This document shows positions 1 to 64,000 of a DNA stretch of 64,000 nt, one piece after another. The stretch is taken from the NCBI RefSeq assembly GCF_003573545.1, contig NZ_QWET01000001.1, forward strand, positions 372,001-436,000, given 5' to 3'. The position numbers and the translations under genes were made by a program. The notes under the pieces were generated by a model. The model worked only from the letters and a program-made list of their open reading frames with translations, made no database searches and was not told where the DNA came from. The DNA is from Mariniphaga sediminis (GTDB taxonomy: Bacteria > Bacteroidota > Bacteroidia > Bacteroidales > Prolixibacteraceae). Numbering within the stretch: position 1 is the stretch's first letter; each line of letters starts with the position of its first letter.

Positions 1-234
1 AAGGGTAAATACAAGTTGGTTTGCACCCTTGTTGATTCACTGGAAGGTAAACACCTGTTTGCAACCTATTCGCACAGTATTTTTCGCCCGGTAGTTCCGG
101 TAAAAGAACTTTTTGAACAAATCCTGAAGATTGGGACAACCCAGCATTTTGCCATTGTAGATGGCGACTACCTGAAAGAACTTTCCATGCTTGCCGAAAT
201 GATGGGATTCGAATATTATGAGATTTTAAAGTAA
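1..234 (+). CDS. sugar isomerase, L-fucose/L-arabinose isomerase-like, C-terminal end only
   Basis: The reading frame is open from base 1 and ends at TAA 232-234, so only the last 77 residues are in the window. The tail contains HFAIVDGDYLKELSMLAEMMG, which resembles the C-terminal 'H-x-x-x-x-x-G-D' segment of the L-fucose/L-arabinose isomerase superfamily; these enzymes interconvert aldose and ketose sugars in the cytoplasm using Mn2+. The substrate cannot be read from this fragment. The gene lies 49 bases before a phosphomannose-isomerase-like gene and is followed by a ROK kinase, so the three probably form one sugar-catabolism operon. Family assignment is moderate, specificity unknown. Confidence 0.55.
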   Translation, partial: KGKYKLVCTLVDSLEGKHLFATYSHSIFRPVVPVKELFEQILKIGTTQHFAIVDGDYLKELSMLAEMMGFEYYEILK

Positions 235-283
235 TAAATTCAATTGATTATCAATTAAATAAAATTAAGAAGGAGAGACAAAA

Positions 284-2152
284 ATGAGTTTTATGTTTAA
301 CCCGTACCCCTACGACGATCCAGCAGCTATTAACAGGCCGGAACTTTCATCCGAAACAATTAATTCAATTATATCGGGAACAAAAGAAACTGCCAGCTAC
401 ATAAGTGATTTATTAATTGAGAAATTAAAGAGTAAAACAAAAAATCCGGTTATAGCATTGGAGGGTTATATCAGTACCCAATGGGAACAAACGGTAAATC
501 TAATATCGCAAAATCTTAGACAGAAATCTGTAAAAGTTAAGGCGATCAACTTTGCGAAAATTTACAAATCGGGTTCACAACTTGACGAGGAGCTTTCCTC
601 TTATTTAAAAGAAAACAGGGAAAAGGATCCGGTTTTGCTTTTTGGGAAATTGTTTAAAGGGAGTTACGAAGATTTGCTGGATAATATCAAATTAGGACAG
701 CTCGAAACCCTGTTAAAAGAAACAAAAGACAGCGATACAGGTGAAGTAACCATTATTTATGGATGTGGGTGTGCCATTCAACGCCTTCGCCCATTGTATG
801 ACTGGGTATGTTATTTTGATGTCACTCCTAAAGAAGTGATGTTACGGGCAAGAAAAGGCCTGTTTGCCAACTTAGGCGATAACCTGGCAAAACCGATTAA
901 AGCCCTGTTACGCCGGTGCTACTATGTCGATTTTGAAGTAGCAATGTATTTGCGCGGGGACTTAATTAAAAAGAGAGATATCGACTACTATATTGCAAGC
1001 ACCAATTCCGATAACCTGCAACTTATTCCGTGGACATCATTTGATAAAGTAATGTCTTCACTGGTAAAATATCCGATGCGCTGTAAGCCTGTTTACCTCG
1101 AAGGAGTTTGGGGGGGGCACTATATCAAAAGATTGCGAAACCTTCCCGCCGAGATGCGTAATTGTGCCTGGGTTTTTGATATGATTCCCCTTGAGGTTAG
1201 TATCGTTGTTGAAGCAGGAAAACAATTGCTGGAATTCCCTTTCTTTACTTTTGTGCAAACAGAGGGACCTGAACTTATGGGGCAAGATTGTGTAAATGAA
1301 TTTGGGGGATATTTCCCCATCCGTTTTAATTACGACGATTCGTACCATAGCAGCGGCAATATGTCAATCCAGTTGCATTCCGACCATAAATACAATGTCG
1401 AAAATTACGGAGAGCACTGCCGCCAGGATGAAAGTTATTATGTTATAACCACTGGACATGGAGCCAAAACGTATATTGGGTTTAACGAAGATGCCGACCC
1501 CGATGAATTCATTCGCGAAGCAAAAAAATCGGAGAAAGAGTTTACTCCTGTCGATTATCAAAAATACATCAATCATGTAGAATCAAAACCGGGCACACAG
1601 GTAATGATACCTGCCGGGACAATCCACTCATCAGGGCGCAACCAGGTGGTTTTAGAGATTGGTAGTTTAACTGTTGGCTCGTACACCTACAAAATGTACG
1701 ATTATTTGCGTGCCGATTTCGACGGAAAACCGCGTCCAATCCATACCTACCATGGCGAACGCCAATTAAGAAAAGAAAGGAAAACCCAATGGGTGAAAGA
1801 AAATCTGGTACAGGATCCGCAACTGGTGAGGAGCGGAAACGGTTGGGCAGAATATATTGTTGGTGAGCACGATCTGTTGTATTTCAGTTTGCGAAGGTTT
1901 GAATTTGAAAATTCCATTGAAGATAATACCAACGGAAAATTTCATGTACTGAACCTGGTTGATGGAGAAAAAGTAGTTATCCGGTCATTGGATAATCCGG
2001 AACTAAGCTATACCCAGAATTATCTTGATATGGTTATTGTTCCTGCCAACGTGGGGAGGTATGTCGTAAAAAATCTTGGGAATCAACCGGTATGTGTCCA
2101 TAAAACAATGCTAAAAGATGGTTTTTCCAATGAAGAGTTATTTATCGATTGA
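284..2152 (+). CDS. class I mannose-6-phosphate isomerase-like cupin protein with long N-terminal extension
   Basis: A 622-residue cytoplasmic protein. The C-terminal half (about residues 265-620) has cupin and phosphomannose isomerase hallmarks: QLHSDHKY near residue 365, the QDESYYV acidic segment about 25 residues later and PAGTIHSSGRNQVVLEIG near residue 445, which together would provide the His/Glu metal ligands. The first ~240 residues are not part of ordinary ~320-residue phosphomannose isomerases; they look like a degenerate P-loop or nucleoside-kinase-like fold, without a clear Walker A motif. It probably isomerises a phosphorylated or free sugar made by the neighbouring isomerase and kinase, but the substrate is not evident. 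A purine-rich AAGGAGAGA lies 5-13 bases before the ATG, an unusually good ribosome binding site for this phylum. The end overlaps the ROK gene by 23 bases, suggesting translational coupling. Confidence 0.75.
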   Translation: MSFMFNPYPYDDPAAINRPELSSETINSIISGTKETASYISDLLIEKLKSKTKNPVIALEGYISTQWEQTVNLISQNLRQKSVKVKAINFAKIYKSGSQLDEELSSYLKENREKDPVLLFGKLFKGSYEDLLDNIKLGQLETLLKETKDSDTGEVTIIYGCGCAIQRLRPLYDWVCYFDVTPKEVMLRARKGLFANLGDNLAKPIKALLRRCYYVDFEVAMYLRGDLIKKRDIDYYIASTNSDNLQLIPWTSFDKVMSSLVKYPMRCKPVYLEGVWGGHYIKRLRNLPAEMRNCAWVFDMIPLEVSIVVEAGKQLLEFPFFTFVQTEGPELMGQDCVNEFGGYFPIRFNYDDSYHSSGNMSIQLHSDHKYNVENYGEHCRQDESYYVITTGHGAKTYIGFNEDADPDEFIREAKKSEKEFTPVDYQKYINHVESKPGTQVMIPAGTIHSSGRNQVVLEIGSLTVGSYTYKMYDYLRADFDGKPRPIHTYHGERQLRKERKTQWVKENLVQDPQLVRSGNGWAEYIVGEHDLLYFSLRRFEFENSIEDNTNGKFHVLNLVDGEKVVIRSLDNPELSYTQNYLDMVIVPANVGRYVVKNLGNQPVCVHKTMLKDGFSNEELFID

Positions 2153-3032
2153 TGCCGGAGGTACTTTCCTGAAATCCGCTATTCTCAGTTCGCAGGGAGA
2201 AGTATTTAAGGAATCTGTATTTTTAACAGAATCATTTTCTGAAAGCTCGAAAGAACAAATATTTCGAGCTTTCAGAAATGTTATGGACAATGCATTAAGC
2301 TTTGTTGCAACCAATAAAATGGAGTTGAGTGGAGTGGGTGTTGCCTTTCCCGGTCCGTTTGATATAGAAAAGGCCACTCCGTTGATGCAACATAAATTTC
2401 AGAATCTTTATGGAATTAATCTGCGTGATGTTTTTTCTTCAATGCCAGGCTTTCCTTCCAATATTCCTATAAAATTTGTACACGATGCTAATGCTGTTTT
2501 AATTGGTGAACTATGGAAGGGAAATGCGCAGGGATATAGTAATGCAGCAGTCATTACACTCGGGACAGGGCTTGGATTTGCTATTTCGGAAGAGGGAACT
2601 GTATTACAGAATAAGATTGGCGGACCGTATTTGTCTATTTTCCAGCTCCCTTACAGAGAAGGAATCTTGGAAGATTATGCTTCCAAACGCGGATTCATAA
2701 GAATTTATCAGCAACTTACCTCTAAAATCAGCTGCAATGGGATAAAAGTATCAGATATTGGAGAATGGGCTGCAAATGGAGACAGAAATAGCCTTCTTAC
2801 TTTTCTGAAAGTTGGGGAGATATTGGGTGATTCGTTAAAAAATATTTTAAATGAAAGGAAAATTGAATGCCTGCTTTTTGGTGGTCAAATTTCCAAGTCG
2901 TTCCACTTTATGGAAGAGGGCTTGAGAACCAAATTAAAAAATACCACTTGCCTGCAAAAAATTGACGTTGTAAAAAACATCGATTATGCTGCTTTTTGGG
3001 GAGCAGTAAGTAATGTATTGCAGAATGATTGA
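2130..3032 (+). CDS. ROK-family sugar kinase
   Basis: A ~300-residue cytoplasmic kinase of the ROK (repressor/ORF/kinase) family, which phosphorylates sugars such as glucose, fructose, mannose or N-acetylhexosamines with ATP. Visible signatures are the N-terminal phosphate-binding loop SIDAGGTFLKSAI, VGVAFPGPFD, the catalytic region FVHDANAV (the Asp is the expected base) and the adenosine-binding ITLGTGLGFA. There is no N-terminal winged helix, so it is a kinase rather than a NagC-type repressor. The usual ROK zinc-binding Cys-rich motif after GTG(V/I)G is not seen. I start at ATG 2130 (MKSYLSIDAGG) rather than ATG 2118 because it places the phosphate loop at the normal distance from the start. 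It overlaps the upstream isomerase-like gene, so the two are likely co-translated. Confidence 0.8.
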   Translation: MKSYLSIDAGGTFLKSAILSSQGEVFKESVFLTESFSESSKEQIFRAFRNVMDNALSFVATNKMELSGVGVAFPGPFDIEKATPLMQHKFQNLYGINLRDVFSSMPGFPSNIPIKFVHDANAVLIGELWKGNAQGYSNAAVITLGTGLGFAISEEGTVLQNKIGGPYLSIFQLPYREGILEDYASKRGFIRIYQQLTSKISCNGIKVSDIGEWAANGDRNSLLTFLKVGEILGDSLKNILNERKIECLLFGGQISKSFHFMEEGLRTKLKNTTCLQKIDVVKNIDYAAFWGAVSNVLQND

Positions 3033-3706
3033 AATACTGAGTAACAAAAATATCGGCCTCTTCATTCCCTGCTACATCGACCAATTCTATCCGCAGGTGG
3101 GCATTGCCACACTGGAACTGTTACAGAAACTGGGACTGGACGTCCACTACCCTTTGGAGCAAACCTGTTGCGGCCAGCCCCTGGCCAACAGTGGTTCGGA
3201 AAAAGAAGCCATTCCGGTCTACAAAAACTTTGTAGGGAACTTTAGCCGGTTCGACTACGTGGTTTCCCCTTCGGGCAGTTGTGTGGACCATGTCCGGGAA
3301 CATTGCAATATCCTGGAACAGAGTGATGAAGTGGAAAGAGTGAGAAAGAACACGTTTGAACTCTGCGAATTTATCGTGGATATTTTAAATGGATGACCTG
3401 AAAATCGAATATCCGCATAAAGTAGATATCCACCAGAGCTGTCACGGGCTGAGAGGCCTGAAGCTGGGCACCCCTTCGGAACTGGTGACCGAACGTTCTT
3501 CCAAAGTACACCGGTTACTAAAAAAAGCAAAGGGAATTGAAATCATTGGCCTCGACCGGGAAGATGAATGTTGTGGTTTTGGCGGCACATTCTCAGTTTT
3601 TGAGCCCGATGTTTCTGTCAAAATGGGAAAAGACAGGCTGGAAGACCACCTGCATAACGGCGTGGAAATTATCACCGCTACCGACATGTCGTTGCCCCTG
3701 AAATAA
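3025..3706 (+). pseudogene. lutA: lutA remnant (lactate utilisation Fe-S oxidoreductase subunit), frameshifted and truncated
   Basis: LutA is a cytoplasmic subunit of the LutABC L-lactate oxidation complex and carries two CCG (cysteine-rich) domains. The first half reads from ATG 3025 to TGA 3394-3396 and includes GLFIPCYIDQFYP, TCCGQPLANSG and SPSGSCVDHVREH. The second half reads in the next frame from about 3389 and includes HQSCHGLRGL and DECCGFGGTFSV. Joining ...VDILN to DDLKIEYPHKV needs a frame change near 3385-3390. The second half also stops early: after ITATDMS the expected C-terminus is replaced by LPLK-stop at 3704-3706. The two following genes, lutB and lutC, are absent. DNA here is visibly GC-richer than its neighbours. 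A split but functional protein is unlikely because both the middle and the end are damaged. Confidence 0.8.
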
Positions 3707-4005
3707 TGACAAGTAATGGTCATTGTTCTTATCTTCCAATCTCTGGCAATGAATGGATACTGAATGATACATACCCGGATGAAAAACGGTTGCAAAATAT
3801 TTATTTATACCATGTCAAAAGAGAAGTAAAGGTTCTTTTAGCGAATTTATACCTTTCACCTGACTTTAAATTTGATAATGAGTTACGAGTCGACACCCAT
3901 CCACGTTACAGCCGTGATGGAAGAATGGTAGTAGTCGATTCTCCTCACGAAGGATATGGTAGGCAAATGTATTTATTGGATATTAGCAGAATTTTAGAAA
4001 ATTAA
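3706..4005 (+). pseudogene. C-terminal remnant of an oligogalacturonate-lyase-like / TolB-like beta-propeller protein
   Basis: A 99-codon frame with no room for an N-terminal domain. It reads GHCSYLP..EWILNDTYPD, then LYLYHV, then DTHPRYSRDGRMVVVDSPHEGYGRQMYLLDI. This pattern is typical of the last blades of Bacteroidota beta-propeller proteins annotated as oligogalacturonate lyase or TolB-like, normally 400 residues or more. The homology begins only 3-5 codons after the broken end of lutA, so the two remnants are joined by a deletion or recombination junction near 3690-3715. The ATG at 3706 overlaps the lutA stop codon but is probably coincidental. Its stop is followed after 42 bases by an rteC start codon, exactly the arrangement seen after both GH2 genes further on. 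Confidence 0.65.
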
Positions 4006-4241
4006 AATTTCAAAAAAACATAGTTTTACCATTCAAACTCAAACATCATGGATGTTAATGACCCACATCGTATTATTGAAAAATTTAAAAATACATTAGA
4101 CAAGTTACAACATACAAAAAAAATCCGCTTGCCTTAGTGGAAAAGATAGTTACTCTCTGTTCTCTGGCTCTCCTGGATTTGTTCGAGATTTTTATAACCA
4201 ATGGATTTAAAAGCCGGGAGGAAGAAATTTATTTTTTCAAA
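4004..4241 (+). repeat. repeat copy A: rteC leader plus 5' end
   Basis: This stretch matches 26443-26681 and 49811-50020 almost base for base. It contains a ~43-base leader (aaaatttc...ttaccattcaaactcaaacatc) followed by the start of an rteC gene. Homology to the intact copy stops at about 4241, after ...gaagaaatttattttttcaaa. The remaining bases up to the next promoter (about 4242-4349) show no recognisable coding content. Confidence 0.85.
4048..4241 (+). pseudogene. rteC 5' remnant A (frameshifted and truncated)
   Basis: The first codons read MDVNDPHRIIEKF, the same N-terminus as the intact RteC-like protein encoded from 26487. A deletion in the run of A residues near 4120 shifts the frame (…HTKKIRLP-stop), after which homology continues in another frame (LVEK, LCSLALLDL, FITNGFKSREEEI) until about 4241, where it ends abruptly. 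Only the first ~65 of ~283 codons are represented, so this cannot make a functional product. Confidence 0.8.
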
Positions 4242-4349
4242 CCCATAGGCAGAGTTAAGCATACATTAGCTGCTTAATTCCGCCAATGTACTATATGATA
4301 TTTACATCTATGGTTCTATGGGATTTAAAAAATTAAATCAAGAAATATA

Positions 4350-4357
4350 TATCTTTG
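4350..4357 (+). promoter_or_regulatory. candidate Bacteroidota -7 promoter box (TATCTTTG)
   Basis: TATCTTTG fits the Bacteroidota primary-sigma -7 consensus TAnnTTTG exactly and lies 32 bases before the TTG start of the first ECF sigma gene. No convincing -33 TTTG is present at the expected 19-21 base spacing, so this is a candidate only. Confidence 0.45.
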
Positions 4358-4389
4358 TTTCGTTTTCAAAAAAACTAAAATTAACCTAA

Positions 4390-4965
4390 TTGAATCCAAA
4401 AGAAAGTGAAATAGAATTAATAAAAGCTTTTAAAAAAGGTGATACTAAGGCTTTTGAAAAACTTTTTCAAAAATATCATAAAAAGTTGTTTTCCTTTTTA
4501 TTTAACTTGTTAAATTCGAAAGAAGACACTGAAGAAATCATTCAGGAAACATTCTTAAGGATATGGGAAACAAGGGAACATTTTTGGGAAGAATATCCCT
4601 TTGAATCTTTACTTTACAGGATTGCAAGGAATACCTCATTAAATTATAACCGGAAAAGGGTAAACCGTGCAATTTTTGAGAAAAATTTTAGTTTTATTGC
4701 TAATCTTTCAGCAGAATCAGCCGATCAGTACCTCCTGTTTAAAGAAACACAAAGCATAATCGAAACCATATTGAATGGATTACCTCCAAAAAGAAAAGAA
4801 ATTTTTTTGTTGCAAAAAGTTGAAGGACTTTCCAGACAGGAAATAGCCGAAAAATTACAAATCTCTGTTATTACTGTTGATCACCAGTTGTTTAAGGCAA
4901 ATAAGTACGTAAAAGATGAATTCAAAAAATTTAGCCTCTTGATGTTCAACATTCTTTTTTTATAA
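4390..4965 (+). CDS. ECF RNA polymerase sigma factor of PUL 1 (FecI-like)
   Basis: A 191-residue sigma-70 family protein of the ECF group expanded in Bacteroidota. Region 2 reads FEKLFQKYHKKLFSFLFNLLNSKEDTEEIIQETFLRIWE (residues ~20-60); region 4 reads LPPKRKEIFLLQKVEGLSRQEIAEKLQISVITVDHQLFKA (residues ~135-175) with its helix-turn-helix. The start is TTG at 4390, because no in-frame ATG lies before conserved region 2. It is followed after 70 bases by a FecR anti-sigma gene and then by an STN-containing SusC gene, so it is expected to be released when the SusC transporter senses its glycan and then to direct transcription of PUL 1. The hydrophobic C-terminal tail LLMFNILFL is common in this group. 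Confidence 0.92.
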   Translation: MNPKESEIELIKAFKKGDTKAFEKLFQKYHKKLFSFLFNLLNSKEDTEEIIQETFLRIWETREHFWEEYPFESLLYRIARNTSLNYNRKRVNRAIFEKNFSFIANLSAESADQYLLFKETQSIIETILNGLPPKRKEIFLLQKVEGLSRQEIAEKLQISVITVDHQLFKANKYVKDEFKKFSLLMFNILFL

Positions 4966-5035
4966 TTTTTTTCAATTTCGAGTGGCAGTTTTTTTTAAGT
5001 CGGGTGTATTTACTATATGAATTAAAAGCCATTTT

Positions 5036-6070
5036 ATGCCGACTGAAAGTAAAATACAACTACTGCATAAATTTTATAAAGACAGTATAACTGATCAGGA
5101 ACTAAAAGAACTCTTTTTCTGGCTGAACAGTGAGAAAGGAAGTCAGGAATACGAAAAGCTATCAAATAAAAAATGGTTATTCAGTGAATTTAAGACCATT
5201 GAGGATATTGATTCTAATATCCTTTTTTCCCGGATTGAAACAAAAATGAAGGAAAAACATATCCTGAGAAGAAAGCATTACTTGATTAGGATACGAAATG
5301 CTGCTGCTATTTTTATTTTAGGGTTGCTACTTCCAATTATTTATTACTTCGCTAATACTCCGAAAGAAACCAAGCAGCTAGTGTACCTTAAAGAATCTAT
5401 TTCAAATGAAAAAGTAAAAAAACTTATTTTACCTGACAGCACGGCCGTATGGTTAATGTCGGGAAGTACTATTAGTTATCCATCTGACTTTACTGGCAAC
5501 AAAACAAGAAATGTTAAAATATCTGGTGAAGCTTTTTTCGATGTTACCAAAGATCCTTCACATCCTTTTATTGTAAACCTTGGCGAAATAGGGGTAAAAG
5601 TTGTGGGGACAAGTTTTAATGTTATGAATTTTGGAGATGAAGAGCAAATTCAGGTGGTTTTAGAATCAGGGAAAGTTGATCTTTTTAAGGGAAAGTACAA
5701 GCCTGATAATCAATTTGTGCATCTGATCCCAGGTCAATTGGTAGCTTATAAAAAAGATAACCCGGAATTCTTGATTAGCAATGTAGATGTTACCAAATAT
5801 ACCTCGTGGACTGAAGGAATCCTTCTGTTTCATGATGATCCTTTAGTTGATGTCCTTAAAAAAATTGGGAGATGGTATAATATCGATGTTGAAATTAATG
5901 ATCCGGCAGTTTCTAATTTCCCGTTTACGGCAACCATAAAAAATGAAAATCTAGATCAAATAATAGACCTCCTTCAGTATTCAACTCCTTTTAAATATTC
6001 AGTTTCCAGATCAAATGGAGCAATCAAAAAGCTTGTAATTGAAAAAAATAATATATCAAAACCTAATTAA
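5036..6070 (+). CDS. FecR-family anti-sigma factor of PUL 1
   Basis: A 344-residue inner-membrane protein. Order of parts: an N-terminal cytoplasmic segment with helical DUF4880-like content (residues 1-85), one membrane helix (about 88-106, NAAAIFILGLLLPIIYYF), a periplasmic FecR domain (LPDSTAVWLMSGSTISYPSDF, ISGEAFFDVTKDPSHPFIV, VVGTSFNVMNF) and a C-terminal DUF4974 domain (ILLFHDDPLVDVLKKIGRWYNIDVEI, FTATIKNENLDQIIDLL). It would hold the upstream sigma factor at the membrane and contact the STN domain of the downstream SusC protein in the periplasm. All expected parts are present and length is normal. Confidence 0.92.
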   Translation: MPTESKIQLLHKFYKDSITDQELKELFFWLNSEKGSQEYEKLSNKKWLFSEFKTIEDIDSNILFSRIETKMKEKHILRRKHYLIRIRNAAAIFILGLLLPIIYYFANTPKETKQLVYLKESISNEKVKKLILPDSTAVWLMSGSTISYPSDFTGNKTRNVKISGEAFFDVTKDPSHPFIVNLGEIGVKVVGTSFNVMNFGDEEQIQVVLESGKVDLFKGKYKPDNQFVHLIPGQLVAYKKDNPEFLISNVDVTKYTSWTEGILLFHDDPLVDVLKKIGRWYNIDVEINDPAVSNFPFTATIKNENLDQIIDLLQYSTPFKYSVSRSNGAIKKLVIEKNNISKPN

Positions 6071-6107
6071 AATTAAATGCCTATGAAATATTACTAAACT
6101 GAAAAAA

Positions 6108-6125
6108 GGAGATGAAACCATCTCC
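6108..6125 (+). promoter_or_regulatory. hairpin between fecR and susC (PUL 1)
   Basis: A perfect 7-base stem ggagatg/catctcc with an AAAC loop, 38 bases after the fecR stop and 84 bases before the susC start. It is not followed by a T tract. PUL 2 has a different hairpin at the equivalent place, suggesting a shared role such as attenuation, mRNA processing or setting the fecR/susC expression ratio. Confidence 0.5.
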
Positions 6126-6209
6126 CTTCTTGTAATTCATGCCTTTCCTAATTACCAGTCAGCGAAAGGCACAAATAATTCGAACAATAATTCAAATCGT
6201 TACAAAATT

Positions 6210-9200
6210 ATGAAAAAAAACAATTGTTTAATTGTTTCTATGCTCTTTTGGGCTTGGAAACGCAAATTAGTATTTGTTATGAGATTGACCTTTTCGATAT
6301 GTTTGCTTTCTGTATTGCAATCATTTGCGATTAGCACCTTCTCGCAAAATTCTAAGTTGAGCATCAAACAGGAAAATATTAGTGTTGAAAGTGTAATACA
6401 GTTAATTCAAGACCAAACAGACTATCACTTCATGTATAGTGGTTTGGTAGTAGATGTTAAGAGAACTGTTGATCTGAACATAAAAAGGAAATCAGTTCCT
6501 GAAATTCTTGAAGTAGTTTTTAAAAATACAGATGTTACTTACAAAATTAATGGGCAATTAATAGCCCTAAATACTGTTAGGAAGAATTCTTCAGCGTTTT
6601 TTCAAAAACAAAATGTTAAAATTTCCGGTCGCGTATCTGACTCTTCCGGCTCTCCCCTCCCCGGTGTAACCGTTGTAATTAAAGGTACCACCAATGGTAC
6701 GGTAACGAATGTAGATGGGGAGTATTCACTTACAAATGTTTCTGAGGATGCTACGCTGGTGTTTTCGTTTGTGGGGATGAAGCCACAGGAAATACCTGTG
6801 GCTGGAAAAGCATCAATCAATGTAGTGATGGCAGAAGAGACATTTGGTATTGATGAAGTGGTTGCCATTGGATATGGAACCCAGAAAAAAGTAAATGTGA
6901 TAGGTTCTGTTGCTCAAGTGGAAAGTGATGCTTTAACAGCAGCTCCTGTCTCTAATGTCTCTAATAGTTTGGCTGCCAGGATGCCTGGGGTTATTGTTCA
7001 ACAAAGAAGTGGTGAACCTGGTAATAACAGTGCCGGAATTTTAATTAGGGGAAAAAGTACTTTAGGAAACAACAGCCCTTTGATAATTGTAGACGGAATT
7101 CAGGGACGGGATATTAATTCTTTAAATGCAGAAGATATTCAAAGTATATCGGTCCTTAAAGATGCTTCGGCGGCAATATACGGAGCGAGAGCAGCTAATG
7201 GGGTTATCCTTGTAACGACAAAAGAAGGTCAGATTAATAAGCCAATATCTTTAACATATGGATTTTATCAGGGATATAATACACCCACTATGTTGCCAGA
7301 AATGGCCGATGCATCAACATATGCTCAAATGGTTCGCGAAGCACAAGGTTATTTGGGCACAAATGAAGAAAATATGTTATTTTCCGAATCAGATATAGAA
7401 AAATTTAAATCAGGAGAGTATATCTGGACACATCCCAATACAGATGCTTATAAAGAAGCCCTTGCTAAATTTAGTGGAATAGATCATCATTCTTTAATAA
7501 TTCAAGGGGGGACAAATGTAGTGGAGTATTATGGTTCATTGGGGACACAACACGAAGACGGGATCTATAAAAATAATGCTACCTCTTTTAATAGGTATAA
7601 CTATAAAATGAATTTAGATTTCAAGGTTAATGAATATATAAATATTGGCCTTTATACAAATGGCATAAAAGAAAATAAGGTATATCCGACAATGGATACA
7701 TGGACGATATTTTCATCAATACAGAATTTTCGCCCTACAGATTTTATGGAATGGCCAAATGGGTTTCCTGGTCCTGATGTTGGACATGGTTACCAACCCA
7801 AGGTAATGACAGGCTTTGAATATGGGAGTAATAAAAATGAAATGCATAGAAGCTACAATACTCTTTCTGCAAATGTTAAGGTTCCATGGATAGATGGTTT
7901 GTCTTTATCTGGTACTTATTCGTATGACAAGCGCTATAGTAAAAACAAAAAATTTGAAACTCCATATACTCTTTATAGTTTAGATAAGGTTGCATATTTT
8001 GCTGCAGGATATACAGGGAAAGAAGATGGAGCAGATTTTCTTGTGCCTACAGTTGCAAATATACCGGAACCCAGGTTAACAGATTCCTTTAACGATTATA
8101 AAAATATATCAACTTTTTTAAAGGTTGATTATACAAAAACTTTTAATGATGTTCATAATTTTAGTGCTTTTATCGCATATGAAAGTTTTGAGACCGACAA
8201 TGAAGGAATTAGTGCATTTCGCAGGTATTTTATTTCTGACCAAATTCCATACCTGTTCGCCGGGGGAACCGACCAGCAAAATATATCTAGTTCTGTTGGG
8301 CTCGATGCCTCTGTTAATTATTTTGGACGCTTAAGTTATAATTATAACGATACTTACTTACTCCAGTTTACATTTCGTAGAGATGGTTCACTTAGGTTCT
8401 CTGAAGAAAGTGGCAGATGGGGCAACTTCCCGAGTATAATTGTTGGCTATAGGCCATCTAATCAAGATTGGTGGAAAGATAATATTGGATTCATCAATTA
8501 TTTCAAACTTAAAGCTTCGTATGGCCAATTAGGGAACGATTTAATTTCTCCTTTTCAGTATTTAGCTTCATATAAATTTTCAGGAGGTTGGGTGCAGGAC
8601 GGAAGCAGGAATTATATTCCGGGGTTAGTTCAAACTGGCGTGCCAAATCCTTTAATAACTTGGGAAGTTGCTAATATGTATAATATTGGATGGGAATCTC
8701 AGTTTTTAAACAGCAAAATGACCTTTGATACTGATTTTTTTTATGAAAGGCGAAGTAATATTTTGGTAAAAAGACAGGCATCTGTACCAGATTATTCAGG
8801 AATAACACTTCCGGATGAAAATTTTGGTATTGTCGATAATAAGGGGGTCGAATTAAATCTTGGATATAGAGATAAAATTGGGGATCTGTATTACAACATC
8901 AATGGTAATTTTTCCTTTGCAAGGAATAAGATTATAGAATATGATGAGCCTAAGCGCAATGTCTCCTGGCAACAAAGAACCGGATATCCCCAAGGAGCTG
9001 AATTGGTTTATCATGCAATAGGTGTTTTTAAAGATGAGGCCCATGTAAATTCTTATCCACATGTGGAGGGGGCTATTCCCGGAGATCTGATACTCGAAGA
9101 CTTTGATGAGGATGGTAAGATAACAGCTGATGACCAGATTTTACTTAATATGACAAGAGATCCTGAGATTACATATGGTGCTTCCTTTGATGTTGAATAT

Positions 9201-9647
9201 AAAAACTGGAAATTGGATGGCCTTTTGCAAGGAGTCGGAAGGTGCCAGAATAAAATATATTTTCACCTCCAGGGGCTACTTACAAATTACTTCCAACATG
9301 AAGCAGAAGGAAGATGGACAGTGGACAATATTAATGCAGATAAACCAAGGACGGTTGAGAGGGAATCAGCCTATTGGAGATCTGATTATATGTCTGATTA
9401 TTACTATCATCGAATGGATTACCTGCGCTTGAAAAACCTTAGGCTTTCTTATACTATCCCTAAAAAAGTTGTAGATACTTTAAAAATGAAAAATGCTCAA
9501 ATATATGTTAGTGGACAAAATTTACTACTCATTTATTCTGCAAATGACATAATGGATCCTGAAACTGGATTTTCCGGAAGTGAAGGAGGCGTTTCAAGTT
9601 ATCCTGTAATGAAAACCTATTCTCTTGGTGTCCAAGTTACTTTTTAA
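6210..9647 (+). CDS. susC: SusC/RagA TonB-linked outer membrane transporter of PUL 1
   Basis: A 1145-residue outer-membrane TonB-dependent transporter for oligosaccharides. Parts in order: signal peptide (to about residue 45, ...AISTFSQ), an STN domain (about 50-118, [25 protein letters not shown]), a carboxypeptidase-like regulatory domain (about 136-210, [22 protein letters not shown]), a plug beginning [11 protein letters not shown] and containing [16 protein letters not shown] and [27 protein letters not shown], then a 22-strand barrel ending in an aromatic-rich strand (YSLGVQVTF). The STN domain marks it as a transducer that signals to the FecR protein encoded just upstream. It pairs with the SusD lipoprotein that follows after 33 bases. 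The DNA of the regulatory domain is unusually similar to that of the second SusC gene in the window. Confidence 0.96.
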   Translation: [1145 protein letters not shown]

Positions 9648-9680
9648 ACCGTCATTCTAATTAAATTAAATAATAATATT

Positions 9681-11513
9681 ATGAAAAATTTTAAAAATCA
9701 TATTTTAATATTATTGTCCTTTTTACTTCTATTTTACTCATGTGAAGAGCAAATACTGGACAAAAAACCTTTGGATAGATATTCCGATGCCGTTGTTTGG
9801 GCTGATATTAAACTTGCTGACAGGTATTTGAAAAGTTTGTATTACAAATTATATATTGGTTGGAAATGTGAAAATATTGTTACTCAAATAACAGACGATA
9901 CTCATAATAGAGTTCTTCGCGGGACAGATGTTTATCTCCAAGGACGAGTAACTCCAAGCGATCTGGGGCCTATTAGTAATCGCTATGGATATATTTTTTT
10001 GCGGTGGGATGTCCTCTTCTCAAATATTCAGGATATTAATGTTTTTCTTGATAATATTGATAAAGTCCCGGAAAATTACGAAGGTATCAAAAAGAATGAA
10101 ATAGAGGAGAAAGTTAATGTATTAAAAGGAGAAGCATTCTTTTTGAGAGCATTTTGTTATACGAATTTGGTTCGTATTTATGGAGGAGTCCCTCTTTTCG
10201 ATAAACCAAATAAGCAAGATGATGATTTGCTTTCATATACAAGGGCCTCTTTTGAGGAAACCATTCAGTTTATCTCAGATGACTGCGATGCAGCCGCAGC
10301 TCTATTGCTATCTAATAGCCAAACTGTTATGGGGAATGCAAGTAAAGGTGCTGCATTAGCGCTTAAGTCAAGAATATGGTTGTTTGCAGCAAGTGATCTT
10401 ACTGCTGACGGCAATGCTGCTAATAAATATGTTGGCTATGAAAATCCCAACCGTAATGAATTGTGGACTAAAGCTAAAAATGCAGCTAAAGCTGTGATCG
10501 ATCTGGGAGAATATAGCCTCGATAATTTTGGTGCACCAAATAAGGCCTCTGTATCTGAAAATTATTATCAATTCTTCAGACAAAAAGATTTGTCCAGTGA
10601 GGAAATCATTTTTGGAAGGATGTATTCTATCCCAGAATACTATCATAAAATTAATGTTTTGAATGGACCAAATGGTACATTGAATTGGGGCGTGACCGGA
10701 GTTACCCAGGAATTAGTCGATGTTTACCAAATGAACGACGGATCAGATTTTTCTAATCATTTTACACTAGATGAAAATGATTTTTATAAAAATGCTTCAT
10801 CCAAATATACAAGTCAGAATCCTTATCATAATCGTGATCCGCGGTTTACCGGGACAATTCTCTACGATAGTGCTGTTTGGCAACCACGTTTTTCAGATCT
10901 TGCGGAGAGAGATCCTCTTGGAATTTATGAAAGACGCACACGAATAAAAATTGTTAATGGAGAAGAAGTTAGTAGAGTACCTGGAATAGATACGCATGAA
11001 GGCCCTGTTTATCCTTCTGAAGCCACATATACAGGATATTGTATGAGGAAATTTTTAGATGATGAAGTTCAGGGGGCATATGAGGGATGTGAGCAGATTT
11101 GGGTAGAGATTCGATACCCGGAAATTTTATTGAACTATGCTGAAGCTTGTCTGGAGTTAGGCGAAAATAATGAAGCTGAACACTACATTAACATGGTAAG
11201 GAATCGTGCTGCTATGCCCGATTTTACGAATGATATTAAAGAAGCTCTTAAATATGAGAGACGAGTTGAAATGGCATTGGAAGAAGGAAGATTCTATGAT
11301 ATCAGAAGATGGAAAATACTGGAAGATGTATTTAATAGCCATGCTCATGGAATAAAGATTGAAGAGATTAATGATGATGGAGTTATTACTACAACATGGC
11401 AGCGGATATTAGTGCAAGAAAGAGGACCGGTGGTCCAAAGTATGTATTGGTTTCCTATTCCAACTGTTGAAAGGAATAAAGCTCCTCAATTAGAACAAAA
11501 CCCTAGTTATTAA
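9681..11513 (+). CDS. susD: SusD/RagB glycan-binding lipoprotein of PUL 1
   Basis: A 610-residue surface lipoprotein with a lipoprotein signal (LLLFYSC, Cys21). It shows the SusD pattern: N-terminal ILDKKPLDRYSD, the helical TPR-like core with KGEAFFLRAFCYTNLVRIYGGVPLFD, and a C-terminal RYPEILLNYAEACLELG, NMVRNRAAMPD, ALKYERRVEMALEEGRFYDIRRW and final LEQNPSY. SusD proteins cap the SusC channel and bind the glycan at the cell surface. It directly follows susC and is closed by a strong stem-loop. At 610 residues it is a little longer than typical, with an insertion rather than a truncation. Confidence 0.95.
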   Translation: MKNFKNHILILLSFLLLFYSCEEQILDKKPLDRYSDAVVWADIKLADRYLKSLYYKLYIGWKCENIVTQITDDTHNRVLRGTDVYLQGRVTPSDLGPISNRYGYIFLRWDVLFSNIQDINVFLDNIDKVPENYEGIKKNEIEEKVNVLKGEAFFLRAFCYTNLVRIYGGVPLFDKPNKQDDDLLSYTRASFEETIQFISDDCDAAAALLLSNSQTVMGNASKGAALALKSRIWLFAASDLTADGNAANKYVGYENPNRNELWTKAKNAAKAVIDLGEYSLDNFGAPNKASVSENYYQFFRQKDLSSEEIIFGRMYSIPEYYHKINVLNGPNGTLNWGVTGVTQELVDVYQMNDGSDFSNHFTLDENDFYKNASSKYTSQNPYHNRDPRFTGTILYDSAVWQPRFSDLAERDPLGIYERRTRIKIVNGEEVSRVPGIDTHEGPVYPSEATYTGYCMRKFLDDEVQGAYEGCEQIWVEIRYPEILLNYAEACLELGENNEAEHYINMVRNRAAMPDFTNDIKEALKYERRVEMALEEGRFYDIRRWKILEDVFNSHAHGIKIEEINDDGVITTTWQRILVQERGPVVQSMYWFPIPTVERNKAPQLEQNPSY

Positions 11514-11527
11514 ACAGCAATTACTAA

Positions 11528-11565
11528 ATTGAGAAGGCTATTAAAAGAATTTTAGCCTTCTCAAT
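11528..11565 (+). terminator. stem-loop after susD (PUL 1)
   Basis: A perfect 13-base inverted repeat (attgagaaggcta / tagccttctcaat) with a 12-base loop, starting 15 bases after the susD stop and followed by TCTATTTCC. It lies between the susC/susD pair and the enzyme genes, so it may work as a partial terminator that keeps enzyme transcripts below susCD levels. PUL 2 has a comparable element at 39051-39080. Confidence 0.7.
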
Positions 11566-11620
11566 CTATTTCCTAATAATCCTCATTACTCTGAAAATTC
11601 AGAGTGTAAATATTATAGAC

Positions 11621-14083
11621 ATGGAATATAAAAGTTTAAACTTTGTATATATTATACTATTAGTTTTGTTTTCGAATACAGTGTGTGCAAGAATCGACTC
11701 TTTGAAAACAAAAACCTACACAGAGAAAGGCTCAACTGTATATAATGAGAATTCAACCTATTCAAATATCAATAATAAATCCTGGGATCAGATTTTAATA
11801 GAAAACAAATTTCGATGGCGTCCTCCTTATACTGTTAATTTGCCTATTCAGCCTGCCCATTCACCAGATTGGGTACATGTTGATGCTGCACTTAATGTTT
11901 GCCGGAGGCATGTAACGCCCAACGTTCGGGTTCCGGGAGGACCAACACGAGAGGAGGCGACAACCCAGGAAACCTGGATCGTTCAATTTGCTTTTGAAGA
12001 TCCACCTGTTGTTCCTGATTTTCATCTTAGCACATTATCATTGGCAGAAAACAAATACCCGGTAGTCACTGGTGATTATTATTCGCGTGACCTTTATTAC
12101 CAGGTTGAATATATGTGTACCGGGATCAGTGAAGGTCAGAGCTTATTATGGATTAATATTACAGTGACCAATGAAGAAGAAAAAGCACACCAGGCTCATG
12201 TCAGGGTAAAGGTAAATTTCCAGAGGGAAAATGATCTTTTTAATTATCATTACATACCATTTTACTGGGATGCATCCAGGTGGTTGCCATGTGACAAAGT
12301 GAAATTTGAAGGTAGTTCTATCCTTAAAGACAGCCAGGTTATAGGTAAGGTTGTTCCTGGTTCTATGGAAGTTAATTGGGAAGAGGAAGCTGAATTTCAG
12401 AATGAGAATTATAATGTCAATTACAGAAGTACCAGGATGTCAGGTTTTGTTTTACCAAATATGCGATTAAAGGAGGTTAAGGATGTTATCCATGCACGGG
12501 GAGATATAAATCCGGGGGAAACAAAAGGGTTCTCCTTAGCATTGTTAGTTAATGATGAGAATATTACAAATGATCATTTGACTTACCTTCAAAAGTCTTC
12601 ATCAAATGAATGCCGTAAAGAAGCCTTAAGTCACTTTAAAAGCCTGTTGACAGAAGAAAATACAAAAATGGCATTTAGCTTCGGGAACTGGCAGGATATT
12701 TTTACTGAATTACAAACATCTACCTTGCAGCTTTCAGTAAAACATTCTGGCAGGGAGAGTTTAATGCCCACCCAGGGGGGTAGTTCCGAGCGATTTTATG
12801 TATGGGTATGGGAAGCAGTACATATGCTTCGCCCGATGCTTCGTTTAGGACATTTTGAATCGGTAAAGAAAGGGCTTGATTTTATATTCAGCCTTCAGGA
12901 TGCAGGTGTCCCTCCGGAAGGGAAATTCACTACTACAAAAGGGTCAATAGGTACAACCGGTCCGCGGTGGGCGAATTCGACGGGGTCTGCACTCGGTCTT
13001 GCCAGCGATTATTACCTTTACTCAAATGACAAGGAATTTTTGGCTCAATACCTGCCAAAAATAATGAATGCGGCTCGATGGATTGTTGGCGAGTTGCGTG
13101 CAACAAGGAAATTCAATCCTGATGGTACAAGGCCGTTATATTACGGTTTGATGCCTTTTGCAGTAGCAACGGACGGGGATGAAGGTTATGTCGTATCGGC
13201 AACTGATGCCTATACCTTTGAGGGCCTTGAGAAAACAGTCCGGTTACTGGAGAGGATAGGTCATGAAGACGCAGCTGAATTTCGTAATGATTTGGAGTTG
13301 TACCGTGATGATTTAGCCGTTACAATAGAGAAACTAAGTCATCCAAACGGATTTATTGACCGAAAAATATTAACCGGAGATAAGGCTACACGATCTGCAC
13401 GTAAGTTTGAAAATGTTGTTAGCTCAGCAATGCTTGGAGCAACCGGATCAATCAATCCAGGGTCAGATACTTTTCAACGTTTTATTGAATATTATGAAAA
13501 CAACAGGGCTGCTGGTTATTTTATGGGCAACATGGACAAGGAGATAGCTTATATAGGTACAGCAGAATATATTTGGCAAAAAATTTACCTGGCTACCGGT
13601 CAATGGAAGAAGGCATTTGCTGCTACACAGGCAAATCTTAAATATGGAATAACCCAGGACACCTATCAAACCCAGGAGCGTTTTTCAAGACGTGATCCGG
13701 CTTTTACATGCTGGCAACCCAATGGAAGTGGCAATGGCAGGATGATAGACATGATGCTCAATTCATTATACTTTGAATCTGATGAAGAAATTACCCTCCT
13801 TGGAGGAATCCCGTTTGACTGGCTTCAAGCTAATCAAACGACTCTATTAAAAAACTTGTATACAACATCTGGTATTATTAATCTTGAAATACGAGCAATC
13901 GGGCCTAAATTATGCTCCGTCTCTTTATCTGCTACCGATAGCAATGCATTACCCGGAACAATAATCATTCCTGAACATTTTAATGCTAAACCAATAAATC
14001 CATCGGTAATAACTACAGGGAATGGGTATTTTAGGGTTCCTAATGGACAAACCAAACTTGTGTTCATAATATCGAAAGGGTAA
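11621..14083 (+). CDS. secreted probable (alpha/alpha)6-barrel glycoside hydrolase, family not assigned
   Basis: An 820-residue exported protein with a signal peptide (residues 1-23, ...LFSNTVCA). The first ~340 residues look like a beta-sandwich domain; residues ~380-700 have repeating helix pairs typical of six-hairpin glycosidases: FYVWVWEAVHMLRPMLRLGHFESVKKGLDFIF, GPRWANSTGSALGLASDYYLYSNDKEFL, IMNAARWIVGELR, TDAYTFEGLEKTVRLLERIG. A short C-terminal beta domain follows. The layout resembles GH63, GH78, GH94, GH95 or GH127-type enzymes, but I do not recognise a family-specific motif. Candidate acid residues lie around WVWEAVHM and TDAYTFEG. It is the first enzyme gene after susCD and so probably acts on the locus' own glycan in the periplasm or at the surface. 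Confidence 0.6.
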   Translation: MEYKSLNFVYIILLVLFSNTVCARIDSLKTKTYTEKGSTVYNENSTYSNINNKSWDQILIENKFRWRPPYTVNLPIQPAHSPDWVHVDAALNVCRRHVTPNVRVPGGPTREEATTQETWIVQFAFEDPPVVPDFHLSTLSLAENKYPVVTGDYYSRDLYYQVEYMCTGISEGQSLLWINITVTNEEEKAHQAHVRVKVNFQRENDLFNYHYIPFYWDASRWLPCDKVKFEGSSILKDSQVIGKVVPGSMEVNWEEEAEFQNENYNVNYRSTRMSGFVLPNMRLKEVKDVIHARGDINPGETKGFSLALLVNDENITNDHLTYLQKSSSNECRKEALSHFKSLLTEENTKMAFSFGNWQDIFTELQTSTLQLSVKHSGRESLMPTQGGSSERFYVWVWEAVHMLRPMLRLGHFESVKKGLDFIFSLQDAGVPPEGKFTTTKGSIGTTGPRWANSTGSALGLASDYYLYSNDKEFLAQYLPKIMNAARWIVGELRATRKFNPDGTRPLYYGLMPFAVATDGDEGYVVSATDAYTFEGLEKTVRLLERIGHEDAAEFRNDLELYRDDLAVTIEKLSHPNGFIDRKILTGDKATRSARKFENVVSSAMLGATGSINPGSDTFQRFIEYYENNRAAGYFMGNMDKEIAYIGTAEYIWQKIYLATGQWKKAFAATQANLKYGITQDTYQTQERFSRRDPAFTCWQPNGSGNGRMIDMMLNSLYFESDEEITLLGGIPFDWLQANQTTLLKNLYTTSGIINLEIRAIGPKLCSVSLSATDSNALPGTIIIPEHFNAKPINPSVITTGNGYFRVPNGQTKLVFIISKG

Positions 14084-14117
14084 CAGCCTTATATTAACCC
14101 TATCATAAAAATTTGAA

Positions 14118-15749
14118 ATGAAAAAGATATTACAACTGATATTTTTAATAGTCACATGTTATAAATTAACATCAGCAATAGAAATAATACCGTGTCCGGT
14201 ACATATTCTTGAAAAGCCTGGAACTTTTGTGCTTTCAAGCAGAACCATAATAAATTATTCAGAAAAAGCGTCAAATGAAGCGGAATTATTTCAAGAGGTA
14301 TTAAAAAAGGAGTTTGATGTTGTACTTACTCCTTATTCCAAAGTATCTCAAAATAATATTGTAATGGAAATTAATCCATTACTAAAAGATCGAGTTGGTC
14401 TGGAAGGTTATGAACTAAAAGTAACTGAGAATTTTATTAAAATAACAGGTGCTACCAATACTGGCATTTTCTATGGAATCCAAACTTTACGACAATTGTT
14501 AAGAAAAATCTCAGATGATAATTTAATTTATTCCAGGTATTCTATCCCTTGCGTTGAAATCATTGATTACCCCCGATTTAAATGGAGAGGTTTTATGCTT
14601 GATGTAAGTCGGTATTTTCATGGAGTTGATGTCGTAAAAGGCATATTAGACGAAATGGCTTTGCTAAAAATGAATGTATTCCATTGGCATCTAACCGATG
14701 ATCAGGGATGGCGAATACCGATTGATAAATATCCCAGGTTAATTTCGGTTGGATCAAAAAGAGATTCGTCAATGATTTCAAAACAAAAAGATTCTAATAA
14801 TAAGTGGGTGTTTACTTTTGATGGAGTTCCACACGAAGGATATTATACAAAAGAAGAGATTAAAGAAATAATAGAGTATGCTTCAATACGTCATATTACA
14901 GTTGTCCCGGAAATTGACATGCCCAGCCACAACCAGGCTGCCATGGCGGCTTATCCATGGCTGGGGACAAGGAATAGCGAGGTTAAAGTACCCACTACAT
15001 TCGGCGGAGAGCCATATTTGAGGAATCCATCAGAAATAAATCTGGCTAATCCCAAAGTGGTTAAATTTTTCAAAAATGTTTTAGATGAAGTAATTGAGCT
15101 TTTCCCATCGGGCATAATTCATACAGGGGGTGATGAGGTTTGGGTTAATTTATGGAAGGAATCTTCGGAAATAAATGAATTCATGAAAAAAAATGGATTC
15201 AGGACTTATGCTGATTTACAAATGTGGTTTACAAGTGAGATATCAGATTATTTAAAGAGTAAAGGGAAAAGGATGATGGGGTGGAATGACATCACCGGAG
15301 ACCATACAAACAGAGATTTAAATGCGGATGATTTTCAAATTACAATAGATAAGCAACCAGCTTCAGGAACTATCATTGGTTTTTGGAGGGGAGATCTGGA
15401 TTTAATTTTTAAAGCAGCATCAAAAGGTTATGATATTGTAAACTCTAATAGTAGTTTTACATATTTGAACTATAACCCTGCTGATCTTACATTGGAAAAG
15501 GCCTACTCGTTTGAACCTATTCCTGAAGGATTGGATATTAAGTATCATGATAGAATTTTGGGATTAACCTGCCCTTTGTGGACAGAATGGGTTCCTAATG
15601 AAGCAGTATTAGATTATCAAATATTCCCTAGATTGGCTGCTTATTCTGAAGTTGGATGGACTCAAAAAGAACATAAAAATTTTAATGATTTTAATAATGC
15701 TTTGAATTTGTTAGTAGTTCATTGGAATAGAATGGGTGTTAATTACTAA
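14118..15749 (+). CDS. GH20 beta-N-acetylhexosaminidase
   Basis: A 543-residue exported enzyme with a signal peptide (residues 1-20). It has the GH20 N-terminal domain (IEIIPCPVHILEKPGTFVLSS, GLEGYELKVTENFIKITGATNTGIFYGIQTLRQLL) and a TIM barrel starting PRFKWRGFMLDVSRYFHG, followed by MNVFHWHLTDDQGWRI and the catalytic HTGGDEVW motif, with the Asp/Glu pair at residues 339-340. This pair polarises the substrate N-acetyl group and acts as general acid. It removes terminal GlcNAc or GalNAc, and its presence is the best clue that the PUL 1 substrate contains N-acetylhexosamine. The 162-base gap after the gene holds one small inverted repeat (tctca-tatgg-tgaga, 15774-15788) and no gene. Confidence 0.95.
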   Translation: MKKILQLIFLIVTCYKLTSAIEIIPCPVHILEKPGTFVLSSRTIINYSEKASNEAELFQEVLKKEFDVVLTPYSKVSQNNIVMEINPLLKDRVGLEGYELKVTENFIKITGATNTGIFYGIQTLRQLLRKISDDNLIYSRYSIPCVEIIDYPRFKWRGFMLDVSRYFHGVDVVKGILDEMALLKMNVFHWHLTDDQGWRIPIDKYPRLISVGSKRDSSMISKQKDSNNKWVFTFDGVPHEGYYTKEEIKEIIEYASIRHITVVPEIDMPSHNQAAMAAYPWLGTRNSEVKVPTTFGGEPYLRNPSEINLANPKVVKFFKNVLDEVIELFPSGIIHTGGDEVWVNLWKESSEINEFMKKNGFRTYADLQMWFTSEISDYLKSKGKRMMGWNDITGDHTNRDLNADDFQITIDKQPASGTIIGFWRGDLDLIFKAASKGYDIVNSNSSFTYLNYNPADLTLEKAYSFEPIPEGLDIKYHDRILGLTCPLWTEWVPNEAVLDYQIFPRLAAYSEVGWTQKEHKNFNDFNNALNLLVVHWNRMGVNY

Positions 15750-15911
15750 TAAAGAAATAGCTCGTTCTCATATGGTGAGAGCATGAAGTCTAAGATATTT
15801 TTTATGTTGAGTGCATCAAAACCTGGCTATAGCTTTAATTCTACATTATAAATATGAAATTGGTCAACACCCTTTAAAAGTATTTGTATTTTTTAAATAA
15901 GAAAGATTATT

Positions 15912-18614
15912 ATGATAACAAAAACAGTTTTTTGTATAATAATATATATGTTATTCGTCCTGAATGGTTTAATAGCTTTTTCTGCCAATATAGAGCCAAT
16001 ATGTAAATTTCATATTGTGTGGAGTAAAAAAAACGTTAGCGGCTCCATAAAAATAAATCGGGGAAATATTACGAGTTTGCATGTAGAAAAAGGAGAAACA
16101 AGTGGTAATAGTTTTTATTTAACTGGTGAGGAAGAGGCAAGGTTAACTGTTGAAGTTACTGGATTTAATAATGCATATGGCCCATCGCCTACGGTAATTT
16201 CGGTAAAAACACCAGACCATCCCTTTTCTTTTTTTCTCCGCGATGTAAATGCAGGCTATCCTATATATATTCCGGCATACAAAGTTGCGGTAGTAGTTGA
16301 TAAAGATAATCGTTCTTATGCAGAATTAGAAAAAGACATATTATCTCGTAATCTCCAAACTAAAATCCAGCGAATTGAATCGGAAGAAGAAACTTCGTTC
16401 GGTTCTGTAGCACAAACCAATAGGGATATGAGTGTTCCTATATGGTTGGGCATAGGACGAGATATGAGGTTGTTTGAAATTTCTGAGGAGCTGGAAGATA
16501 TGGCCCAAGAGGGGAAAATAATACGTCCTAAATATGCTTCTAGTAACATTAAACTTGCTGATACAAATTATGATGGATACATTTATGCATTAGGAAGAGG
16601 GGTTGGCGTAAAAAATAACATTACCAGACGACTTGATGAAGGTATTTTGCCTATCTATCATTCAAAACTTGTGGATGACGATATTATCTATCATACTATT
16701 TCTTTTGTGTCTTTTGCCGAAATACCTCTAAACGCTTCAACAAATAGAGGTACAAATTATATTGTTTCGGACAAACATAGTTCAGGAAGAACATTTAAGG
16801 AAGAACACCTGAAAGAACTAGGTGAACAAATGAAAAACGCCTTTGATTTTCAAGATGATATGGTATTGTATTCCCGTACAACAATAGAAAATACAGGAAC
16901 AGTACCGAGGTATGCATGGATTAAGTGTCCAAGACCAGGAAATGGGTGGTGGTGTCAAAAGATTCATGAATATGACGAAAACACAGGTTTTTCTTCCTTC
17001 GGAGGAGATAGTGTATTTTGTATATCACAACTCAATGGAGAAGCATTGGCAAATGAAGAAATCTCCATTTTACTCCTGCCTGGAGAGAAAGCTGAATTTG
17101 ATTTTTTCTTGCCACATACACCAGTGTCAAAGAAAAGGGCTTATGTTATTGTAAATCAATCATTTGAAAAAAGACTTAATGCCGCGAGAAGCTACTGGAA
17201 GGAAAAATTGGACCAGGCAGCTTCAATCAGTGTTCCAGAAAAAAGAATTCAGGAAATGTTTCAGGCAGGGCTATTACATCTAGATTTGGTTACGTACGGT
17301 AATGGTTATAAGGATGTTGTGTCTACTAATGTAGGTGTGTATTCCCCAATAGGAACCGAAAGTTCACCTATCATTCAGTTCTATCTCTCTGTGGGATGGC
17401 ATGAACTGGCAAAGAAAGCCTTGAATTATTTTCTGGAGACACAGTTAAGTAATGGGTGTATCCAAAACTACGGGGATTATACCGTCGAAACCGGAGCAGC
17501 TTTATGGAGTATAGGAGAATACATTCGGTACACGAATGATTTTAATTGGTTAACCCTCTCTCGGGAAAAGATTATAAAATCTTGTGACTATTTAATCGAA
17601 TGGCGTAACAGAAATAAGCGGGATAAGCTAATTGGCAGAGGGTATGGAATGATTGAAGGGCAAGTAGCTGATCCGGAAGATTCTTATCGTTCTTTTATGT
17701 TGAATGGATATGCTTATCTTGGGTTGTCCAGAGTTGCAGAGGCATTGATGAAGATAGATCCGAAAAATGCCTATCGCATTCAAAAAGAAGCCAATGATTG
17801 GAAACATGATATACGCCGAACGGTAAAAACATTATTTGGCATCTCTCCGGTAGTCTCATTGGGAGATGGAAGTTGGGTTCCGACACTCCCTGCCTGGCCT
17901 GAAGCAGATGGTCCTAGGGGACTTCTTCAGGAAAAAGAAACTTTTTGGACACATGGGACCTTTACTGCAACAGATGTTTTGTTAGGTCCGTTATACTTGG
18001 TGTTTTGTGAAGTTGTTGAGCCTGCGTCAGTAGAAGCTAAAATGCTATTGGATTATAACAGTGAACTATTTTTTCAGGGAAATGCAGCTTTTAGTCAGCC
18101 TTACTATAGTAGACATAATTGGTTACAAGCAAGATATGGGATGACTAAACCATTCTTAAATACCTATTATAATACAATTGCTGCACATGCCGACAGGGAG
18201 ACGTATACCTTTTGGGAACATATGTACAGGGTGAGCCAACATAAAACACATGAAGAAGCTTGGTTCTTAATGGAAACTCGTTGGATGCTATATATGGAAG
18301 AAGGTAGTACTTTAAGACTTTTTAAGGTGATACCCAGAAATTGGCTAAATGATGGGCAGGTAATAGAGCTAAAAAATGTTAAAAGCTATTTTGGCAATTT
18401 AAACGTTAAGGTTGTGTCATTAATAGAAAGTGGAACTATTGAGGCGCTAATTGAGGTAGATATGGACAGAAAGCCGGAACAGATAACTATAAGATTACCT
18501 CATCCCAGTAACTTGTATCCGAAGAGAGTGGTTGGAGGAACTTATGACAAAAAAACAGAGACCGTAACAATTGATAATATTAGTTCGCGCACAAAAGTCA
18601 AATTGGAATTCTGA
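15912..18614 (+). CDS. secreted large six-hairpin glycosidase-like protein, family not assigned
   Basis: A 900-residue exported protein with a signal peptide (...LNGLIAFSA). The N-terminal ~400 residues are beta-rich. From about residue 430 the sequence shows helical pairs expected of an (alpha/alpha)6 barrel: RIQEMFQAGLLHLDLVTYG, GTESSPIIQFYLSVGWHELAKKALNYFLETQLSNGCIQNYGDYTVETGAALWSIGEYIRYTNDFNWL, EDSYRSFMLNGYAYLGLSRVAEALMKID. A beta-rich tail with LFKVIPRNWLNDGQVIELKNVKSYFGNL resembles the C-terminal sandwich of GH65/GH95-type enzymes. The family and substrate are not recognisable by eye. It sits between GH20 and a Tat-exported enzyme in PUL 1 and is probably a linkage-specific enzyme of the same pathway. 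Confidence 0.55.
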   Translation: MITKTVFCIIIYMLFVLNGLIAFSANIEPICKFHIVWSKKNVSGSIKINRGNITSLHVEKGETSGNSFYLTGEEEARLTVEVTGFNNAYGPSPTVISVKTPDHPFSFFLRDVNAGYPIYIPAYKVAVVVDKDNRSYAELEKDILSRNLQTKIQRIESEEETSFGSVAQTNRDMSVPIWLGIGRDMRLFEISEELEDMAQEGKIIRPKYASSNIKLADTNYDGYIYALGRGVGVKNNITRRLDEGILPIYHSKLVDDDIIYHTISFVSFAEIPLNASTNRGTNYIVSDKHSSGRTFKEEHLKELGEQMKNAFDFQDDMVLYSRTTIENTGTVPRYAWIKCPRPGNGWWCQKIHEYDENTGFSSFGGDSVFCISQLNGEALANEEISILLLPGEKAEFDFFLPHTPVSKKRAYVIVNQSFEKRLNAARSYWKEKLDQAASISVPEKRIQEMFQAGLLHLDLVTYGNGYKDVVSTNVGVYSPIGTESSPIIQFYLSVGWHELAKKALNYFLETQLSNGCIQNYGDYTVETGAALWSIGEYIRYTNDFNWLTLSREKIIKSCDYLIEWRNRNKRDKLIGRGYGMIEGQVADPEDSYRSFMLNGYAYLGLSRVAEALMKIDPKNAYRIQKEANDWKHDIRRTVKTLFGISPVVSLGDGSWVPTLPAWPEADGPRGLLQEKETFWTHGTFTATDVLLGPLYLVFCEVVEPASVEAKMLLDYNSELFFQGNAAFSQPYYSRHNWLQARYGMTKPFLNTYYNTIAAHADRETYTFWEHMYRVSQHKTHEEAWFLMETRWMLYMEEGSTLRLFKVIPRNWLNDGQVIELKNVKSYFGNLNVKVVSLIESGTIEALIEVDMDRKPEQITIRLPHPSNLYPKRVVGGTYDKKTETVTIDNISSRTKVKLEF

Positions 18615-18733
18615 CCCGGTTATACGTGATAAAAACACTGGGATAAAGTTGGAATCAACTATTGGGATGATAACAAAGCCTTTAATTAACGCTAATGGGC
18701 TTTGCAGGAAAAAAAATATATAATCATTTAATT

Positions 18734-20989
18734 ATGGAGAAACAAAGCACAAACAATAATAATCATTTATCTCGTCGCGATTTTGTTCGTACAGCTACCG
18801 TGGCATCAGGTGCTGCAATTGCATTGAGTACATACAGCTGCCAATCTGGAAATAAAAATGCAGAAAAGGGAATAAACAAAATTCCTGCTCCCAAAAAACA
18901 CGACGTAGGACCATTGGTGGGGCATTGCAAAGCCTACTTCCCTATGATATTGGGGAACGGAGTAGAACATGTACTCATTGGCTATTCAGGAGCAATGGGA
19001 GCATGTGCCGGGCATGAACACTGGACATACAATGAGACACATACTGGTTGGTACAGACCAGATACGAGGAAAAGTCCGTCTATGGGTGTATTAAATATGT
19101 TACAGTGTAGTTATATTGTGCGACGTGGGTTTCATGCTGAAGGGATTGACATGTCTGAACAAAAATTTGATGCTAAATCAGGCATTTTGGAAACTCAATG
19201 TCATTACTTGAACGCTGATATCCGGGTAAAGACCTTTCTTACCAAAAATCATATTCTGGTTCACCGGTTTGCTGTAAAAACAAGAGCGGAAAAGATGGCA
19301 ATGCAGTTCTTTGTCAGGACTGCTCCTGGTCCATTAAAGATTGTCAATAAAAATGGCAGCCAGGATAAATCTTCTGACCAGGAAACGATGGATTTTATTA
19401 TTGAAGGTGAACGATGGCCGGATACTCCCGTACGACTCTTCTGTGATCACCCCCGTGCCCAAAAGGTAGAATGCTACAACAGATTGACGGGGCTAGAAGT
19501 ATCCCTTCAGGAAGGATGTGAATTTACCTTTGCAGTTCAATGCTCTCAGGTTGATAAAGTGCATGGAGATAATGTATCAAATGAACTACTTGATTATTTT
19601 GACTATGAAGAAACATTAAGGAATCATTGTGCTGAATGGGAAAGATTCGATTCTAATTCGTCAATAAACCTTCCTTATGGAGATATTGATAATATTTACC
19701 GTACAAGCCTCTATGTTGCCCGGGCACATCAACATCCAGTCTTAGGAGGGATAACGGTAGGCTCTTACCCTGGTATGTGGAGGAGCGTAGTTTACTCCTG
19801 GGATATGGTCTTTAGTATGATGGCATTATTGGGTGCAAACCGGATGAAAGAGGCAGAATTGGGTGTCCGTTTTTGGCAAAATATCCTTCCCAATTTAGCT
19901 AAACGAAATAGGGATGCAGGCCTACCAGGTGTTTCAGTCCCCGGGGATTTATCGTTTACTGGAAAAATAGATTCAAGCTCACGAGAGAAAATCCTTGGTC
20001 AACGATTAGCCATGACAGCCGATATCTCAATCATGGTTTGGCAACTCTACCAGTATTCCGGACATCTTTCAATTTTGAATGATTATTGGGATTGCTTATT
20101 TCAGCCGTTGGAATTTTTGATGGGGAGTTGTGTCATTGAATTTGAGGATCACGCTGAGATTATTACCAGCCCGGGAACAAATGGTAAAGAAAGGATTGAT
20201 GGGAAAATAGTATATTATCCCAATCCCACAATATCATTGGTAACAACGATTGAAGCCTTGCGTGGGTTATGCAATGCAGCAGATCTTATGGGGCGAGAGA
20301 TTGATCCTGATTGGCGGCGTTTATTACCCAAGCTGGAGCGGGGGATCAATGCAAACAGATACGACGGAGTGATACATTCTTGCCAAAACCCAAGGAGTGA
20401 TCTTACCAAGGTAGCTCATGAAGTAGGATTATTTAATGCCATAATGGATGAAAAGTCCATTTTGGCGTCAGCCGAAGTAAACACAGGGCCAGATGGCTTC
20501 ATGAGGTGGTATGATCACGGCTATCGGGCTCAGCCATGGATAAATTGTTATTTCAGTTCTGCATTTTCTCGAATGGGTATAGAAGGAGCTCCAGACCATG
20601 TAGAAATGGCGTCGAAATTAACTACTACATTAGGTGGCTTCCCGGAGGCTATCCGTCCAGATGGTGTTTTTTATAAAACGTGGTACCCAACAGTACACGG
20701 TGCATTCATACATGCAGTAAATCTTCTATTGGTAAACCGACGCAATGAGGTAGTTGAAATTTTTTCAGGAGTACCTGATAGCTGGGGAGATATCTCTTTT
20801 GATTCTCTTAGGGTCCCAGTAGGCCTCATCGTGAGTGCAACCAGAACTAATATGGAGGTCACTGTAAAGGTGACCAATAGTTCTGATCATTATCAGGAAT
20901 TTAAAATACAGGCTTTTGGTAAAAAAATATGGAATGAAGTATGTGCTTTAAAGTCCGGTGAAACAATATCTTTATCTGCTATGAGATAA
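18734..20989 (+). CDS. Tat-exported lipoprotein, six-hairpin glycosidase-like, family not assigned
   Basis: About 750 residues starting at ATG 18734 (MEKQSTNNNNHLSRRDFVRT); an upstream ATG at 18695 would add 13 residues and bury the signal. The N-terminus has a classic twin-arginine motif SRRDFVRT followed by a hydrophobic stretch and a lipobox-like STYSC (Cys36), so it is likely exported folded and lipid-anchored. The body has a beta domain (CHYLNADIRVKTFLTKNHILVHRFAV) and an (alpha/alpha)6-type core (DNIYRTSLYVARAHQHPVLGGITVGSYPGMWRSVVYSWDMVFSMMALLG; RWYDHGYRAQPWINCYFSSAF). The tail (FSGVPDSWGDISFDSLRVPVGLIVSA) is like that of GH65/GH95-type enzymes. Specificity is unknown. Confidence 0.6.
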   Translation: MEKQSTNNNNHLSRRDFVRTATVASGAAIALSTYSCQSGNKNAEKGINKIPAPKKHDVGPLVGHCKAYFPMILGNGVEHVLIGYSGAMGACAGHEHWTYNETHTGWYRPDTRKSPSMGVLNMLQCSYIVRRGFHAEGIDMSEQKFDAKSGILETQCHYLNADIRVKTFLTKNHILVHRFAVKTRAEKMAMQFFVRTAPGPLKIVNKNGSQDKSSDQETMDFIIEGERWPDTPVRLFCDHPRAQKVECYNRLTGLEVSLQEGCEFTFAVQCSQVDKVHGDNVSNELLDYFDYEETLRNHCAEWERFDSNSSINLPYGDIDNIYRTSLYVARAHQHPVLGGITVGSYPGMWRSVVYSWDMVFSMMALLGANRMKEAELGVRFWQNILPNLAKRNRDAGLPGVSVPGDLSFTGKIDSSSREKILGQRLAMTADISIMVWQLYQYSGHLSILNDYWDCLFQPLEFLMGSCVIEFEDHAEIITSPGTNGKERIDGKIVYYPNPTISLVTTIEALRGLCNAADLMGREIDPDWRRLLPKLERGINANRYDGVIHSCQNPRSDLTKVAHEVGLFNAIMDEKSILASAEVNTGPDGFMRWYDHGYRAQPWINCYFSSAFSRMGIEGAPDHVEMASKLTTTLGGFPEAIRPDGVFYKTWYPTVHGAFIHAVNLLLVNRRNEVVEIFSGVPDSWGDISFDSLRVPVGLIVSATRTNMEVTVKVTNSSDHYQEFKIQAFGKKIWNEVCALKSGETISLSAMR

Positions 20990-21131
20990 AAAAACTAAGT
21001 CTTTTTTAAAAAAGAGATAAAGAGAAAGAATGGAGGTATACTCAATTGGGTACAAAAAATGGTTTTTATTTTATTTATATAATTCAAACGGGCTTAAAAA
21101 ATCAAGTTTAAAGTATAAGTTAAATTTTCCA

Positions 21132-22241
21132 ATGTCTACAAAATTTTTACGGAGAGAAACTCAAAAACGTCTTCATTCACTAGATGTCCTCAGGGGATTT
21201 GACATGTTTTGGATAACCGGAGGAGGAATTTTGGCCATCACCTTTTCAAAACTAACAGGCGCCTATTGGATTGAAGACCAGATGCACCATGTGAAATGGT
21301 AAGGGTTTCATTTTTACGATCTTATTTTCCCGCTTTTTATGTTTATCTCAGGTGTAGCTATTCCCTTTTCAGTGCAATCGAAACTGGAAAAAAAAGTACC
21401 GGGGCGGCACCTGATTGCAAAAGCTTTTAAACGTCTCGCATTTCTTATTTTACTGGGAATTCTTTATAACGGCACATTCATGAATGGATTTCAGGATGGT
21501 AGAATTGCCAGTGTACTGGGACAAATTGGTATCGCCTACTTTTTGACGGTGGTTATTGTCATCAACTTTCCGGACTTCAGGCACAAATTGATTTGGCTGG
21601 GGGTTATACTTACCAGCGTTGGAATTATCCAGCTACTTGTTCCCGTTCCAGGTATTGGTGCAGGGGTTCTAACTCCTGAAGGATGTATCAATGGTTATAT
21701 TGACCAGGCCTTGTTACCAGGAAGGTTAATTGGCGATTCTTTTGACCCGGAAGGAATTTTATGCAGTTATTCAGCCACCGCTATAACGCTAATGGGAACA
21801 ATTGCAGGTAGTATCCTTCATAACAGGAAAACTGGAGACTGGCAAAAGTTGGCGTATCTGACGACTGCCGGTGTTTTAGGAATTGTGTTTGCTATTCTTT
21901 TATCATCATTTTATCCCATTATAAAAAGTTGCTGGACTTCTACCTTTAACCTTTTAGCTGGAGGCATAAGCTTCATTTTAATGGCTTTTTTTTATCTGTT
22001 AATTGATCATTGGGGATTTAAAACATGGGCTTTTTATTTTCGCATAATAGGTAAGAACTCAATTTTTGTTTACCTATTTAACCGTATAGTGGATGTATAC
22101 CGTATTTCTGGATTTTTTTTAGGATGGCTGACAAATTCATTGGGTGAAAACGGAGAACTACTACTTTTAGTAGGAAACTTAATATTTACATGGCTACTTC
22201 TTTATTATATGTTCAGAAAAAAAATTTTTCTACGGGTTTAA
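21132..22241 (+). pseudogene. NagX-like / DUF5009 membrane acetyltransferase-like gene interrupted by one in-frame stop
   Basis: From ATG 21132 (MSTKFLRRETQKRLHSLDVLRGFDMFWITGGG) the frame runs into TAA at 21300-21302, then continues in the same frame as GFHFYDLIFPLFMFISGVAIPFS to 22241. The whole reads as a ~369-residue multi-spanning membrane protein of the heparan-alpha-glucosaminide N-acetyltransferase-like family (NagX), often linked to N-acetylglucosamine use. The expected text at the break is ...HHVKW-x-GFHFYDLIFPLF, so a single base change (for example GAA to TAA) would explain it. No frameshift is needed and the rest, including all later membrane helices, looks intact. The break may be a true nonsense mutation or a sequencing error. 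The neighbouring GH20 gene supports an amino-sugar context. Confidence 0.8.
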
Positions 22242-22327
22242 AGAAGCTTTTCCAAATAAAGAAAAAACATCATTTTTTAAATTGGATGACTAGTATATAT
22301 TAAACTAATAATTGCAACTTAAAAAAA

Positions 22328-23503
22328 ATGAAACAAATATTTTTGTCTAAACTGTATGTAGTTCTTATGGCTACACTATTCACCGTTCATTCTGTTGCCC
22401 AGGATAACATGCTATGTGTCGGCCGTCACTGGACAGAAGACGAAGCCAACCTGAAAATGAAAGGGTTTGCTGCTGAGTGGAACAATCTTGAATCGTGGGA
22501 GCAGCGGGCCGCCACCATTAAAGAGGGCATCATAAAAGGGATGAAGCTGGATCAGATGCCAAAAATAGAAGGCAACTTCAATACCCAAATTACCAACACC
22601 CGGAAGTTTGACGGATATATTGTGGAGAATATTCGGGTTGAAAGTTTTCCCGGGTTTTACATCACAGGAAATCTTTACCGGCCTGTAAATGCAAAAGAAA
22701 AGAATGCCGCCGTTCTTTCTCCTCACGGGCACCTAAAAGATAAGCGTTTGACCCACTATGTGCAAAAACGTTGCGCAGTACTCGCCCGAATGGGAGCTAT
22801 TGTATTTGCTTATGATATGGTGGGGCACGGGGATTCACATCAGGTTGATTCCCATAATATTCCAATCGCATTGCTCCTTCAAACATGGAATAGCAAACGG
22901 GTGCTTGAGTATTTATTGTCGCGTCCGGATGTTGATCCGGAAAGGACTGGAATAACCGGCGGTTCTGGTGGAGGAACGCAGACATTTATTCTTGCCGCCA
23001 TTGACGACAGGATAAAGGTTTCTGTGCCATGTGTTCAGGTTTCAGCCCATTTTTTTGGAGGTTGTGTCTGTGAAAGCGGCATGCCAATTCATAAAAGCGA
23101 AAACCATCAAACAAATAATGTTGAAATTGCGGCCCTTTGCGCTCCAAGGCCTATGTTGCTTATTTCAAACGGAAATGACTGGACAAGGAATACGCCAAGG
23201 ATTGAATATCCTTATATTCAAAAAGTCTATGCACTTTATGATGCAGAACACAAAGTAGAGAATGTTCACCTTCCGGCAGAAAAACATGATTACGGCTATT
23301 CTAAACGTTCGGTGATGTACAATTTCTTTGCCTATCATCTTAAGTTGAATACGGGAGCGGTAAGCTGGGCTCCATCGGTGAATGAAGACTTTGTTACCAT
23401 TCTGCCCGAGGAACAATTAAAAGTGTATACCAGTGATAATCCGATGCCTGCCGATGCACTGAAAGGGAACAAAGCTATTATGGACTATCTGAATTTATAT
23501 TGA
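22328..23503 (+). CDS. secreted alpha/beta hydrolase, acetyl-esterase-like
   Basis: A 391-residue exported protein with a signal peptide (...FTVHSVAQ, cleaved near residue 24). It has the alpha/beta-hydrolase fold: AVLSPHGHLKD (oxyanion region), GAIVFAYDMVGHGDS, nucleophile elbow ITGGSGGGTQT with Ser213, acid region LISNGNDWTRNTP and catalytic His in PAEKHDYGYSKR. The layout matches the Abhydrolase_7 / acetyl-xylan-esterase-like group found in many PULs, which removes acetyl or other ester groups from glycans. The gene follows the broken NagX-like gene in PUL 1, so the glycan is probably esterified. The exact ester is unknown. Confidence 0.75.
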   Translation: MKQIFLSKLYVVLMATLFTVHSVAQDNMLCVGRHWTEDEANLKMKGFAAEWNNLESWEQRAATIKEGIIKGMKLDQMPKIEGNFNTQITNTRKFDGYIVENIRVESFPGFYITGNLYRPVNAKEKNAAVLSPHGHLKDKRLTHYVQKRCAVLARMGAIVFAYDMVGHGDSHQVDSHNIPIALLLQTWNSKRVLEYLLSRPDVDPERTGITGGSGGGTQTFILAAIDDRIKVSVPCVQVSAHFFGGCVCESGMPIHKSENHQTNNVEIAALCAPRPMLLISNGNDWTRNTPRIEYPYIQKVYALYDAEHKVENVHLPAEKHDYGYSKRSVMYNFFAYHLKLNTGAVSWAPSVNEDFVTILPEEQLKVYTSDNPMPADALKGNKAIMDYLNLY

Positions 23504-23572
23504 TATGGAAATGCGTTATTCCAGGATAACTCAGTTCTTGTTTTGTATTATAATCGAAATAAAAAATTTTCA

Positions 23573-26443
23573 ATGAAAGTACTTTCTATTTTTATATTTT
23601 TGTTAATCAGTTTTGACCTGATTTCGCAGCCAGTTTCTACTACTTTCGAACTACGGCATTTTACCAGCGATCCTGCAGCCAATGGCGAAACAGATTTCAA
23701 GGGAGAAACCGAATGGTTTAACACTGAAGGTAGGGTTCAATTTTTAAATGAATATGCAAATTTTGCCTCCCGTTATTTCGATAATCCAGAGTTAGACAAG
23801 GAGATAGTTACGGATGAAGAGATTGGTGATCTGGTAAGAAAAATGAAACCCCAACCAGTAACCAAAATCCGGCATACAATTCCATTGAACGGATGGAAAA
23901 CTTACGGCTATAAAAAAGGGCAGGACATTCAAAACGAAAAAGAACTTGAATCCTGGAATAAAATTCCCGGGGCACGAATTATTAACGATAAGCTGGAATT
24001 ACGTAATACCACCATCAAAAAAGAATTTGGGTCTTTAAACTGGCGGTTTAAACTGGAATGCAAGGTAATGGTTGCAGGGAACAGCCAGGTTACATTTAAC
24101 CTGAAAGGAGAAGATAAAACGGCTGTCTCCCTGGTTTTAAACAAGGAAGAATTAAATACAGAAGGTTCTGAATTGGTTATCGAAGGGGACATGACCCAAA
24201 AAAGATTTAATTGTTACGTGAATGGCAAGCTGATTCATGACTTTGCATTAATGACTGACACTACAATTACAGCCATATCTGCTTTTTCAGTTTCAGTATC
24301 CGGTAATGGTTTTATTGATGACCTTTTTTTGTTCAATCACGTTTTGCAGGATAACGCCAATTATCCCTACTATTCGCAGGTTATTTTGGATGAGGATTTT
24401 GAAGAAAAACCTGCAATTACAGGATGGCAATCCGTCTATTTCGACGATAGCCACTGGAAGAAGTCCGATTTGCCTGCCGTACACGGAGGCCTTCGTGAAA
24501 AGGAAGAATCTTTTTATTTAAGGAAAAAGCAGTATGTCGGAGAATTTGAAAGGGCTTTTTTGCAAATAGAAACCCTCGACCCGGGTGGAGAAGTTTGGGT
24601 CAATAACGAAGTGGTGGCTGTTGTTAATAACCGGCATCCCCGGGAAATAGAAGTTACCCGCTTTCTGAATAAGAATCAGGAGAACTTGTTTGCGGTTAAA
24701 GTAAACCCATACAAATTGAATTTTCCGATGCCGCATACCCCAACAGACCATCACATCGGATGGTTTTTGGGACGCACAAAGCTGGAGCTTACCTCGAAAT
24801 GCAGAATCAAAAGTGTGGTTGCTACTACCCGCGAGTTGGGAGAGGAGGCGGTACAGGCACATAAAGTTACGTTGCAATATCCCACACGGAATTTTTTTGA
24901 GGGTAGCATTGAAATCAATTACTATCCCTGGTTCCCGGAGGAAGGCGAAAGGGTTGCATCTTTCTCCCGCGAAATAAAAGTACGCCCAAGGATAGATCAT
25001 GAATTCCATTTCGATATTCCCGTACCTTCCCCCCGCCTGTGGAGCCCGGAATCACCGAACCTGTACAGGGTTGAGACAATTTTAAAAGACAAAGAAGGGA
25101 ACCCTGTGGACGACTTTGTAACCACTACCGGAATAAGGACGGTAAAGCAGGCAAACGGTCATCTGTATATCAACGGGAAACCCGAGATGTTAAATGGTGC
25201 ACAAATTATGGGATTTCGCACTCCCATTGAAACAACCTCAAAGTATAACAGATGTGCACCTCTGGAAACCGTGGCAGAAGAGATGCTCATGATAAAAAAA
25301 ATGAATGCAAACCTGCTTCGTGTGCATGTACATGCCGAAAAAGATACAGTAGATGGGATAAATGATCCGCGATATGCTGAATTTGCCGATCAGATGGGCA
25401 TTTACCTGATATGGTCCACAGCCGGATTTATCAGGGAAGGTGAGGCCTGGAATGTGGACTTTGAAGGTTATCCCAAATTTATGAAACAAGTAATCAATCA
25501 TCCGAGCATTGTTCTTTGGGAGGCCTCCAATCACCCCAACCGTTTTAAACTTCACGATATTTCCGAAACGCATGACTATATAAAGAAAATATATCAAACT
25601 ATTTCCGATACCGATCAAAGCCGTTTGATTTCACCAACCTCTTTTTGGCAACATACCCACTATGCAAATTATGATGGCACCCTGGATTACCAGGGCAATT
25701 CCATTACAGCAGTCCCAGAATACATGGCTGTCCTTAATACGCGGGGAAGTCAGGATGCTTATACCGGATATGGCGCCGATTGGTCCAGGCTCCGGAATGC
25801 CCCGAACGATTGGGCGGCCTTCTGCCTTGCTGCGAATGATAAGGCCTATTTTAATTTCGAACACGAAGAGTCGGCAGGGCAGCCCAACTGGGAATTATGT
25901 AAAGGGAAACCCTGGTATTTAATCCATTCTTATGAATGGGATTATGATAAAGGTAGTGTAGGGAGGCGTTTAACATTGGACGAATGGCGGGCAAGTCAGG
26001 CATGGCAGGCCTTTTCAGCCTGGGAGTCGATGAAAAAACAGATATTGCTGGGGTACGATGGTTTTTCGTGGTGCTGCCTTCGGGGAGGAGCCAACATGGG
26101 AACGTACCAGAAACCGTTAATCGACAATCTGCGTCACCCTAAACTGGCATATTATTCAAATAAGATGGTTTTTCAAAAAACATGGGCTGCCAGCAATAAT
26201 GTGGATGTGGTTTACGGACCGGATGACGGGATAACTCCCGTTATTCATCATTTAGGGAAAAAAAAGCAGGTTGACCTTTTTGTTGAACTTCAAACCCCTG
26301 AAGGAAAAACTATACAAAAGAAATCATTCAAAAGAATTCAACTCCATGTAGGTAGGGGAATTGTCCAGTTGGAAAAATTCAGGTTTAAAAAGATGGGAGA
26401 TGGGGTTTATGTAATAAAATACGAATTGAAAAATTCAAAATAA
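23573..26443 (+). CDS. GH2-like beta-glycosidase, copy 1, with altered acid/base motif
   Basis: A 956-residue exported protein with signal peptide MKVLSIFIFLLISFDLISQ; the ATG at 23573 is preferred to TTG 23543. After a ~230-residue N-terminal region with a concanavalin-like sandwich come GH2-type sugar-binding, immunoglobulin-like and TIM-barrel domains (GEVWVNNEVVAVVNNRHP, PESPNLYRVETILKDKEGN, TGIRTVKQANGHLYINGKPEMLNGAQIMG, LRVHVHAEKD, HPSIVLWEASNHPN). In most GH2 enzymes the last motif ends in Asn-Glu, the Glu being the acid/base; here it is Asn653-His654. A candidate nucleophile cluster is FNFEHEESAG (E763-E766). The second copy at 46940 has the same His, so the change is a family property. 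It could be a glycosidase with another acid, or a non-hydrolytic binder. The gene closes PUL 1 and sits 43 bases before rteC. Confidence 0.8.
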   Translation: MKVLSIFIFLLISFDLISQPVSTTFELRHFTSDPAANGETDFKGETEWFNTEGRVQFLNEYANFASRYFDNPELDKEIVTDEEIGDLVRKMKPQPVTKIRHTIPLNGWKTYGYKKGQDIQNEKELESWNKIPGARIINDKLELRNTTIKKEFGSLNWRFKLECKVMVAGNSQVTFNLKGEDKTAVSLVLNKEELNTEGSELVIEGDMTQKRFNCYVNGKLIHDFALMTDTTITAISAFSVSVSGNGFIDDLFLFNHVLQDNANYPYYSQVILDEDFEEKPAITGWQSVYFDDSHWKKSDLPAVHGGLREKEESFYLRKKQYVGEFERAFLQIETLDPGGEVWVNNEVVAVVNNRHPREIEVTRFLNKNQENLFAVKVNPYKLNFPMPHTPTDHHIGWFLGRTKLELTSKCRIKSVVATTRELGEEAVQAHKVTLQYPTRNFFEGSIEINYYPWFPEEGERVASFSREIKVRPRIDHEFHFDIPVPSPRLWSPESPNLYRVETILKDKEGNPVDDFVTTTGIRTVKQANGHLYINGKPEMLNGAQIMGFRTPIETTSKYNRCAPLETVAEEMLMIKKMNANLLRVHVHAEKDTVDGINDPRYAEFADQMGIYLIWSTAGFIREGEAWNVDFEGYPKFMKQVINHPSIVLWEASNHPNRFKLHDISETHDYIKKIYQTISDTDQSRLISPTSFWQHTHYANYDGTLDYQGNSITAVPEYMAVLNTRGSQDAYTGYGADWSRLRNAPNDWAAFCLAANDKAYFNFEHEESAGQPNWELCKGKPWYLIHSYEWDYDKGSVGRRLTLDEWRASQAWQAFSAWESMKKQILLGYDGFSWCCLRGGANMGTYQKPLIDNLRHPKLAYYSNKMVFQKTWAASNNVDVVYGPDDGITPVIHHLGKKKQVDLFVELQTPEGKTIQKKSFKRIQLHVGRGIVQLEKFRFKKMGDGVYVIKYELKNSK

Positions 26444-26654
26444 AAATTTCTAAAAAACATAGTTTCACCATTCAAACTCAAACATCATGGATGTTAATAA
26501 CCCTCACCGTATTATTGAAGAATTTGAAAATGCTTTGTGCAAGTTACAACATACAAAAGAAAATCAGTTTGCCTTAGTGGAAAAGATGGTTTCTCTCTGT
26601 TCTCTGGCTCTCCTGGATTTGCGCGAGATTGTTATAACCAATGGATTTAAAAGC
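23627..26654 (+). repeat. ~3.03 kb direct repeat, copy 1 (GH2-like gene plus rteC head)
   Basis: From codon 19 of the GH2-like gene through its stop, the leader and the first ~168 bases of rteC, this stretch matches 46994-50020 with no length change inside the GH2 coding part (2817 bases each). By eye I count about 36 amino-acid differences in ~935 aligned residues, a dozen of them in the last ~80. The signal peptides before codon 19 are unrelated in detail, which fixes the left border. Confidence 0.9.
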
Positions 26655-27338
26655 CGGGAGGAAGAAATTTACTTTTTCAAATATTTGAAACCTAAGGTTT
26701 ACAGCAAGTTTATATATTATGCCAAACTTTTCAAAATTATATGTCGCCGTCCATTGAGTACAAAAGAAATTCAGAAAAGGTATTTTCATGAACATTTGGA
26801 AAATATTGAAAAATACTACAATGACAATTTTGAATTTTACCAGTACCACAAAAGAGGATTGACATTTCTGGATGATAAATTTTATATCAGGGAAAGCGCT
26901 GAGATCCCTCCGAATATGGATAACCTGCATTTTTTGATTGATAAAAAATTTTCTACAATGCAGGATTATACCTTGTCCACATTGTTAGCAAATGAAATGC
27001 TGACGAAGTATATTAAAACAGAATTGGAAAAGTTGGAGCAAACTGGTCCGGCCCAAGGCCAGTTGGAAAATGAGATTCCTGCTGACCTTACCTGGACAGA
27101 AAGTAAAACAGCGTTAACCGAACTAATCTATGCCCTTCACAGTTGCGGGGCAATAAATAAGGGAGTAATAGATATAAAAGAACTGGCAACAATTTTTGAA
27201 AAAGTATTTCATATCAGCCTGGGAGATTTTTACCGGACTTTTTTGGAAATCAGGAACCGAAAAATTGACCGGACAAAATTTATCGATATGCTGAAACAGT
27301 CATTGTTAAACCGGATGGATGATGCTGATGCCAAATAA
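26487..27338 (+). CDS. rteC: RteC-domain protein (conjugative-transposon excision regulator-like), intact copy
   Basis: A 283-residue cytoplasmic protein. It matches the RteC family, known from CTnDOT-type integrative elements where RteC activates the excision genes. Recognisable parts are MVSLCSLALLDLREIVITNGFKSREEEIYFFKYLKPKVYSKFIYY (residues ~30-80), YFHEHLENIEKYYNDNFEFYQYHKRG (~100-125) and the C-terminal helix-turn-helix-like half LTWTESKTALTELIYALHSCGAINKG ... FHISLGDFYRTFLEIRNRKIDRTKFIDML (~195-275). It is complete, unlike the two truncated copies at 4048 and 49853. Downstream lie a long hairpin, an HTH protein, an initiator-like protein and an ATPase, which fits a mobile-element regulatory module, but no rteA/rteB, integrase or tra genes are near. 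Confidence 0.85.
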   Translation: MDVNNPHRIIEEFENALCKLQHTKENQFALVEKMVSLCSLALLDLREIVITNGFKSREEEIYFFKYLKPKVYSKFIYYAKLFKIICRRPLSTKEIQKRYFHEHLENIEKYYNDNFEFYQYHKRGLTFLDDKFYIRESAEIPPNMDNLHFLIDKKFSTMQDYTLSTLLANEMLTKYIKTELEKLEQTGPAQGQLENEIPADLTWTESKTALTELIYALHSCGAINKGVIDIKELATIFEKVFHISLGDFYRTFLEIRNRKIDRTKFIDMLKQSLLNRMDDADAK

Positions 27339-27466
27339 GAATTTTAAAAAGAAGTGACAAGCTTTGCCCTGATTAAGGGAAAAACATACTAATTTTGTAA
27401 AGAATGAATCGTTTTAAAAAACGAAGATAAAGACATAAAAATACAAGAGCGTTAGCTTTTATTCTT

Positions 27467-27577
27467 GATCTGAAAATCCGCTAAATTTTAAAGTATCACA
27501 AGAATACAAGTATGACGCCCACGTTCTGCGTGGGCTGTACTTATTTGTGATACGGGTGCTTAGCGGTTCCTCAGATC
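27467..27577 (+). ncRNA. candidate structured RNA or long imperfect hairpin
   Basis: Four nested complementary blocks fold this 111-base stretch into one rod: gatctga/tcagatc (27467-27473 with 27571-27577), ccgcta/tagcgg (27478-27483 with 27561-27566), gtatcacaa/ttgtgatac (27493-27501 with 27545-27553) and gcccacg/cgtgggc (27517-27523 with 27529-27535) around a TTCTG loop. It lies in the 313-base gap between rteC and the next small gene; nothing else is evident in that gap. It could be a regulatory small RNA, a leader or a DNA site. It is not followed by a clear T tract until CGCTTTTTTTTG at about 27598. Confidence 0.55.
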
Positions 27578-27651
27578 AGATAATGCTACTGTCCCACGCT
27601 TTTTTTTGTAATACATCCAAAAGGGACTGACGGATACTTAAAACAACCAAA

Positions 27652-27891
27652 ATGTACCTTACTAAAAAAAACATTAAAAATGCGGAAATATTAGGTGCCA
27701 TGATGCGCTGCCCGTTTGATGAAACAGTGAGTAATTGTCCGTTTAAAATATATCACGGGTTAAACAATCCTGTCAAACAAATAGAGACTTTTTATACTCT
27801 TCCGGAAGAAGAGGTAAAGTCATTGCAGCAGTTTCACCGGAATTGCATCAGGGAAAGATGCGAAAAAGAAAAGTACTCCGAAGACATTTAA
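27652..27891 (+). CDS. small conserved-looking hypothetical protein of the mobile module
   Basis: A 79-residue soluble protein (MYLTKKNIKNAEILGAMMRCPFDETVSNCPFKIY...) with four Cys (CPF near 20 and 29, then CIRERC), but no spacing that clearly defines a zinc ribbon. I do not recognise the family. The position between rteC and the excisionase-like gene, on the same strand, suggests it belongs to the same mobile module. Highly charged C-terminus. Function unknown. Confidence 0.55.
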   Translation: MYLTKKNIKNAEILGAMMRCPFDETVSNCPFKIYHGLNNPVKQIETFYTLPEEEVKSLQQFHRNCIRERCEKEKYSEDI

Positions 27892-28006
27892 ACGAAACCA
27901 AAAAACTAAAAATATCACCCAACTTGGGTGCGCCTTGGGGTAAAATACAAACAAGGTTTTACAATTTTGGCAAAACGCAACATGTATTCATTAAAAACAA
28001 AACGTT

Positions 28007-28303
28007 ATGCCAACAGAAATTGTTACTACCGATGATTTGCGGGAATTCAAAATCGAATTACTTAAAGAAATCAGGCAGCTTTTTGCTGTCAACAGGGGAC
28101 AGCCTTCCAAAAAATGGTTAAAATCCTGTGAAGTCCGTAAGCTTCTTGGAATTTCCCCGGGCACCCTGCAAAACCTGCGTGTAAACGGAACTTTACCTTT
28201 TTCCAAAATTGGCGGGGTCATTTTTTACGACTACGAAGATATTCAAAAGATGATGGGAGAGAACCAGCAGAAAAATAACTTCCCGTTTCAATGTTCCCGA
28301 TGA
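28007..28303 (+). CDS. excisionase-like helix-turn-helix protein
   Basis: A 98-residue DNA-binding protein of the HTH_17/MerR-like excisionase type common in Bacteroidota integrative elements. The core is KKWLKSCEVRKLLGISPGTLQNLRVNGTLPFSKIGGVIFYDYEDIQKMM (residues ~35-85): a winged helix with the 'SPGTLQNLR-NGTLPFSKIGG' signature. In such elements this type of protein directs excision or regulates neighbouring replication and transfer genes. Its stop overlaps the next gene's start as ATGA, indicating translational coupling. Confidence 0.8.
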   Translation: MPTEIVTTDDLREFKIELLKEIRQLFAVNRGQPSKKWLKSCEVRKLLGISPGTLQNLRVNGTLPFSKIGGVIFYDYEDIQKMMGENQQKNNFPFQCSR

Positions 28304-28776
28304 ACTACATCAAACACCTTAACGGCTTTTTTGAAAAATCAGGTGATGATAAGAATTTGTCAGCGTACCATATCAGTTTATATATGAGCCTGTTTCAGCT
28401 TTGGAATTTAAACCGGTTTAAAAACCCTTTCCCGGTCGACCGGGAAGAGCTGATGCAGCTATCTCGCATTGGCTCCAAAAACACGTATGCCCGGTGTATG
28501 AAAGAATTACATCAGTGGGGATATATCGATTATTCCCCTTCCGGAAATTTTCATACGGGCAGAAAGGTTTCATGTACCAGGTTTGATACGCGAACAGGGA
28601 CACGATATGAGACGAGAACTGGTATACGAAGTGGGACAGTATTAAAGAATACAAACAATACAAACGGGGATAAACAGGGAACCCCCAAAATTTTTGAAAA
28701 TGGAAGAGGAAAAAAAGTCAACAGAAAAAGCCCGCACTATGTGGAAACCGATAAAGATTATTCCGAACCCCTATGA
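28300..28776 (+). CDS. replication-initiator-like winged-helix protein with Arg/Thr-Gly tail
   Basis: A 158-residue protein; ATG 28300 overlaps the previous stop (ATGA), so it is preferred to ATG 28291. Residues ~10-95 (HISLYMSLFQLWNLNRFKNPFPVDREELMQLSRIGSKNTYARCMKELHQWGYIDY) look like the N-terminal winged helix of phage or plasmid initiators of the DnaD/RepA-N kind. After it comes a repetitive tail (RFDTRTGTRYETRTGIRSGT) and a basic C-terminus. Together with the ATPase that overlaps its end it resembles an initiator plus helicase-loader pair. No sequence proof of replication activity is available, and it is often annotated as a transcriptional regulator in mobile elements. Confidence 0.6.
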   Translation: MNYIKHLNGFFEKSGDDKNLSAYHISLYMSLFQLWNLNRFKNPFPVDREELMQLSRIGSKNTYARCMKELHQWGYIDYSPSGNFHTGRKVSCTRFDTRTGTRYETRTGIRSGTVLKNTNNTNGDKQGTPKIFENGRGKKVNRKSPHYVETDKDYSEPL

Positions 28777-29425
28777 AGAAATTGCCGAATTTAAAAATGG
28801 CCAGTTTCATTTTAATTTCTCCGGTTGCTGCCGCTGGCTCGAAAGCCAGGGTAGAAAGATGTTTGGCCCGCACTTCCTGATTTACCCGGAAGATCATGAC
28901 CTCATCCTGACCCTGCTGGTATATGCCATTGCAGACCTGGAAAACTGTCAAAAACGTAATCTGAACCTGAAAAAAGGAATTTTGCTGACAGGCCCTGTTG
29001 GCTGTGGTAAAACATCACTGATAACATTGGTCGGGTTCTTTTTCCCGAATGCGCAACAATACACCGTGAAATCGACCCGTGAAATTGCTTTCGAATTTGA
29101 AAAAGAGGGGTACACAGTCATCAACCGCTTTGGAAAGGGAACAGTAAGTGCAACGGGTAACTCCCCGCCGCCAGGAATTTACTGTTTCGACGATCTCGGT
29201 ATTGAACAACCCCAAAAATACTTTGGAAATGAATGCAATGTAATGGCCGAAATTCTACTCAGCCGTTACGATTTGTTTATTTCGAATGGGGTTCCTACCC
29301 ATGTAACCACCAACCTTTCCGCTTCGGAACTGGAGGAAAAATACGGCAACCGCATTCGCAGCCGTATGCGTGAAATGTTTAACCTGGTGGCCTTCAATAA
29401 AAACTCTAGGGATAAACGAACCTGA
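28700..29425 (+). CDS. DnaC/IstB-like AAA+ ATPase (helicase-loader-like)
   Basis: A 241-residue cytoplasmic ATPase starting at ATG 28700 (MEEEKKSTEK; TTG 28694 is less likely), overlapping the upstream gene by 77 bases in another frame. Walker A is GPVGCGKT (residues 98-105), Walker B is YCFDDLG near 168, sensor-1-like THVTTNLS near 215 and an Arg-finger-like RIRSRMREMFN near the end. Proteins of this type load replicative helicases for phages and mobile elements or assist transposases. The neighbouring gene argues for the former. It is the last gene of the module; no transposase or integrase follows. Confidence 0.75.
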   Translation: MEEEKKSTEKARTMWKPIKIIPNPYEEIAEFKNGQFHFNFSGCCRWLESQGRKMFGPHFLIYPEDHDLILTLLVYAIADLENCQKRNLNLKKGILLTGPVGCGKTSLITLVGFFFPNAQQYTVKSTREIAFEFEKEGYTVINRFGKGTVSATGNSPPPGIYCFDDLGIEQPQKYFGNECNVMAEILLSRYDLFISNGVPTHVTTNLSASELEEKYGNRIRSRMREMFNLVAFNKNSRDKRT

Positions 29426-29659
29426 ACCCAGTAAAGACTGGATAAAAAGTGAAGTATGTGGAAGTGTTTGTCTGAGTTTGGCTTAGGTGGGGACGTTTTT
29501 AATAAGAGTTGTTGTTCTGGTTCTTGTATGTTAATGAAGAGACTGATTTAATAATACTACCTTCCTGTGTAAAAGAGTATATCTGTACTTCCAGTACGTT
29601 CCTGCAGGATAAAATAAACCAGATATATAAAAACCGTCGCTGTCTACAAACTCCCTTCC

Positions 29660-29903
29660 CAATAGCATACAACGGAACATTTGTTATCCACTGTTCTTCC
29701 TTATAATCGGTTAATGAAGTGCGAATTGCTTTTGAAGGTTTGTATTTCTCGCAGAACAGCCGGAAACTTTTTGATTTCAGGTTTTCGCCCGATTTCACTT
29801 CGACCGGGATAACCTTTCCTTCTTCCTGGATAACAAAATCAACCTCGGAAGTACTCCGTTCATTTGTCCAGTAGCCGATATAGCGTTCGCTATTCAACCG
29901 CAC
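29660..29903 (-). pseudogene. C-terminal remnant of an AAA ATPase with DUF4143 domain
   Basis: On the minus strand about 80 codons read YWTNERSTSEVDFVIQEEGKVIPVEVKSGENLKSKSFRLFCEKYKPSKAIRTS...NVPLYAIG. This is the restriction-endonuclease-like tail (with the D-x9-E-V-K core) of the large DUF4143 ATPase family, whose full members are ~380-400 residues. No ATPase domain exists upstream (29904-30028), and the downstream frame (to 29499) is not related to the family. It is a leftover, probably from an earlier insertion at this mobile site. Confidence 0.75.
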
Positions 29904-30028
29904 AACAGGTATATTATACCAAATAAGTATGAGGAATGATAAAATGAAAAATGTAATTTTGATATAATTTAAAAATAGATAGGGTTGTGATTCCCCTACG
30001 ACGATTTAAGTGTAAAAATCTATAAGAT

Positions 30029-31585
30029 ATGAGGCAGCTTAAATTTATTATTTTACTTCTCCTTTTATTTTTTGATATTGTATCTAACGCGGAGAATAAA
30101 AGATTTCCCAATATAGTTTATATACTTGCCGACGACCTTGGCTATGGCGATGTTTCCTGTTTAAATGAAGACTCAAAACTACATACGCCTAACATCGACA
30201 AGTTAGCAAGCGAAGGTATTTTGTTTACTGATGTGCATACCAGTTCGTCGGTATGCACACCGACACGTTACGGGATACTTACGGGGCGCTACAATTGGAG
30301 GTCAAGGTTGAAAAAAGGGGTGTTAAGCGGCTACTCCAAATCTTTGATTGAGCAGGACAGGCTGACAGTTGCCGAATTACTTAAAGAAAAAGGCTACTTG
30401 ACAGCCTATATCGGAAAGTGGCACCTGGGATGGGACTGGCATTTTAAAGGAGGTGTTACCGAAGATATTAATTCATTAAAAAGTACCCCGGAAGTTGATT
30501 TTTCAAAGCCAATTGAGAACGGACCAATGTCCCATGGGTTCGATTACTCGTATGGCTTTTGCGGGTCGCTCGATATGCCACCGTATGTTTACGTAGAGAA
30601 CGGAGTGCCTACCATGGTTCCGACAAAAACAACCGTATCCGTTGACGATAAAGGTTTTTGGCGCGAAGGGCTTACTTCCGATGATTTCAACCATGCCGGA
30701 GTGTTGCAACATGTCACAGATAAGGCTGTTCGTTACATTGAAGAGCAGGCAGGAAAAACTTCACCATTCTTTTTGTATCTCCCTTTACCGGCGCCGCATA
30801 CGCCCATATTGCCTTCTTCTGAGTTTATAGGTAAAAGCAATACCAATTTCTACGGAGATTTTGTTTTGCAGGTTGACGATGTAGTAGGCCAGGTTATCGG
30901 GGCACTCGAAAAAAACGGACTCAAAGGCAATACACTTATTTTCTTTACAAGCGACAATGGCTGTTCGCCAAAAGCCAATTTTAATGAATTGGCAAGGGTG
31001 GGGCATGACCCGAGTTATATTTTCCGGGGCCATAAAGCTGATATTTATGAAGGGGGGCATCGTGTCCCATTTATCGTTGCCTGCCCATCAATATTTAAAG
31101 GCGGGCGTATTTCAAATGAAGTAATATGCACCACCGACTTTATGGCAACCTGTGCCGAATTGGTAGGTTATGCTATACCGGATGATATCGCAGAAGACAG
31201 TTACAGCATGGTTCCGGTATTAAAAGGGGAAAGATTGAATAATCCATTGCGCGAAGCAACCGTCCACCATTCAATCTATGGTGAATTTGCCATCAGGCAG
31301 GGTAAGTGGAAATTAATCATGTGTCCCGGGTCTGGTGGATGGAGTGATCCCAAGCCGGGGAAAGAAAGTGAAGGTTTTCCTGATGTTCAATTATATGACC
31401 TCGAATCAGATCCTGGAGAAGAAAATAACCTGCAAACTCAGTTCCCTGGTAAGCTGAAAGAATTGAAACAATTGCTTTCATCCTATATTATTAATGGGCG
31501 GAGTACTCCCGGCGAGAAACAAAATAATGAATCAGCAGGTGGATGGGATCAAATACACTGGATTGATCTTTCTGATAAAAACTGA
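30029..31585 (+). CDS. secreted sulfatase (type I, formylglycine)
   Basis: A 518-residue exported enzyme with a signal peptide (...LFFDIVSNA). It has the type I sulfatase signatures: metal-binding VYILADDLGYGD near the start, catalytic C76-T-P-T-R80 followed by YGILTGRY (the Cys is matured to formylglycine), LTAYIGKWHLGWD with the Lys/His ligands, TPILPSSEF and the second metal site IFFTSDNGCSPKAN. It hydrolyses sulfate esters, probably on a glycan. An anaerobic-type maturase (anSME) gene is not in the window. It stands alone between the mobile module and PUL 2, so it may serve PUL 2 or a lost neighbour. The subfamily is not assigned. Confidence 0.93.
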   Translation: MRQLKFIILLLLLFFDIVSNAENKRFPNIVYILADDLGYGDVSCLNEDSKLHTPNIDKLASEGILFTDVHTSSSVCTPTRYGILTGRYNWRSRLKKGVLSGYSKSLIEQDRLTVAELLKEKGYLTAYIGKWHLGWDWHFKGGVTEDINSLKSTPEVDFSKPIENGPMSHGFDYSYGFCGSLDMPPYVYVENGVPTMVPTKTTVSVDDKGFWREGLTSDDFNHAGVLQHVTDKAVRYIEEQAGKTSPFFLYLPLPAPHTPILPSSEFIGKSNTNFYGDFVLQVDDVVGQVIGALEKNGLKGNTLIFFTSDNGCSPKANFNELARVGHDPSYIFRGHKADIYEGGHRVPFIVACPSIFKGGRISNEVICTTDFMATCAELVGYAIPDDIAEDSYSMVPVLKGERLNNPLREATVHHSIYGEFAIRQGKWKLIMCPGSGGWSDPKPGKESEGFPDVQLYDLESDPGEENNLQTQFPGKLKELKQLLSSYIINGRSTPGEKQNNESAGGWDQIHWIDLSDKN

Positions 31586-31606
31586 TCAACAATTACATTT
31601 AAAATA

Positions 31607-31813
31607 GCTCAGGCCGGCTTTCCAATAATCCATGTAGTTGGCGATAAAGTAGTGCCAGTGAAAGAAAATACCGAACTTTTTGAAAAGAGAATTAGAGAGG
31701 CAGAAGGTTTCATATTTGTCATACACAAACCAAAGATAGGGCATCATCCTCATTGTTTAACCGATCCTACACCGATTGTCAACTTTATATGTAATCAAAC
31801 TGAAGTTTATTGA
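31607..31813 (+). pseudogene. C-terminal remnant of an alpha/beta hydrolase (esterase)
   Basis: Without any start codon, 68 codons read AQAGFPIIHVVGDKVVPVKENTELFEKR...VIHKPKIGHHPHCLTDPTPIVNFI and end in TGA. The VGD-x-VVPV-EN segment and the GHHPH-L-P-PIV-FI end are typical of PUL-linked alpha/beta hydrolases, carrying the acid and the catalytic His. The nucleophile half is missing. The remainder of the gap up to 32068 (31814-32068) shows no gene; a poor TAATTTAG box at about 32022-32029 is the only promoter-like text before the sigma gene. Confidence 0.7.
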
Positions 31814-32068
31814 TCACGCAATGGCGAAATTATTTTGTAATCAAACATAGATTCGTCAAAGCAATCTCAATAGGAGACAAGGGTTATTGTTGTGGTTGGT
31901 GAGTTAATGATATGAATTTCAAAGTATTAATAGGTAGATCTACCGATTTTAACCCGATATAAAACTGTGTGAACATTTGACATTAACGATCCCTTTTTTC
32001 TGACTCAATAGCGATATTTTTTTAATTTAGCGCCCTCAAAAGGTTTATAAACCGGTATTAGTTATTTT

Positions 32069-32683
32069 ATGGTCAAACCGCTTGTGAAAATAGATGAATC
32101 TGTAATCGCCAGAGTGAGGAAGGGCGATGTGACTGCTTTTGATGTGTTGTACAGAACCTATTGTCAGCGACTGTTTTGCTTTGTTTTGCAGATCATTAAA
32201 ACGGAGACCGATGCTGAAGAGATCGTTCAGGAGGTGTTTCTGAAGCTTTGGGAAACACGCCTGCAAATCGATAAACATGCCGTGTTTGAATCTTACCTGT
32301 TCACTATTGCCCACAACACAACAATAAGCCTCATCAGAAAAAGGCTTTCCGAAAAAAAGTATATCGACTATATTTCTTCACTTCAGGAGGTTACGTCGGC
32401 ATCAGAACCTGACGGGGAAACGGAATTTAAGGAACTTTCACAACAATTGCAGAATCTGTTAGAAAAGCTTCCCCCCCGGCAGAAAGAGGTTTTTCTTTTG
32501 CATCGCGAAGAAGGACTTACCTATCAGCAAATAGCGGAAAAGCTGGATATTTCAAAGAATACGGTGGAAAACCATATTGCAAAAGCCCTGCAATTCCTGC
32601 GCAAGAACCTCGGCGGGGGACATTTTTCCTCCTTATTGTTTATTTGTCTTTTTCTGGAATCACAAAGCGGAGTGTTTATATAG
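32069..32683 (+). CDS. ECF RNA polymerase sigma factor of PUL 2 (FecI-like)
   Basis: A 204-residue ECF sigma factor. Region 2: FDVLYRTYCQRLFCFVLQIIKTETDAEEIVQEVFLKLWE (residues ~25-65); region 4: LPPRQKEVFLLHREEGLTYQQIAEKLDISKNTVENHIAKALQFLRKNL (residues ~133-182). It starts at ATG 32069. The sigma is followed by a FecR gene after a 194-base gap in which I see no gene, then by an STN-containing SusC gene, so it should control PUL 2. It is only distantly similar to the sigma factor of PUL 1, so the two circuits are probably insulated. Confidence 0.93.
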   Translation: MVKPLVKIDESVIARVRKGDVTAFDVLYRTYCQRLFCFVLQIIKTETDAEEIVQEVFLKLWETRLQIDKHAVFESYLFTIAHNTTISLIRKRLSEKKYIDYISSLQEVTSASEPDGETEFKELSQQLQNLLEKLPPRQKEVFLLHREEGLTYQQIAEKLDISKNTVENHIAKALQFLRKNLGGGHFSSLLFICLFLESQSGVFI

Positions 32684-32877
32684 ATGGAGAAAATAATAAA
32701 AAGTGGGACTGTTCAATAGCCTTCCGTTCCCTTCTCAGGGTAATTGAGTTTTACTTCTGTAATAACTGAGAAAAAAAAATTGTACCTCAGGTAGTGGTTT
32801 ATGCAAAGTTAAACGTAAACTAAATAGTTTTTCGCTTTGAATAAAGCAAAATATATTTTTAGACTACATTTACAATA

Positions 32878-33957
32878 ATGGATAAAGAACTGTTTCAGAA
32901 ATATTTGAATAACAATTGTAACCCTGAAGAATTGCAGGAAACGTTCAGGTGGCTGAAAGAAGAAGCAGGAAGCCTGCACGGAAAGAGGATGTTGGAACAG
33001 TTCTGGAAAGAGTATAATTCCGGGAACATCTACGTTGAAGAAGACAGGGTGGAAAGAATGCTGGATAAGTTGCATCATCGGTTAAACCTGTACAATTTTG
33101 AACACAAGCTTATAAAGAATGCGCAAAGCACTTCAACCACATTTCAGCGTATAACTTTTTTCCTCAGCCGGGCGGCAGCAATCCTCTTTATTCCGGTGCT
33201 GTTGACGCTTGTATATACATGGTCTCGTCCTAATTTGAGCGAGAGTGAAACTTCCCGTATGACCGGGAATATAGAGGTGGTAGCCCCGGTAGGTTCGCGA
33301 ACCTTTATCGAATTGCCGGATGGCACGGGTGTCCACCTGAACCACGGCAGCAAACTTTCGTATCCCCATAAATTTACGGGAGGGAAGCGCAGGGTATCAC
33401 TCAGCGGAGAGGCCTATTTTGTGGTGACAGAAAACCATGAGCGACCCTTTCTTGTAGATGCCGGGGATTTGGTTGTTACTGCACTGGGAACAGAATTCAA
33501 TGTCATGGCCTATTCCGGTCAACCCAGGTTGGAGACAACCCTGGCTCAGGGGAAAGTGCTTGTACAAAGGAAATTGCCGGATAACCGGCTGGAAACTCTC
33601 CAGGAAATGAGGCCGGGCCAGCACCTGAGTTATCTGCTGGAGGAAAACAGTTTTTCCTGTGTAAAAAGAGACATACAAAAATATATACTATGGAAAGACG
33701 GGCTGCTGATGTTCAAAGATGATCCGTTGGAGGAAATTACTCAACGGCTGGCCAGATGGTACAATGTTGAGTTTATTTTTAGTAATGATTCATTGAAGGA
33801 TTATCCTTTCACCGCTACGTTTGTAGATGAAACCCTGTCTCAGGCGCTCGATCTTTTGTGCCTTGCCATTCCGATGGACTATCAGGTCACGCCCCGGGTC
33901 AAACAGCCCGACGGGACCTTTACCAAACAAAAAGTCATTATAAACTCAAAAAAGTAA
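32878..33957 (+). CDS. FecR-family anti-sigma factor of PUL 2
   Basis: A 359-residue inner-membrane protein: cytoplasmic N-terminal part (FQKYLNNNCNPEELQETFRWLKEE), one membrane helix (about residues 96-115, SRAAAILFIPVLLTLVYTW), a periplasmic FecR domain (LPDGTGVHLNHGSKLSYPHKF, LSGEAYFVVTENHERPFLV, ALGTEFNVMAY) and a DUF4974 tail (LLMFKDDPLEEITQRLARWYNVEFIF, FTATFVDETLSQALDLL). It is the partner of the sigma factor upstream and the SusC STN domain downstream. The domain order is the same as in the PUL 1 FecR, but the sequences differ widely. Confidence 0.93.
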   Translation: MDKELFQKYLNNNCNPEELQETFRWLKEEAGSLHGKRMLEQFWKEYNSGNIYVEEDRVERMLDKLHHRLNLYNFEHKLIKNAQSTSTTFQRITFFLSRAAAILFIPVLLTLVYTWSRPNLSESETSRMTGNIEVVAPVGSRTFIELPDGTGVHLNHGSKLSYPHKFTGGKRRVSLSGEAYFVVTENHERPFLVDAGDLVVTALGTEFNVMAYSGQPRLETTLAQGKVLVQRKLPDNRLETLQEMRPGQHLSYLLEENSFSCVKRDIQKYILWKDGLLMFKDDPLEEITQRLARWYNVEFIFSNDSLKDYPFTATFVDETLSQALDLLCLAIPMDYQVTPRVKQPDGTFTKQKVIINSKK

Positions 33958-34027
33958 GTTATTTGTAACCTGACATTAAAAAAATCAAAATGCCTATGGA
34001 GTAAGATCTGCTGCTGACAACAAAAAA

Positions 34028-34055
34028 GCAGAAAGATGCGCACACATCCTTCTGC
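34028..34055 (+). promoter_or_regulatory. hairpin between fecR and susC (PUL 2)
   Basis: An 11-base stem (gcagaaagatg with catccttctgc, ten of eleven paired) around a six-base loop, 70 bases after the fecR stop and 47 bases before the susC start. It corresponds in position, not in sequence, to the hairpin of PUL 1. An in-frame ATG at 34036 lies inside the stem and was therefore not taken as the susC start. Confidence 0.5.
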
Positions 34056-34101
34056 TTCACGTGATTTAAAAGAAATTTTTAAACCTATTAAAAACAAAAG
34101 T

Positions 34102-37100
34102 ATGAAATTTCGCAAAAGAAAAGATGCGGGAGGGATAGTAAATCGCTCCGTACTTAAAATTTTAATGATTATGAAACTTACTACCTGTCTGTTTCTGATT
34201 TCAACCCTCGGCGTACTGGCGAATTTGTCGTATGCACAAAATACAAAGCTGACGCTTCACTTTAAAAACACTCCGGTGGAGCAAGTACTTTCGGCCATAG
34301 AAAACCAGAGTGAGTTCTTTTTTCTTTACAGCAAAAAGGCAGTTGACGTGGAACGTACAGTGGATATTTCTGCTAACGACGAGACTGTAATGACTATCCT
34401 GAATGAACTTTTCAGGAAAGAGAATGTGCACTACATTATCAAAGGACGGCATATCGTCCTTTCAGCCCGGGACAACCTGTGGAATACCGAATCCCTGGTT
34501 TACCAGCAACATACGGTTTCCGGTAAAGTTACTGACTCCGGCGGCTCACCTCTTCCCGGTGTAACAGTTGTAATTAAAGGCACCACTCATGGTACGGTAA
34601 CGAATGCGGACGGGGAGTATTCTATTTCTAACTTTCCTGAAGATGCTGTATTAGTGTTTTCGTTTGTGGGAATGAAGACACAGGAAATACCTGTGGCAGG
34701 AAAAGCATCAATCAATGTAGTGATGGCAGAAGAGACAGTTGGGATTAAAGAGGTTGTGGCGATTGGATATGGTACGATGAAAAAAGTGAATTTGACTGGA
34801 TCTATTTCTTCCGTTTCAGCGGGTGAGTTAGAAAAGAACCCTGTACAAAATCCATTGCAGGCATTACAGGGCAAGACACCAGGAATGCAGATTGTACAAA
34901 ATTCAGGTGAACCAGGGAATGAAGGTTATCAAATTCGTATCAGGGGGCTTAATTCATACGGGAGTTCAAACAATCCTTTGGTCATCATTGATGGAGTGGC
35001 CGGATCGTTGGATTTACTAAATCCTATAGATATTGAATCGGTATCCGTGTTGAAAGATGCTTCGTCAAGTGCTATATATGGAGCCAGAGCAGCAAATGGT
35101 GTTATTCTCATAACTACAAAATCAGGAGAAAAAGAACCAATGAGTTTGACTTACAGAGGGAATTTTGCGGTGCATGATGCTATTATGCCATTTGATTTTA
35201 TGAAGTTTGATACAGCGGCTGATTTTATGGAAGCTTTAAATGCAGCAGCTGATAATAATGAAGCTGTAGGTTATGCTGCAGCTCACCGTAAGTATTCGCA
35301 AGCTGAAATTGATCAATATAGAAATAATCCGGGTAGTAATCCTAATTTTGATTGGTTGGATTACATGATGCAATCGCCATTAGTAATGAACCACCATTTG
35401 GGTGCATCAGGTGGTACCGAAAAGGCGAGATACAATGTCTCCTTGGGGTATTACGACCAAAGTGGAGTGTTAAGGGGCTATGATTATAATAAATATACAG
35501 GCAAAGCTAAATTTGATTTTAAAATCAATAAACATATAGAAGTTGGAACTAATGTCATGTTTGGTTCGGGATTAAGAGAAGGAGCTTACTTGGATGCAAG
35601 AGATACCTGGTGGTGTACATTAATACAGCGGCCTACGTATGAGCCTAAGTTATCAGACGGGAGATGGACTTATTCGGCTTTTAGTCAGGAGTACACAAAT
35701 AAAAACCCGGCTCTTTCAATAAACAGAGAGGCAGCAGGATATAAGGACACTCATGAATATAATGTGATTACAAGCGCTTATCTACGAATAAATTTTTTGA
35801 AAAACTTTTCTTGGGATATTACCGGTGCAATGAATTATGACAGGGCTGAAGTTAAAGCTCATCAAAAGGTAGTACCCCAATATCTATATCATTCAGGAGA
35901 ATATTTTTATAATTGGGCTAAGTTTACCGAGATATCGTTGCAGGATACGTGGAAGAAATCAGTTAATAATACCGTCTACTCTACATTAAAATATAGTATT
36001 CTGCTGAACGAATCCCACGATATTAATTTAATAATTGGCTATAATCAAGAGAACTTCAAATATGAATACCTTGAGGGATATAGAAGAGGATTTAGTAGTG
36101 GAAATTTAGATGCTTTGTCTGCTGGAGAAACAGGAGAGATGGTTGGTACCGGGGATATTACAGATTGGGCTTTGCAATCAGTATTTGGCCGTGCGAACTA
36201 CGATTATAAGGGCAGATATTTATTTGAAACTTCTTTCAGATATGATGGCAGTTCACGTTTCCACCCGGATCACCGATGGGGGTTCTTTCCTTCATTGTCT
36301 GCAGGATGGAGATTATCAGAGGAACCATTTATGGATGATATTTCATGGGTAGATAACATTAAGTTGAGAGGTTCATGGGGACAATTGGGGAACCAGGATG
36401 TAGGTGCTTATCCCTATCAAGCGACAATTAATATTGGCAATAATTATCCTTTTTCTGGTGAAGTTTCTCAAGGAGTTTATTATAACACTTTTAATAACGA
36501 TAAAATAAGTTGGGAGACTACAGAAATAAATAATATTGGTGTCGATCTAAGTATTTACAGAGGACTTTTTTCAGTTAGCCTGGATGTCTATCAGAAAAAT
36601 ACTTCAGGCATAATAAGAAATATGCAAGTCCCAAGTGCTTTGGGTTTATCCGGACCCACAATCAACGGTGGTAAAATGAAAAATACCGGGTATGAGTTAA
36701 TAGTGGGGCATAGTAAGAAATTAAATGAATTTAATTACCAGATTAGTGCTACCTTATCTCGTTTCAAAAATACATTGGTTGATTACGGTGCAAGACACAT
36801 AAGCGGTCTGTATATTTATGAAGAAGGTCTTCCTTACAAGTCTTATTATATGCATGAGTTTGCCGGAATTTTCCAGGATCAGGAAGATATCGAAAGCTCT
36901 GCAAATCATCCTTATAAGGTTTATCCGGGAGCCATAAAATTAAAAGATCAGAATGATGATGGTGTTATAAATGGAGATGACAGAAAAGTTATAGATGGTG
37001 CATATCCAAAATTTGATGGGGGCTTGAACCTGGCATTCCAATATAAAAATTTTGATTTTTCCGCTTTTATTTATGGTGTATATGGGAAAAAGTTTTACGG

Positions 37101-37485
37101 ATCAGTTTTGGGAGTATGGCCTTATTACCAATTTTTGAGACCTGTAAAAGCATGGGAAAATGCATGGACACCAGAAAACCATTCCAATGAAATGCCTCTT
37201 CTGACATTTGACACACCTGCTGCTATTAGATACAATTCTTCCTTTTATTTAATGAATACTTCATACCTTCGGTTACGAAATCTACAGTTAGGTTACAATG
37301 TACCTGATGTTTATGTTGAGAAAATTGGGTTAAAATCATTGCGGCTCTATTTCTCAGGACAGAATTTGTTCACATTACATAATATGAAATTTGGAGGAGA
37401 CCCGGAAATGACTAGTAATGATGCCTGGAATGTAAGTTATCCCCAGGTTAAAGTGTTTTCTTTAGGGATAAATGTTAAATTTTAA
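34102..37485 (+). CDS. susC: SusC/RagA TonB-linked outer membrane transporter of PUL 2
   Basis: About 1127 residues from ATG 34102 (MKFRKRKDAGG); the in-frame ATG at 34036 would add 22 residues encoded by a hairpin. Parts: signal peptide ending ...NLSYAQ, STN domain (about 47-123, LTLHFKNTPVEQVLSAIENQSEFFF), carboxypeptidase-like regulatory domain (about 139-211), plug beginning VVAIGYGTMKK with VIIDGVAGSLDLLN and SVSVLKDASSSAIYGARAANGVILITTK, and a barrel ending VKVFSLGINVKF. It is TonB-dependent and imports oligosaccharides with its SusD partner while signalling through FecR. The region around 34556-34740 is nearly the same DNA as in the first SusC gene although the flanks differ. Confidence 0.96.
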   Translation: MKFRKRKDAGGIVNRSVLKILMIMKLTTCLFLISTLGVLANLSYAQNTKLTLHFKNTPVEQVLSAIENQSEFFFLYSKKAVDVERTVDISANDETVMTILNELFRKENVHYIIKGRHIVLSARDNLWNTESLVYQQHTVSGKVTDSGGSPLPGVTVVIKGTTHGTVTNADGEYSISNFPEDAVLVFSFVGMKTQEIPVAGKASINVVMAEETVGIKEVVAIGYGTMKKVNLTGSISSVSAGELEKNPVQNPLQALQGKTPGMQIVQNSGEPGNEGYQIRIRGLNSYGSSNNPLVIIDGVAGSLDLLNPIDIESVSVLKDASSSAIYGARAANGVILITTKSGEKEPMSLTYRGNFAVHDAIMPFDFMKFDTAADFMEALNAAADNNEAVGYAAAHRKYSQAEIDQYRNNPGSNPNFDWLDYMMQSPLVMNHHLGASGGTEKARYNVSLGYYDQSGVLRGYDYNKYTGKAKFDFKINKHIEVGTNVMFGSGLREGAYLDARDTWWCTLIQRPTYEPKLSDGRWTYSAFSQEYTNKNPALSINREAAGYKDTHEYNVITSAYLRINFLKNFSWDITGAMNYDRAEVKAHQKVVPQYLYHSGEYFYNWAKFTEISLQDTWKKSVNNTVYSTLKYSILLNESHDINLIIGYNQENFKYEYLEGYRRGFSSGNLDALSAGETGEMVGTGDITDWALQSVFGRANYDYKGRYLFETSFRYDGSSRFHPDHRWGFFPSLSAGWRLSEEPFMDDISWVDNIKLRGSWGQLGNQDVGAYPYQATINIGNNYPFSGEVSQGVYYNTFNNDKISWETTEINNIGVDLSIYRGLFSVSLDVYQKNTSGIIRNMQVPSALGLSGPTINGGKMKNTGYELIVGHSKKLNEFNYQISATLSRFKNTLVDYGARHISGLYIYEEGLPYKSYYMHEFAGIFQDQEDIESSANHPYKVYPGAIKLKDQNDDGVINGDDRKVIDGAYPKFDGGLNLAFQYKNFDFSAFIYGVYGKKFYGSVLGVWPYYQFLRPVKAWENAWTPENHSNEMPLLTFDTPAAIRYNSSFYLMNTSYLRLRNLQLGYNVPDVYVEKIGLKSLRLYFSGQNLFTLHNMKFGGDPEMTSNDAWNVSYPQVKVFSLGINVKF

Positions 37486-37498
37486 AAACTATGTAATT

Positions 37499-39019
37499 AT
37501 GAAAAATATAAAATATTTTTTAATATTCTTAACTATTACTTTCTGGAGTTGTGATGATTTTCTTGACAAATATCCCCACGATGAGCTCTCGGATAATACA
37601 TTCTGGAAAAATGAGGAAGAATTGCAGATGGGTTTGACTGCTTGTTATGGTTTGATGCAAAATGAATATATTTCGTCAGCTACAGGATCAGGAGATAAGG
37701 TTTATTGGGATGGTTTAACAGACAATGCATTTGTTAGTGATTTTTGGGGACTACAGGAATTTTACTCAGGAGATCAAAATCCAACTAATGATCTCGCAGG
37801 AGGGTTATACTCAAAATGTTATAATGTTGTAGCAGCCGTAAATTCTTTTCTTTCAAAGATTGACTTAGTTGATATAGAGCAGGAAAAAAAGAATAAATAT
37901 ATAGCTGAAGCTCGTTTTATAAGGGCTTATGTTTATCATGAATTAGTGTTAAACTTTGGTGGAGTTCCCTTATTCAGTTCAGAGCCGACGATTGAGAGTG
38001 CAAGTGTAGGCAGAAGCACTAAAGAAGAGGTAATGACTTTGATCAATAATGATCTTGATTTTGCAATCGAAAATCTTCCTGATGAAAGTTATACCGGGCA
38101 TGTGGTAAAAAATTCCGCACGAGGATTAAAGGCGCGTGTATTACTATATGGCGACGATTGGTCAGGTGTTGCACAATACACTCAAGATATCATGTCTTCA
38201 GGGAAAACATCACTTTATACTAATTATAAAAATATGTTTATTAATGAGGGCCAGGGAGATGATAATACTGAGATTTTGTTTTCAATAAAATTTTTGGCAC
38301 CTGAAGAATGGCATAACATTGATTACAGGGTAGGTGGCCCATCACATATCAATGTTCTTGAAGATTTGGTTAACGATTATTTGACAATAAATGGTTTGCC
38401 AATTGATGAAGATCCTATTTATAATCCAGATTCTTTACATAAAAACAGGGACCCCAGGTTACAACAAACTATTTTCTGTGAAGAAGGAGAGCCATGGATA
38501 TATGATGTAAACAATGGCTATACCTACTATTTTACCAATAATACAACGAAATTTTCTTGTAAAAAATATATTGATGAGAGTGTGCAGGCCAGTCATGTTA
38601 CACAAAGTGACCAAGATATTGTTTTGTTACGCTATGGCGATGTGCTTTTAATGTATGCCGAAGCTAAAAATGAATTGGGGCAATTCGGACAAAATGAATG
38701 GAATCAATCAATACGTCTAATTCGTGAAAGGGCTGGATTTATTGTTAGCCAAGCCTTGGATTTTCCAGGTGGAAATCAAAGCAATTTAAGAGAGATTATA
38801 CGGCATGAGCGCAGGATTGAAATGGCTTTTGAAGGATTCAGATACTATGACTTGTTAAGGTGGGGTAATATTAAAGAAGTATGGGAAAACATTGAGGGAG
38901 AGAACCCACAGGTAAGACAATACAATGAAAATAAACCGCTTTTCCCAATACCGGAGAGTCAAATAGATTATTATAACAATAATGATATTCCTTTTGAACA
39001 AAATCCTGGGTATAACTAG
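37499..39019 (+). CDS. susD: SusD/RagB glycan-binding lipoprotein of PUL 2
   Basis: A 506-residue surface lipoprotein starting at ATG 37499, where the lipoprotein signal MKNIKYFLIFLTITFWSC (Cys18) begins; an ATG at 37472 would overlap susC and spoil the signal. SusD features: FLDKYPHDELSDNTFWKNEEELQ, IAEARFIRAYVYHELVLNFGGVPLF, VLLRYGDVLLMYAEAKNELG, LIRERAGF, IIRHERRIEMAFEGFRYYDLLRWG, FPIPESQID and the final EQNPGYN. It partners the SusC directly upstream. Followed by a strong stem-loop. Confidence 0.95.
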   Translation: MKNIKYFLIFLTITFWSCDDFLDKYPHDELSDNTFWKNEEELQMGLTACYGLMQNEYISSATGSGDKVYWDGLTDNAFVSDFWGLQEFYSGDQNPTNDLAGGLYSKCYNVVAAVNSFLSKIDLVDIEQEKKNKYIAEARFIRAYVYHELVLNFGGVPLFSSEPTIESASVGRSTKEEVMTLINNDLDFAIENLPDESYTGHVVKNSARGLKARVLLYGDDWSGVAQYTQDIMSSGKTSLYTNYKNMFINEGQGDDNTEILFSIKFLAPEEWHNIDYRVGGPSHINVLEDLVNDYLTINGLPIDEDPIYNPDSLHKNRDPRLQQTIFCEEGEPWIYDVNNGYTYYFTNNTTKFSCKKYIDESVQASHVTQSDQDIVLLRYGDVLLMYAEAKNELGQFGQNEWNQSIRLIRERAGFIVSQALDFPGGNQSNLREIIRHERRIEMAFEGFRYYDLLRWGNIKEVWENIEGENPQVRQYNENKPLFPIPESQIDYYNNNDIPFEQNPGYN

Positions 39020-39050
39020 AAAATTTAAAATTCAATTAATTCAATAATAT

Positions 39051-39080
39051 AGAGGCTGTTGTTATTACTCAACAGCCTCT
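39051..39080 (+). terminator. stem-loop after susD (PUL 2)
   Basis: A perfect 11-base inverted repeat (agaggctgttg / caacagcctct) with an eight-base loop, 31 bases after the susD stop and followed by TATTACC. Position and strength parallel the element after the first susD. Likely a partial terminator or an mRNA-stabilising end that lifts susCD above the enzyme genes. Confidence 0.7.
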
Positions 39081-39160
39081 TATTACCACTTTCTATAAAA
39101 TTTTGAATTTCCCTAATTCGTTAAGGATAGACTATCTATTTATATATCACTTATCTCAAC

Positions 39161-40240
39161 ATGAACAATTTATTCAAAAAAATTCTATTCCTTTTATTTC
39201 TTCAGATATTGAGTCTATCTCAATTGCTTGCCCAACAAAATGCTTTCGTAAAATTAAATAATCCTGATTCATGGACAATGGTTTTGATTCCTGATCCACA
39301 GGCTTATGTGAAATTTGAACGGAACCAGCCAATAATGGATATTATAACTACGTGGCTCAAAACCAATAAAGAAGAATTGAATATTGAACTGGTGCTGTGT
39401 ACAGGTGATTTGGTGGAAAGCAACAATTCAATTATCCCCGGTCCCAAATATGGGGGAGATCAAACTGCTTGGCAGCAATGGGAGGCAATTTCCCATTCAT
39501 TCAATAAACTGAATAGTGTTGTACCGTATATTCTATGTGTAGGCAATCACGATTTAGAAACTTCGAAAGGTGCCTGTAGGTACAGCCAGTTTAATTCGTG
39601 GTTTCCTCCCAATGGAAATCCTCTTACCGAAAAATTGTTGGTGGATATGTTTCCAAATCCATCAAATGTGAAAACATTGGAGAATGCTTATTACGAATTT
39701 GTTTCACCTCATGGCGTTCCCTTTCTTATCTTTTCTTTAGAATTTTTGCCTAGGAATACAATTGTAAAACAGGCCGAAAAAATTGTTCGGATGGATAAAT
39801 ATGAGAAATACAAAAGCATTGTGTTAACCCACAGTTACCTGGAGGCAGATAATAGCCGTTGCCTGAAAGAAGGTTACCGGTTGAAAGATGTAACAAATGG
39901 GGAGGATTTGTGGAAGAGGCTAATTGCCCCCTCTGAAAATATTGAAATGGTAATTTGCGGGCACAAGGCCGGAAAAACGCATAGGGAACACGTTGGTTAC
40001 CGTATTGATAGAAATGCAGGAGGAAAAGGTGTACATCAGATTTTGTTTAATGCGCAATGGGAAGGAGGTGGTCCCAATGGTAACGGGGGTGATGGATGGA
40101 TCCGGATTTTTGAGTTTTTGCCGGATAAAAAAACAGTTCTGGTGAAAACGTTCTCCCCTCTTTTTGCAATCTCTCCGGAAACCCGGGATAAAGCTTTTAG
40201 GACAGCAGACTGCGATCAATATGAATTAAAATTAAAATAG
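39161..40240 (+). CDS. secreted calcineurin-like metallophosphoesterase 1
   Basis: A 359-residue exported protein with a signal peptide (...LSLSQLLAQ). It has metallophosphoesterase motifs in order: LIPDPQAYV (replacing the usual D-x-H), VLCTGDLVESN, ILCVGNHDLE, IVLTHSYLE and MVICGHKAGKTHREH. These bind two metal ions and cleave phosphate esters. It follows susD and precedes a GH32 gene whose start is only a few bases away, so it belongs to PUL 2. A second, different phosphoesterase is encoded at 43336. The substrate (phosphorylated sugar, phospholipid or nucleotide) is unknown. Confidence 0.8.
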   Translation: MNNLFKKILFLLFLQILSLSQLLAQQNAFVKLNNPDSWTMVLIPDPQAYVKFERNQPIMDIITTWLKTNKEELNIELVLCTGDLVESNNSIIPGPKYGGDQTAWQQWEAISHSFNKLNSVVPYILCVGNHDLETSKGACRYSQFNSWFPPNGNPLTEKLLVDMFPNPSNVKTLENAYYEFVSPHGVPFLIFSLEFLPRNTIVKQAEKIVRMDKYEKYKSIVLTHSYLEADNSRCLKEGYRLKDVTNGEDLWKRLIAPSENIEMVICGHKAGKTHREHVGYRIDRNAGGKGVHQILFNAQWEGGGPNGNGGDGWIRIFEFLPDKKTVLVKTFSPLFAISPETRDKAFRTADCDQYELKLK

Positions 40241-40246
40241 TTGGCA

Positions 40247-41929
40247 ATGAACAGGAAAACCACACTTCTCATTTTAATACTGATGACCACACTATTGGCA
40301 TCGGCGCAGCAAAGATTACTCAAGAAAGAATTCTTGGTTACCAATCAGTATTTACTTTTTCCAATAGACAATGGAGCGTCAAAATCACGAATGAACCTTA
40401 GCGTTGGGAACCTCAACACGTATTTTGATATTTGTTTAGCCTCTGATTCCGGGAAAGTTGATTTCTGGGTATATCTGGACGTTGGGCGGTTTATGAAAGA
40501 AAAATTAATAATTTCGACCTCTTTGGATAATCATCTGGAAAAGGGATTCGATTTATTATTGTTTGATGATAAAATAAAGACATTAGTACCAATTTATTCA
40601 GAGAAACTCCGGCCTCAATTACATTTTTCTTGTAAAAGGGGGTGGAATAGTGATCCAAACGGGTTGGTTTACTATGATGGCGAATATCATATGTTTTATC
40701 AGCACGATCCATTTGGCTGGAAGAAGAGCCTTGCCAGTTGGGGACATGCAGTAAGCAAAGACCTTATCCATTGGGAAGAATTGCCGGTTGTACTTTTCCC
40801 CGATTCAATGGGAATGATTAAGTCCGGCTCTGCAGTTGTGGATTTTAACAATACTGCCAGCTTCCAAAACGGGAAAGAAAAGGTAATCGTTGCAGCATAT
40901 ACCGCCGGGCCTGAGTATGGCAAAGTTTCTTTAATTGACTCTATTGAAGCATCACGGCAGTGCCTTGCTTACAGTAATGATCGTGGACGTACTTTTACCA
41001 AATACAAGGGAAATCCTGTTCTTCCTCTGTCAAAGAGAAAATTATGGTTTAACTCCAGAGACCCTAAAATATTCTGGTACGAACCCGACAGCAACTGGGT
41101 AATGGTATTGTTTGAAGGGCTGGGGCATTCAATTTATACTTCCGGGAATCTTAAAGATTGGAAATACGAAAGCCATGTGAAAGAATTCTGGGAATGTCCC
41201 GAGCTTTTTGAATTACCTGTCGATGGAAATCCCGAAAATAAAAAATGGGTCATGTACAGTGCATCGGGTAACTATAAGATTGGTAATTTCGATGGAAAAC
41301 AATTTATTCCCGAAACAGATAAAATACGATATTCAATATATCGGGATATGTATGCAGGCCAGACTTTTAATGATGAACCGAATGGAAGAAGAATCCAGGT
41401 GCTTTGGGGAAAAACCATTGCAGAAGGGATGCCATTCAACCAAATGATAACTTTCCCTACTGAACTGTCGTTAAAAACACACCGGGAAGGCGTTCGGATG
41501 CATGCTAATCCGATAAAGGAAATTTCAACGCTTTATAAAAAATCATACAAATACGGTTCTTTTGTTTTTGACAAAGAACTATTGATTAATGATTTTCAAA
41601 GTAAGTTGCTTCACATAAAGCTGGATATAAAAACATTAAGCGCCATTATCTTTTCAGTAACAGTTAATGGCTATAAGTTTACCTATGACGGCAACTTTAG
41701 TAAATTGAACGATGCTTTTATTCCCTTAATTGATGCTGAAAAATTAAAACTTGAATTTATTATCGATGTAAATTCAATAGAAGTTTATATTAATGACGGC
41801 CTATATGTAATGATGATACCTTACGATTCGAGTGATAAGCAACCTGAAATTCTGTTTAGCCCTACTATTGGTAAGACTACAATCGTTGAAAATCTCGAAG
41901 TACACGAATTAGAATCAATTTGGAAATGA
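40247..41929 (+). CDS. GH32 fructosidase (levanase/invertase-like)
   Basis: A 560-residue exported enzyme with signal peptide MNRKTTLLILILMTTLLASAQQ (ATG 40247 preferred to TTG 40241). It carries the GH32 five-bladed-propeller catalytic triad: WNSDPNG with nucleophile Asp136, SRDPKIFW with Asp272 (transition-state stabiliser) and WECPELFEL with acid/base Glu316. A C-terminal beta-sandwich begins near residue 440. The usual motif is WMNDPNG, so the Asn before the nucleophile is replaced by Ser, which may change specificity. A ~100-residue beta-like segment precedes the catalytic domain. It should release fructose (or similar) for the sugar porter encoded next. Confidence 0.93.
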   Translation: MNRKTTLLILILMTTLLASAQQRLLKKEFLVTNQYLLFPIDNGASKSRMNLSVGNLNTYFDICLASDSGKVDFWVYLDVGRFMKEKLIISTSLDNHLEKGFDLLLFDDKIKTLVPIYSEKLRPQLHFSCKRGWNSDPNGLVYYDGEYHMFYQHDPFGWKKSLASWGHAVSKDLIHWEELPVVLFPDSMGMIKSGSAVVDFNNTASFQNGKEKVIVAAYTAGPEYGKVSLIDSIEASRQCLAYSNDRGRTFTKYKGNPVLPLSKRKLWFNSRDPKIFWYEPDSNWVMVLFEGLGHSIYTSGNLKDWKYESHVKEFWECPELFELPVDGNPENKKWVMYSASGNYKIGNFDGKQFIPETDKIRYSIYRDMYAGQTFNDEPNGRRIQVLWGKTIAEGMPFNQMITFPTELSLKTHREGVRMHANPIKEISTLYKKSYKYGSFVFDKELLINDFQSKLLHIKLDIKTLSAIIFSVTVNGYKFTYDGNFSKLNDAFIPLIDAEKLKLEFIIDVNSIEVYINDGLYVMMIPYDSSDKQPEILFSPTIGKTTIVENLEVHELESIWK

Positions 41930-41977
41930 TATAATGTTGATGAAAATTAACTATTCGCGCAATTAAAATTAAGTTTA

Positions 41978-43309
41978 ATGAATAAAACAATACAGGTATT
42001 CACTTGGTCTATCATTGTAGCTTTGGGTGGTTTTCTTTTTGGATTTGATACCGCAGTTATTTCCGGCGTGGAGAAATCGATACAACAATTATTTGTGCTT
42101 TCTTCATTCTGGCATGGTTTTACAATATCCTCGGCCCTGATTGGTACAATTGTTGGAGCATTGGTTGCCGGAAGGCCGGCAGATAAATACGGGAGGAAGC
42201 CAATCCTTTTTGTAATTGCTTTTCTATACACAGTTTCCGCAATAGGAAGTGCCCTTTCAAATCAGATATTCACTTTTATCGTTTATCGTTTTATCGGAGG
42301 AATTGGAGTAGGAGCCTCTTCTGTAGTCGCACCTATATATATATCTGAAATATCTCCGGCAAAAGTAAGAGGACGCATGACAGCGCTTTTTCAGTTCAAT
42401 GTTATTTTCGGGATATTAATGGCATTTATATCGAACTACATGTTACGAGAAACCGGAAATGCTCCCTGGAGATGGATGCTTGGAGTTGAAGCTGCACCGT
42501 CTGCAATCTATTTTGTACTCTTATTTTTTGTGCCTGAAAGTCCAAGATACCTTATAAAAGCAGGGAATATTGTAAAAGCAAAGTATATTTTGACTAAAAC
42601 AGAACCGGGAAATATTGATAATGAAATCAATAAAATCCAGATAAATCTGAAACAATCAGGAACTGCAAAGAAAAAGCTTTTCGCTATGCGGTACATAAAA
42701 CCAATTTCCATTGCTTTTTTTGTTGCTATGTTTAACCAGTTCTCAGGAATTAATGCTATTCTTTATTATGCTCCGCGTATGTTTGAATTAGCTGGTTTTT
42801 CTTCTGATGATTCCATGTTCCAGCCTGTAATAATAGGATTAACGAATGGCATATTTACGGTATTGGGACTTGCAATAATTGATAAATATGGAAGGAAAAA
42901 ATTGCTGATTTCTGGTTCAGTGGGAATGTCGTTAAGTCTGGGACTAATTGCTTTTATTTTCTATACTTCTGGTAACATCGGATTTGAATTATTGATATTG
43001 CTTATTGTATATATTATGTTTTTTGCTTTTTCTACAGGAGCCGTAATTTGGGTGTTAATATCAGAAATTTTTCCCAATTCAGTACGGGGAAAAGGACAAT
43101 CATTGGGAAGCTTTACGCATTGGTTTTTTGCGGCTTTAATAACTTTCTTATTTCCTGTTATCGCTGAAGACACCGGAATGGGAGTGGGGCATTCATTTGC
43201 ATTTTTTTCATTCATGATGGTGGTTCAGGTATTTGTTGTGTGGAAATATTTTCCTGAAACCAAAAGAAAAACATTAGAGGAACTTGAGATAAAATTATCA
43301 AAACAATAA
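41978..43309 (+). CDS. MFS sugar porter (XylE/GLUT-like)
   Basis: A 443-residue inner-membrane transporter with twelve predicted helices and the sugar-porter signatures: GFLFGFDTAVISGV (helix 1), GRPADKYGRKP (loop 2-3), RFIGGIGVGASSVVAPIYISEISPAKVRGRM (helix 4-5), PESPRYLI, QFSGINAILYYAPRMF (helix 7), DKYGRKKLL and the C-terminal FPETKRKTLEELE. It imports a monosaccharide, probably by proton symport. Placed right after GH32, it likely takes up fructose released in the periplasm. Confidence 0.93.
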   Translation: MNKTIQVFTWSIIVALGGFLFGFDTAVISGVEKSIQQLFVLSSFWHGFTISSALIGTIVGALVAGRPADKYGRKPILFVIAFLYTVSAIGSALSNQIFTFIVYRFIGGIGVGASSVVAPIYISEISPAKVRGRMTALFQFNVIFGILMAFISNYMLRETGNAPWRWMLGVEAAPSAIYFVLLFFVPESPRYLIKAGNIVKAKYILTKTEPGNIDNEINKIQINLKQSGTAKKKLFAMRYIKPISIAFFVAMFNQFSGINAILYYAPRMFELAGFSSDDSMFQPVIIGLTNGIFTVLGLAIIDKYGRKKLLISGSVGMSLSLGLIAFIFYTSGNIGFELLILLIVYIMFFAFSTGAVIWVLISEIFPNSVRGKGQSLGSFTHWFFAALITFLFPVIAEDTGMGVGHSFAFFSFMMVVQVFVVWKYFPETKRKTLEELEIKLSKQ

Positions 43310-43335
43310 AAATATTTTCTTAAAAATTATTAATT

Positions 43336-44250
43336 ATGAAAAGTTACAATCGAATTTTTTTATTAATTATCATTACTCTTTTTTATACTTTCCAAGTAGC
43401 ATGTGCTCAAATTCAACAAAAAACGCCAGATAAAAAAGATTCTTTCAGTTTTGTATTCATGACTGATGTTCATATTCAGCCTGAAAGACATGCTGTTGAG
43501 GGGGTTTTACAAGCCATTGACACGATTAATAAGATAGAACCTGACTTTGTTCTTACGGGTGGTGATAATGTGATGGATGCTTCTTCTCAAAGTTTGGGTC
43601 GGGCCGATAGCTTATATTCGCTGTTTACTAATACCATGAAAGTACTTAAAATGCCATGGTATAGTACTTTTGGAAATCATGAAACTTTTGGGCTTCATAA
43701 GAAAGATTTTACTTCAGAGCAACGTAAAGGGATGTACAAAAAGTACTTTGAAAAAACGTATTATACATTTGAACATAAAGGCTGGCAATTTATTGTGCTC
43801 GATGCCATTATGTATGGAGATGGAAGGGAAGACAGGTATTACGGACAGATTGATTCGGTGCAAATGGACTGGATGAAAAGCGTTTTTGATACCATCGGAA
43901 CAGAAAAACCAGTCATTGTTTCATTGCATATCCCGATACTTAGTGTTGGTGACCAGATTGAAAAAAATGGTTTTACCCCGAGGTCAGTAATAAGGAGGGG
44001 AAATGCGATGGAGTTAATCAGGCTTTTTGAGGCCCACAATGTAAAAGCCGTATTACAGGGACATTTACACATGTACGAAGATATTTCGTTTAACGGTATC
44101 CATTACATTACAGCTGGTGCTGTATGCGGCGGATGGTGGGAAGCCAGGCTTCCAGGAAAAGAAAGGGAAGAGGGTTTTTTGTTGGTTAATATCAATGGAG
44201 ATGAATTTACATCGGAATATATTGATTATGGGTGGGATGTAGAAGAATAA
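43336..44250 (+). CDS. secreted calcineurin-like metallophosphoesterase 2
   Basis: A 304-residue exported protein with a signal peptide (...FYTFQVACAQ). All canonical metallophosphoesterase motifs are present: FMTDVHIQPE (D-x-H), DFVLTGGDNVMD, WYSTFGNHETFG, IVSLHIPIL and AVLQGHLHMYED. It is unlike the first phosphoesterase in sequence. It lies between the sugar porter and the GH95 fucosidase within PUL 2. The 286-base gap after it holds no gene that I can support. Confidence 0.85.
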   Translation: MKSYNRIFLLIIITLFYTFQVACAQIQQKTPDKKDSFSFVFMTDVHIQPERHAVEGVLQAIDTINKIEPDFVLTGGDNVMDASSQSLGRADSLYSLFTNTMKVLKMPWYSTFGNHETFGLHKKDFTSEQRKGMYKKYFEKTYYTFEHKGWQFIVLDAIMYGDGREDRYYGQIDSVQMDWMKSVFDTIGTEKPVIVSLHIPILSVGDQIEKNGFTPRSVIRRGNAMELIRLFEAHNVKAVLQGHLHMYEDISFNGIHYITAGAVCGGWWEARLPGKEREEGFLLVNINGDEFTSEYIDYGWDVEE

Positions 44251-44536
44251 TCTGAATTATAAACCAAATTTTTAAAAAATATTTTTACATTATATAGATA
44301 GTGCGATTTTTCACGCTTTTGAGGCTTCTAATATATGTTAAATTAGTTTAATGCCACGGCCATTGGGGAGGACTGGTATTGTTTGCAAAGTAAATTTCCA
44401 TTGAATACCTCGGGGTTCTACCTTGGGTAATCCATTCTTATGATGCTGTGCGATAGTGATTTTAGATTCACTATAATATAAATCAACTTTCTATACATTT
44501 TTAAATATTGAAAAGCAAAAAATTGTGTGTACAACT

Positions 44537-46903
44537 ATGTTTCTTGGCGTTATTTTAATGTTTCTTTCTTTAGGCTGTCAGAAGAAAACAGAAATTCCAG
44601 AGCGGCTTTGGTACACAAAATCTGCAAAAAGCTGGCATGAAGCTCTGCCGTTGGGAAATGGCAGATTGGGAGTTATGATATTTGGATCGGTAGCCGAAGA
44701 ACATCTTCAATTAAACGAAGAAAGCTTATGGGCTGGCGTGCCGGAAGATCCTTTCCCTGAAAATATAAAGAAACATTATGCGGAATTTCAACGTCTGAAC
44801 CTGGAAGGTCAATATCCACGTGCATTTGATTATGCTATGGCGCATTTGGCTGTTTCCCCAACCGCTTTCCGTTCCTATGAGCCTTTAGGAGATCTTTACC
44901 TTTATTTTGGACATAATAATCCTAAAAATTACAAACGTTCACTTAACCTGGAAAAGGGAATAAACACTGTGGAATATGAAATAAACGGGGATAAATTTGT
45001 TCGCGAATCATTTGTTTCGTCGAAATACAATGCTGTTTTTTATCATTTCACAAGTGTTGATAAAGAGGAGGTTGAGTGTTATATACGTTTTGAAAGAGAA
45101 AGAGACATTAGAAAGTATGTAAATGCTGATAATATCATTTGTGTTGATGGGCAAATTTTCGATGATCCGGAAGGGGATGATGACAACCAAGAGGGGTCTG
45201 GAGAAGGTGGCTACCATATGAAGTTTTCTGCTCATGTCGGAGTGAAGGTTGAAGACGGAAATATCATTGCAAAAGGTGATAGTCTGGTTGTTTCTGGCAC
45301 AAATGATTTTACAGTTATTGTGAGTTCCGTAACTGATTATAATCCTGATTTAATGAATTTTGATCGTACAATTGATTCGGAAAAAGAATCGCTCAAAATC
45401 ATGGAGACAGCATTGAATACACCTTACCAACAAATAAAGGAAGAACACATTCATGACTTCTCATCTGTTTATAATCGAGTTAAATTTCACTTAGGAGAAA
45501 ACCCAAAAGATACTATTCCAACAGATAAACGAATAAAAAATGTACAAAAAGGGGGTAATGATAATTACCTTACCCAGTTACTTTTTCAATATGGCAGGTA
45601 CCTTTTAATGTCCAGTTCAGGTTTTCGAGCCGTTTTGCCAGCCAACCTTCAGGGGATATGGAATGCAGATATGTGGGCTCCTTGGGAATCTGATTATCAT
45701 TTGAACATTAACTTGCAAATGAATTATTGGCCGGCTGATGTGTGCAATCTTTCGGAAACACTTAAACCTTTATCTAATTTTATGGTTAGATTGACTGAAA
45801 AAGGAAAAACAACAGCAAAAAAGATGATAGGTTCTGAAGGTTGGATAGCCCATTATTCAACAAATGTTTTTGGGCGTACAATTGCCTCGGGATCGACGAA
45901 AAGTTCACAAGTAAACAATGGCTATTGTTTTCCCCTGGCTGGTGCATGGATGTCTTTAACTTTGTGGCGACATTATCAGTTTACCCAAGATCAAGAATAT
46001 CTGAAAGATACAGTTTATCCGGTAATTAGCGGCGCTGTTGAGTTTATTCTTGATTTTCTGAAAGAAAACAGCAAGGGAGAACTGGTGACTGTGCCATCCT
46101 ATTCTCCTGAAAATTTTTACATCGATCCGGTATCTGGTAAGAGATTGCGTAACACGATGGCTGCTACTATCGATATAGAAATTATTCGTGATATTTTTGA
46201 TGCCTGTCTGTCTGCTGAAAAAATTCTGTCAAAAGATAAATTAACAAAAAGGATCCATGAAGTATTAGTAAAATTACCGTCAATAAAGATTGGAGCGGAT
46301 AGTACTATCCAGGAATGGTACGAAGATTACGAGGAAATAGAGCCCGGGCATCGTCATATATCCCATTTGTATGCTCTTTATCCATCCAATCAAATTACAA
46401 AAGCTACGCCTGAACTTTTTAAAGCAGCGCGGACAACAATAGAAAAACGTCTGTCAGGCGGAGGTGGACAAACCGGATGGAGTCGTGCCTGGATTGTAAA
46501 TTTTTATGCAAGATTATTTGATGGTAATGAATGTAACAAGCATATTAATGGCTTGCTCTCTGGGCAGGTTTCGTCAAACCTTTTTGACCTGCATCCGCCG
46601 CATGTTTTTCAAATTGACGGGAACTTGGGAGTTACCGCAGGTATTGCCGAAATGTTACTGCAGTCACATGAAAATAAAACAATACGTTTGTTGCCCGCTT
46701 TACCCAAGGATTGGAAAGATGGTGAAATAAAAGGGCTTTGTGCAAGAGGAAATTTTATTATTGATATTGATTGGAAGGATGGTAAAATGGAAACTGTCTG
46801 GATTTATTCTCCAAAAGGGGGAAAATGCAGACTTCGATATCAGGGAAAAGAAAAGGAATTTAGTATGAAAGCAGGTGAACAACTTAAATGGGCTAACTTT
46901 TAG
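44537..46903 (+). CDS. GH95 alpha-L-fucosidase-like lipoprotein
   Basis: About 788 residues from ATG 44537 with a short lipoprotein signal (MFLGVILMFLSLGC, Cys14); GTG 44525 is an alternative start. The N-terminal domain opens with the GH95 text LWYTKSAKSWHEALPLGNGRLGVMIFGSVAEEHLQLNEESLWAG. The (alpha/alpha)6 domain contains LPANLQGIWNADMWAPWESDYHLNINLQMNYWPADVCNL, with the Asn pair of NINLQMNYW that supports catalysis, then EEIEPGHRHISHLYALYP and GWSRAWIVNFYARLFDG, DGNLGVTAGIAEMLLQS. GH95 enzymes remove alpha-1,2-linked L-fucose (or L-galactose). This implies fucosylated material in the PUL 2 substrate. Confidence 0.95.
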   Translation: MFLGVILMFLSLGCQKKTEIPERLWYTKSAKSWHEALPLGNGRLGVMIFGSVAEEHLQLNEESLWAGVPEDPFPENIKKHYAEFQRLNLEGQYPRAFDYAMAHLAVSPTAFRSYEPLGDLYLYFGHNNPKNYKRSLNLEKGINTVEYEINGDKFVRESFVSSKYNAVFYHFTSVDKEEVECYIRFERERDIRKYVNADNIICVDGQIFDDPEGDDDNQEGSGEGGYHMKFSAHVGVKVEDGNIIAKGDSLVVSGTNDFTVIVSSVTDYNPDLMNFDRTIDSEKESLKIMETALNTPYQQIKEEHIHDFSSVYNRVKFHLGENPKDTIPTDKRIKNVQKGGNDNYLTQLLFQYGRYLLMSSSGFRAVLPANLQGIWNADMWAPWESDYHLNINLQMNYWPADVCNLSETLKPLSNFMVRLTEKGKTTAKKMIGSEGWIAHYSTNVFGRTIASGSTKSSQVNNGYCFPLAGAWMSLTLWRHYQFTQDQEYLKDTVYPVISGAVEFILDFLKENSKGELVTVPSYSPENFYIDPVSGKRLRNTMAATIDIEIIRDIFDACLSAEKILSKDKLTKRIHEVLVKLPSIKIGADSTIQEWYEDYEEIEPGHRHISHLYALYPSNQITKATPELFKAARTTIEKRLSGGGGQTGWSRAWIVNFYARLFDGNECNKHINGLLSGQVSSNLFDLHPPHVFQIDGNLGVTAGIAEMLLQSHENKTIRLLPALPKDWKDGEIKGLCARGNFIIDIDWKDGKMETVWIYSPKGGKCRLRYQGKEKEFSMKAGEQLKWANF

Positions 46904-46939
46904 TTCATTGAAAACACAGTCTAATCAAAATATACAATA

Positions 46940-49810
46940 ATGAAAAAAGCTCTTACAGTATATTTTCTCCTAATTAATTTTTACATAACCGCACAACCTA
47001 TCTCCCGAACCTTTGAACTAAGGTACTTTACCAGTGACCCTGCAGCCAATGGGGAAACAGATTTCAAGGGAGAAACCGAATGGTTTAACACTGAAGGTAG
47101 GGTTCAATTTTTAAATGAATATGCAAATTTTGCTTCCCGTTATTTTGATAATCCGGAGTTAGACAAGGAGATAGTTACGGAAGAAGAGATTGGTGATCTG
47201 GTAAGAAAAATGAAACCCCAACCAGGAACCAAAATCCGGCAGACAATTCCATTGAACGGATGGAAAACTTACGGCTATAAAAAAGGGCAGGACATTCAAA
47301 ACGAAAAAGAACTTGAGTTCTGGAATAACATTCCCGGGGCACGAATTATTAACGATAAGCTGGAATTACGCAATACCACTATCAAAAAAGAGTTCGGACC
47401 TTTAAACTGGCGGTTTAAACTGGAATGCAAGGTAATGGTTGCAGGGAACAGCCAGGTTACATTTAAACTGAAAGGAGAAGATAAAACGGCTGTCTCCCTG
47501 GCTTTAAACAAGGAAGAATTAAATACAGAAGGTTCTGAATTGGTTATCGAAGGGGACATGACCCAAAAAAGGTTTAATTGTTACGTGAATGGCAAACTGA
47601 TTCATGACTTTGCATTAATGACTGACACTACAGTTACAGCCATATCTGCTTTTTCAGTTTCAGTATCCGGTAATGGTTTTATTGATGACCTTTTTTTGTT
47701 CAATCACGTTTTGCAGGATAACGCCAATTATCCCTACTATTCGCAGGTTATTTTGGATGAGGATTTTGAAGAAAAACCTGCAATCGAAGGATGGCAATCC
47801 GTCTATTTCGACGATAGCCACTGGAAGAAGTCTGATTTGCCTGCCGTACACGGAGGCCTTCGTGAAAAGGAAGAATCCTTTTATCTAAGAAAAAAACAGT
47901 ATGTCGGAGAATTTGAAAGGGCTTTTTTACAAATAGAAACCCTCGACCCGGGTGGAGAAGTTTGGATCAATAACGAAGTAGTGGCTGTTGTTAATAACCG
48001 GCATCCCCAGGAAATAGAAGTTACCCGCTTTCTGAATAAGAATCAGGAGAACTTGTTTGCGGTTAAAGTAAACCCATACAAATTGAATTTTCCAATGCCG
48101 CATACCCCAACAGACCATCACATTGGATGGTTTTTGGGACGTACAAAACTGGAGCTTACCTCGAAATGCAGAATCAAAAGTGTGGTTGCTACTACCCGCG
48201 AGTTGGGAGAGGAGGCTATACAGGCACATAAAGTCATCCTGCAATACCCCACACGGAATTTTTTTGAGGGGAGTATTGAAATCAATTACTATCCCTGGTT
48301 CCCGGAGGAAGGCGAAAGGGTTGCCTCTTTCTCCCGCGAAATAAAAGTACGCCCAAGGATAGCTCATGAATTCCATTTCGATATTCCCGTACCTTCCCCC
48401 GGCCTGTGGAGCCCGGAATCACCGAACCTGTACAGGGTTGAGACAATTTTAAAAGATAAAGAAGGGAACCCTGTGGACGACTTTGTAACCACTACCGGAA
48501 TAAGGACGGTAAAGCAGGCAAACGGTCACCTGTATATCAACGGGAAAGCCGAGATGTTAAATGGTGCACAAATTATGGGATTTCGCACTCCCATTGAAAC
48601 AACCTCAAAGTATAACAGATGTGCACCACTTGAAACCGTGGCTGAGGAGATGCTCATGATAAAAAAAATGAATGCAAACATGCTACGTGTGCATGTACAT
48701 GCCGAAAAAGATACAGTAGATGGAATAAATGATCCGCGGTATGCTGAATTTGCCGATCAGATGGGCATTTACCTGATATGGTCCACAGCCGGATTTATCA
48801 GGGAAGGTGAGGCCTGGAATGTGGATTTTGAAGGTTATCCCAAATTTATGAAACAGGTCATCAATCATCCGAGCATTGTTCTCTGGGAAGCCTCCAACCA
48901 CCCCAACCGTTTTAAACTTCACGATATTTCCGAAACGCATGACTATATAAAGAAAATATATCAAACTATTTCCGATGCCGATCAAAGCCGGTTAATTTCA
49001 CCAACCTCTTTTTGGCAACATACCCACTATGCAAATTATGATGGTACCCTGGATTACCAGGGCAATTCCATTACAGCAGTCCCAGAATACATGGCTGCCC
49101 TTAATACACGGGGAAGCCAGGATGCTTATACCGGATATGGCGCCGATTGGTCCAGGCTCCGGAATGCCCCGAACGATTGGGCCGCCTCCTGCCTTGCTGC
49201 GAATGATAAGGCCTATTTTAATTTCGAACACGAAGAGTCGGCAGGGCAGCCCAACTGGGAATTATGTAAAGGGAAACCCTGGTATTTAATCCATTCTTAT
49301 GAATGGGATTATGATAAAGGTAGTGTAGGGAGGCGTTTAACATTGGACGAATGGCGGGCAAGCCAGGCGTGGCAGGCCTTTTCAGCCTGGGAGTCGATGA
49401 AAAAACAAATGTTGCTGGGGTACGATGGTTTTTCGTGGTGCTGCCTTCGGGGAGGAGCCAACATGGGAACGTACCAGAAACCGTTAATTGACAACCTGCG
49501 TCACCCTAAACTGGCCTACTATACCAATAAAATGGTTTTTCAAAAAACATGGGCCGCCAGCAATAATGTGGATGTGGTTTATGGCCCAGAGGATGAGGTA
49601 ATTCCTTTTGTTCATCATTTAGGGAAAAAAAAGCAAGTTGACCTTTTTGTTGAACTTCAAACCCCGGAAGGAAAAACCATAGAAAAAAAATCATTCGAAA
49701 ATATTCAACTCCCTGAAGGAAGGGGAATTGTCCAGTTGGAAAAATTCAGGTTTAAAAAGATGAAAGATGGAGTTTATGTTATAAAATACGAACTGAAAAA
49801 TTCAAAATAA
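46940..49810 (+). CDS. GH2-like beta-glycosidase, copy 2, with altered acid/base motif
   Basis: A 956-residue exported protein, the close paralogue of the one at 23573 (same length, about 36 differences after the signal peptide). The signal peptide MKKALTVYFLLINFYITAQ is different, so the copies may be exported or expressed differently. It keeps the same HPSIVLWEASNHPN segment (Asn653-His654 where most GH2 enzymes have Asn-Glu) and the FNFEHEESAG cluster. Most differences are conservative; the last ~80 residues vary most. It closes PUL 2 and again stands 42 bases before an rteC head. Confidence 0.8.
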   Translation: MKKALTVYFLLINFYITAQPISRTFELRYFTSDPAANGETDFKGETEWFNTEGRVQFLNEYANFASRYFDNPELDKEIVTEEEIGDLVRKMKPQPGTKIRQTIPLNGWKTYGYKKGQDIQNEKELEFWNNIPGARIINDKLELRNTTIKKEFGPLNWRFKLECKVMVAGNSQVTFKLKGEDKTAVSLALNKEELNTEGSELVIEGDMTQKRFNCYVNGKLIHDFALMTDTTVTAISAFSVSVSGNGFIDDLFLFNHVLQDNANYPYYSQVILDEDFEEKPAIEGWQSVYFDDSHWKKSDLPAVHGGLREKEESFYLRKKQYVGEFERAFLQIETLDPGGEVWINNEVVAVVNNRHPQEIEVTRFLNKNQENLFAVKVNPYKLNFPMPHTPTDHHIGWFLGRTKLELTSKCRIKSVVATTRELGEEAIQAHKVILQYPTRNFFEGSIEINYYPWFPEEGERVASFSREIKVRPRIAHEFHFDIPVPSPGLWSPESPNLYRVETILKDKEGNPVDDFVTTTGIRTVKQANGHLYINGKAEMLNGAQIMGFRTPIETTSKYNRCAPLETVAEEMLMIKKMNANMLRVHVHAEKDTVDGINDPRYAEFADQMGIYLIWSTAGFIREGEAWNVDFEGYPKFMKQVINHPSIVLWEASNHPNRFKLHDISETHDYIKKIYQTISDADQSRLISPTSFWQHTHYANYDGTLDYQGNSITAVPEYMAALNTRGSQDAYTGYGADWSRLRNAPNDWAASCLAANDKAYFNFEHEESAGQPNWELCKGKPWYLIHSYEWDYDKGSVGRRLTLDEWRASQAWQAFSAWESMKKQMLLGYDGFSWCCLRGGANMGTYQKPLIDNLRHPKLAYYTNKMVFQKTWAASNNVDVVYGPEDEVIPFVHHLGKKKQVDLFVELQTPEGKTIEKKSFENIQLPEGRGIVQLEKFRFKKMKDGVYVIKYELKNSK

Positions 49811-50020
49811 AAATTTTCAAAAAAATAGTTTTACCATTCAAACTCAAACATCATGGATGTTAATGACCCACACCGTATTATTGAAGAATTTGAAAATGCT
49901 TTGTACAAGTTACAGCATACAAAAGAAAATCAGTTTGCCTTAGTGGAAAAGATGGTTTCTCTCTGTTCGCTGGCTTTTCTGGACTTGCGTGAGATTGTTA
50001 TAACCAATGGATTTAAAAGC
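46994..50020 (+). repeat. ~3.03 kb direct repeat, copy 2 (GH2-like gene plus rteC head)
   Basis: Matches 23627-26654. The spacing between copies is 23367 bases, so the mobile module, sulfatase and the whole of PUL 2 lie between two long direct repeats. Homology ends at about 50020 (…ggatttaaaagc), beyond which copy 1 continues into the intact rteC gene and copy 2 does not. Confidence 0.9.
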
Positions 50021-50071
50021 CATAGTGATTTAGTTTCCAGTCCGACCATTCAGTTTCAAGCAAAGTACTGA
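49853..50071 (+). pseudogene. rteC 5' remnant C (truncated)
   Basis: The first 56 codons (MDVNDPHRIIEEFENALYKLQHTKENQFALVEKMVSLCSLAFLDLREIVITNGFKS) match the intact RteC-like protein with few changes and without frameshift. After ...NGFKS the sequence turns into unrelated codons (HSDLVSSPTIQFQAKY-stop). The next 125 bases (50072-50196) hold a start-less fragment reading STYDYIVELVWQYGKYPLQIEE, whose family I do not recognise; it runs into the 3' end of the AraC gene on the other strand. Confidence 0.85.
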
Positions 50072-50196
50072 GTTCAACGTATGATTATATAGTTGAGTTG
50101 GTATGGCAATATGGTAAATATCCGCTTCAAATAGAAGAATGTGATGAAAATTATAATGGAAAATCCAATTACTTGATAAAGGTTTTAAATACATTC

Positions 50197-51057
50197 TTAA
50201 CCTCTGTTTTTTCGAAACTGTTCAGGGGTAAGTGAAGTGTATTTCTTAAATATTCTGCAAAAATAGGCCGTTGTACGGAAACCGGTTTGAGAAATAATAT
50301 CTGATAGTGGATCATTGGTGGTAAGCAATAATAATTTGGCTTTCTCTAAACGTTTTCGGATAATGAATTCGCTGGGTGGCATACCTGTAATTGACTTGAA
50401 TACACGTGAAAAATGGTCTTTTGATGTAAACGATAATTCAGCCAGCCTACTCACCGAGATTTCCTGAGCGATATTCTCCTGTATGAATTTCAATACATTT
50501 TGAAACTTGTTATTTGCAATTTTATTTATATCAATCGGCAATTCTTCTTGAACAAAGCGCGAAAAAAGTTGCTTTAAAATTGCGGTTGTTTCCAAATAGT
50601 GTGATAATGAGGTATAAGTGATTTCTTTATTTATCCATGGTTTTGACTGGTAAATTTTAGGATCATGGTGTGGAAGTTCATATCCGGGATTCAGATTAAG
50701 ACATTTTTGTAAAAGACTCTGATCTAAAGTGGTAGCACTGATTTTAGAAAGCACGTTGAAAAGATTATAAATATTAAGACCGGAAGGCATTTCCATACTA
50801 AAATGAATATAAATGTGTGCCAGATTCTTTTCAAAAAAATAGGAACATGGAGTAAAGCTTGGGATTAAATACATGTAGTTAGGTTCGAGAACAGTAGTGG
50901 CGCCATCAAAAACAAAATGTCCTTTCCCTTCTGTGATAATGTAAAGGCGTGAAAACGGGCTTATAATATTTTTATAAGCCGAATTGTCACTGAATCTTAA
51001 ATATGCAATATTCTTTAAATTAAAATTTATCGTTTTCCCAATTTCTTCAATATGCAT
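50197..51057 (-). CDS. AraC-family transcriptional regulator
   Basis: A 286-residue regulator. Residues 1-150 form a cupin-like ligand-binding domain (LYIITEGKGHFVFDGATTVLEPNYMYLIPSFTPCSYFF), residues ~185-283 the double helix-turn-helix (ISVSRLAELSFTSKDHFSRVFKSITGMPPSEFIIRKRLEKAKLLLLTTNDPLSDIISQTGFRTTAYFCRIFKKYTSLTPEQFRK). It is divergent from the rhaT-like operon with a 162-base intergenic region, the standard layout for an activator of that operon, possibly responding to L-rhamnose or a related deoxy-sugar. I saw no clear paired operator in the intergenic region. Confidence 0.92.
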   Translation of the reverse strand: MHIEEIGKTINFNLKNIAYLRFSDNSAYKNIISPFSRLYIITEGKGHFVFDGATTVLEPNYMYLIPSFTPCSYFFEKNLAHIYIHFSMEMPSGLNIYNLFNVLSKISATTLDQSLLQKCLNLNPGYELPHHDPKIYQSKPWINKEITYTSLSHYLETTAILKQLFSRFVQEELPIDINKIANNKFQNVLKFIQENIAQEISVSRLAELSFTSKDHFSRVFKSITGMPPSEFIIRKRLEKAKLLLLTTNDPLSDIISQTGFRTTAYFCRIFKKYTSLTPEQFRKNRG

Positions 51058-51219
51058 TGTTCTTATTTTTAACTTGTTTATCGATACTAAGCTAAGATTA
51101 TAAATATAATAACTTTAAATGTAAAATCGTATTTGTGCAATATGAAATCGTGAAAGTGTAATAGTTTTACAGTTCTCCAGATTACATTTGAAACCATAAA
51201 AACCAATATCATTTCCAAC

Positions 51220-52263
51220 ATGGAACTAAGTATTGTTCTCGGAATTTTGCTAATCGCCACCGGCGCGTTTTCTGCCGGCAGTTTTGCAGTCCCCTTTGGT
51301 AAAATTAAAGGTTGGAAGTGGGAAACCTACTGGATGGTTTTCAGCCTCGGGGCATATATAATTATGCCTTTGATTGCCTGCCTTGTTTTTACGCCTGATT
51401 TTTTAGCAATCATTCGGTCAACTCCGCTCGAACCCATTTTACTTGTTTTTATTTTAGGTGGAGTTTATGGTGTTGGAAATCTCTCTTTTGGTTTGGCACT
51501 GCGTTACCTGGGACTTTCGCTGGGGTATGCGCTTTCATTAGGGTTGATGTTGGCCATCGGTACGTTGGTTCCGCCAATTATCGACGGACGATTGCAATTA
51601 ATGATTGAATCCTATGGCGGTAAACTTTTGCTTGCCGGAATTGCGGTTGCCGCCGTTGGAATAGCTTTTTCGGCATGGGCCGGTATTACGAAAGACAAAT
51701 CGGTGACACTGGAAAAGAAACAGGAAAGTGTTTCTGAATTCAACCTGGGAAAAGGGATTCTTGCTGCATTGCTGGTGGGTGTGACCGGTTCCGCCATGGC
51801 ACTTGGGTTTGAACAGGGATTGCCCATTTCTGATTTTGCAGAACAAAGCGGTATCGACCCGCTCTTTTCCATGATGCCGGTTTACCTTATGCTTTTATCA
51901 GGAACATTTGTTTCAACGCTGATTTGGTGCTTTTTTCTTGGGTTCAGAAATAAATCTGTAAAAAACTATGTAAGTGCAAAAACCGGTAAAACACTGGCGT
52001 TAAACTACGGATTTGCTTTACTGTCCGGACTATTATGGTTCAGCCAGTTTATTTTTTACGGAATGGGGAAAAGCAAAATGGGGCCGTTTACTTTTACGTC
52101 TTGGGGAATACTAATGGCGCTGACAATTGGATTTGCTTCAGTTTGGGGGCTTATCCGCGGCGAATGGAAAGGTTCCCCGGCAAGGTTTTATGGCATTATG
52201 GCGTTATCTCTGCTCATTCTCATTGCAGCTTCTTTTATGATTGGTATCAGCGGTTCAGTTTAA
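51220..52263 (+). CDS. rhaT: L-rhamnose/proton symporter RhaT-like
   Basis: A 347-residue inner-membrane protein with about ten helices, of the RhaT family: GILLIATGAFSAGSFAVPFGKIKGWKWETYWMVFSLGAYIIMPLIACL, LGGVYGVGNLSFGLALRYLGLSLGYALSLGLMLAIGTLVPPI, FTFTSWGILMALTIGFASVWGLIRGEWKGS. RhaT imports L-rhamnose with protons. Here the cluster also contains a rhamnose mutarotase gene, which supports the assignment. Rhamnose isomerase, kinase and aldolase genes are not in the window. Confidence 0.9.
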   Translation: MELSIVLGILLIATGAFSAGSFAVPFGKIKGWKWETYWMVFSLGAYIIMPLIACLVFTPDFLAIIRSTPLEPILLVFILGGVYGVGNLSFGLALRYLGLSLGYALSLGLMLAIGTLVPPIIDGRLQLMIESYGGKLLLAGIAVAAVGIAFSAWAGITKDKSVTLEKKQESVSEFNLGKGILAALLVGVTGSAMALGFEQGLPISDFAEQSGIDPLFSMMPVYLMLLSGTFVSTLIWCFFLGFRNKSVKNYVSAKTGKTLALNYGFALLSGLLWFSQFIFYGMGKSKMGPFTFTSWGILMALTIGFASVWGLIRGEWKGSPARFYGIMALSLLILIAASFMIGISGSV

Positions 52264-52286
52264 ATAAAACAGAAAAATAGTTTATC

Positions 52287-53561
52287 ATGAACAAAAAAAA
52301 TATGACATCACACGAAAGGATTTTGGCTGCTATTAATCACCAGACACCCGACAAGGTGCCTGTTGATTTGGGAGCAACTCCAAGCTCGGGAATTTCTGCA
52401 ATAGCATATAGTAATCTTGTAAAGTATATTGGAATGCCGGAACTACCCGTCCAGATTTACGATGTGGTGCAACAACTGGCACAACCCGATATGAAAGTAC
52501 TGGATAAATTCGGAGTGGATGTGCTCGACATCGGACGTGAATTTAACACGAACGCATCTGACTGGAAGCCAACAACGCTTGCAAATGGTGCACCGGCATT
52601 TTATCCCATGTGGTTTAACCCGGTGAAATTGGAAAACGGCTCGTATGCCACCTATGATGACGACGGGAAAACAATGCTTTCGAGAATGCCGGTTGGCGCT
52701 ACTTTTTTCGATCAAACCTATTTCCCGTATGTGGATGGATATCCGGATAACTACGATAACCTGGATGCTGAAATGGGTCGCATTATGTGGGCACGCGATG
52801 CACACAGTCCATGGGACCATGCCGGCAATGACGGATTTTGGGAAACACTGCGCGAGAAAACGCTGCATCTGCGGCAAAATACGGACAAAGCTTTGCTGGT
52901 GGTTTGCGGGTGCAACTTGTTTGAGTGGGGAACTTTTCTGAGAAGGATGGATAACTTTTTGATGGATTTGATATGCGACCATGATAATGTAGAAAAATTG
53001 CTGGATGAATTGCTTAAACGCCACCTGGCAACCCTGGAAAAAGTGTGTAATTCCGTGGGCGACATTGTGGACATTATCCGTTTTGGCGACGATTTGGGAA
53101 TGACTCAGGGACCGTTTATGGAACCTGAAATTTACCGGCAGTTGTTTAAACCGCGCCACAAAATATTATGCGATTATGTGAAAGAACACAGCCAGATGCA
53201 CACGTTCATTCACTCCTGCGGTTCTATTTCGCTGCTTATGCCTGATTTGATTGAAGCAGGGATTGAAATTTTTAATCCGGTGCAAACCAATGCCTATCTC
53301 ATGGAACCTGGTTTCCTGAAGAAAGAGTTTGGAAAAGACTGCACTTTTTGGGGAGGTGGAATTGAAACGGCAGGTGTACTGAATAATGCATCTCCTGAAA
53401 AAGTCAGGGAACAAGTATTGGAAAGGCTCGAAATATTTTCTGAAGGGGGTGGTTTTGTTTTTAATACGGTGCACAATATATTACCCGATGTGCCGCCGGA
53501 AAATATTGTGGCCATGTTCAATGCAGTCGACGAATTCAATAATAAAAACCAAAAAAGATGA
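52287..53561 (+). CDS. uroporphyrinogen-decarboxylase-fold protein (MtaA/CmuA-like), unknown substrate
   Basis: A 424-residue cytoplasmic protein with the UroD fold: HERILAAINHQTPDKVPVDLGATPSSGISAIAY, GVDVLDIGREF, DLICDHDNVEKLLDELLKRHLATLE, IIRFGDDLGMTQGPFMEPEIYRQLFKPRHKIL, HTFIHSCGSISLLMPDLIEAGIEIFNPVQTNA and FVFNTVHNILPDVPPENIVAMFNAV. The H-x-C-G segment (HSCGS) is the zinc-binding site of methyltransferase members (MtaA/CmuA type), so it may move a methyl group rather than make haem. No corrinoid protein is beside it. The stop overlaps the start of rhaM as ATGA, so it is an integral part of a rhamnose-type operon. Perhaps it demethylates an O-methyl sugar, which is inference. Confidence 0.85.
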   Translation: MNKKNMTSHERILAAINHQTPDKVPVDLGATPSSGISAIAYSNLVKYIGMPELPVQIYDVVQQLAQPDMKVLDKFGVDVLDIGREFNTNASDWKPTTLANGAPAFYPMWFNPVKLENGSYATYDDDGKTMLSRMPVGATFFDQTYFPYVDGYPDNYDNLDAEMGRIMWARDAHSPWDHAGNDGFWETLREKTLHLRQNTDKALLVVCGCNLFEWGTFLRRMDNFLMDLICDHDNVEKLLDELLKRHLATLEKVCNSVGDIVDIIRFGDDLGMTQGPFMEPEIYRQLFKPRHKILCDYVKEHSQMHTFIHSCGSISLLMPDLIEAGIEIFNPVQTNAYLMEPGFLKKEFGKDCTFWGGGIETAGVLNNASPEKVREQVLERLEIFSEGGGFVFNTVHNILPDVPPENIVAMFNAVDEFNNKNQKR

Positions 53562-53881
53562 AACGATTTGGACAGATAATCGGAATCCGGCCCGAACAGT
53601 TTGAACGGTACAAAAGCTATCATTCGAATGTATGGCCTGAAGTATTGGAAAAAATAAGAGAGTGCCATATCAAAAATTATTCGATTTACCGCAAAAACGG
53701 ATTTCTTTTTGCCTATTTTGAATACTATGGGGAAGATTTTGCAAAAGACATGCAAAAAATGGCTGCGGATGAAAAAACTCAGGAATGGTGGGAAATCATG
53801 AAACCCATGCAGCAGCCAGTTACCAATCGTTTACCTGATGAATGGTGGGCCAATATGGAAGAGGTGTTTCATTTGGATTAA
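53558..53881 (+). CDS. rhaM: L-rhamnose mutarotase
   Basis: A 107-residue protein with the RhaM/L-fucose-mutarotase-like pattern: MKRFGQIIGIRPEQFERYKSYHSNVWPEVLEKIRECHIKNYSIYR, FAYFEYYGEDFAKDM, EWWEIMKPMQQP and a final EVFHLD. The catalytic His (YHSNVWPEV) and the WW pair are present. It interconverts alpha and beta anomers of L-rhamnose (or a similar deoxy-sugar) to speed catabolism. Translation is coupled to the UroD-like gene by an ATGA overlap. The 255-base gap that follows holds only the LacI operator described below. Confidence 0.92.
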   Translation: MKRFGQIIGIRPEQFERYKSYHSNVWPEVLEKIRECHIKNYSIYRKNGFLFAYFEYYGEDFAKDMQKMAADEKTQEWWEIMKPMQQPVTNRLPDEWWANMEEVFHLD

Positions 53882-54059
53882 TCCACACTTTTTAATTGCA
53901 GAAATGTGAAAAATACGAAACGAATCTGAATTTGTTGAATCTGTTGTTCCGGACAATCGAAAAATAAGTTTGAGAAATGGCACCAGTTTTTAAATAGTCA
54001 AGCAAAATTCAGAAGCATAGTTAAAATTTCATTATAAATTATCAAAATACACTAAGTTT

Positions 54060-54075
54060 GCTTAATCGTTTAAGC
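54060..54075 (+). promoter_or_regulatory. LacI-type operator upstream of lacI-like gene
   Basis: GCTTAATCGTTTAAGC is a near-perfect palindrome with the central CG typical of LacI-family operators, 61 bases before the ATG of the LacI-family gene. It shares its left half GCTTAATCG with the site at 55169, which suggests autoregulation. Confidence 0.7.
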
Positions 54076-54136
54076 ATACATTTGTCATGTAATTTGAAAT
54101 AAATCGGTCGGGATTGCTTTCATATTTCTAAAAATA

Positions 54137-55153
54137 ATGACAAAAAAGGTACTGTTAAAAGATATTGCAAAAAAAGCGGGTGTTTCAACGGCACTGGTTT
54201 CTTATGTCCTGAATGGTTTGGAAAAAGAGAAAAGAGTGGGGCGGGATGTTGTTGAAAAAATAAATAAGATTGCAAAAGAACTTAATTACCAGCCAAATCA
54301 AATAGCCCGCAGTCTGAGAAGCGGGAAAACAAAAACTATAGGATTAATTATTGCTGATATTTCAAACCCTTTTTCCGGACAAATTGCCCGGTTTATCGAA
54401 GGGGAAGCTGCAAGATTGGGGTATACTGTAATTATTGGTAGTACTGACGAAAATAGTACCAAGTTTTCAAGCTTAATCGATTCAATGCTTTATCGTCAAG
54501 TTGACGGATTAATTATGGCTCCGGCAGAAGGATCATCTCAAAAGATTAAAAAGCTTGTGAAAGAGCAGGTGCCATTTGTGTTCATTGACAGGTACTTTCC
54601 AGGTATCTCAGCTAATCATGTTGTCCTCGATAATTATGAGGCAACATATAATGCTGTCAATTATTTAATAGCTCATGGAAGAAAAAATATTTGCCTAATC
54701 ATTTATAAAACTTTGGCTGTGCATATGCAGCAGAGAATCCTTGGATATAAGCATGCAATGAAAGACAATGGACTTGAAGATAATATAATTGTAAAAGAAA
54801 TCCCCAGGAGAAGTTATTTCCAGGTAAAAGCTGATACTGAAAAAAATATGGATGAATTATTTGCAGACAAAAAAATGGATGCATTACTTTTTGCTGCGAA
54901 TGCATTATCCATTTCCGGTTTGTATGCTATAAGAAAACACAAGATAAAAGTTCCTGATGAATTAGCAGTGATTGGTTTTGACGGCCATGAAGTTTTTGAT
55001 TTTTTCGAACCACCAATAGCCTATATCAAGCAACCGCTCGAAGAAATGGGAACGGAAGCTGTACGGATTTTAGTAGAACAAATAAAAGGCGTAAAGAAAA
55101 CTGTCCATACTGAAGTGAAACACCAGTTTATTAGCCGGGAATCAGGTGGTTAA
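54137..55153 (+). CDS. LacI-family transcriptional regulator
   Basis: A 338-residue repressor: DNA-binding helix-turn-helix and hinge (VLLKDIAKKAGVSTALVSYVLNG, residues ~4-27; LNYQPNQIARSLRSGKTKTIGLIIADISNPF, residues ~48-78), then a periplasmic-binding-protein-like sensor (IVKEIPRRSYFQ, AVIGFDGHEVFDFFEPPIAYIKQPLEEMGTEAVRIL). It is placed between two palindromes of LacI-operator type. It probably represses the operon starting at 55417 (propeller enzymes, transporter, aldolase) until a sugar or its derivative binds. Confidence 0.93.
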   Translation: MTKKVLLKDIAKKAGVSTALVSYVLNGLEKEKRVGRDVVEKINKIAKELNYQPNQIARSLRSGKTKTIGLIIADISNPFSGQIARFIEGEAARLGYTVIIGSTDENSTKFSSLIDSMLYRQVDGLIMAPAEGSSQKIKKLVKEQVPFVFIDRYFPGISANHVVLDNYEATYNAVNYLIAHGRKNICLIIYKTLAVHMQQRILGYKHAMKDNGLEDNIIVKEIPRRSYFQVKADTEKNMDELFADKKMDALLFAANALSISGLYAIRKHKIKVPDELAVIGFDGHEVFDFFEPPIAYIKQPLEEMGTEAVRILVEQIKGVKKTVHTEVKHQFISRESGG

Positions 55154-55168
55154 AAATTTTATTATGCT

Positions 55169-55182
55169 GCTTAATCGATTAA
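55169..55182 (+). promoter_or_regulatory. LacI-type operator in front of the BNR-propeller operon
   Basis: GCTTAATCGATTAA contains the perfect 12-base palindrome TTAATCGATTAA with central CG, 16 bases after the lacI stop and 235 bases before the next start codon. TAGTTTG follows at once (close to the TAnnTTTG promoter box), so a bound repressor would cover the promoter. The rest of the gap (55183-55416) has no gene, only a small hairpin ccatttt-atac-aaaatgg at 55346-55363. Confidence 0.7.
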
Positions 55183-55416
55183 ATAGTTTGGTGATTGATT
55201 TTAAATGAAGAATTAGCTGTCGAAGAATAAATTGGATAACTGATGGAAGATATTAAACAATTTTTTGGTGGCGAAACGATTGACTCAGATTCTTTTGCCG
55301 CCCCTTTTTTAAGGCGATTTAACAGATGAAGATAAACGGAGAAGGCCATTTTATACAAAATGGAGTGATATTGCTCCACTTTATATTTTTTAATTTTAAA
55401 TTTAAAAACGGCAACG

Positions 55417-56574
55417 ATGAAAAAAAAGACTTTAATTAAGATTTACACTTTTTTTATAATTGCTTTAATTTGTAAAATGTCTGTTGCTCAGGATGATATG
55501 TCCTTTCTTAATCCTCCTGAATTAATAAAAAACCTCTCCTCTGTTGAAGATTACACGCCTGAAAGTAGAAAATTTACAGGAATTTCAAGTTTGGCAATAA
55601 GTCAGGAAGGAAGGATGTGGGCGGTATGGTATACCGGTATCACCCCCGGAGAAGATGCCAACAACTATGTTGTAGTGGCAACAAGCGGAGATGATGGAAA
55701 AACCTGGGAGGAGGTTCTTGTAATTGATCCCGACGGACCGGGGCCTGTAAGGGCTTTTGATCCGGAAGTATGGGTTGCTCCAAATGGCCAACTTTGGGTT
55801 TTCTGGGCCCAACAGATTCAACCATCACGATCAACAAGTAGCGGAGTTTGGGCAATTACTACTTCAAATCCGGAAACAGGAAACACCCAATGGTCAGAAC
55901 CCAGAAGACTGGTAGATGGCATAATGATGTGCAAACCTCTGGTTTTATCAACAGGGGAATGGGTGCTGCCTGTTGCATTCTGGCATATCTGGGGAGAGTG
56001 TGCAGCGATGGTTACTTCGGAAGACGACGGAGAAACATGGGAAATACGGGGAGCCGTGAATGTTCCTGATGAAGTGCGTAGTCCTGAAGAAAATATGATT
56101 GTGGAACGAAAGAATGGCTCACTCTGGATGCTGATTCGCACCAAGTATGGGATAGGTGAAAGTATCTCCAACGACAGGGGCTTCACATGGAGTCCCGTTG
56201 TTCCATCAAATATTCAACATCCCGCTGCACGGTTTTTTATTTACCGACTTAATTCCGGTAGTCTTTTGCTTGTAAAACATGGACCAATCGATATGCGCAC
56301 CGGGCGCTCCCATTTAATGGCATTTATTTCAAAAGATGATGGTCATTCGTGGTCCAACGGATTGCTGCTGGATGAAAGGCCGGGTGTATCCTATCCGGAT
56401 GGGCAACAAGTAAGTAATGGTAAAATCCATATAACTTATGATTATAGTCGTAGGGGAGCTCAAAACATTTTAATGACAAGTTTTACAGAAGATGATATTA
56501 AGACCGGTTCCGATAATTCGTTATTGAAAGTATATAAAAATAGACAAATTATCAGTAAGGGAGGTAAAGAATAA
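55417..56574 (+). CDS. secreted BNR/sialidase-like propeller protein 1
   Basis: A 385-residue exported protein with a signal peptide (...ICKMSVAQ). It forms a six-bladed sialidase-type propeller; the Asp-box motif S-x-D-x-G-x-(T/S)-W occurs four times (SGDDGKTW, SEDDGETW, SNDRGFTW, SKDDGHSW). Arg residues in ESRKFTGISSLAIS, ARFFIYRL and DMRTGRSHL are candidates for carboxylate binding. True sialidases (GH33) show FRIP near the N-terminus, which is missing here, so it may act on another sugar such as rhamnose or a uronate. It is the first gene after the LacI operator and is followed by a paralogue. Confidence 0.75.
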   Translation: MKKKTLIKIYTFFIIALICKMSVAQDDMSFLNPPELIKNLSSVEDYTPESRKFTGISSLAISQEGRMWAVWYTGITPGEDANNYVVVATSGDDGKTWEEVLVIDPDGPGPVRAFDPEVWVAPNGQLWVFWAQQIQPSRSTSSGVWAITTSNPETGNTQWSEPRRLVDGIMMCKPLVLSTGEWVLPVAFWHIWGECAAMVTSEDDGETWEIRGAVNVPDEVRSPEENMIVERKNGSLWMLIRTKYGIGESISNDRGFTWSPVVPSNIQHPAARFFIYRLNSGSLLLVKHGPIDMRTGRSHLMAFISKDDGHSWSNGLLLDERPGVSYPDGQQVSNGKIHITYDYSRRGAQNILMTSFTEDDIKTGSDNSLLKVYKNRQIISKGGKE

Positions 56575-56657
56575 AAATATACAATATAATTTTAAGAAGC
56601 TTGAAATTCCGAATTTGTAAGTTGGTTTAGTTCTATGTTCAAATAAAAACTAACAAG

Positions 56658-57836
56658 ATGACGAAATTAATAATTAGATTTTTAGGCGTTGTATTTATAT
56701 GTAGTACAATCATAAGTTTCTCATCAGGCAACAATAAGAAATCCTTTCTTGATCCACCTGAAATCATTAAAAAAGAGCAAATAAAAAAACAACATTCTCC
56801 TGAAAGTCGGAAATTTTCCGGAATATCAAGTCTGGCGGTTAGTCCTGGCGGACGAATGTGGGCTGTTTGGTACGCAGGAATCACCCCAGTAGAAGATCTG
56901 AATAATTATGTGGTGGTTGCAACCAGTGGAGATAAGGGAAAAACGTGGGAAGAAGTTCTTGTGATTGATCCTGATGGACCTGGGCCAGTCAGGGCATATG
57001 ATCCGGAGGTATGGATTAATCCGGAAGGGAAGCTTTGGATTTTTTGGGCTCAGGCTGCTCCAACAAGTGGAACCTGGTCATTGGTGGCTGAAGGTACCTC
57101 GGCAGGAGTTTGGGCGCTTCAGATAAATGACCCGGAAACAAATGAGCCAGAGTTAAATTCACCTTTCCGGATTACCGATGGCGTAATGATGTGTAAACCC
57201 ATTGTGTTATCGACAGGAGAGTGGGTTTTACCGGTATCCATGTGGAAAATGGAAAAGGAAAGTGCTCGTATGGTAGTTTCTCCGGATAGTGGAAAATCAT
57301 GGAAAATAAGGGGTGGGGCATCTGTCCCTGAAAATGTCCGTAATTTTGATGAACACATGATTGTAGAGCGAAAAGATGGTTCGCTTTGGATGCTGGTACG
57401 TACCAAGTATGGGATAGGTGAAAGTATATCCAACGACAGGGGCTACACATGGAGTCCTGTTATTCCATCCAATATTCAACATCCCGCTGCACGGTTTTTT
57501 ATTTACCGACTTAATTCCGGTAGCCTTTTGCTTGTAAAACATGGACCAATCGATATGCGCACCGGGCGCTCCCATTTAATGGCATTTATTTCAAAAGATG
57601 ATGGCCATTCGTGGTCCAACGGATTGTTGCTGGATGAAAGGCCGGGTGTATCCTATCCTGACGGTCAGCAAACAAACGATGGGACTATTTATATTACTTA
57701 CGATTTCAACCGCACAAAAGACCAGAATATTTTGATTACAAGTTTTACAGAAGATGATATTAAAATGGGTTCTGACAATAAAATTCTGGAAGTGTTTAAA
57801 CAAAGACAGTTAATCAGCCAGGGTGGTACTAAATAA
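56658..57836 (+). CDS. secreted BNR/sialidase-like propeller protein 2 (paralogue)
   Basis: A 392-residue paralogue of the preceding gene with its own signal peptide (...ICSTIISFSSG). The same Asp boxes appear in slightly changed form (SGDKGKTW, SPDSGKSW, SNDRGYTW, SKDDGHSW). Most of the protein is moderately similar, but residues ~272-334 are almost the same as in copy 1, including silent positions in the DNA. It keeps the conserved SSLAVSPGGRMWAVWYAGITP and HPAARFFIYRLNSG. Possibly the two act on different linkages of one substrate. FRIP is missing here too. Confidence 0.75.
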   Translation: MTKLIIRFLGVVFICSTIISFSSGNNKKSFLDPPEIIKKEQIKKQHSPESRKFSGISSLAVSPGGRMWAVWYAGITPVEDLNNYVVVATSGDKGKTWEEVLVIDPDGPGPVRAYDPEVWINPEGKLWIFWAQAAPTSGTWSLVAEGTSAGVWALQINDPETNEPELNSPFRITDGVMMCKPIVLSTGEWVLPVSMWKMEKESARMVVSPDSGKSWKIRGGASVPENVRNFDEHMIVERKDGSLWMLVRTKYGIGESISNDRGYTWSPVIPSNIQHPAARFFIYRLNSGSLLLVKHGPIDMRTGRSHLMAFISKDDGHSWSNGLLLDERPGVSYPDGQQTNDGTIYITYDFNRTKDQNILITSFTEDDIKMGSDNKILEVFKQRQLISQGGTK

Positions 57837-57878
57837 TTCTGAATAATTTTTTTTGGTAAAAATTAAAAATGATAAACT

Positions 57879-59606
57879 ATGAAAAGGCGTTCTTTCTTTA
57901 GAAATTCTATCTATGCCGGAATTTCCGGCATGGTTTTCCCTGGCATAAGTTGTTCACCTGAAAAAACAAATACAGCATCTGGTGAATTGCTCTACAACGG
58001 AATCCGGTTACCAGAAATTTGGCCTCCCGGGAATATGAATCTCAATTCCTATGACCCGATGCCTGTTCCATATCTTTGCAATCCTCCGCAGGTAGTCCCC
58101 ATTGATATTGGACGTCAACTCTTTGTGGATGATTTTCTGATTGAGTTTACCAACCTTAAACGGGAATTCCATACCGCTAAAAAATATGAAGGGAATCCGA
58201 TCCTAAAACCGGAAACCGAACTGGAAATGGGAGCTAACGGGTTACCGGTAGCCTGTCCGAAAGACGGGGGTGTTTGGTGGGATCCAAAAGACAATATTTT
58301 CAAAATGTGGTATGAAGCAGGTTGGATTGGGACCATGGCTTATGCCACAAGCCGTGACGGAATAAACTGGGAACGTCCCAATTTGGAAATTGTGCCCGGG
58401 ACGAATCAACTGCTTCCGGGACTCAGGCCTGATTCAACAACCGTGTTTTTAGATCATGATACCAAAAATCCGGATGAACGGTTTAAGATGTTTCTTCGTG
58501 GACCAGATTTTCTGGGTGAATATCATGGTTTCAGCCTGGTTTCACCGGACGGGATCCATTGGAGTGAACCGGTCCGTACCGGTTATTGCGGAGATCGTAG
58601 TACAATGTTTTACAATCCTTTTCGCAAAAAATGGGTTTACAGTATTCGTTCCGGAGGCCCACTAAAAAGTGGAAGCGGACGTGCCCGTTATTATCATGAA
58701 CATTCTGACTTCTTAAAAGGCGCTGAATGGAAAGAGGGGGAAATTCCATTCTGGACTGGCGCTGACAGGCTTGATCCTCCGGATCCTATAATAGGCAACA
58801 AGGCCCAATTATATAATTTATCAGCAGTGGGCTATGAAAGCTTGATGCTTGGTTTTCATCAAATCCATCTTGGTCCGCCAAACGGTGAATGCCAAAAACT
58901 GGGAATCCCCAAAATCACGGAACTAATGCTGTCATTCAGTCGCGATGGATTTCACTGGCACAGGCCAAACAGGGAGGCTTTCATCCCTGCAACCCGCAAA
59001 CCCGGAGACTGGGACAGGGGATATGTTCAGTCTGTTGGTGGAATTTGTACAGTTGTTGGTGACCAATTATGGTTTTATTATATCGGATTTAAAGGCGATC
59101 CGGAAAAGCGTCATTCTGATGGGATGAAAAGTGGCATGTATGCAAATGGGAGCACGGGAATTGCCATTTTACGCAGAGATGGATTTGCATCAATGGTTGC
59201 TGACAAGGATGGAGGTATGCTGGTAACAAAACCCGTTACTTTTAATGGGAAATTTCTATTTGTTAATACCGATTGTATCAAGGGAGAACTTAGAGTTGAA
59301 ATTCTGAATGAGGATAATACTGTTATTTCTCCTTTTTCCGCTGATAATTGCAATCCGGTTTCAATAGACAGTACTATCCAGCCGGTAAGTTGGAAGAATT
59401 CGAAAGACTTATCCTCTCTAAAAGGCAAAACAATACGATTCCGGTTTTATCTGAAAAACGGGCATTTATACTCATTCTGGGTGAGTCCTGATGAATCCGG
59501 GGCAAGTCAGGGGTATGTTGCGGCCGGCGGTCCCGGGTTAAATGGTTCAAAGGACGAAGTGGGAAATTCCGGGTATATTCCATCTGAGAAATTCCAAATT
59601 GGTTAA
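57879..59606 (+). CDS. Tat-exported lipoprotein with five-bladed-propeller (GH32/43/68-like) fold
   Basis: A 575-residue protein. The N-terminus has a Tat-type motif (KRRSFFRN) and a lipobox-like GISC (Cys25). The body alternates short beta strands of a GH32/GH43-like propeller: GRQLFVDDFLIEF, GGVWWDPKDNIFKMWYEAGWIGTMAYATSRDGINWERPNLEIV, RFKMFLRGPDFLGEYHGFSLVSPDGIHWSEPV, DRSTMFYNPFRKKWVYSIRSG, ELMLSFSRDGFHWHRPNREAFIP. A C-terminal beta-sandwich begins near residue 455. No complete catalytic triad of a known family can be read; Asp residues at VDDFL and GDRST are candidates. Co-transcribed with the BNR propellers, hence likely acting on the same substrate. Confidence 0.65.
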   Translation: MKRRSFFRNSIYAGISGMVFPGISCSPEKTNTASGELLYNGIRLPEIWPPGNMNLNSYDPMPVPYLCNPPQVVPIDIGRQLFVDDFLIEFTNLKREFHTAKKYEGNPILKPETELEMGANGLPVACPKDGGVWWDPKDNIFKMWYEAGWIGTMAYATSRDGINWERPNLEIVPGTNQLLPGLRPDSTTVFLDHDTKNPDERFKMFLRGPDFLGEYHGFSLVSPDGIHWSEPVRTGYCGDRSTMFYNPFRKKWVYSIRSGGPLKSGSGRARYYHEHSDFLKGAEWKEGEIPFWTGADRLDPPDPIIGNKAQLYNLSAVGYESLMLGFHQIHLGPPNGECQKLGIPKITELMLSFSRDGFHWHRPNREAFIPATRKPGDWDRGYVQSVGGICTVVGDQLWFYYIGFKGDPEKRHSDGMKSGMYANGSTGIAILRRDGFASMVADKDGGMLVTKPVTFNGKFLFVNTDCIKGELRVEILNEDNTVISPFSADNCNPVSIDSTIQPVSWKNSKDLSSLKGKTIRFRFYLKNGHLYSFWVSPDESGASQGYVAAGGPGLNGSKDEVGNSGYIPSEKFQIG

Positions 59607-59644
59607 TAATTGATTGAACAACAGGCTTTTTAAAACTTTATTGA

Positions 59645-60916
59645 ATGAATAATACTTCGAAAATTTCTTTTTTTAAGAGAATCTGGCTAACGATGCTGGC
59701 CATCGGGCCAGGTATTTTTTGTATTGGTTATACCATCGGTACCGGAAGTGTTACAGCAATGGCGAAAGCCGGCAGTGAGTTTGGCATGCAATTGTTGTGG
59801 GTTTTGGTTTTAAGCGTTTTGTTTGCCTGGGTATTAATGGAGGCTTATGGAAGATATGCAGTCGTAACCGGAGAGACAGCCATTCATAGTTTCAGAAAAA
59901 AAATCAAGCATGGAAAAATTCTTGCCATAATCATTGTAATAGGCATTGTGGTAGGGCAATGGAACTCCCTTACCGGAATTTTAGGATTATCAGCAAATGC
60001 CATTTATGAGTTGGTTCATTTGTTTTTTCCTGCAACTGCCGCTGAGAATTATTGGGTGGTACTGGGAATTGCAGTTTTTTTGATAGTTGTATTATATGGC
60101 TTGCTACTGGTTGGGAATTATTCATTTTTTGAAAAAATCCTGATTGTGTTTGTTACTTTTATGGGGGCTTCATTCCTCCTGTCCATGTTTCTTGTTTTTC
60201 CTGACCCGACAGAGATAGCTGTTGGGTTAAAACCTTCCATTCCTCAGGTGCCGGGAGGAAAACTTATGGTGGCCGCTTTTGTGGGGACCACCATGGCTGC
60301 GCCTACATTTGTTGTCCGCCCATTATTGATGAAAGGAAAAGGCTGGGGCAAAGAAAATACAAAAGAACAATCTAGAGATGCTTTGTTTTCAGCAATCTTA
60401 ATGTTCGTAATTAGTGCGGCAATTATGATTACTGCCACTGGTGCCTTGTTCCATGAAGGAAAAACCATTGAAAGGGTTCTTGATATGGTTTATACTTTAG
60501 AGCCTGTGGCCGGTAAATTTGCCGTTGCAATTTTTGTTTTTGGAACTTTAAGTGCAGGTTTATCATCAATTTTCCCAATCCTCATGGTAGCACCGCTTTT
60601 AATGGCAGATTACAGGAATGGCGAATTGGATACAAACTCCAAACAGTTTAAGATTTTAACTGCCATTGCCGCAGTATTTGGATTAATTGTCCCCATATTA
60701 GGCGCGAATCCCATAGTTGCTCAAATTGCCACCCAGGTTGCCAATGTATTTGTCCTTCCCCTTGTAATAGGTGCAATAATTTATCTTGTAAACAATAAAG
60801 CTGAAATGGGAAAACACAAAGCAGGTATCCTTCTTAATATTGGATTGATGTGCGCCTTCATTTTTTCCTGTTTTATCGCCTATAACGGAATCCTTGCACT
60901 CCAGGAGTTATTATAG
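59645..60916 (+). CDS. Nramp-superfamily membrane transporter lacking the metal-binding motif
   Basis: A 423-residue inner-membrane protein with about eleven helices and overall Nramp layout (FFKRIWLTMLAIGPGIFCIGYTIGTGSVTAMAKAGSEFGMQLLWVLVLSVLFAWVLMEAYGRYAVVTGETAIH). Metal-transporting Nramp proteins have DPGN in helix 1 and MPH in helix 6; here the places read GPGIF and MAAPTF, so the metal-coordinating Asp, Asn and Met/His are missing. It is therefore probably not a Mn/Fe importer. Its place between propeller enzymes and a keto-deoxy-sugar-acid aldolase suggests it moves a sugar acid or other organic solute, which is inference. Confidence 0.8.
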   Translation: MNNTSKISFFKRIWLTMLAIGPGIFCIGYTIGTGSVTAMAKAGSEFGMQLLWVLVLSVLFAWVLMEAYGRYAVVTGETAIHSFRKKIKHGKILAIIIVIGIVVGQWNSLTGILGLSANAIYELVHLFFPATAAENYWVVLGIAVFLIVVLYGLLLVGNYSFFEKILIVFVTFMGASFLLSMFLVFPDPTEIAVGLKPSIPQVPGGKLMVAAFVGTTMAAPTFVVRPLLMKGKGWGKENTKEQSRDALFSAILMFVISAAIMITATGALFHEGKTIERVLDMVYTLEPVAGKFAVAIFVFGTLSAGLSSIFPILMVAPLLMADYRNGELDTNSKQFKILTAIAAVFGLIVPILGANPIVAQIATQVANVFVLPLVIGAIIYLVNNKAEMGKHKAGILLNIGLMCAFIFSCFIAYNGILALQELL

Positions 60917-60942
60917 CCATTTAGTTTATTAAAACAAATAAA

Positions 60943-61701
60943 ATGAGATTACTTGAAAATATTAGAAACAAAAAACTCTCTATCGGTCCATTTTCCAAGA
61001 GTTGTGATTCTGCTATAATTGAATGTATCGGTCTTGCCGGTTTTGACTTTGTTATTATCGATTTGGAACATGGTCCAAATTCAATGGAGACTGCACAAAA
61101 TTTAGTCAGGGCTGCAACACTTTATCAGATTACTCCAATCATCAGGGTGAACGAAAATAATGAATCAATGATTTCAAAGGCACTTGATATTGGGGCACAG
61201 GGAGTGCAGGTTCCTCAAATAAACAACGAACAAAGTGCCCGGAATGTAATAAATGCAGCAAGGTTTTCTCCTTCAGGTAATCGTGGAGTATGTCGTTATG
61301 TGCGTGCTGCAGAATATTCAAAAAAAAATAAAAATGATTATTTTGAATATTCAAATAAAAATACCCTGATAATAATTCAAATAGAAGGAAAAAAAGGACT
61401 TGAAAATATTGACAGTATTTTACAGGTTGAAGGTATTGATATTGTATTTATTGGCCCGTACGATTTGTCACAATCCATGGGAGTTCCCGGGCAAACCAAT
61501 CATCCAAAGGTCTTGGAGGCAATGAAAATGATAACAGAAAAGGCAAACCACTACAATAAAATTGTAGGGACTTTTATTGAGACACCTTCCGATTTGAAAA
61601 TTTGGAAAGATTTGGGATTGCTGTATTTGTCATATAAAGTTGATGTAGGTATATTTTACGATGCCTGCTACAATATTTATAATGAGTTGAATGAAGTTTG
61701 A
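60943..61701 (+). CDS. HpcH/HpaI-family aldolase, 2-keto-3-deoxy-L-rhamnonate-aldolase-like
   Basis: A 252-residue cytoplasmic class II aldolase. Family motifs: FDFVIIDLEHGPNSMET, PIIRVNENNESMISKALDIGAQGVQVPQIN, ARFSPSGNRGVCRYVRAAEY, TLIIIQIEGKKGLENID (metal-binding Glu) and DIVFIGPYDLSQSMGVPGQTNHPKV (metal-binding Asp). Members split 2-keto-3-deoxy sugar acids to pyruvate and an aldehyde. With a rhamnose-type operon near and a kdgK remnant just downstream, 2-keto-3-deoxy-L-rhamnonate or a similar acid is a reasonable substrate. It lies 26 bases after the transporter gene and is the last intact gene of the operon. Confidence 0.88.
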   Translation: MRLLENIRNKKLSIGPFSKSCDSAIIECIGLAGFDFVIIDLEHGPNSMETAQNLVRAATLYQITPIIRVNENNESMISKALDIGAQGVQVPQINNEQSARNVINAARFSPSGNRGVCRYVRAAEYSKKNKNDYFEYSNKNTLIIIQIEGKKGLENIDSILQVEGIDIVFIGPYDLSQSMGVPGQTNHPKVLEAMKMITEKANHYNKIVGTFIETPSDLKIWKDLGLLYLSYKVDVGIFYDACYNIYNELNEV

Positions 61702-61726
61702 AATAGTTTAATTGCTGAACCCGGTG

Positions 61727-61855
61727 ATGAAAAAAGTCGTTACGTTTGGAGAGATTATGTTGCGTCTGGCAACACCCGGTTATCGAATCCTCGGTAATAG
61801 AATTTCTTCCGACAATTTTTTTGTGATGCAGAATTACAAATTCAGGGTTTTATGA
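61727..61855 (+). pseudogene. kdgK remnant: first ~22 codons of a PfkB-type 2-keto-3-deoxygluconate kinase
   Basis: From ATG 61727 the frame reads MKKVVTFGEIMLRLATPGYRIL, the typical start of Bacteroidota 2-keto-3-deoxygluconate kinase, then changes to unrelated codons and stops at 61853-61855. The kinase would normally be ~340 residues. It directly follows the aldolase, so the ancestral operon probably had a kinase gene whose body was lost by a deletion near 61792. Confidence 0.7.
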
Positions 61856-61919
61856 AAACGTCTGTAATGCCCATATAATAAGGCATCCTAAAAGGATATA
61901 GGTTTTCATGTTAAGTAGA

Positions 61920-63215
61920 TTAAAACATGTCAATCCTGAAAACCAGTCCATTTTCGTTAAAATTGTAGCTGATTTCCCAGCCCGACCAGTAAACACCCGC
62001 AACAAAGTCACCTGCTTTTATTCCTGATTTCAGGCTAAATCCTTTAAACAGGTCATAATAAAAACTTACATCATATTCATTAAAGTACCAGATTTCAATA
62101 TCCTGATTGTCCAGCAAATATTTGTTGTTTTTATTGTACCGGTGGTAAGAATAAGAGGCCCCAAGTGATAGTTTGGGTGCAAAATAATACCCGGCAGAGG
62201 CTTTTACTCCATAATCGAACATATTGTCATCGATTTCCCATGTTGTCCCGTCTATGCTTAGTTCTTTAATTTTTGAAAAGTTCAGGAACGGACTTATTTT
62301 AAAGGAAAAACTATTGTCTTTTGACTTATAGATCTTTATGGGGATGGCTAATCCAATTTCATTGATCCCGTCAGAGGTAAAATAGCGGGGATTTATATCG
62401 AAATATTTGTTCAGTTGACGGTAATACTGAACGCCAAATGCCGCATTATCTGAGATATCCATTCCCAGGACAAGCATTAGAATATGTTCTGTCTTTTCTG
62501 TATAGTCTTCAGGATTCATTGAATAGCCAGGATGGAGACTGTTGTAATAATATTTGGGAATAAATGGACGGAAGAACTTATCGTATGCCTTACCTTCATT
62601 TCCCGAAATATAATCCTTCGCATAATTCCTTTGTCTGAGCCAGATACTATCCTGAGGATCGGAATCCCGGTACCCCCTGAATCTTTCTGTGAATTTGCCG
62701 GAAGAATAATTTAAATATTTCCGGTATGCTGTTTTTGCTTCATGGGTCTTTCCCATTTTCTCCAGAGCGAATGCTTTTAAAAAGGAACAATCACTGAAAT
62801 AAAGGGCATCAGGGTAGAGCGATAGTAATTCATCCATTTGCGAAGGAACCTTTTCAAACCGGTTATTATGGATCGCATCAATACTCCCGGAATAAAGAGT
62901 TGCTATTTCGTGATCAACAAATTTTATCGAATTGGCATTTTCAATTAATTTATTGTTTTGATATTTGTTTTCATCTGCCTCTAATTCGCGGAGAAAAGCG
63001 TCGTAGTTGGATTCAGAAATCAGTTCATTGTTACTATTCCTTAAAAGAGTGGCATTTTCGGGCGTAGCGCCATATTCATACAATCCTTTTTCATTATTGT
63101 AATGAATAAGATCCGGGTTGAATGTGGCACAGCTGCTTAGTAATTCTATTACCAGGGCAATAATAAATATTTTATAAGAGACCAGCGGTATTTTATATCT
63201 TTTTTGGTTAATCAT
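61920..63215 (-). CDS. lipoprotein with TPR-like region and C-terminal beta-barrel-like domain, unknown function
   Basis: A 431-residue protein with a lipoprotein signal (ALVIELLSSC, Cys29). Residues ~100-180 are helical and TPR-like (SFLKAFALEKMGKTHEAKTAYRKYLN). From about residue 240 the sequence alternates polar and hydrophobic residues with many Tyr and Phe, like outer-membrane strands, ending in VFRIDMF with a terminal Phe, as for barrel proteins. I do not recognise the family. It is convergent with the aldolase operon and stands alone, so it is not obviously part of the sugar systems. It probably sits at the outer membrane. Confidence 0.7.
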   Translation of the reverse strand: MINQKRYKIPLVSYKIFIIALVIELLSSCATFNPDLIHYNNEKGLYEYGATPENATLLRNSNNELISESNYDAFLRELEADENKYQNNKLIENANSIKFVDHEIATLYSGSIDAIHNNRFEKVPSQMDELLSLYPDALYFSDCSFLKAFALEKMGKTHEAKTAYRKYLNYSSGKFTERFRGYRDSDPQDSIWLRQRNYAKDYISGNEGKAYDKFFRPFIPKYYYNSLHPGYSMNPEDYTEKTEHILMLVLGMDISDNAAFGVQYYRQLNKYFDINPRYFTSDGINEIGLAIPIKIYKSKDNSFSFKISPFLNFSKIKELSIDGTTWEIDDNMFDYGVKASAGYYFAPKLSLGASYSYHRYNKNNKYLLDNQDIEIWYFNEYDVSFYYDLFKGFSLKSGIKAGDFVAGVYWSGWEISYNFNENGLVFRIDMF

Positions 63216-63237
63216 TTACTTTTCAGATTTTTTTTTG

Positions 63238-63245
63238 CAAACATA
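63238..63245 (-). promoter_or_regulatory. candidate -7 promoter box for the lipoprotein gene
   Basis: On the minus strand TATGTTTG matches the Bacteroidota -7 consensus TAnnTTTG, 22 bases before the start codon, leaving a short leader. A TTTG is found further upstream (63271-63274) but the 25-base spacing is longer than usual. Confidence 0.45.
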
Positions 63246-63329
63246 AATATTATATGTAAATGAGAAACTTCAAATGCAGTAATTGGATGGATCATTTCTG
63301 AAATTTTGTCGATTATTTAATTCTGGATA

Positions 63330-64000
63330 CCGTGTTATTTTCCGTTCCTGTTTTTTGACATACGAAGAGAAAGGTCGTAATAAACAAAAAGGTTATTTCC
63401 CGTGCACCGGCCCATTTCCCTTCCTGTTTCAGCGGCTCCCCGGACCCGTTCGTGCCTCACGGGAACGGTCGCCTTTTCACCGTACGGAAAAAGAGCCTTA
63501 ATGCACCCCACGGCAAAAGCGACCCTTCTGTTTGTTCCACTTATTCCGGGACAACCGTTACTGCGCCTGCCCCGGTTTTTCCGTCCTCCTGGTATCCTCC
63601 CTTCAAAAACCGGAAACAGGCTTTGTTACCGTCCCGCGCTGTTCGCTGCACGTCACGGCAGGGCCGCATTTGCCCTTTCCCCATCCGCAAAACAATCCAT
63701 AACAGGTTTACCTGTTTTATCAAAAAACCAAAAAGAAATCCAAAGTTAGCCCCCCTCCCTGCCATATCGTCGCATTTGAAAATGCAAGGCCGGGGCAAGT
63801 GGCACAACCACATTATAATGTGTAAACGTTATAAATTGAAAGGGGTGCCAGCCCTGCATTTTCGCCCCGGGTGGCTGTGTTTTGGCTTTCTTTTCTTTTT
63901 TGATGGTTTTTCTTTTCTTTTGAAAAAAATCTTTCCGTAAAGAACCGGTTCTTTTGAAGACTTTTACCCTGCAAAATAGCCGGTGCTTCCGGCCATATAC
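63330..64000. other. GC-richer non-coding stretch with palindromes
   Basis: No gene is supported. Several overlapping frames are open across 63400-63940 on both strands but none has a recognisable sequence, a plausible start or the codon use of neighbouring genes. It holds the perfect 14-base palindrome CACATTATAATGTG (63809-63822), centred between two arms of a larger inverted repeat (gaaaatgcaaggccgg at 63778-63793 against 63847-63862, 14 of 16 paired). Long pyrimidine-rich text follows (ttttcttttttgatgg). It could be an intergenic part of a mobile element, an origin-like site or the leader of a gene beyond the window. Confidence 0.5.

Follow-up and report, generated by a model that had tools for sequence, protein, structure and literature searches.

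Why does a single stretch of Mariniphaga sediminis DNA (64,000 nucleotides, hereafter the window) carry the start of the same rteC gene three times, next to two PULs? A preliminary description saw in this arrangement a new, rteC-centred system that captures PULs. Our analysis leads to a different answer: the window is likely part of a degenerate ICE whose family occurs in the Prolixibacteraceae, and accretion of such ICEs, combined with deletion, probably explains the truncated rteC copies (heads).

Repeated rteC heads and the PULs beside them

Based on a self-blast of the window, the leader and 5' end of rteC are present three times on the forward strand, with pairwise identities of 88-95%. 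The first copy (3998-4241) matches 26437-26681 at 91.0%, and its part 3998-4215 matches the third (49804-50021) at 88.6%. Piecewise, the leaders are 95.3% (copies 1 and 2) and 92.9% (copies 2 and 3) identical, and the heads 90.7% (1 and 2), 94.7% (2 and 3) and 88.0% (1 and 3). The start codons at 4048, 26487 and 49853 follow the preceding stop by 42, 43 and 42 nt, in agreement with the earlier reading. The aligned leader contains an inverted repeat. The middle copy (leader and gene, 26444-27338) is the sole one that continues into a full gene, at 26487-27338, whose 283-aa product belongs to the RteC family by its Pfam domain (PF09357, E 8e-74, 248 bits). The outer copies break off at different points, as had been described, with homology ending at 4241 (~65 codons) and 50021 (~56 codons), and head 1 has lost its frame through one missing base.

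As the identity of copies 2 and 3 continues back through the GH2 gene, they form one repeat (23642-26655 versus 47009-50021, 95.6% over 3,014 nt). Upstream of its leader, copy 1 has no sequence in common with the others. The statement that each head stands behind a carbohydrate gene is correct for copies 2 and 3, both preceded by GH2, but is not shown for copy 1. This copy follows a 99-aa ORF (3706-4005, forward strand) that has no Pfam match and is probably what is left of the 3' end of an earlier cargo gene.

Both PULs lie on the forward strand and combine a SusC/SusD pair with glycan enzymes. PUL1 (4390-26443) encodes an ECF sigma factor, FecR, SusC (6210), SusD (9681), GH20 (14118), an esterase-like protein (22328) and GH2 (23543-26443), and its sigma side begins 148 nt after the last rteC-like stretch of head 1. 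Its sigma factor and FecR are 74% and 67% identical to their counterparts in a PUL of an ICE in the relative G085. PUL2 (32069-49810) encodes an ECF sigma factor, FecR, SusC (34036), SusD (37472), GH32, a sugar transporter, GH95 (44525) and GH2 (46940-49810). The rteC sequences do lie at the places claimed for them as PUL flanks; PUL2, however, does not begin at the full rteC, since a four-ORF module, a DUF4143 piece and a sulfatase gene come in between.

An ICE core probably split by cargo

In line with the earlier reading, which linked RteC to CTnDOT-type elements, the full gene is the first of a CTnDOT/T4SS-B-type core comprising rteC, HTH, AAA ATPase, TraG, TraJ, coupling protein and relaxase. 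Behind rteC, the core starts (27652-29425, forward strand) with a 79-aa ORF (c14), an HTH_17-cluster ORF (28007, c1), a 161-aa ORF (28291, c2) and a DnaC-like AAA-cluster ORF (28694, c3). The next core gene, c181 (61920-63215, reverse strand; its 431-aa product has 63% identity with that of the corresponding gene in the ICE of the congener G002), follows the AAA gene within less than 100 nt in the ICEs of G002 and G163c, versus 32.5 kb here. This stretch (29426-61919) holds the DUF4143 piece, the sulfatase gene, PUL2, head 3, AraC and RhaT, and then other genes as far as Nramp and a 252-aa ORF. A 162-aa ORF without a Pfam match (63452-64000, forward strand) marks the approach to the tra region, and the core resumes right of the window's end with, on the window's scale, c9 (64180), a TraE-like gene (64559), TraG (65061), TraJ (69071), the coupling protein (73049) and the relaxase (76832). 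TraG, which begins about 1.2 kb right of the window, is 70% identical. The relaxase (PF03432) and coupling protein (PF02534) were both found in this genome.

The surrounding region (C1:292001-514000) yielded neither an ICE-type integrase nor, with the patterns tried, a useful match to an att-like motif, so that the window's copy, for which integrase and defined ends were not found, is called an ICE remnant; since no ICE-type integrase was found nearby, the element has probably lost its mobility. The sole integrase-like gene found in this region is XerD-like, starts at 304445 and also has counterparts in the relatives, and synteny with the examined part of G002 C30 extends up to this gene (end at 305005) and then departs. 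The region also has one tRNA-Pro gene (472009-472084), with no integrase near it. At the head 1 junction, no integrase trace scored above shuffled sequences.

The ICE family in the Prolixibacteraceae

A search of this genome and of relatives had been proposed in the preliminary description. Within the genome, the DNA of 4004-4241 gives three matches and the Pfam RteC profile one gene. Among 149 relatives (Prolixibacteraceae, via Draconibacterium orientale), matches to the DNA of the full rteC outside this genome did not exceed 104 nt, and profiles reached further. The ICE family was found in 9 of the 23 genera searched, usually in the order tRNA gene, tyrosine integrase, PUL cargo (ECF sigma, FecR, SusC, SusD, glycosidases), rteC, HTH, AAA ATPase, TraE/TraG/TraJ, coupling protein and relaxase. 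As the cargo stands directly before rteC, its last enzyme gene precedes rteC. The Bacteroidetes-type TraG and TraJ of T4SS-B ICEs occur in the relatives and in this genome; the family's TraG scores above the TIGR03783 cut-off, and TraJ reaches E 7e-44 to TIGR03782, below the cut-off. Relaxase and coupling protein likewise have homologues in the relatives. Integrases and defined ends are found in the family, with both ends seen in G002 only, where an ICE of 54.7 kb lies in tRNA-Arg, bounded by a 20-nt repeat of the tRNA end.

We tabulated 40 positions of rteC heads and removed one row that duplicated a locus (G085b 5161594), which reduced 24 rows to 23 and 19 to 18. Left out of the table were low-scoring rteC of another group, cases at contig ends (G075, G025 C115, G059 C209, G072, G073, G036, G037 C16) and loci wholly or partly unretrieved, including G158, G183, G155, G165, G151, G156, G189, G186, G154, G187, G169, G190, G191, G193 and further matches of G157, G163, G166 and G188. 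At 24 of 39 tabulated loci, rteC is followed by HTH and AAA genes within 5 kb; G059 C41, core-intact with less than 15 kb upstream, stands outside the 23 core-intact loci considered here. Eighteen of these 23 have a same-strand SusD gene within 30 kb upstream of rteC (absent at five), versus a background of at most 9.7% and 14.4% from the SusD counts of two genomes (genes x 30 kb / 2 / genome length), called with Pfam PF07980, unlike the loci, where a profile built from the loci themselves was used. A same-strand integrase upstream of rteC, with the PUL in between, is present at 10 of the 23 and was not found in the stretch examined at 13; the integrase is reversed at G157 C34 and G163b, and in G076 the nearest integrases are downstream and reversed. 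Left ends of integrases adjoin a tRNA gene in 8 of 12 cases scanned (Lys 4, Pro 2, Arg 2) and lack one in four. Of 18 loci tested, out of 22 (L055, L113, L116 and L124, with the gene before rteC 0.6 to 8.6 kb away, were omitted), 16 have a glycan-related gene as the nearest same-strand ORF of at least 150 aa before rteC.

The ~120 nt examined behind tRNA-Arg of G000 differ from the left end of the G002 ICE, whose right flank had no match in the loci examined, so we do not claim an empty site there. By tblastx, the right ends of G002, G085, G037 C11 and this region have the relaxase as the one long common stretch, with further short pieces common to G085 and G037 C11. G163 has two ICEs 70 kb apart, with no second att copy found in the parts examined. 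G059 also carries two, one of which has no more of the tRNA in front of it than the final 20 nt; left of the second, there was no match to any of four ICE right ends.

Origin of the truncated heads

Truncated heads recur in other genomes, there within ORFs of 111 to 196 aa, and rteC or its heads stand behind carbohydrate genes and next to different PULs. That PULs accumulate at an rteC-centred place is supported, and the result named in advance as refuting the idea, an ancient local duplication with nothing similar elsewhere, was not obtained. The notion of a new capture system at rteC is not supported: rteC opens the core of an ICE that has integrase and T4SS genes, the PUL sits in the slot between integrase and rteC, and the heads break off at scattered positions, as is typical of deletions. 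The mechanism is probably ICE accretion plus deletion rather than a new capture machine, and the heads most likely show where former PUL slots ended on the right, having stayed behind when stacked ICEs lost their cores. In this genome, two or three related ICEs, or cargo blocks from them, would have come to lie in series. Deletions that began inside the rteC of the preceding ICE and reached as far as the next PUL would then have removed the core together with the integrase, and the last cargo gene, the leader and the rteC head would have remained as a scar. Head 1 may be such a scar, followed by PUL1 and then by the full rteC and the core that survived, and the block of PUL2 and head 3 would have entered this core at a point between the AAA gene and c181, as the layouts of G002 and G163c suggest. 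Two relatives show comparable orders. In G085, a PUL and GH92 are followed by an rteC head, a 3' fragment of an integrase, a PUL, the full rteC and the core. In G023, a sigma-FecR-SusC-SusD series starts ~160 nt behind the last rteC-like stretch, close to the 148 nt of the window, with 77% identity to the window over 128 nt before and into the sigma gene. In G053 and G037 C33, several PULs share the slot and no head separates them, so stacking need not leave a scar. In CTnDOT, rteC controls excision genes, and by analogy the surviving rteC presumably does the same.

It is unlikely that the heads stem instead from incomplete exchanges in which ICEs swapped cargo through homologous recombination in rteC and the leader. 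The two ICEs of G059, with cores 87.7% identical, unrelated cargo and a break 102 nt before rteC, fit such exchange, as does G085, where identity drops from 88% to 75% between the HTH gene and c14/rteC; exchange alone, however, gives no truncated head followed by a PUL left end or an integrase fragment. Plain local duplication, in which ordinary recombination copied the GH2-leader-rteC head within the genome and decay followed, the ICE being incidental, appears quite improbable. It would account for the 3-kb repeat of copies 2 and 3, for the 293 nt that the two SusC genes have in common at 82%, and for heads mutually closer (88-95%) than to the best-scoring DNA match in the other genomes searched (76% over 101 nt). 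Yet the self-blast found no DNA similarity between PUL1 and PUL2 beyond GH2 and this SusC piece, their enzyme sets differ, copy 1 has nothing in common upstream of its leader, and a head-PUL-full rteC order in G085 and a head-PUL order in G023 exist. Site-specific entry of PUL elements into the 5' part of rteC, with the gene restored by their own head, would fit the head-PUL-full rteC order (4048-27338; G085) but was set aside as very improbable because the heads end at different points, and family members adjoin tRNA genes, an integrase fragment lies behind the G085 head and no common sequence was seen in the eight junctions compared.

Beyond accretion and deletion, we put forward, as a speculative and rather doubtful extension, that the family is a dedicated PUL carrier, with the rteC leader as a recombination-prone border for swapping and stacking PULs between integrase and rteC, multi-PUL composite ICEs moving as a unit, and heads recording some past swaps. 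PUL gain and stacking in Bacteroidota have so far mostly been inferred from scattered transfers. Here they would concern a recurrent cargo slot of a family-wide ICE, bordered by integrase and rteC, in which truncated heads mark some earlier joins. Past acquisitions would then be readable in genomes, new PULs predictable from position, and natural composite elements available for testing PUL stacking. If the reading of ICE joining and trimming is true, rteC scars are a readable record of how these bacteria stack new diets.

Comparison with known elements

The family resembles the CTnDOT-type/T4SS-B ICEs of Bacteroidota in RteC, Bacteroidetes-type TraG and TraJ, coupling protein, relaxase and, in the relatives, a tyrosine integrase. 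CTnDOT proper is defined by the tetQ-rteA-rteB operon and tetracycline-induced excision, and the likeness here rests on the core genes named. Unlike in CTnDOT-type ICEs, rteC stands at the left edge of the core with PUL cargo in front, tRNA genes serve as sites, and the window's copy has no ICE-type integrase nearby. PULs are also moved by ICEs in the porphyran and alginate PUL elements of gut Bacteroides, as in this family. For gut Bacteroidetes, the available text of PMC6907783 reports that 47 SusC/SusD loci are carried by mobile elements, and it describes both composite and tandem ICEs as well as an island that arose when an ICE was deleted; those elements come from gut genomes, whereas ours belong to Prolixibacteraceae. 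ICEEa1 of Elizabethkingia anophelis, as described in the available part of PMC5458099, is a T4SS-B ICE with a tyrosine integrase, a relaxase and two RteC genes, but is inserted in mutY, and the cargo named for it is no PUL but a cation efflux system. Both PULs borne by ICEs and ICEs in tandem are already known; what looks like a new variant here is the fixed integrase-PUL-rteC slot with rteC scars between stacked PULs, of which the available text of PMC6907783 makes no mention.

The three rteC heads and their leaders

When the window was compared with itself, the leader and rteC 5' end at 3998-4241 (copy 1) aligned with that at 26437-26681 (copy 2) at 91.0% identity, and 3998-4215 aligned with 49804-50021 (copy 3) at 88.6%. 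Pairwise identities of the three copies are 92.9-95.3% for the leaders and 88.0-94.7% for the heads, with one base missing in copy 1. Chance is excluded as the source of this likeness, since the E-values of the head matches range from 1e-73 to 1e-93. The head query gave three matches in the genome of M. sediminis and the Pfam RteC model a single gene, confirming the preliminary description in both the three copies of one leader and rteC 5' end and the one full rteC among them. It had also placed each head behind a carbohydrate gene, which holds for copies 2 and 3, both preceded by GH2 within one repeat (95.6% over 3,014 nt, taking in the GH2 gene except its first ~100 nt), but is not shown for copy 1, where the preceding ORF of 99 aa gave no match in the Pfam search. 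Just before head 1, at 3013-3706, two short ORFs adjoin one another, both encoding a CCG (cysteine-rich) domain; they look like the halves of a split gene or like a small operon.

In the window, the rteC leader spans only 42-43 nt. At other loci (L110, L131, L115, L108, L228, L119, L109, L111), it is ~100 nt long and holds an inverted repeat with widely spaced arms (TTGAACTGTTA ... TAACAGTTTAA and variants), which may act on rteC as an operator or attenuator.

The core behind rteC and its layout in relatives

RteC is a regulator of excision in CTnDOT. Downstream of the full rteC in the window are ORFs of 79, 98, 161, and 243 aa, which, on clustering of the locus neighbours in the named genomes and relatives, belong to families that recur behind rteC (c14, c1, c2, and c3); at many loci, conjugation genes come after them. 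The c1 representative matches HTH_17 and that of c3, weakly, an AAA/DnaC-like profile; further representatives match TIGR03783 TraG, DUF4134, and tyrosine integrase, and the TraJ one matches TIGR03782, but below its cut-off. On the contig of the window (C1), the TraG match starts at 437190, ~1.2 kb beyond the window, followed by TraJ, coupling protein, and relaxase. Since the core ORFs recur behind rteC and these transfer genes come after the window's right end, the window is inside an ICE, left of the transfer genes. After the relaxase, C1:450248-470203 (L138-L139 of G000, the same genome) carries defence-like genes (Schlafen/AlbA, AAA-DUF234, CRISPR-associated TM1802, Cas3, Fic).

In other genomes, rteC is preceded by an integrase of the same orientation, with ECF sigma-FecR-SusC-SusD-enzymes in between. 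Of the core-intact loci, 23 had 15 kb or more of upstream sequence available (one duplicate row removed). A same-strand upstream integrase was present at 10 of these, one of them a 106-aa fragment (G085b), and a same-strand SusD within 30 kb upstream at 18, or 21 on either strand; the five with no same-strand SusD are G076a, G188a, G030, G058, and G044, the last three having it reversed. Given the SusD background of two genomes (37 genes per 5.71 Mb in one, 51 per 5.3 Mb in the other, split rows merged), at most 9.7% and 14.4% of one-strand 30-kb stretches are expected to contain one. The binomial tail of 2e-12, for 19 of 24 rows at 14.4% with the duplicate row still counted, is a guide only, because the loci are related and the background comes from just two genomes.

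That rteC would follow carbohydrate genes elsewhere was borne out in relatives: the closest same-strand ORF (at least 150 aa) ahead of it is glycan-related at 16 of 18 loci tested, which include L101 (rteC of another group) and L131 (truncated head). The products are melibiase GH36, Melibiase_2, rhamnosidase, 3-keto-disaccharide hydrolase, fucosidase (two), GH127, GH5/GH2-type, GH92 (two), GH42, GH2, NAGLU, GH3, mannitol dehydrogenase, and a symporter/NANM protein; the other two ORFs encode a TPR/cytochrome protein and DUF5686. The head profile (A3) gave hits in 23 of the 149 relatives and, across the 140 family genomes, in 42 (own genome counted), both counts including a low-scoring other group. 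The family, f1, which we infer to be Prolixibacteraceae, has hits in 9 of its 23 genera.

Integration sites, possible tandem ICEs and probable rteC scars

A tRNA gene adjoins 8 of the 12 integrase left ends scanned, namely tRNA-Lys (G085a, G037 C11, G037 C33, G053), tRNA-Pro (G059 C181, G025 C81), and tRNA-Arg (G002, G163c); none was found beside those of G085b, G059 C151, G163b, and G157 C34. The ICE of the congener G002 has the integrase and then the PUL ahead of rteC and, behind it, tra genes, coupling protein, and relaxase in that order; the end of the tRNA-Arg is repeated 54.7 kb further on, followed by a terminator-like hairpin. Among the left ends compared (G037 C33, G037 C11, G085, G053, G002, G163), the motif AAAAGCGCTTAAATC follows tRNA-Lys, and where the tRNA is tRNA-Arg (G002, G163) a close variant, AAAAGCACTTAAAA, takes its place; this motif likely marks the ICE left end.

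Two ICEs in G059 have unrelated cargo and cores 87.7% identical over 10.5 kb from 102 nt before rteC. One sits at a whole tRNA-Pro; in front of the integrase of the other, that tRNA is reduced to its final 20 nt, as would be the case if this were the second ICE of a tandem pair. The sequence further left of the latter matches none of the four ICE right ends compared. G163 carries two PUL-bearing ICEs in the same orientation, with rteC genes 70 kb apart and no att copy found in the stretches of this region examined. In G157 C34, behind rteC-c14 come, in order, a reversed integrase, a PUL, and an rteC that is complete and has the core. In G085, identity falls between HTH and rteC, from 88% to 75%, a sign of recombination at that place.

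Truncated or broken rteC heads (presumed scars) also occur outside the window, and they lie next to PULs, as the preliminary description would have it, in G085, G023, G037 C11, and G174. The head in G085 (196-aa ORF) precedes a 160-aa integrase 3' fragment, sigma-FecR-SusC-SusD, full rteC, and the core to the relaxase. In G023, sigma-FecR-SusC-SusD starts ~160 nt after the last rteC-like stretch, with 77% DNA identity to the window over 128 nt before and into sigma; the head of G037 C11 is ahead of FecR-SusC-SusD, with sigma reversed, and that of G174 is behind the PUL. No core was found behind the head within the contig stretch examined in G075 and G025 C115. Modules break after rteC or c14 in G085d, G157 C33, G157 C34, G059 C206, and G031, and the break points vary between loci, as deletions would give. 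In G053 and G037 C33, several PULs share the slot between integrase and rteC with no head between them, which argues against a simple rule of scars between PULs.

For the window, beside the layout, neighbours, and counts observed, we infer stacking, deletion, and insertion: head 1 and the preceding ORF would be the edge of older cargo, and PUL1 (4390..26443), the full rteC, and the core the surviving ICE. Since the AAA gene and c181 are 32.5 kb apart in the window versus <100 nt in G002 and G163c, the block of PUL2 (32069..49810) and head 3, AraC/RhaT genes included, probably entered the core by insertion. A search of C1:292001-514000 turned up no integrase of ICE type. The region does contain a XerD-like gene (304445), which has counterparts in relatives, and one tRNA-Pro (472009-472084); none of the att-like patterns searched for yielded a useful hit. 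With no ICE-type integrase found nearby, this ICE copy is probably immobile. The two adjacent BNR-repeat genes at 55417-57836 (~75% DNA identity) are a tandem gene duplication.

Comparison with known elements

Among the matches listed, in a search mostly outside the subscription literature, there was no publication on such an ICE family in Prolixibacteraceae. In the portions consulted, PMC6907783 places 47 PULs on mobile elements of the gut and also describes tandem ICEs and an island formed by deletion, and PMC5458099 describes an ICE with an integrase and two RteC genes. The preliminary description's view that PULs accumulate at an rteC-centred place is supported, but its proposal of a PUL-capturing mobile system not described before is not: since such elements are reported there, the kind of element (PULs on mobile elements, tandem ICEs) is already known, and what is new relative to those portions is the recurrent integrase-PUL-rteC slot with its rteC scars.
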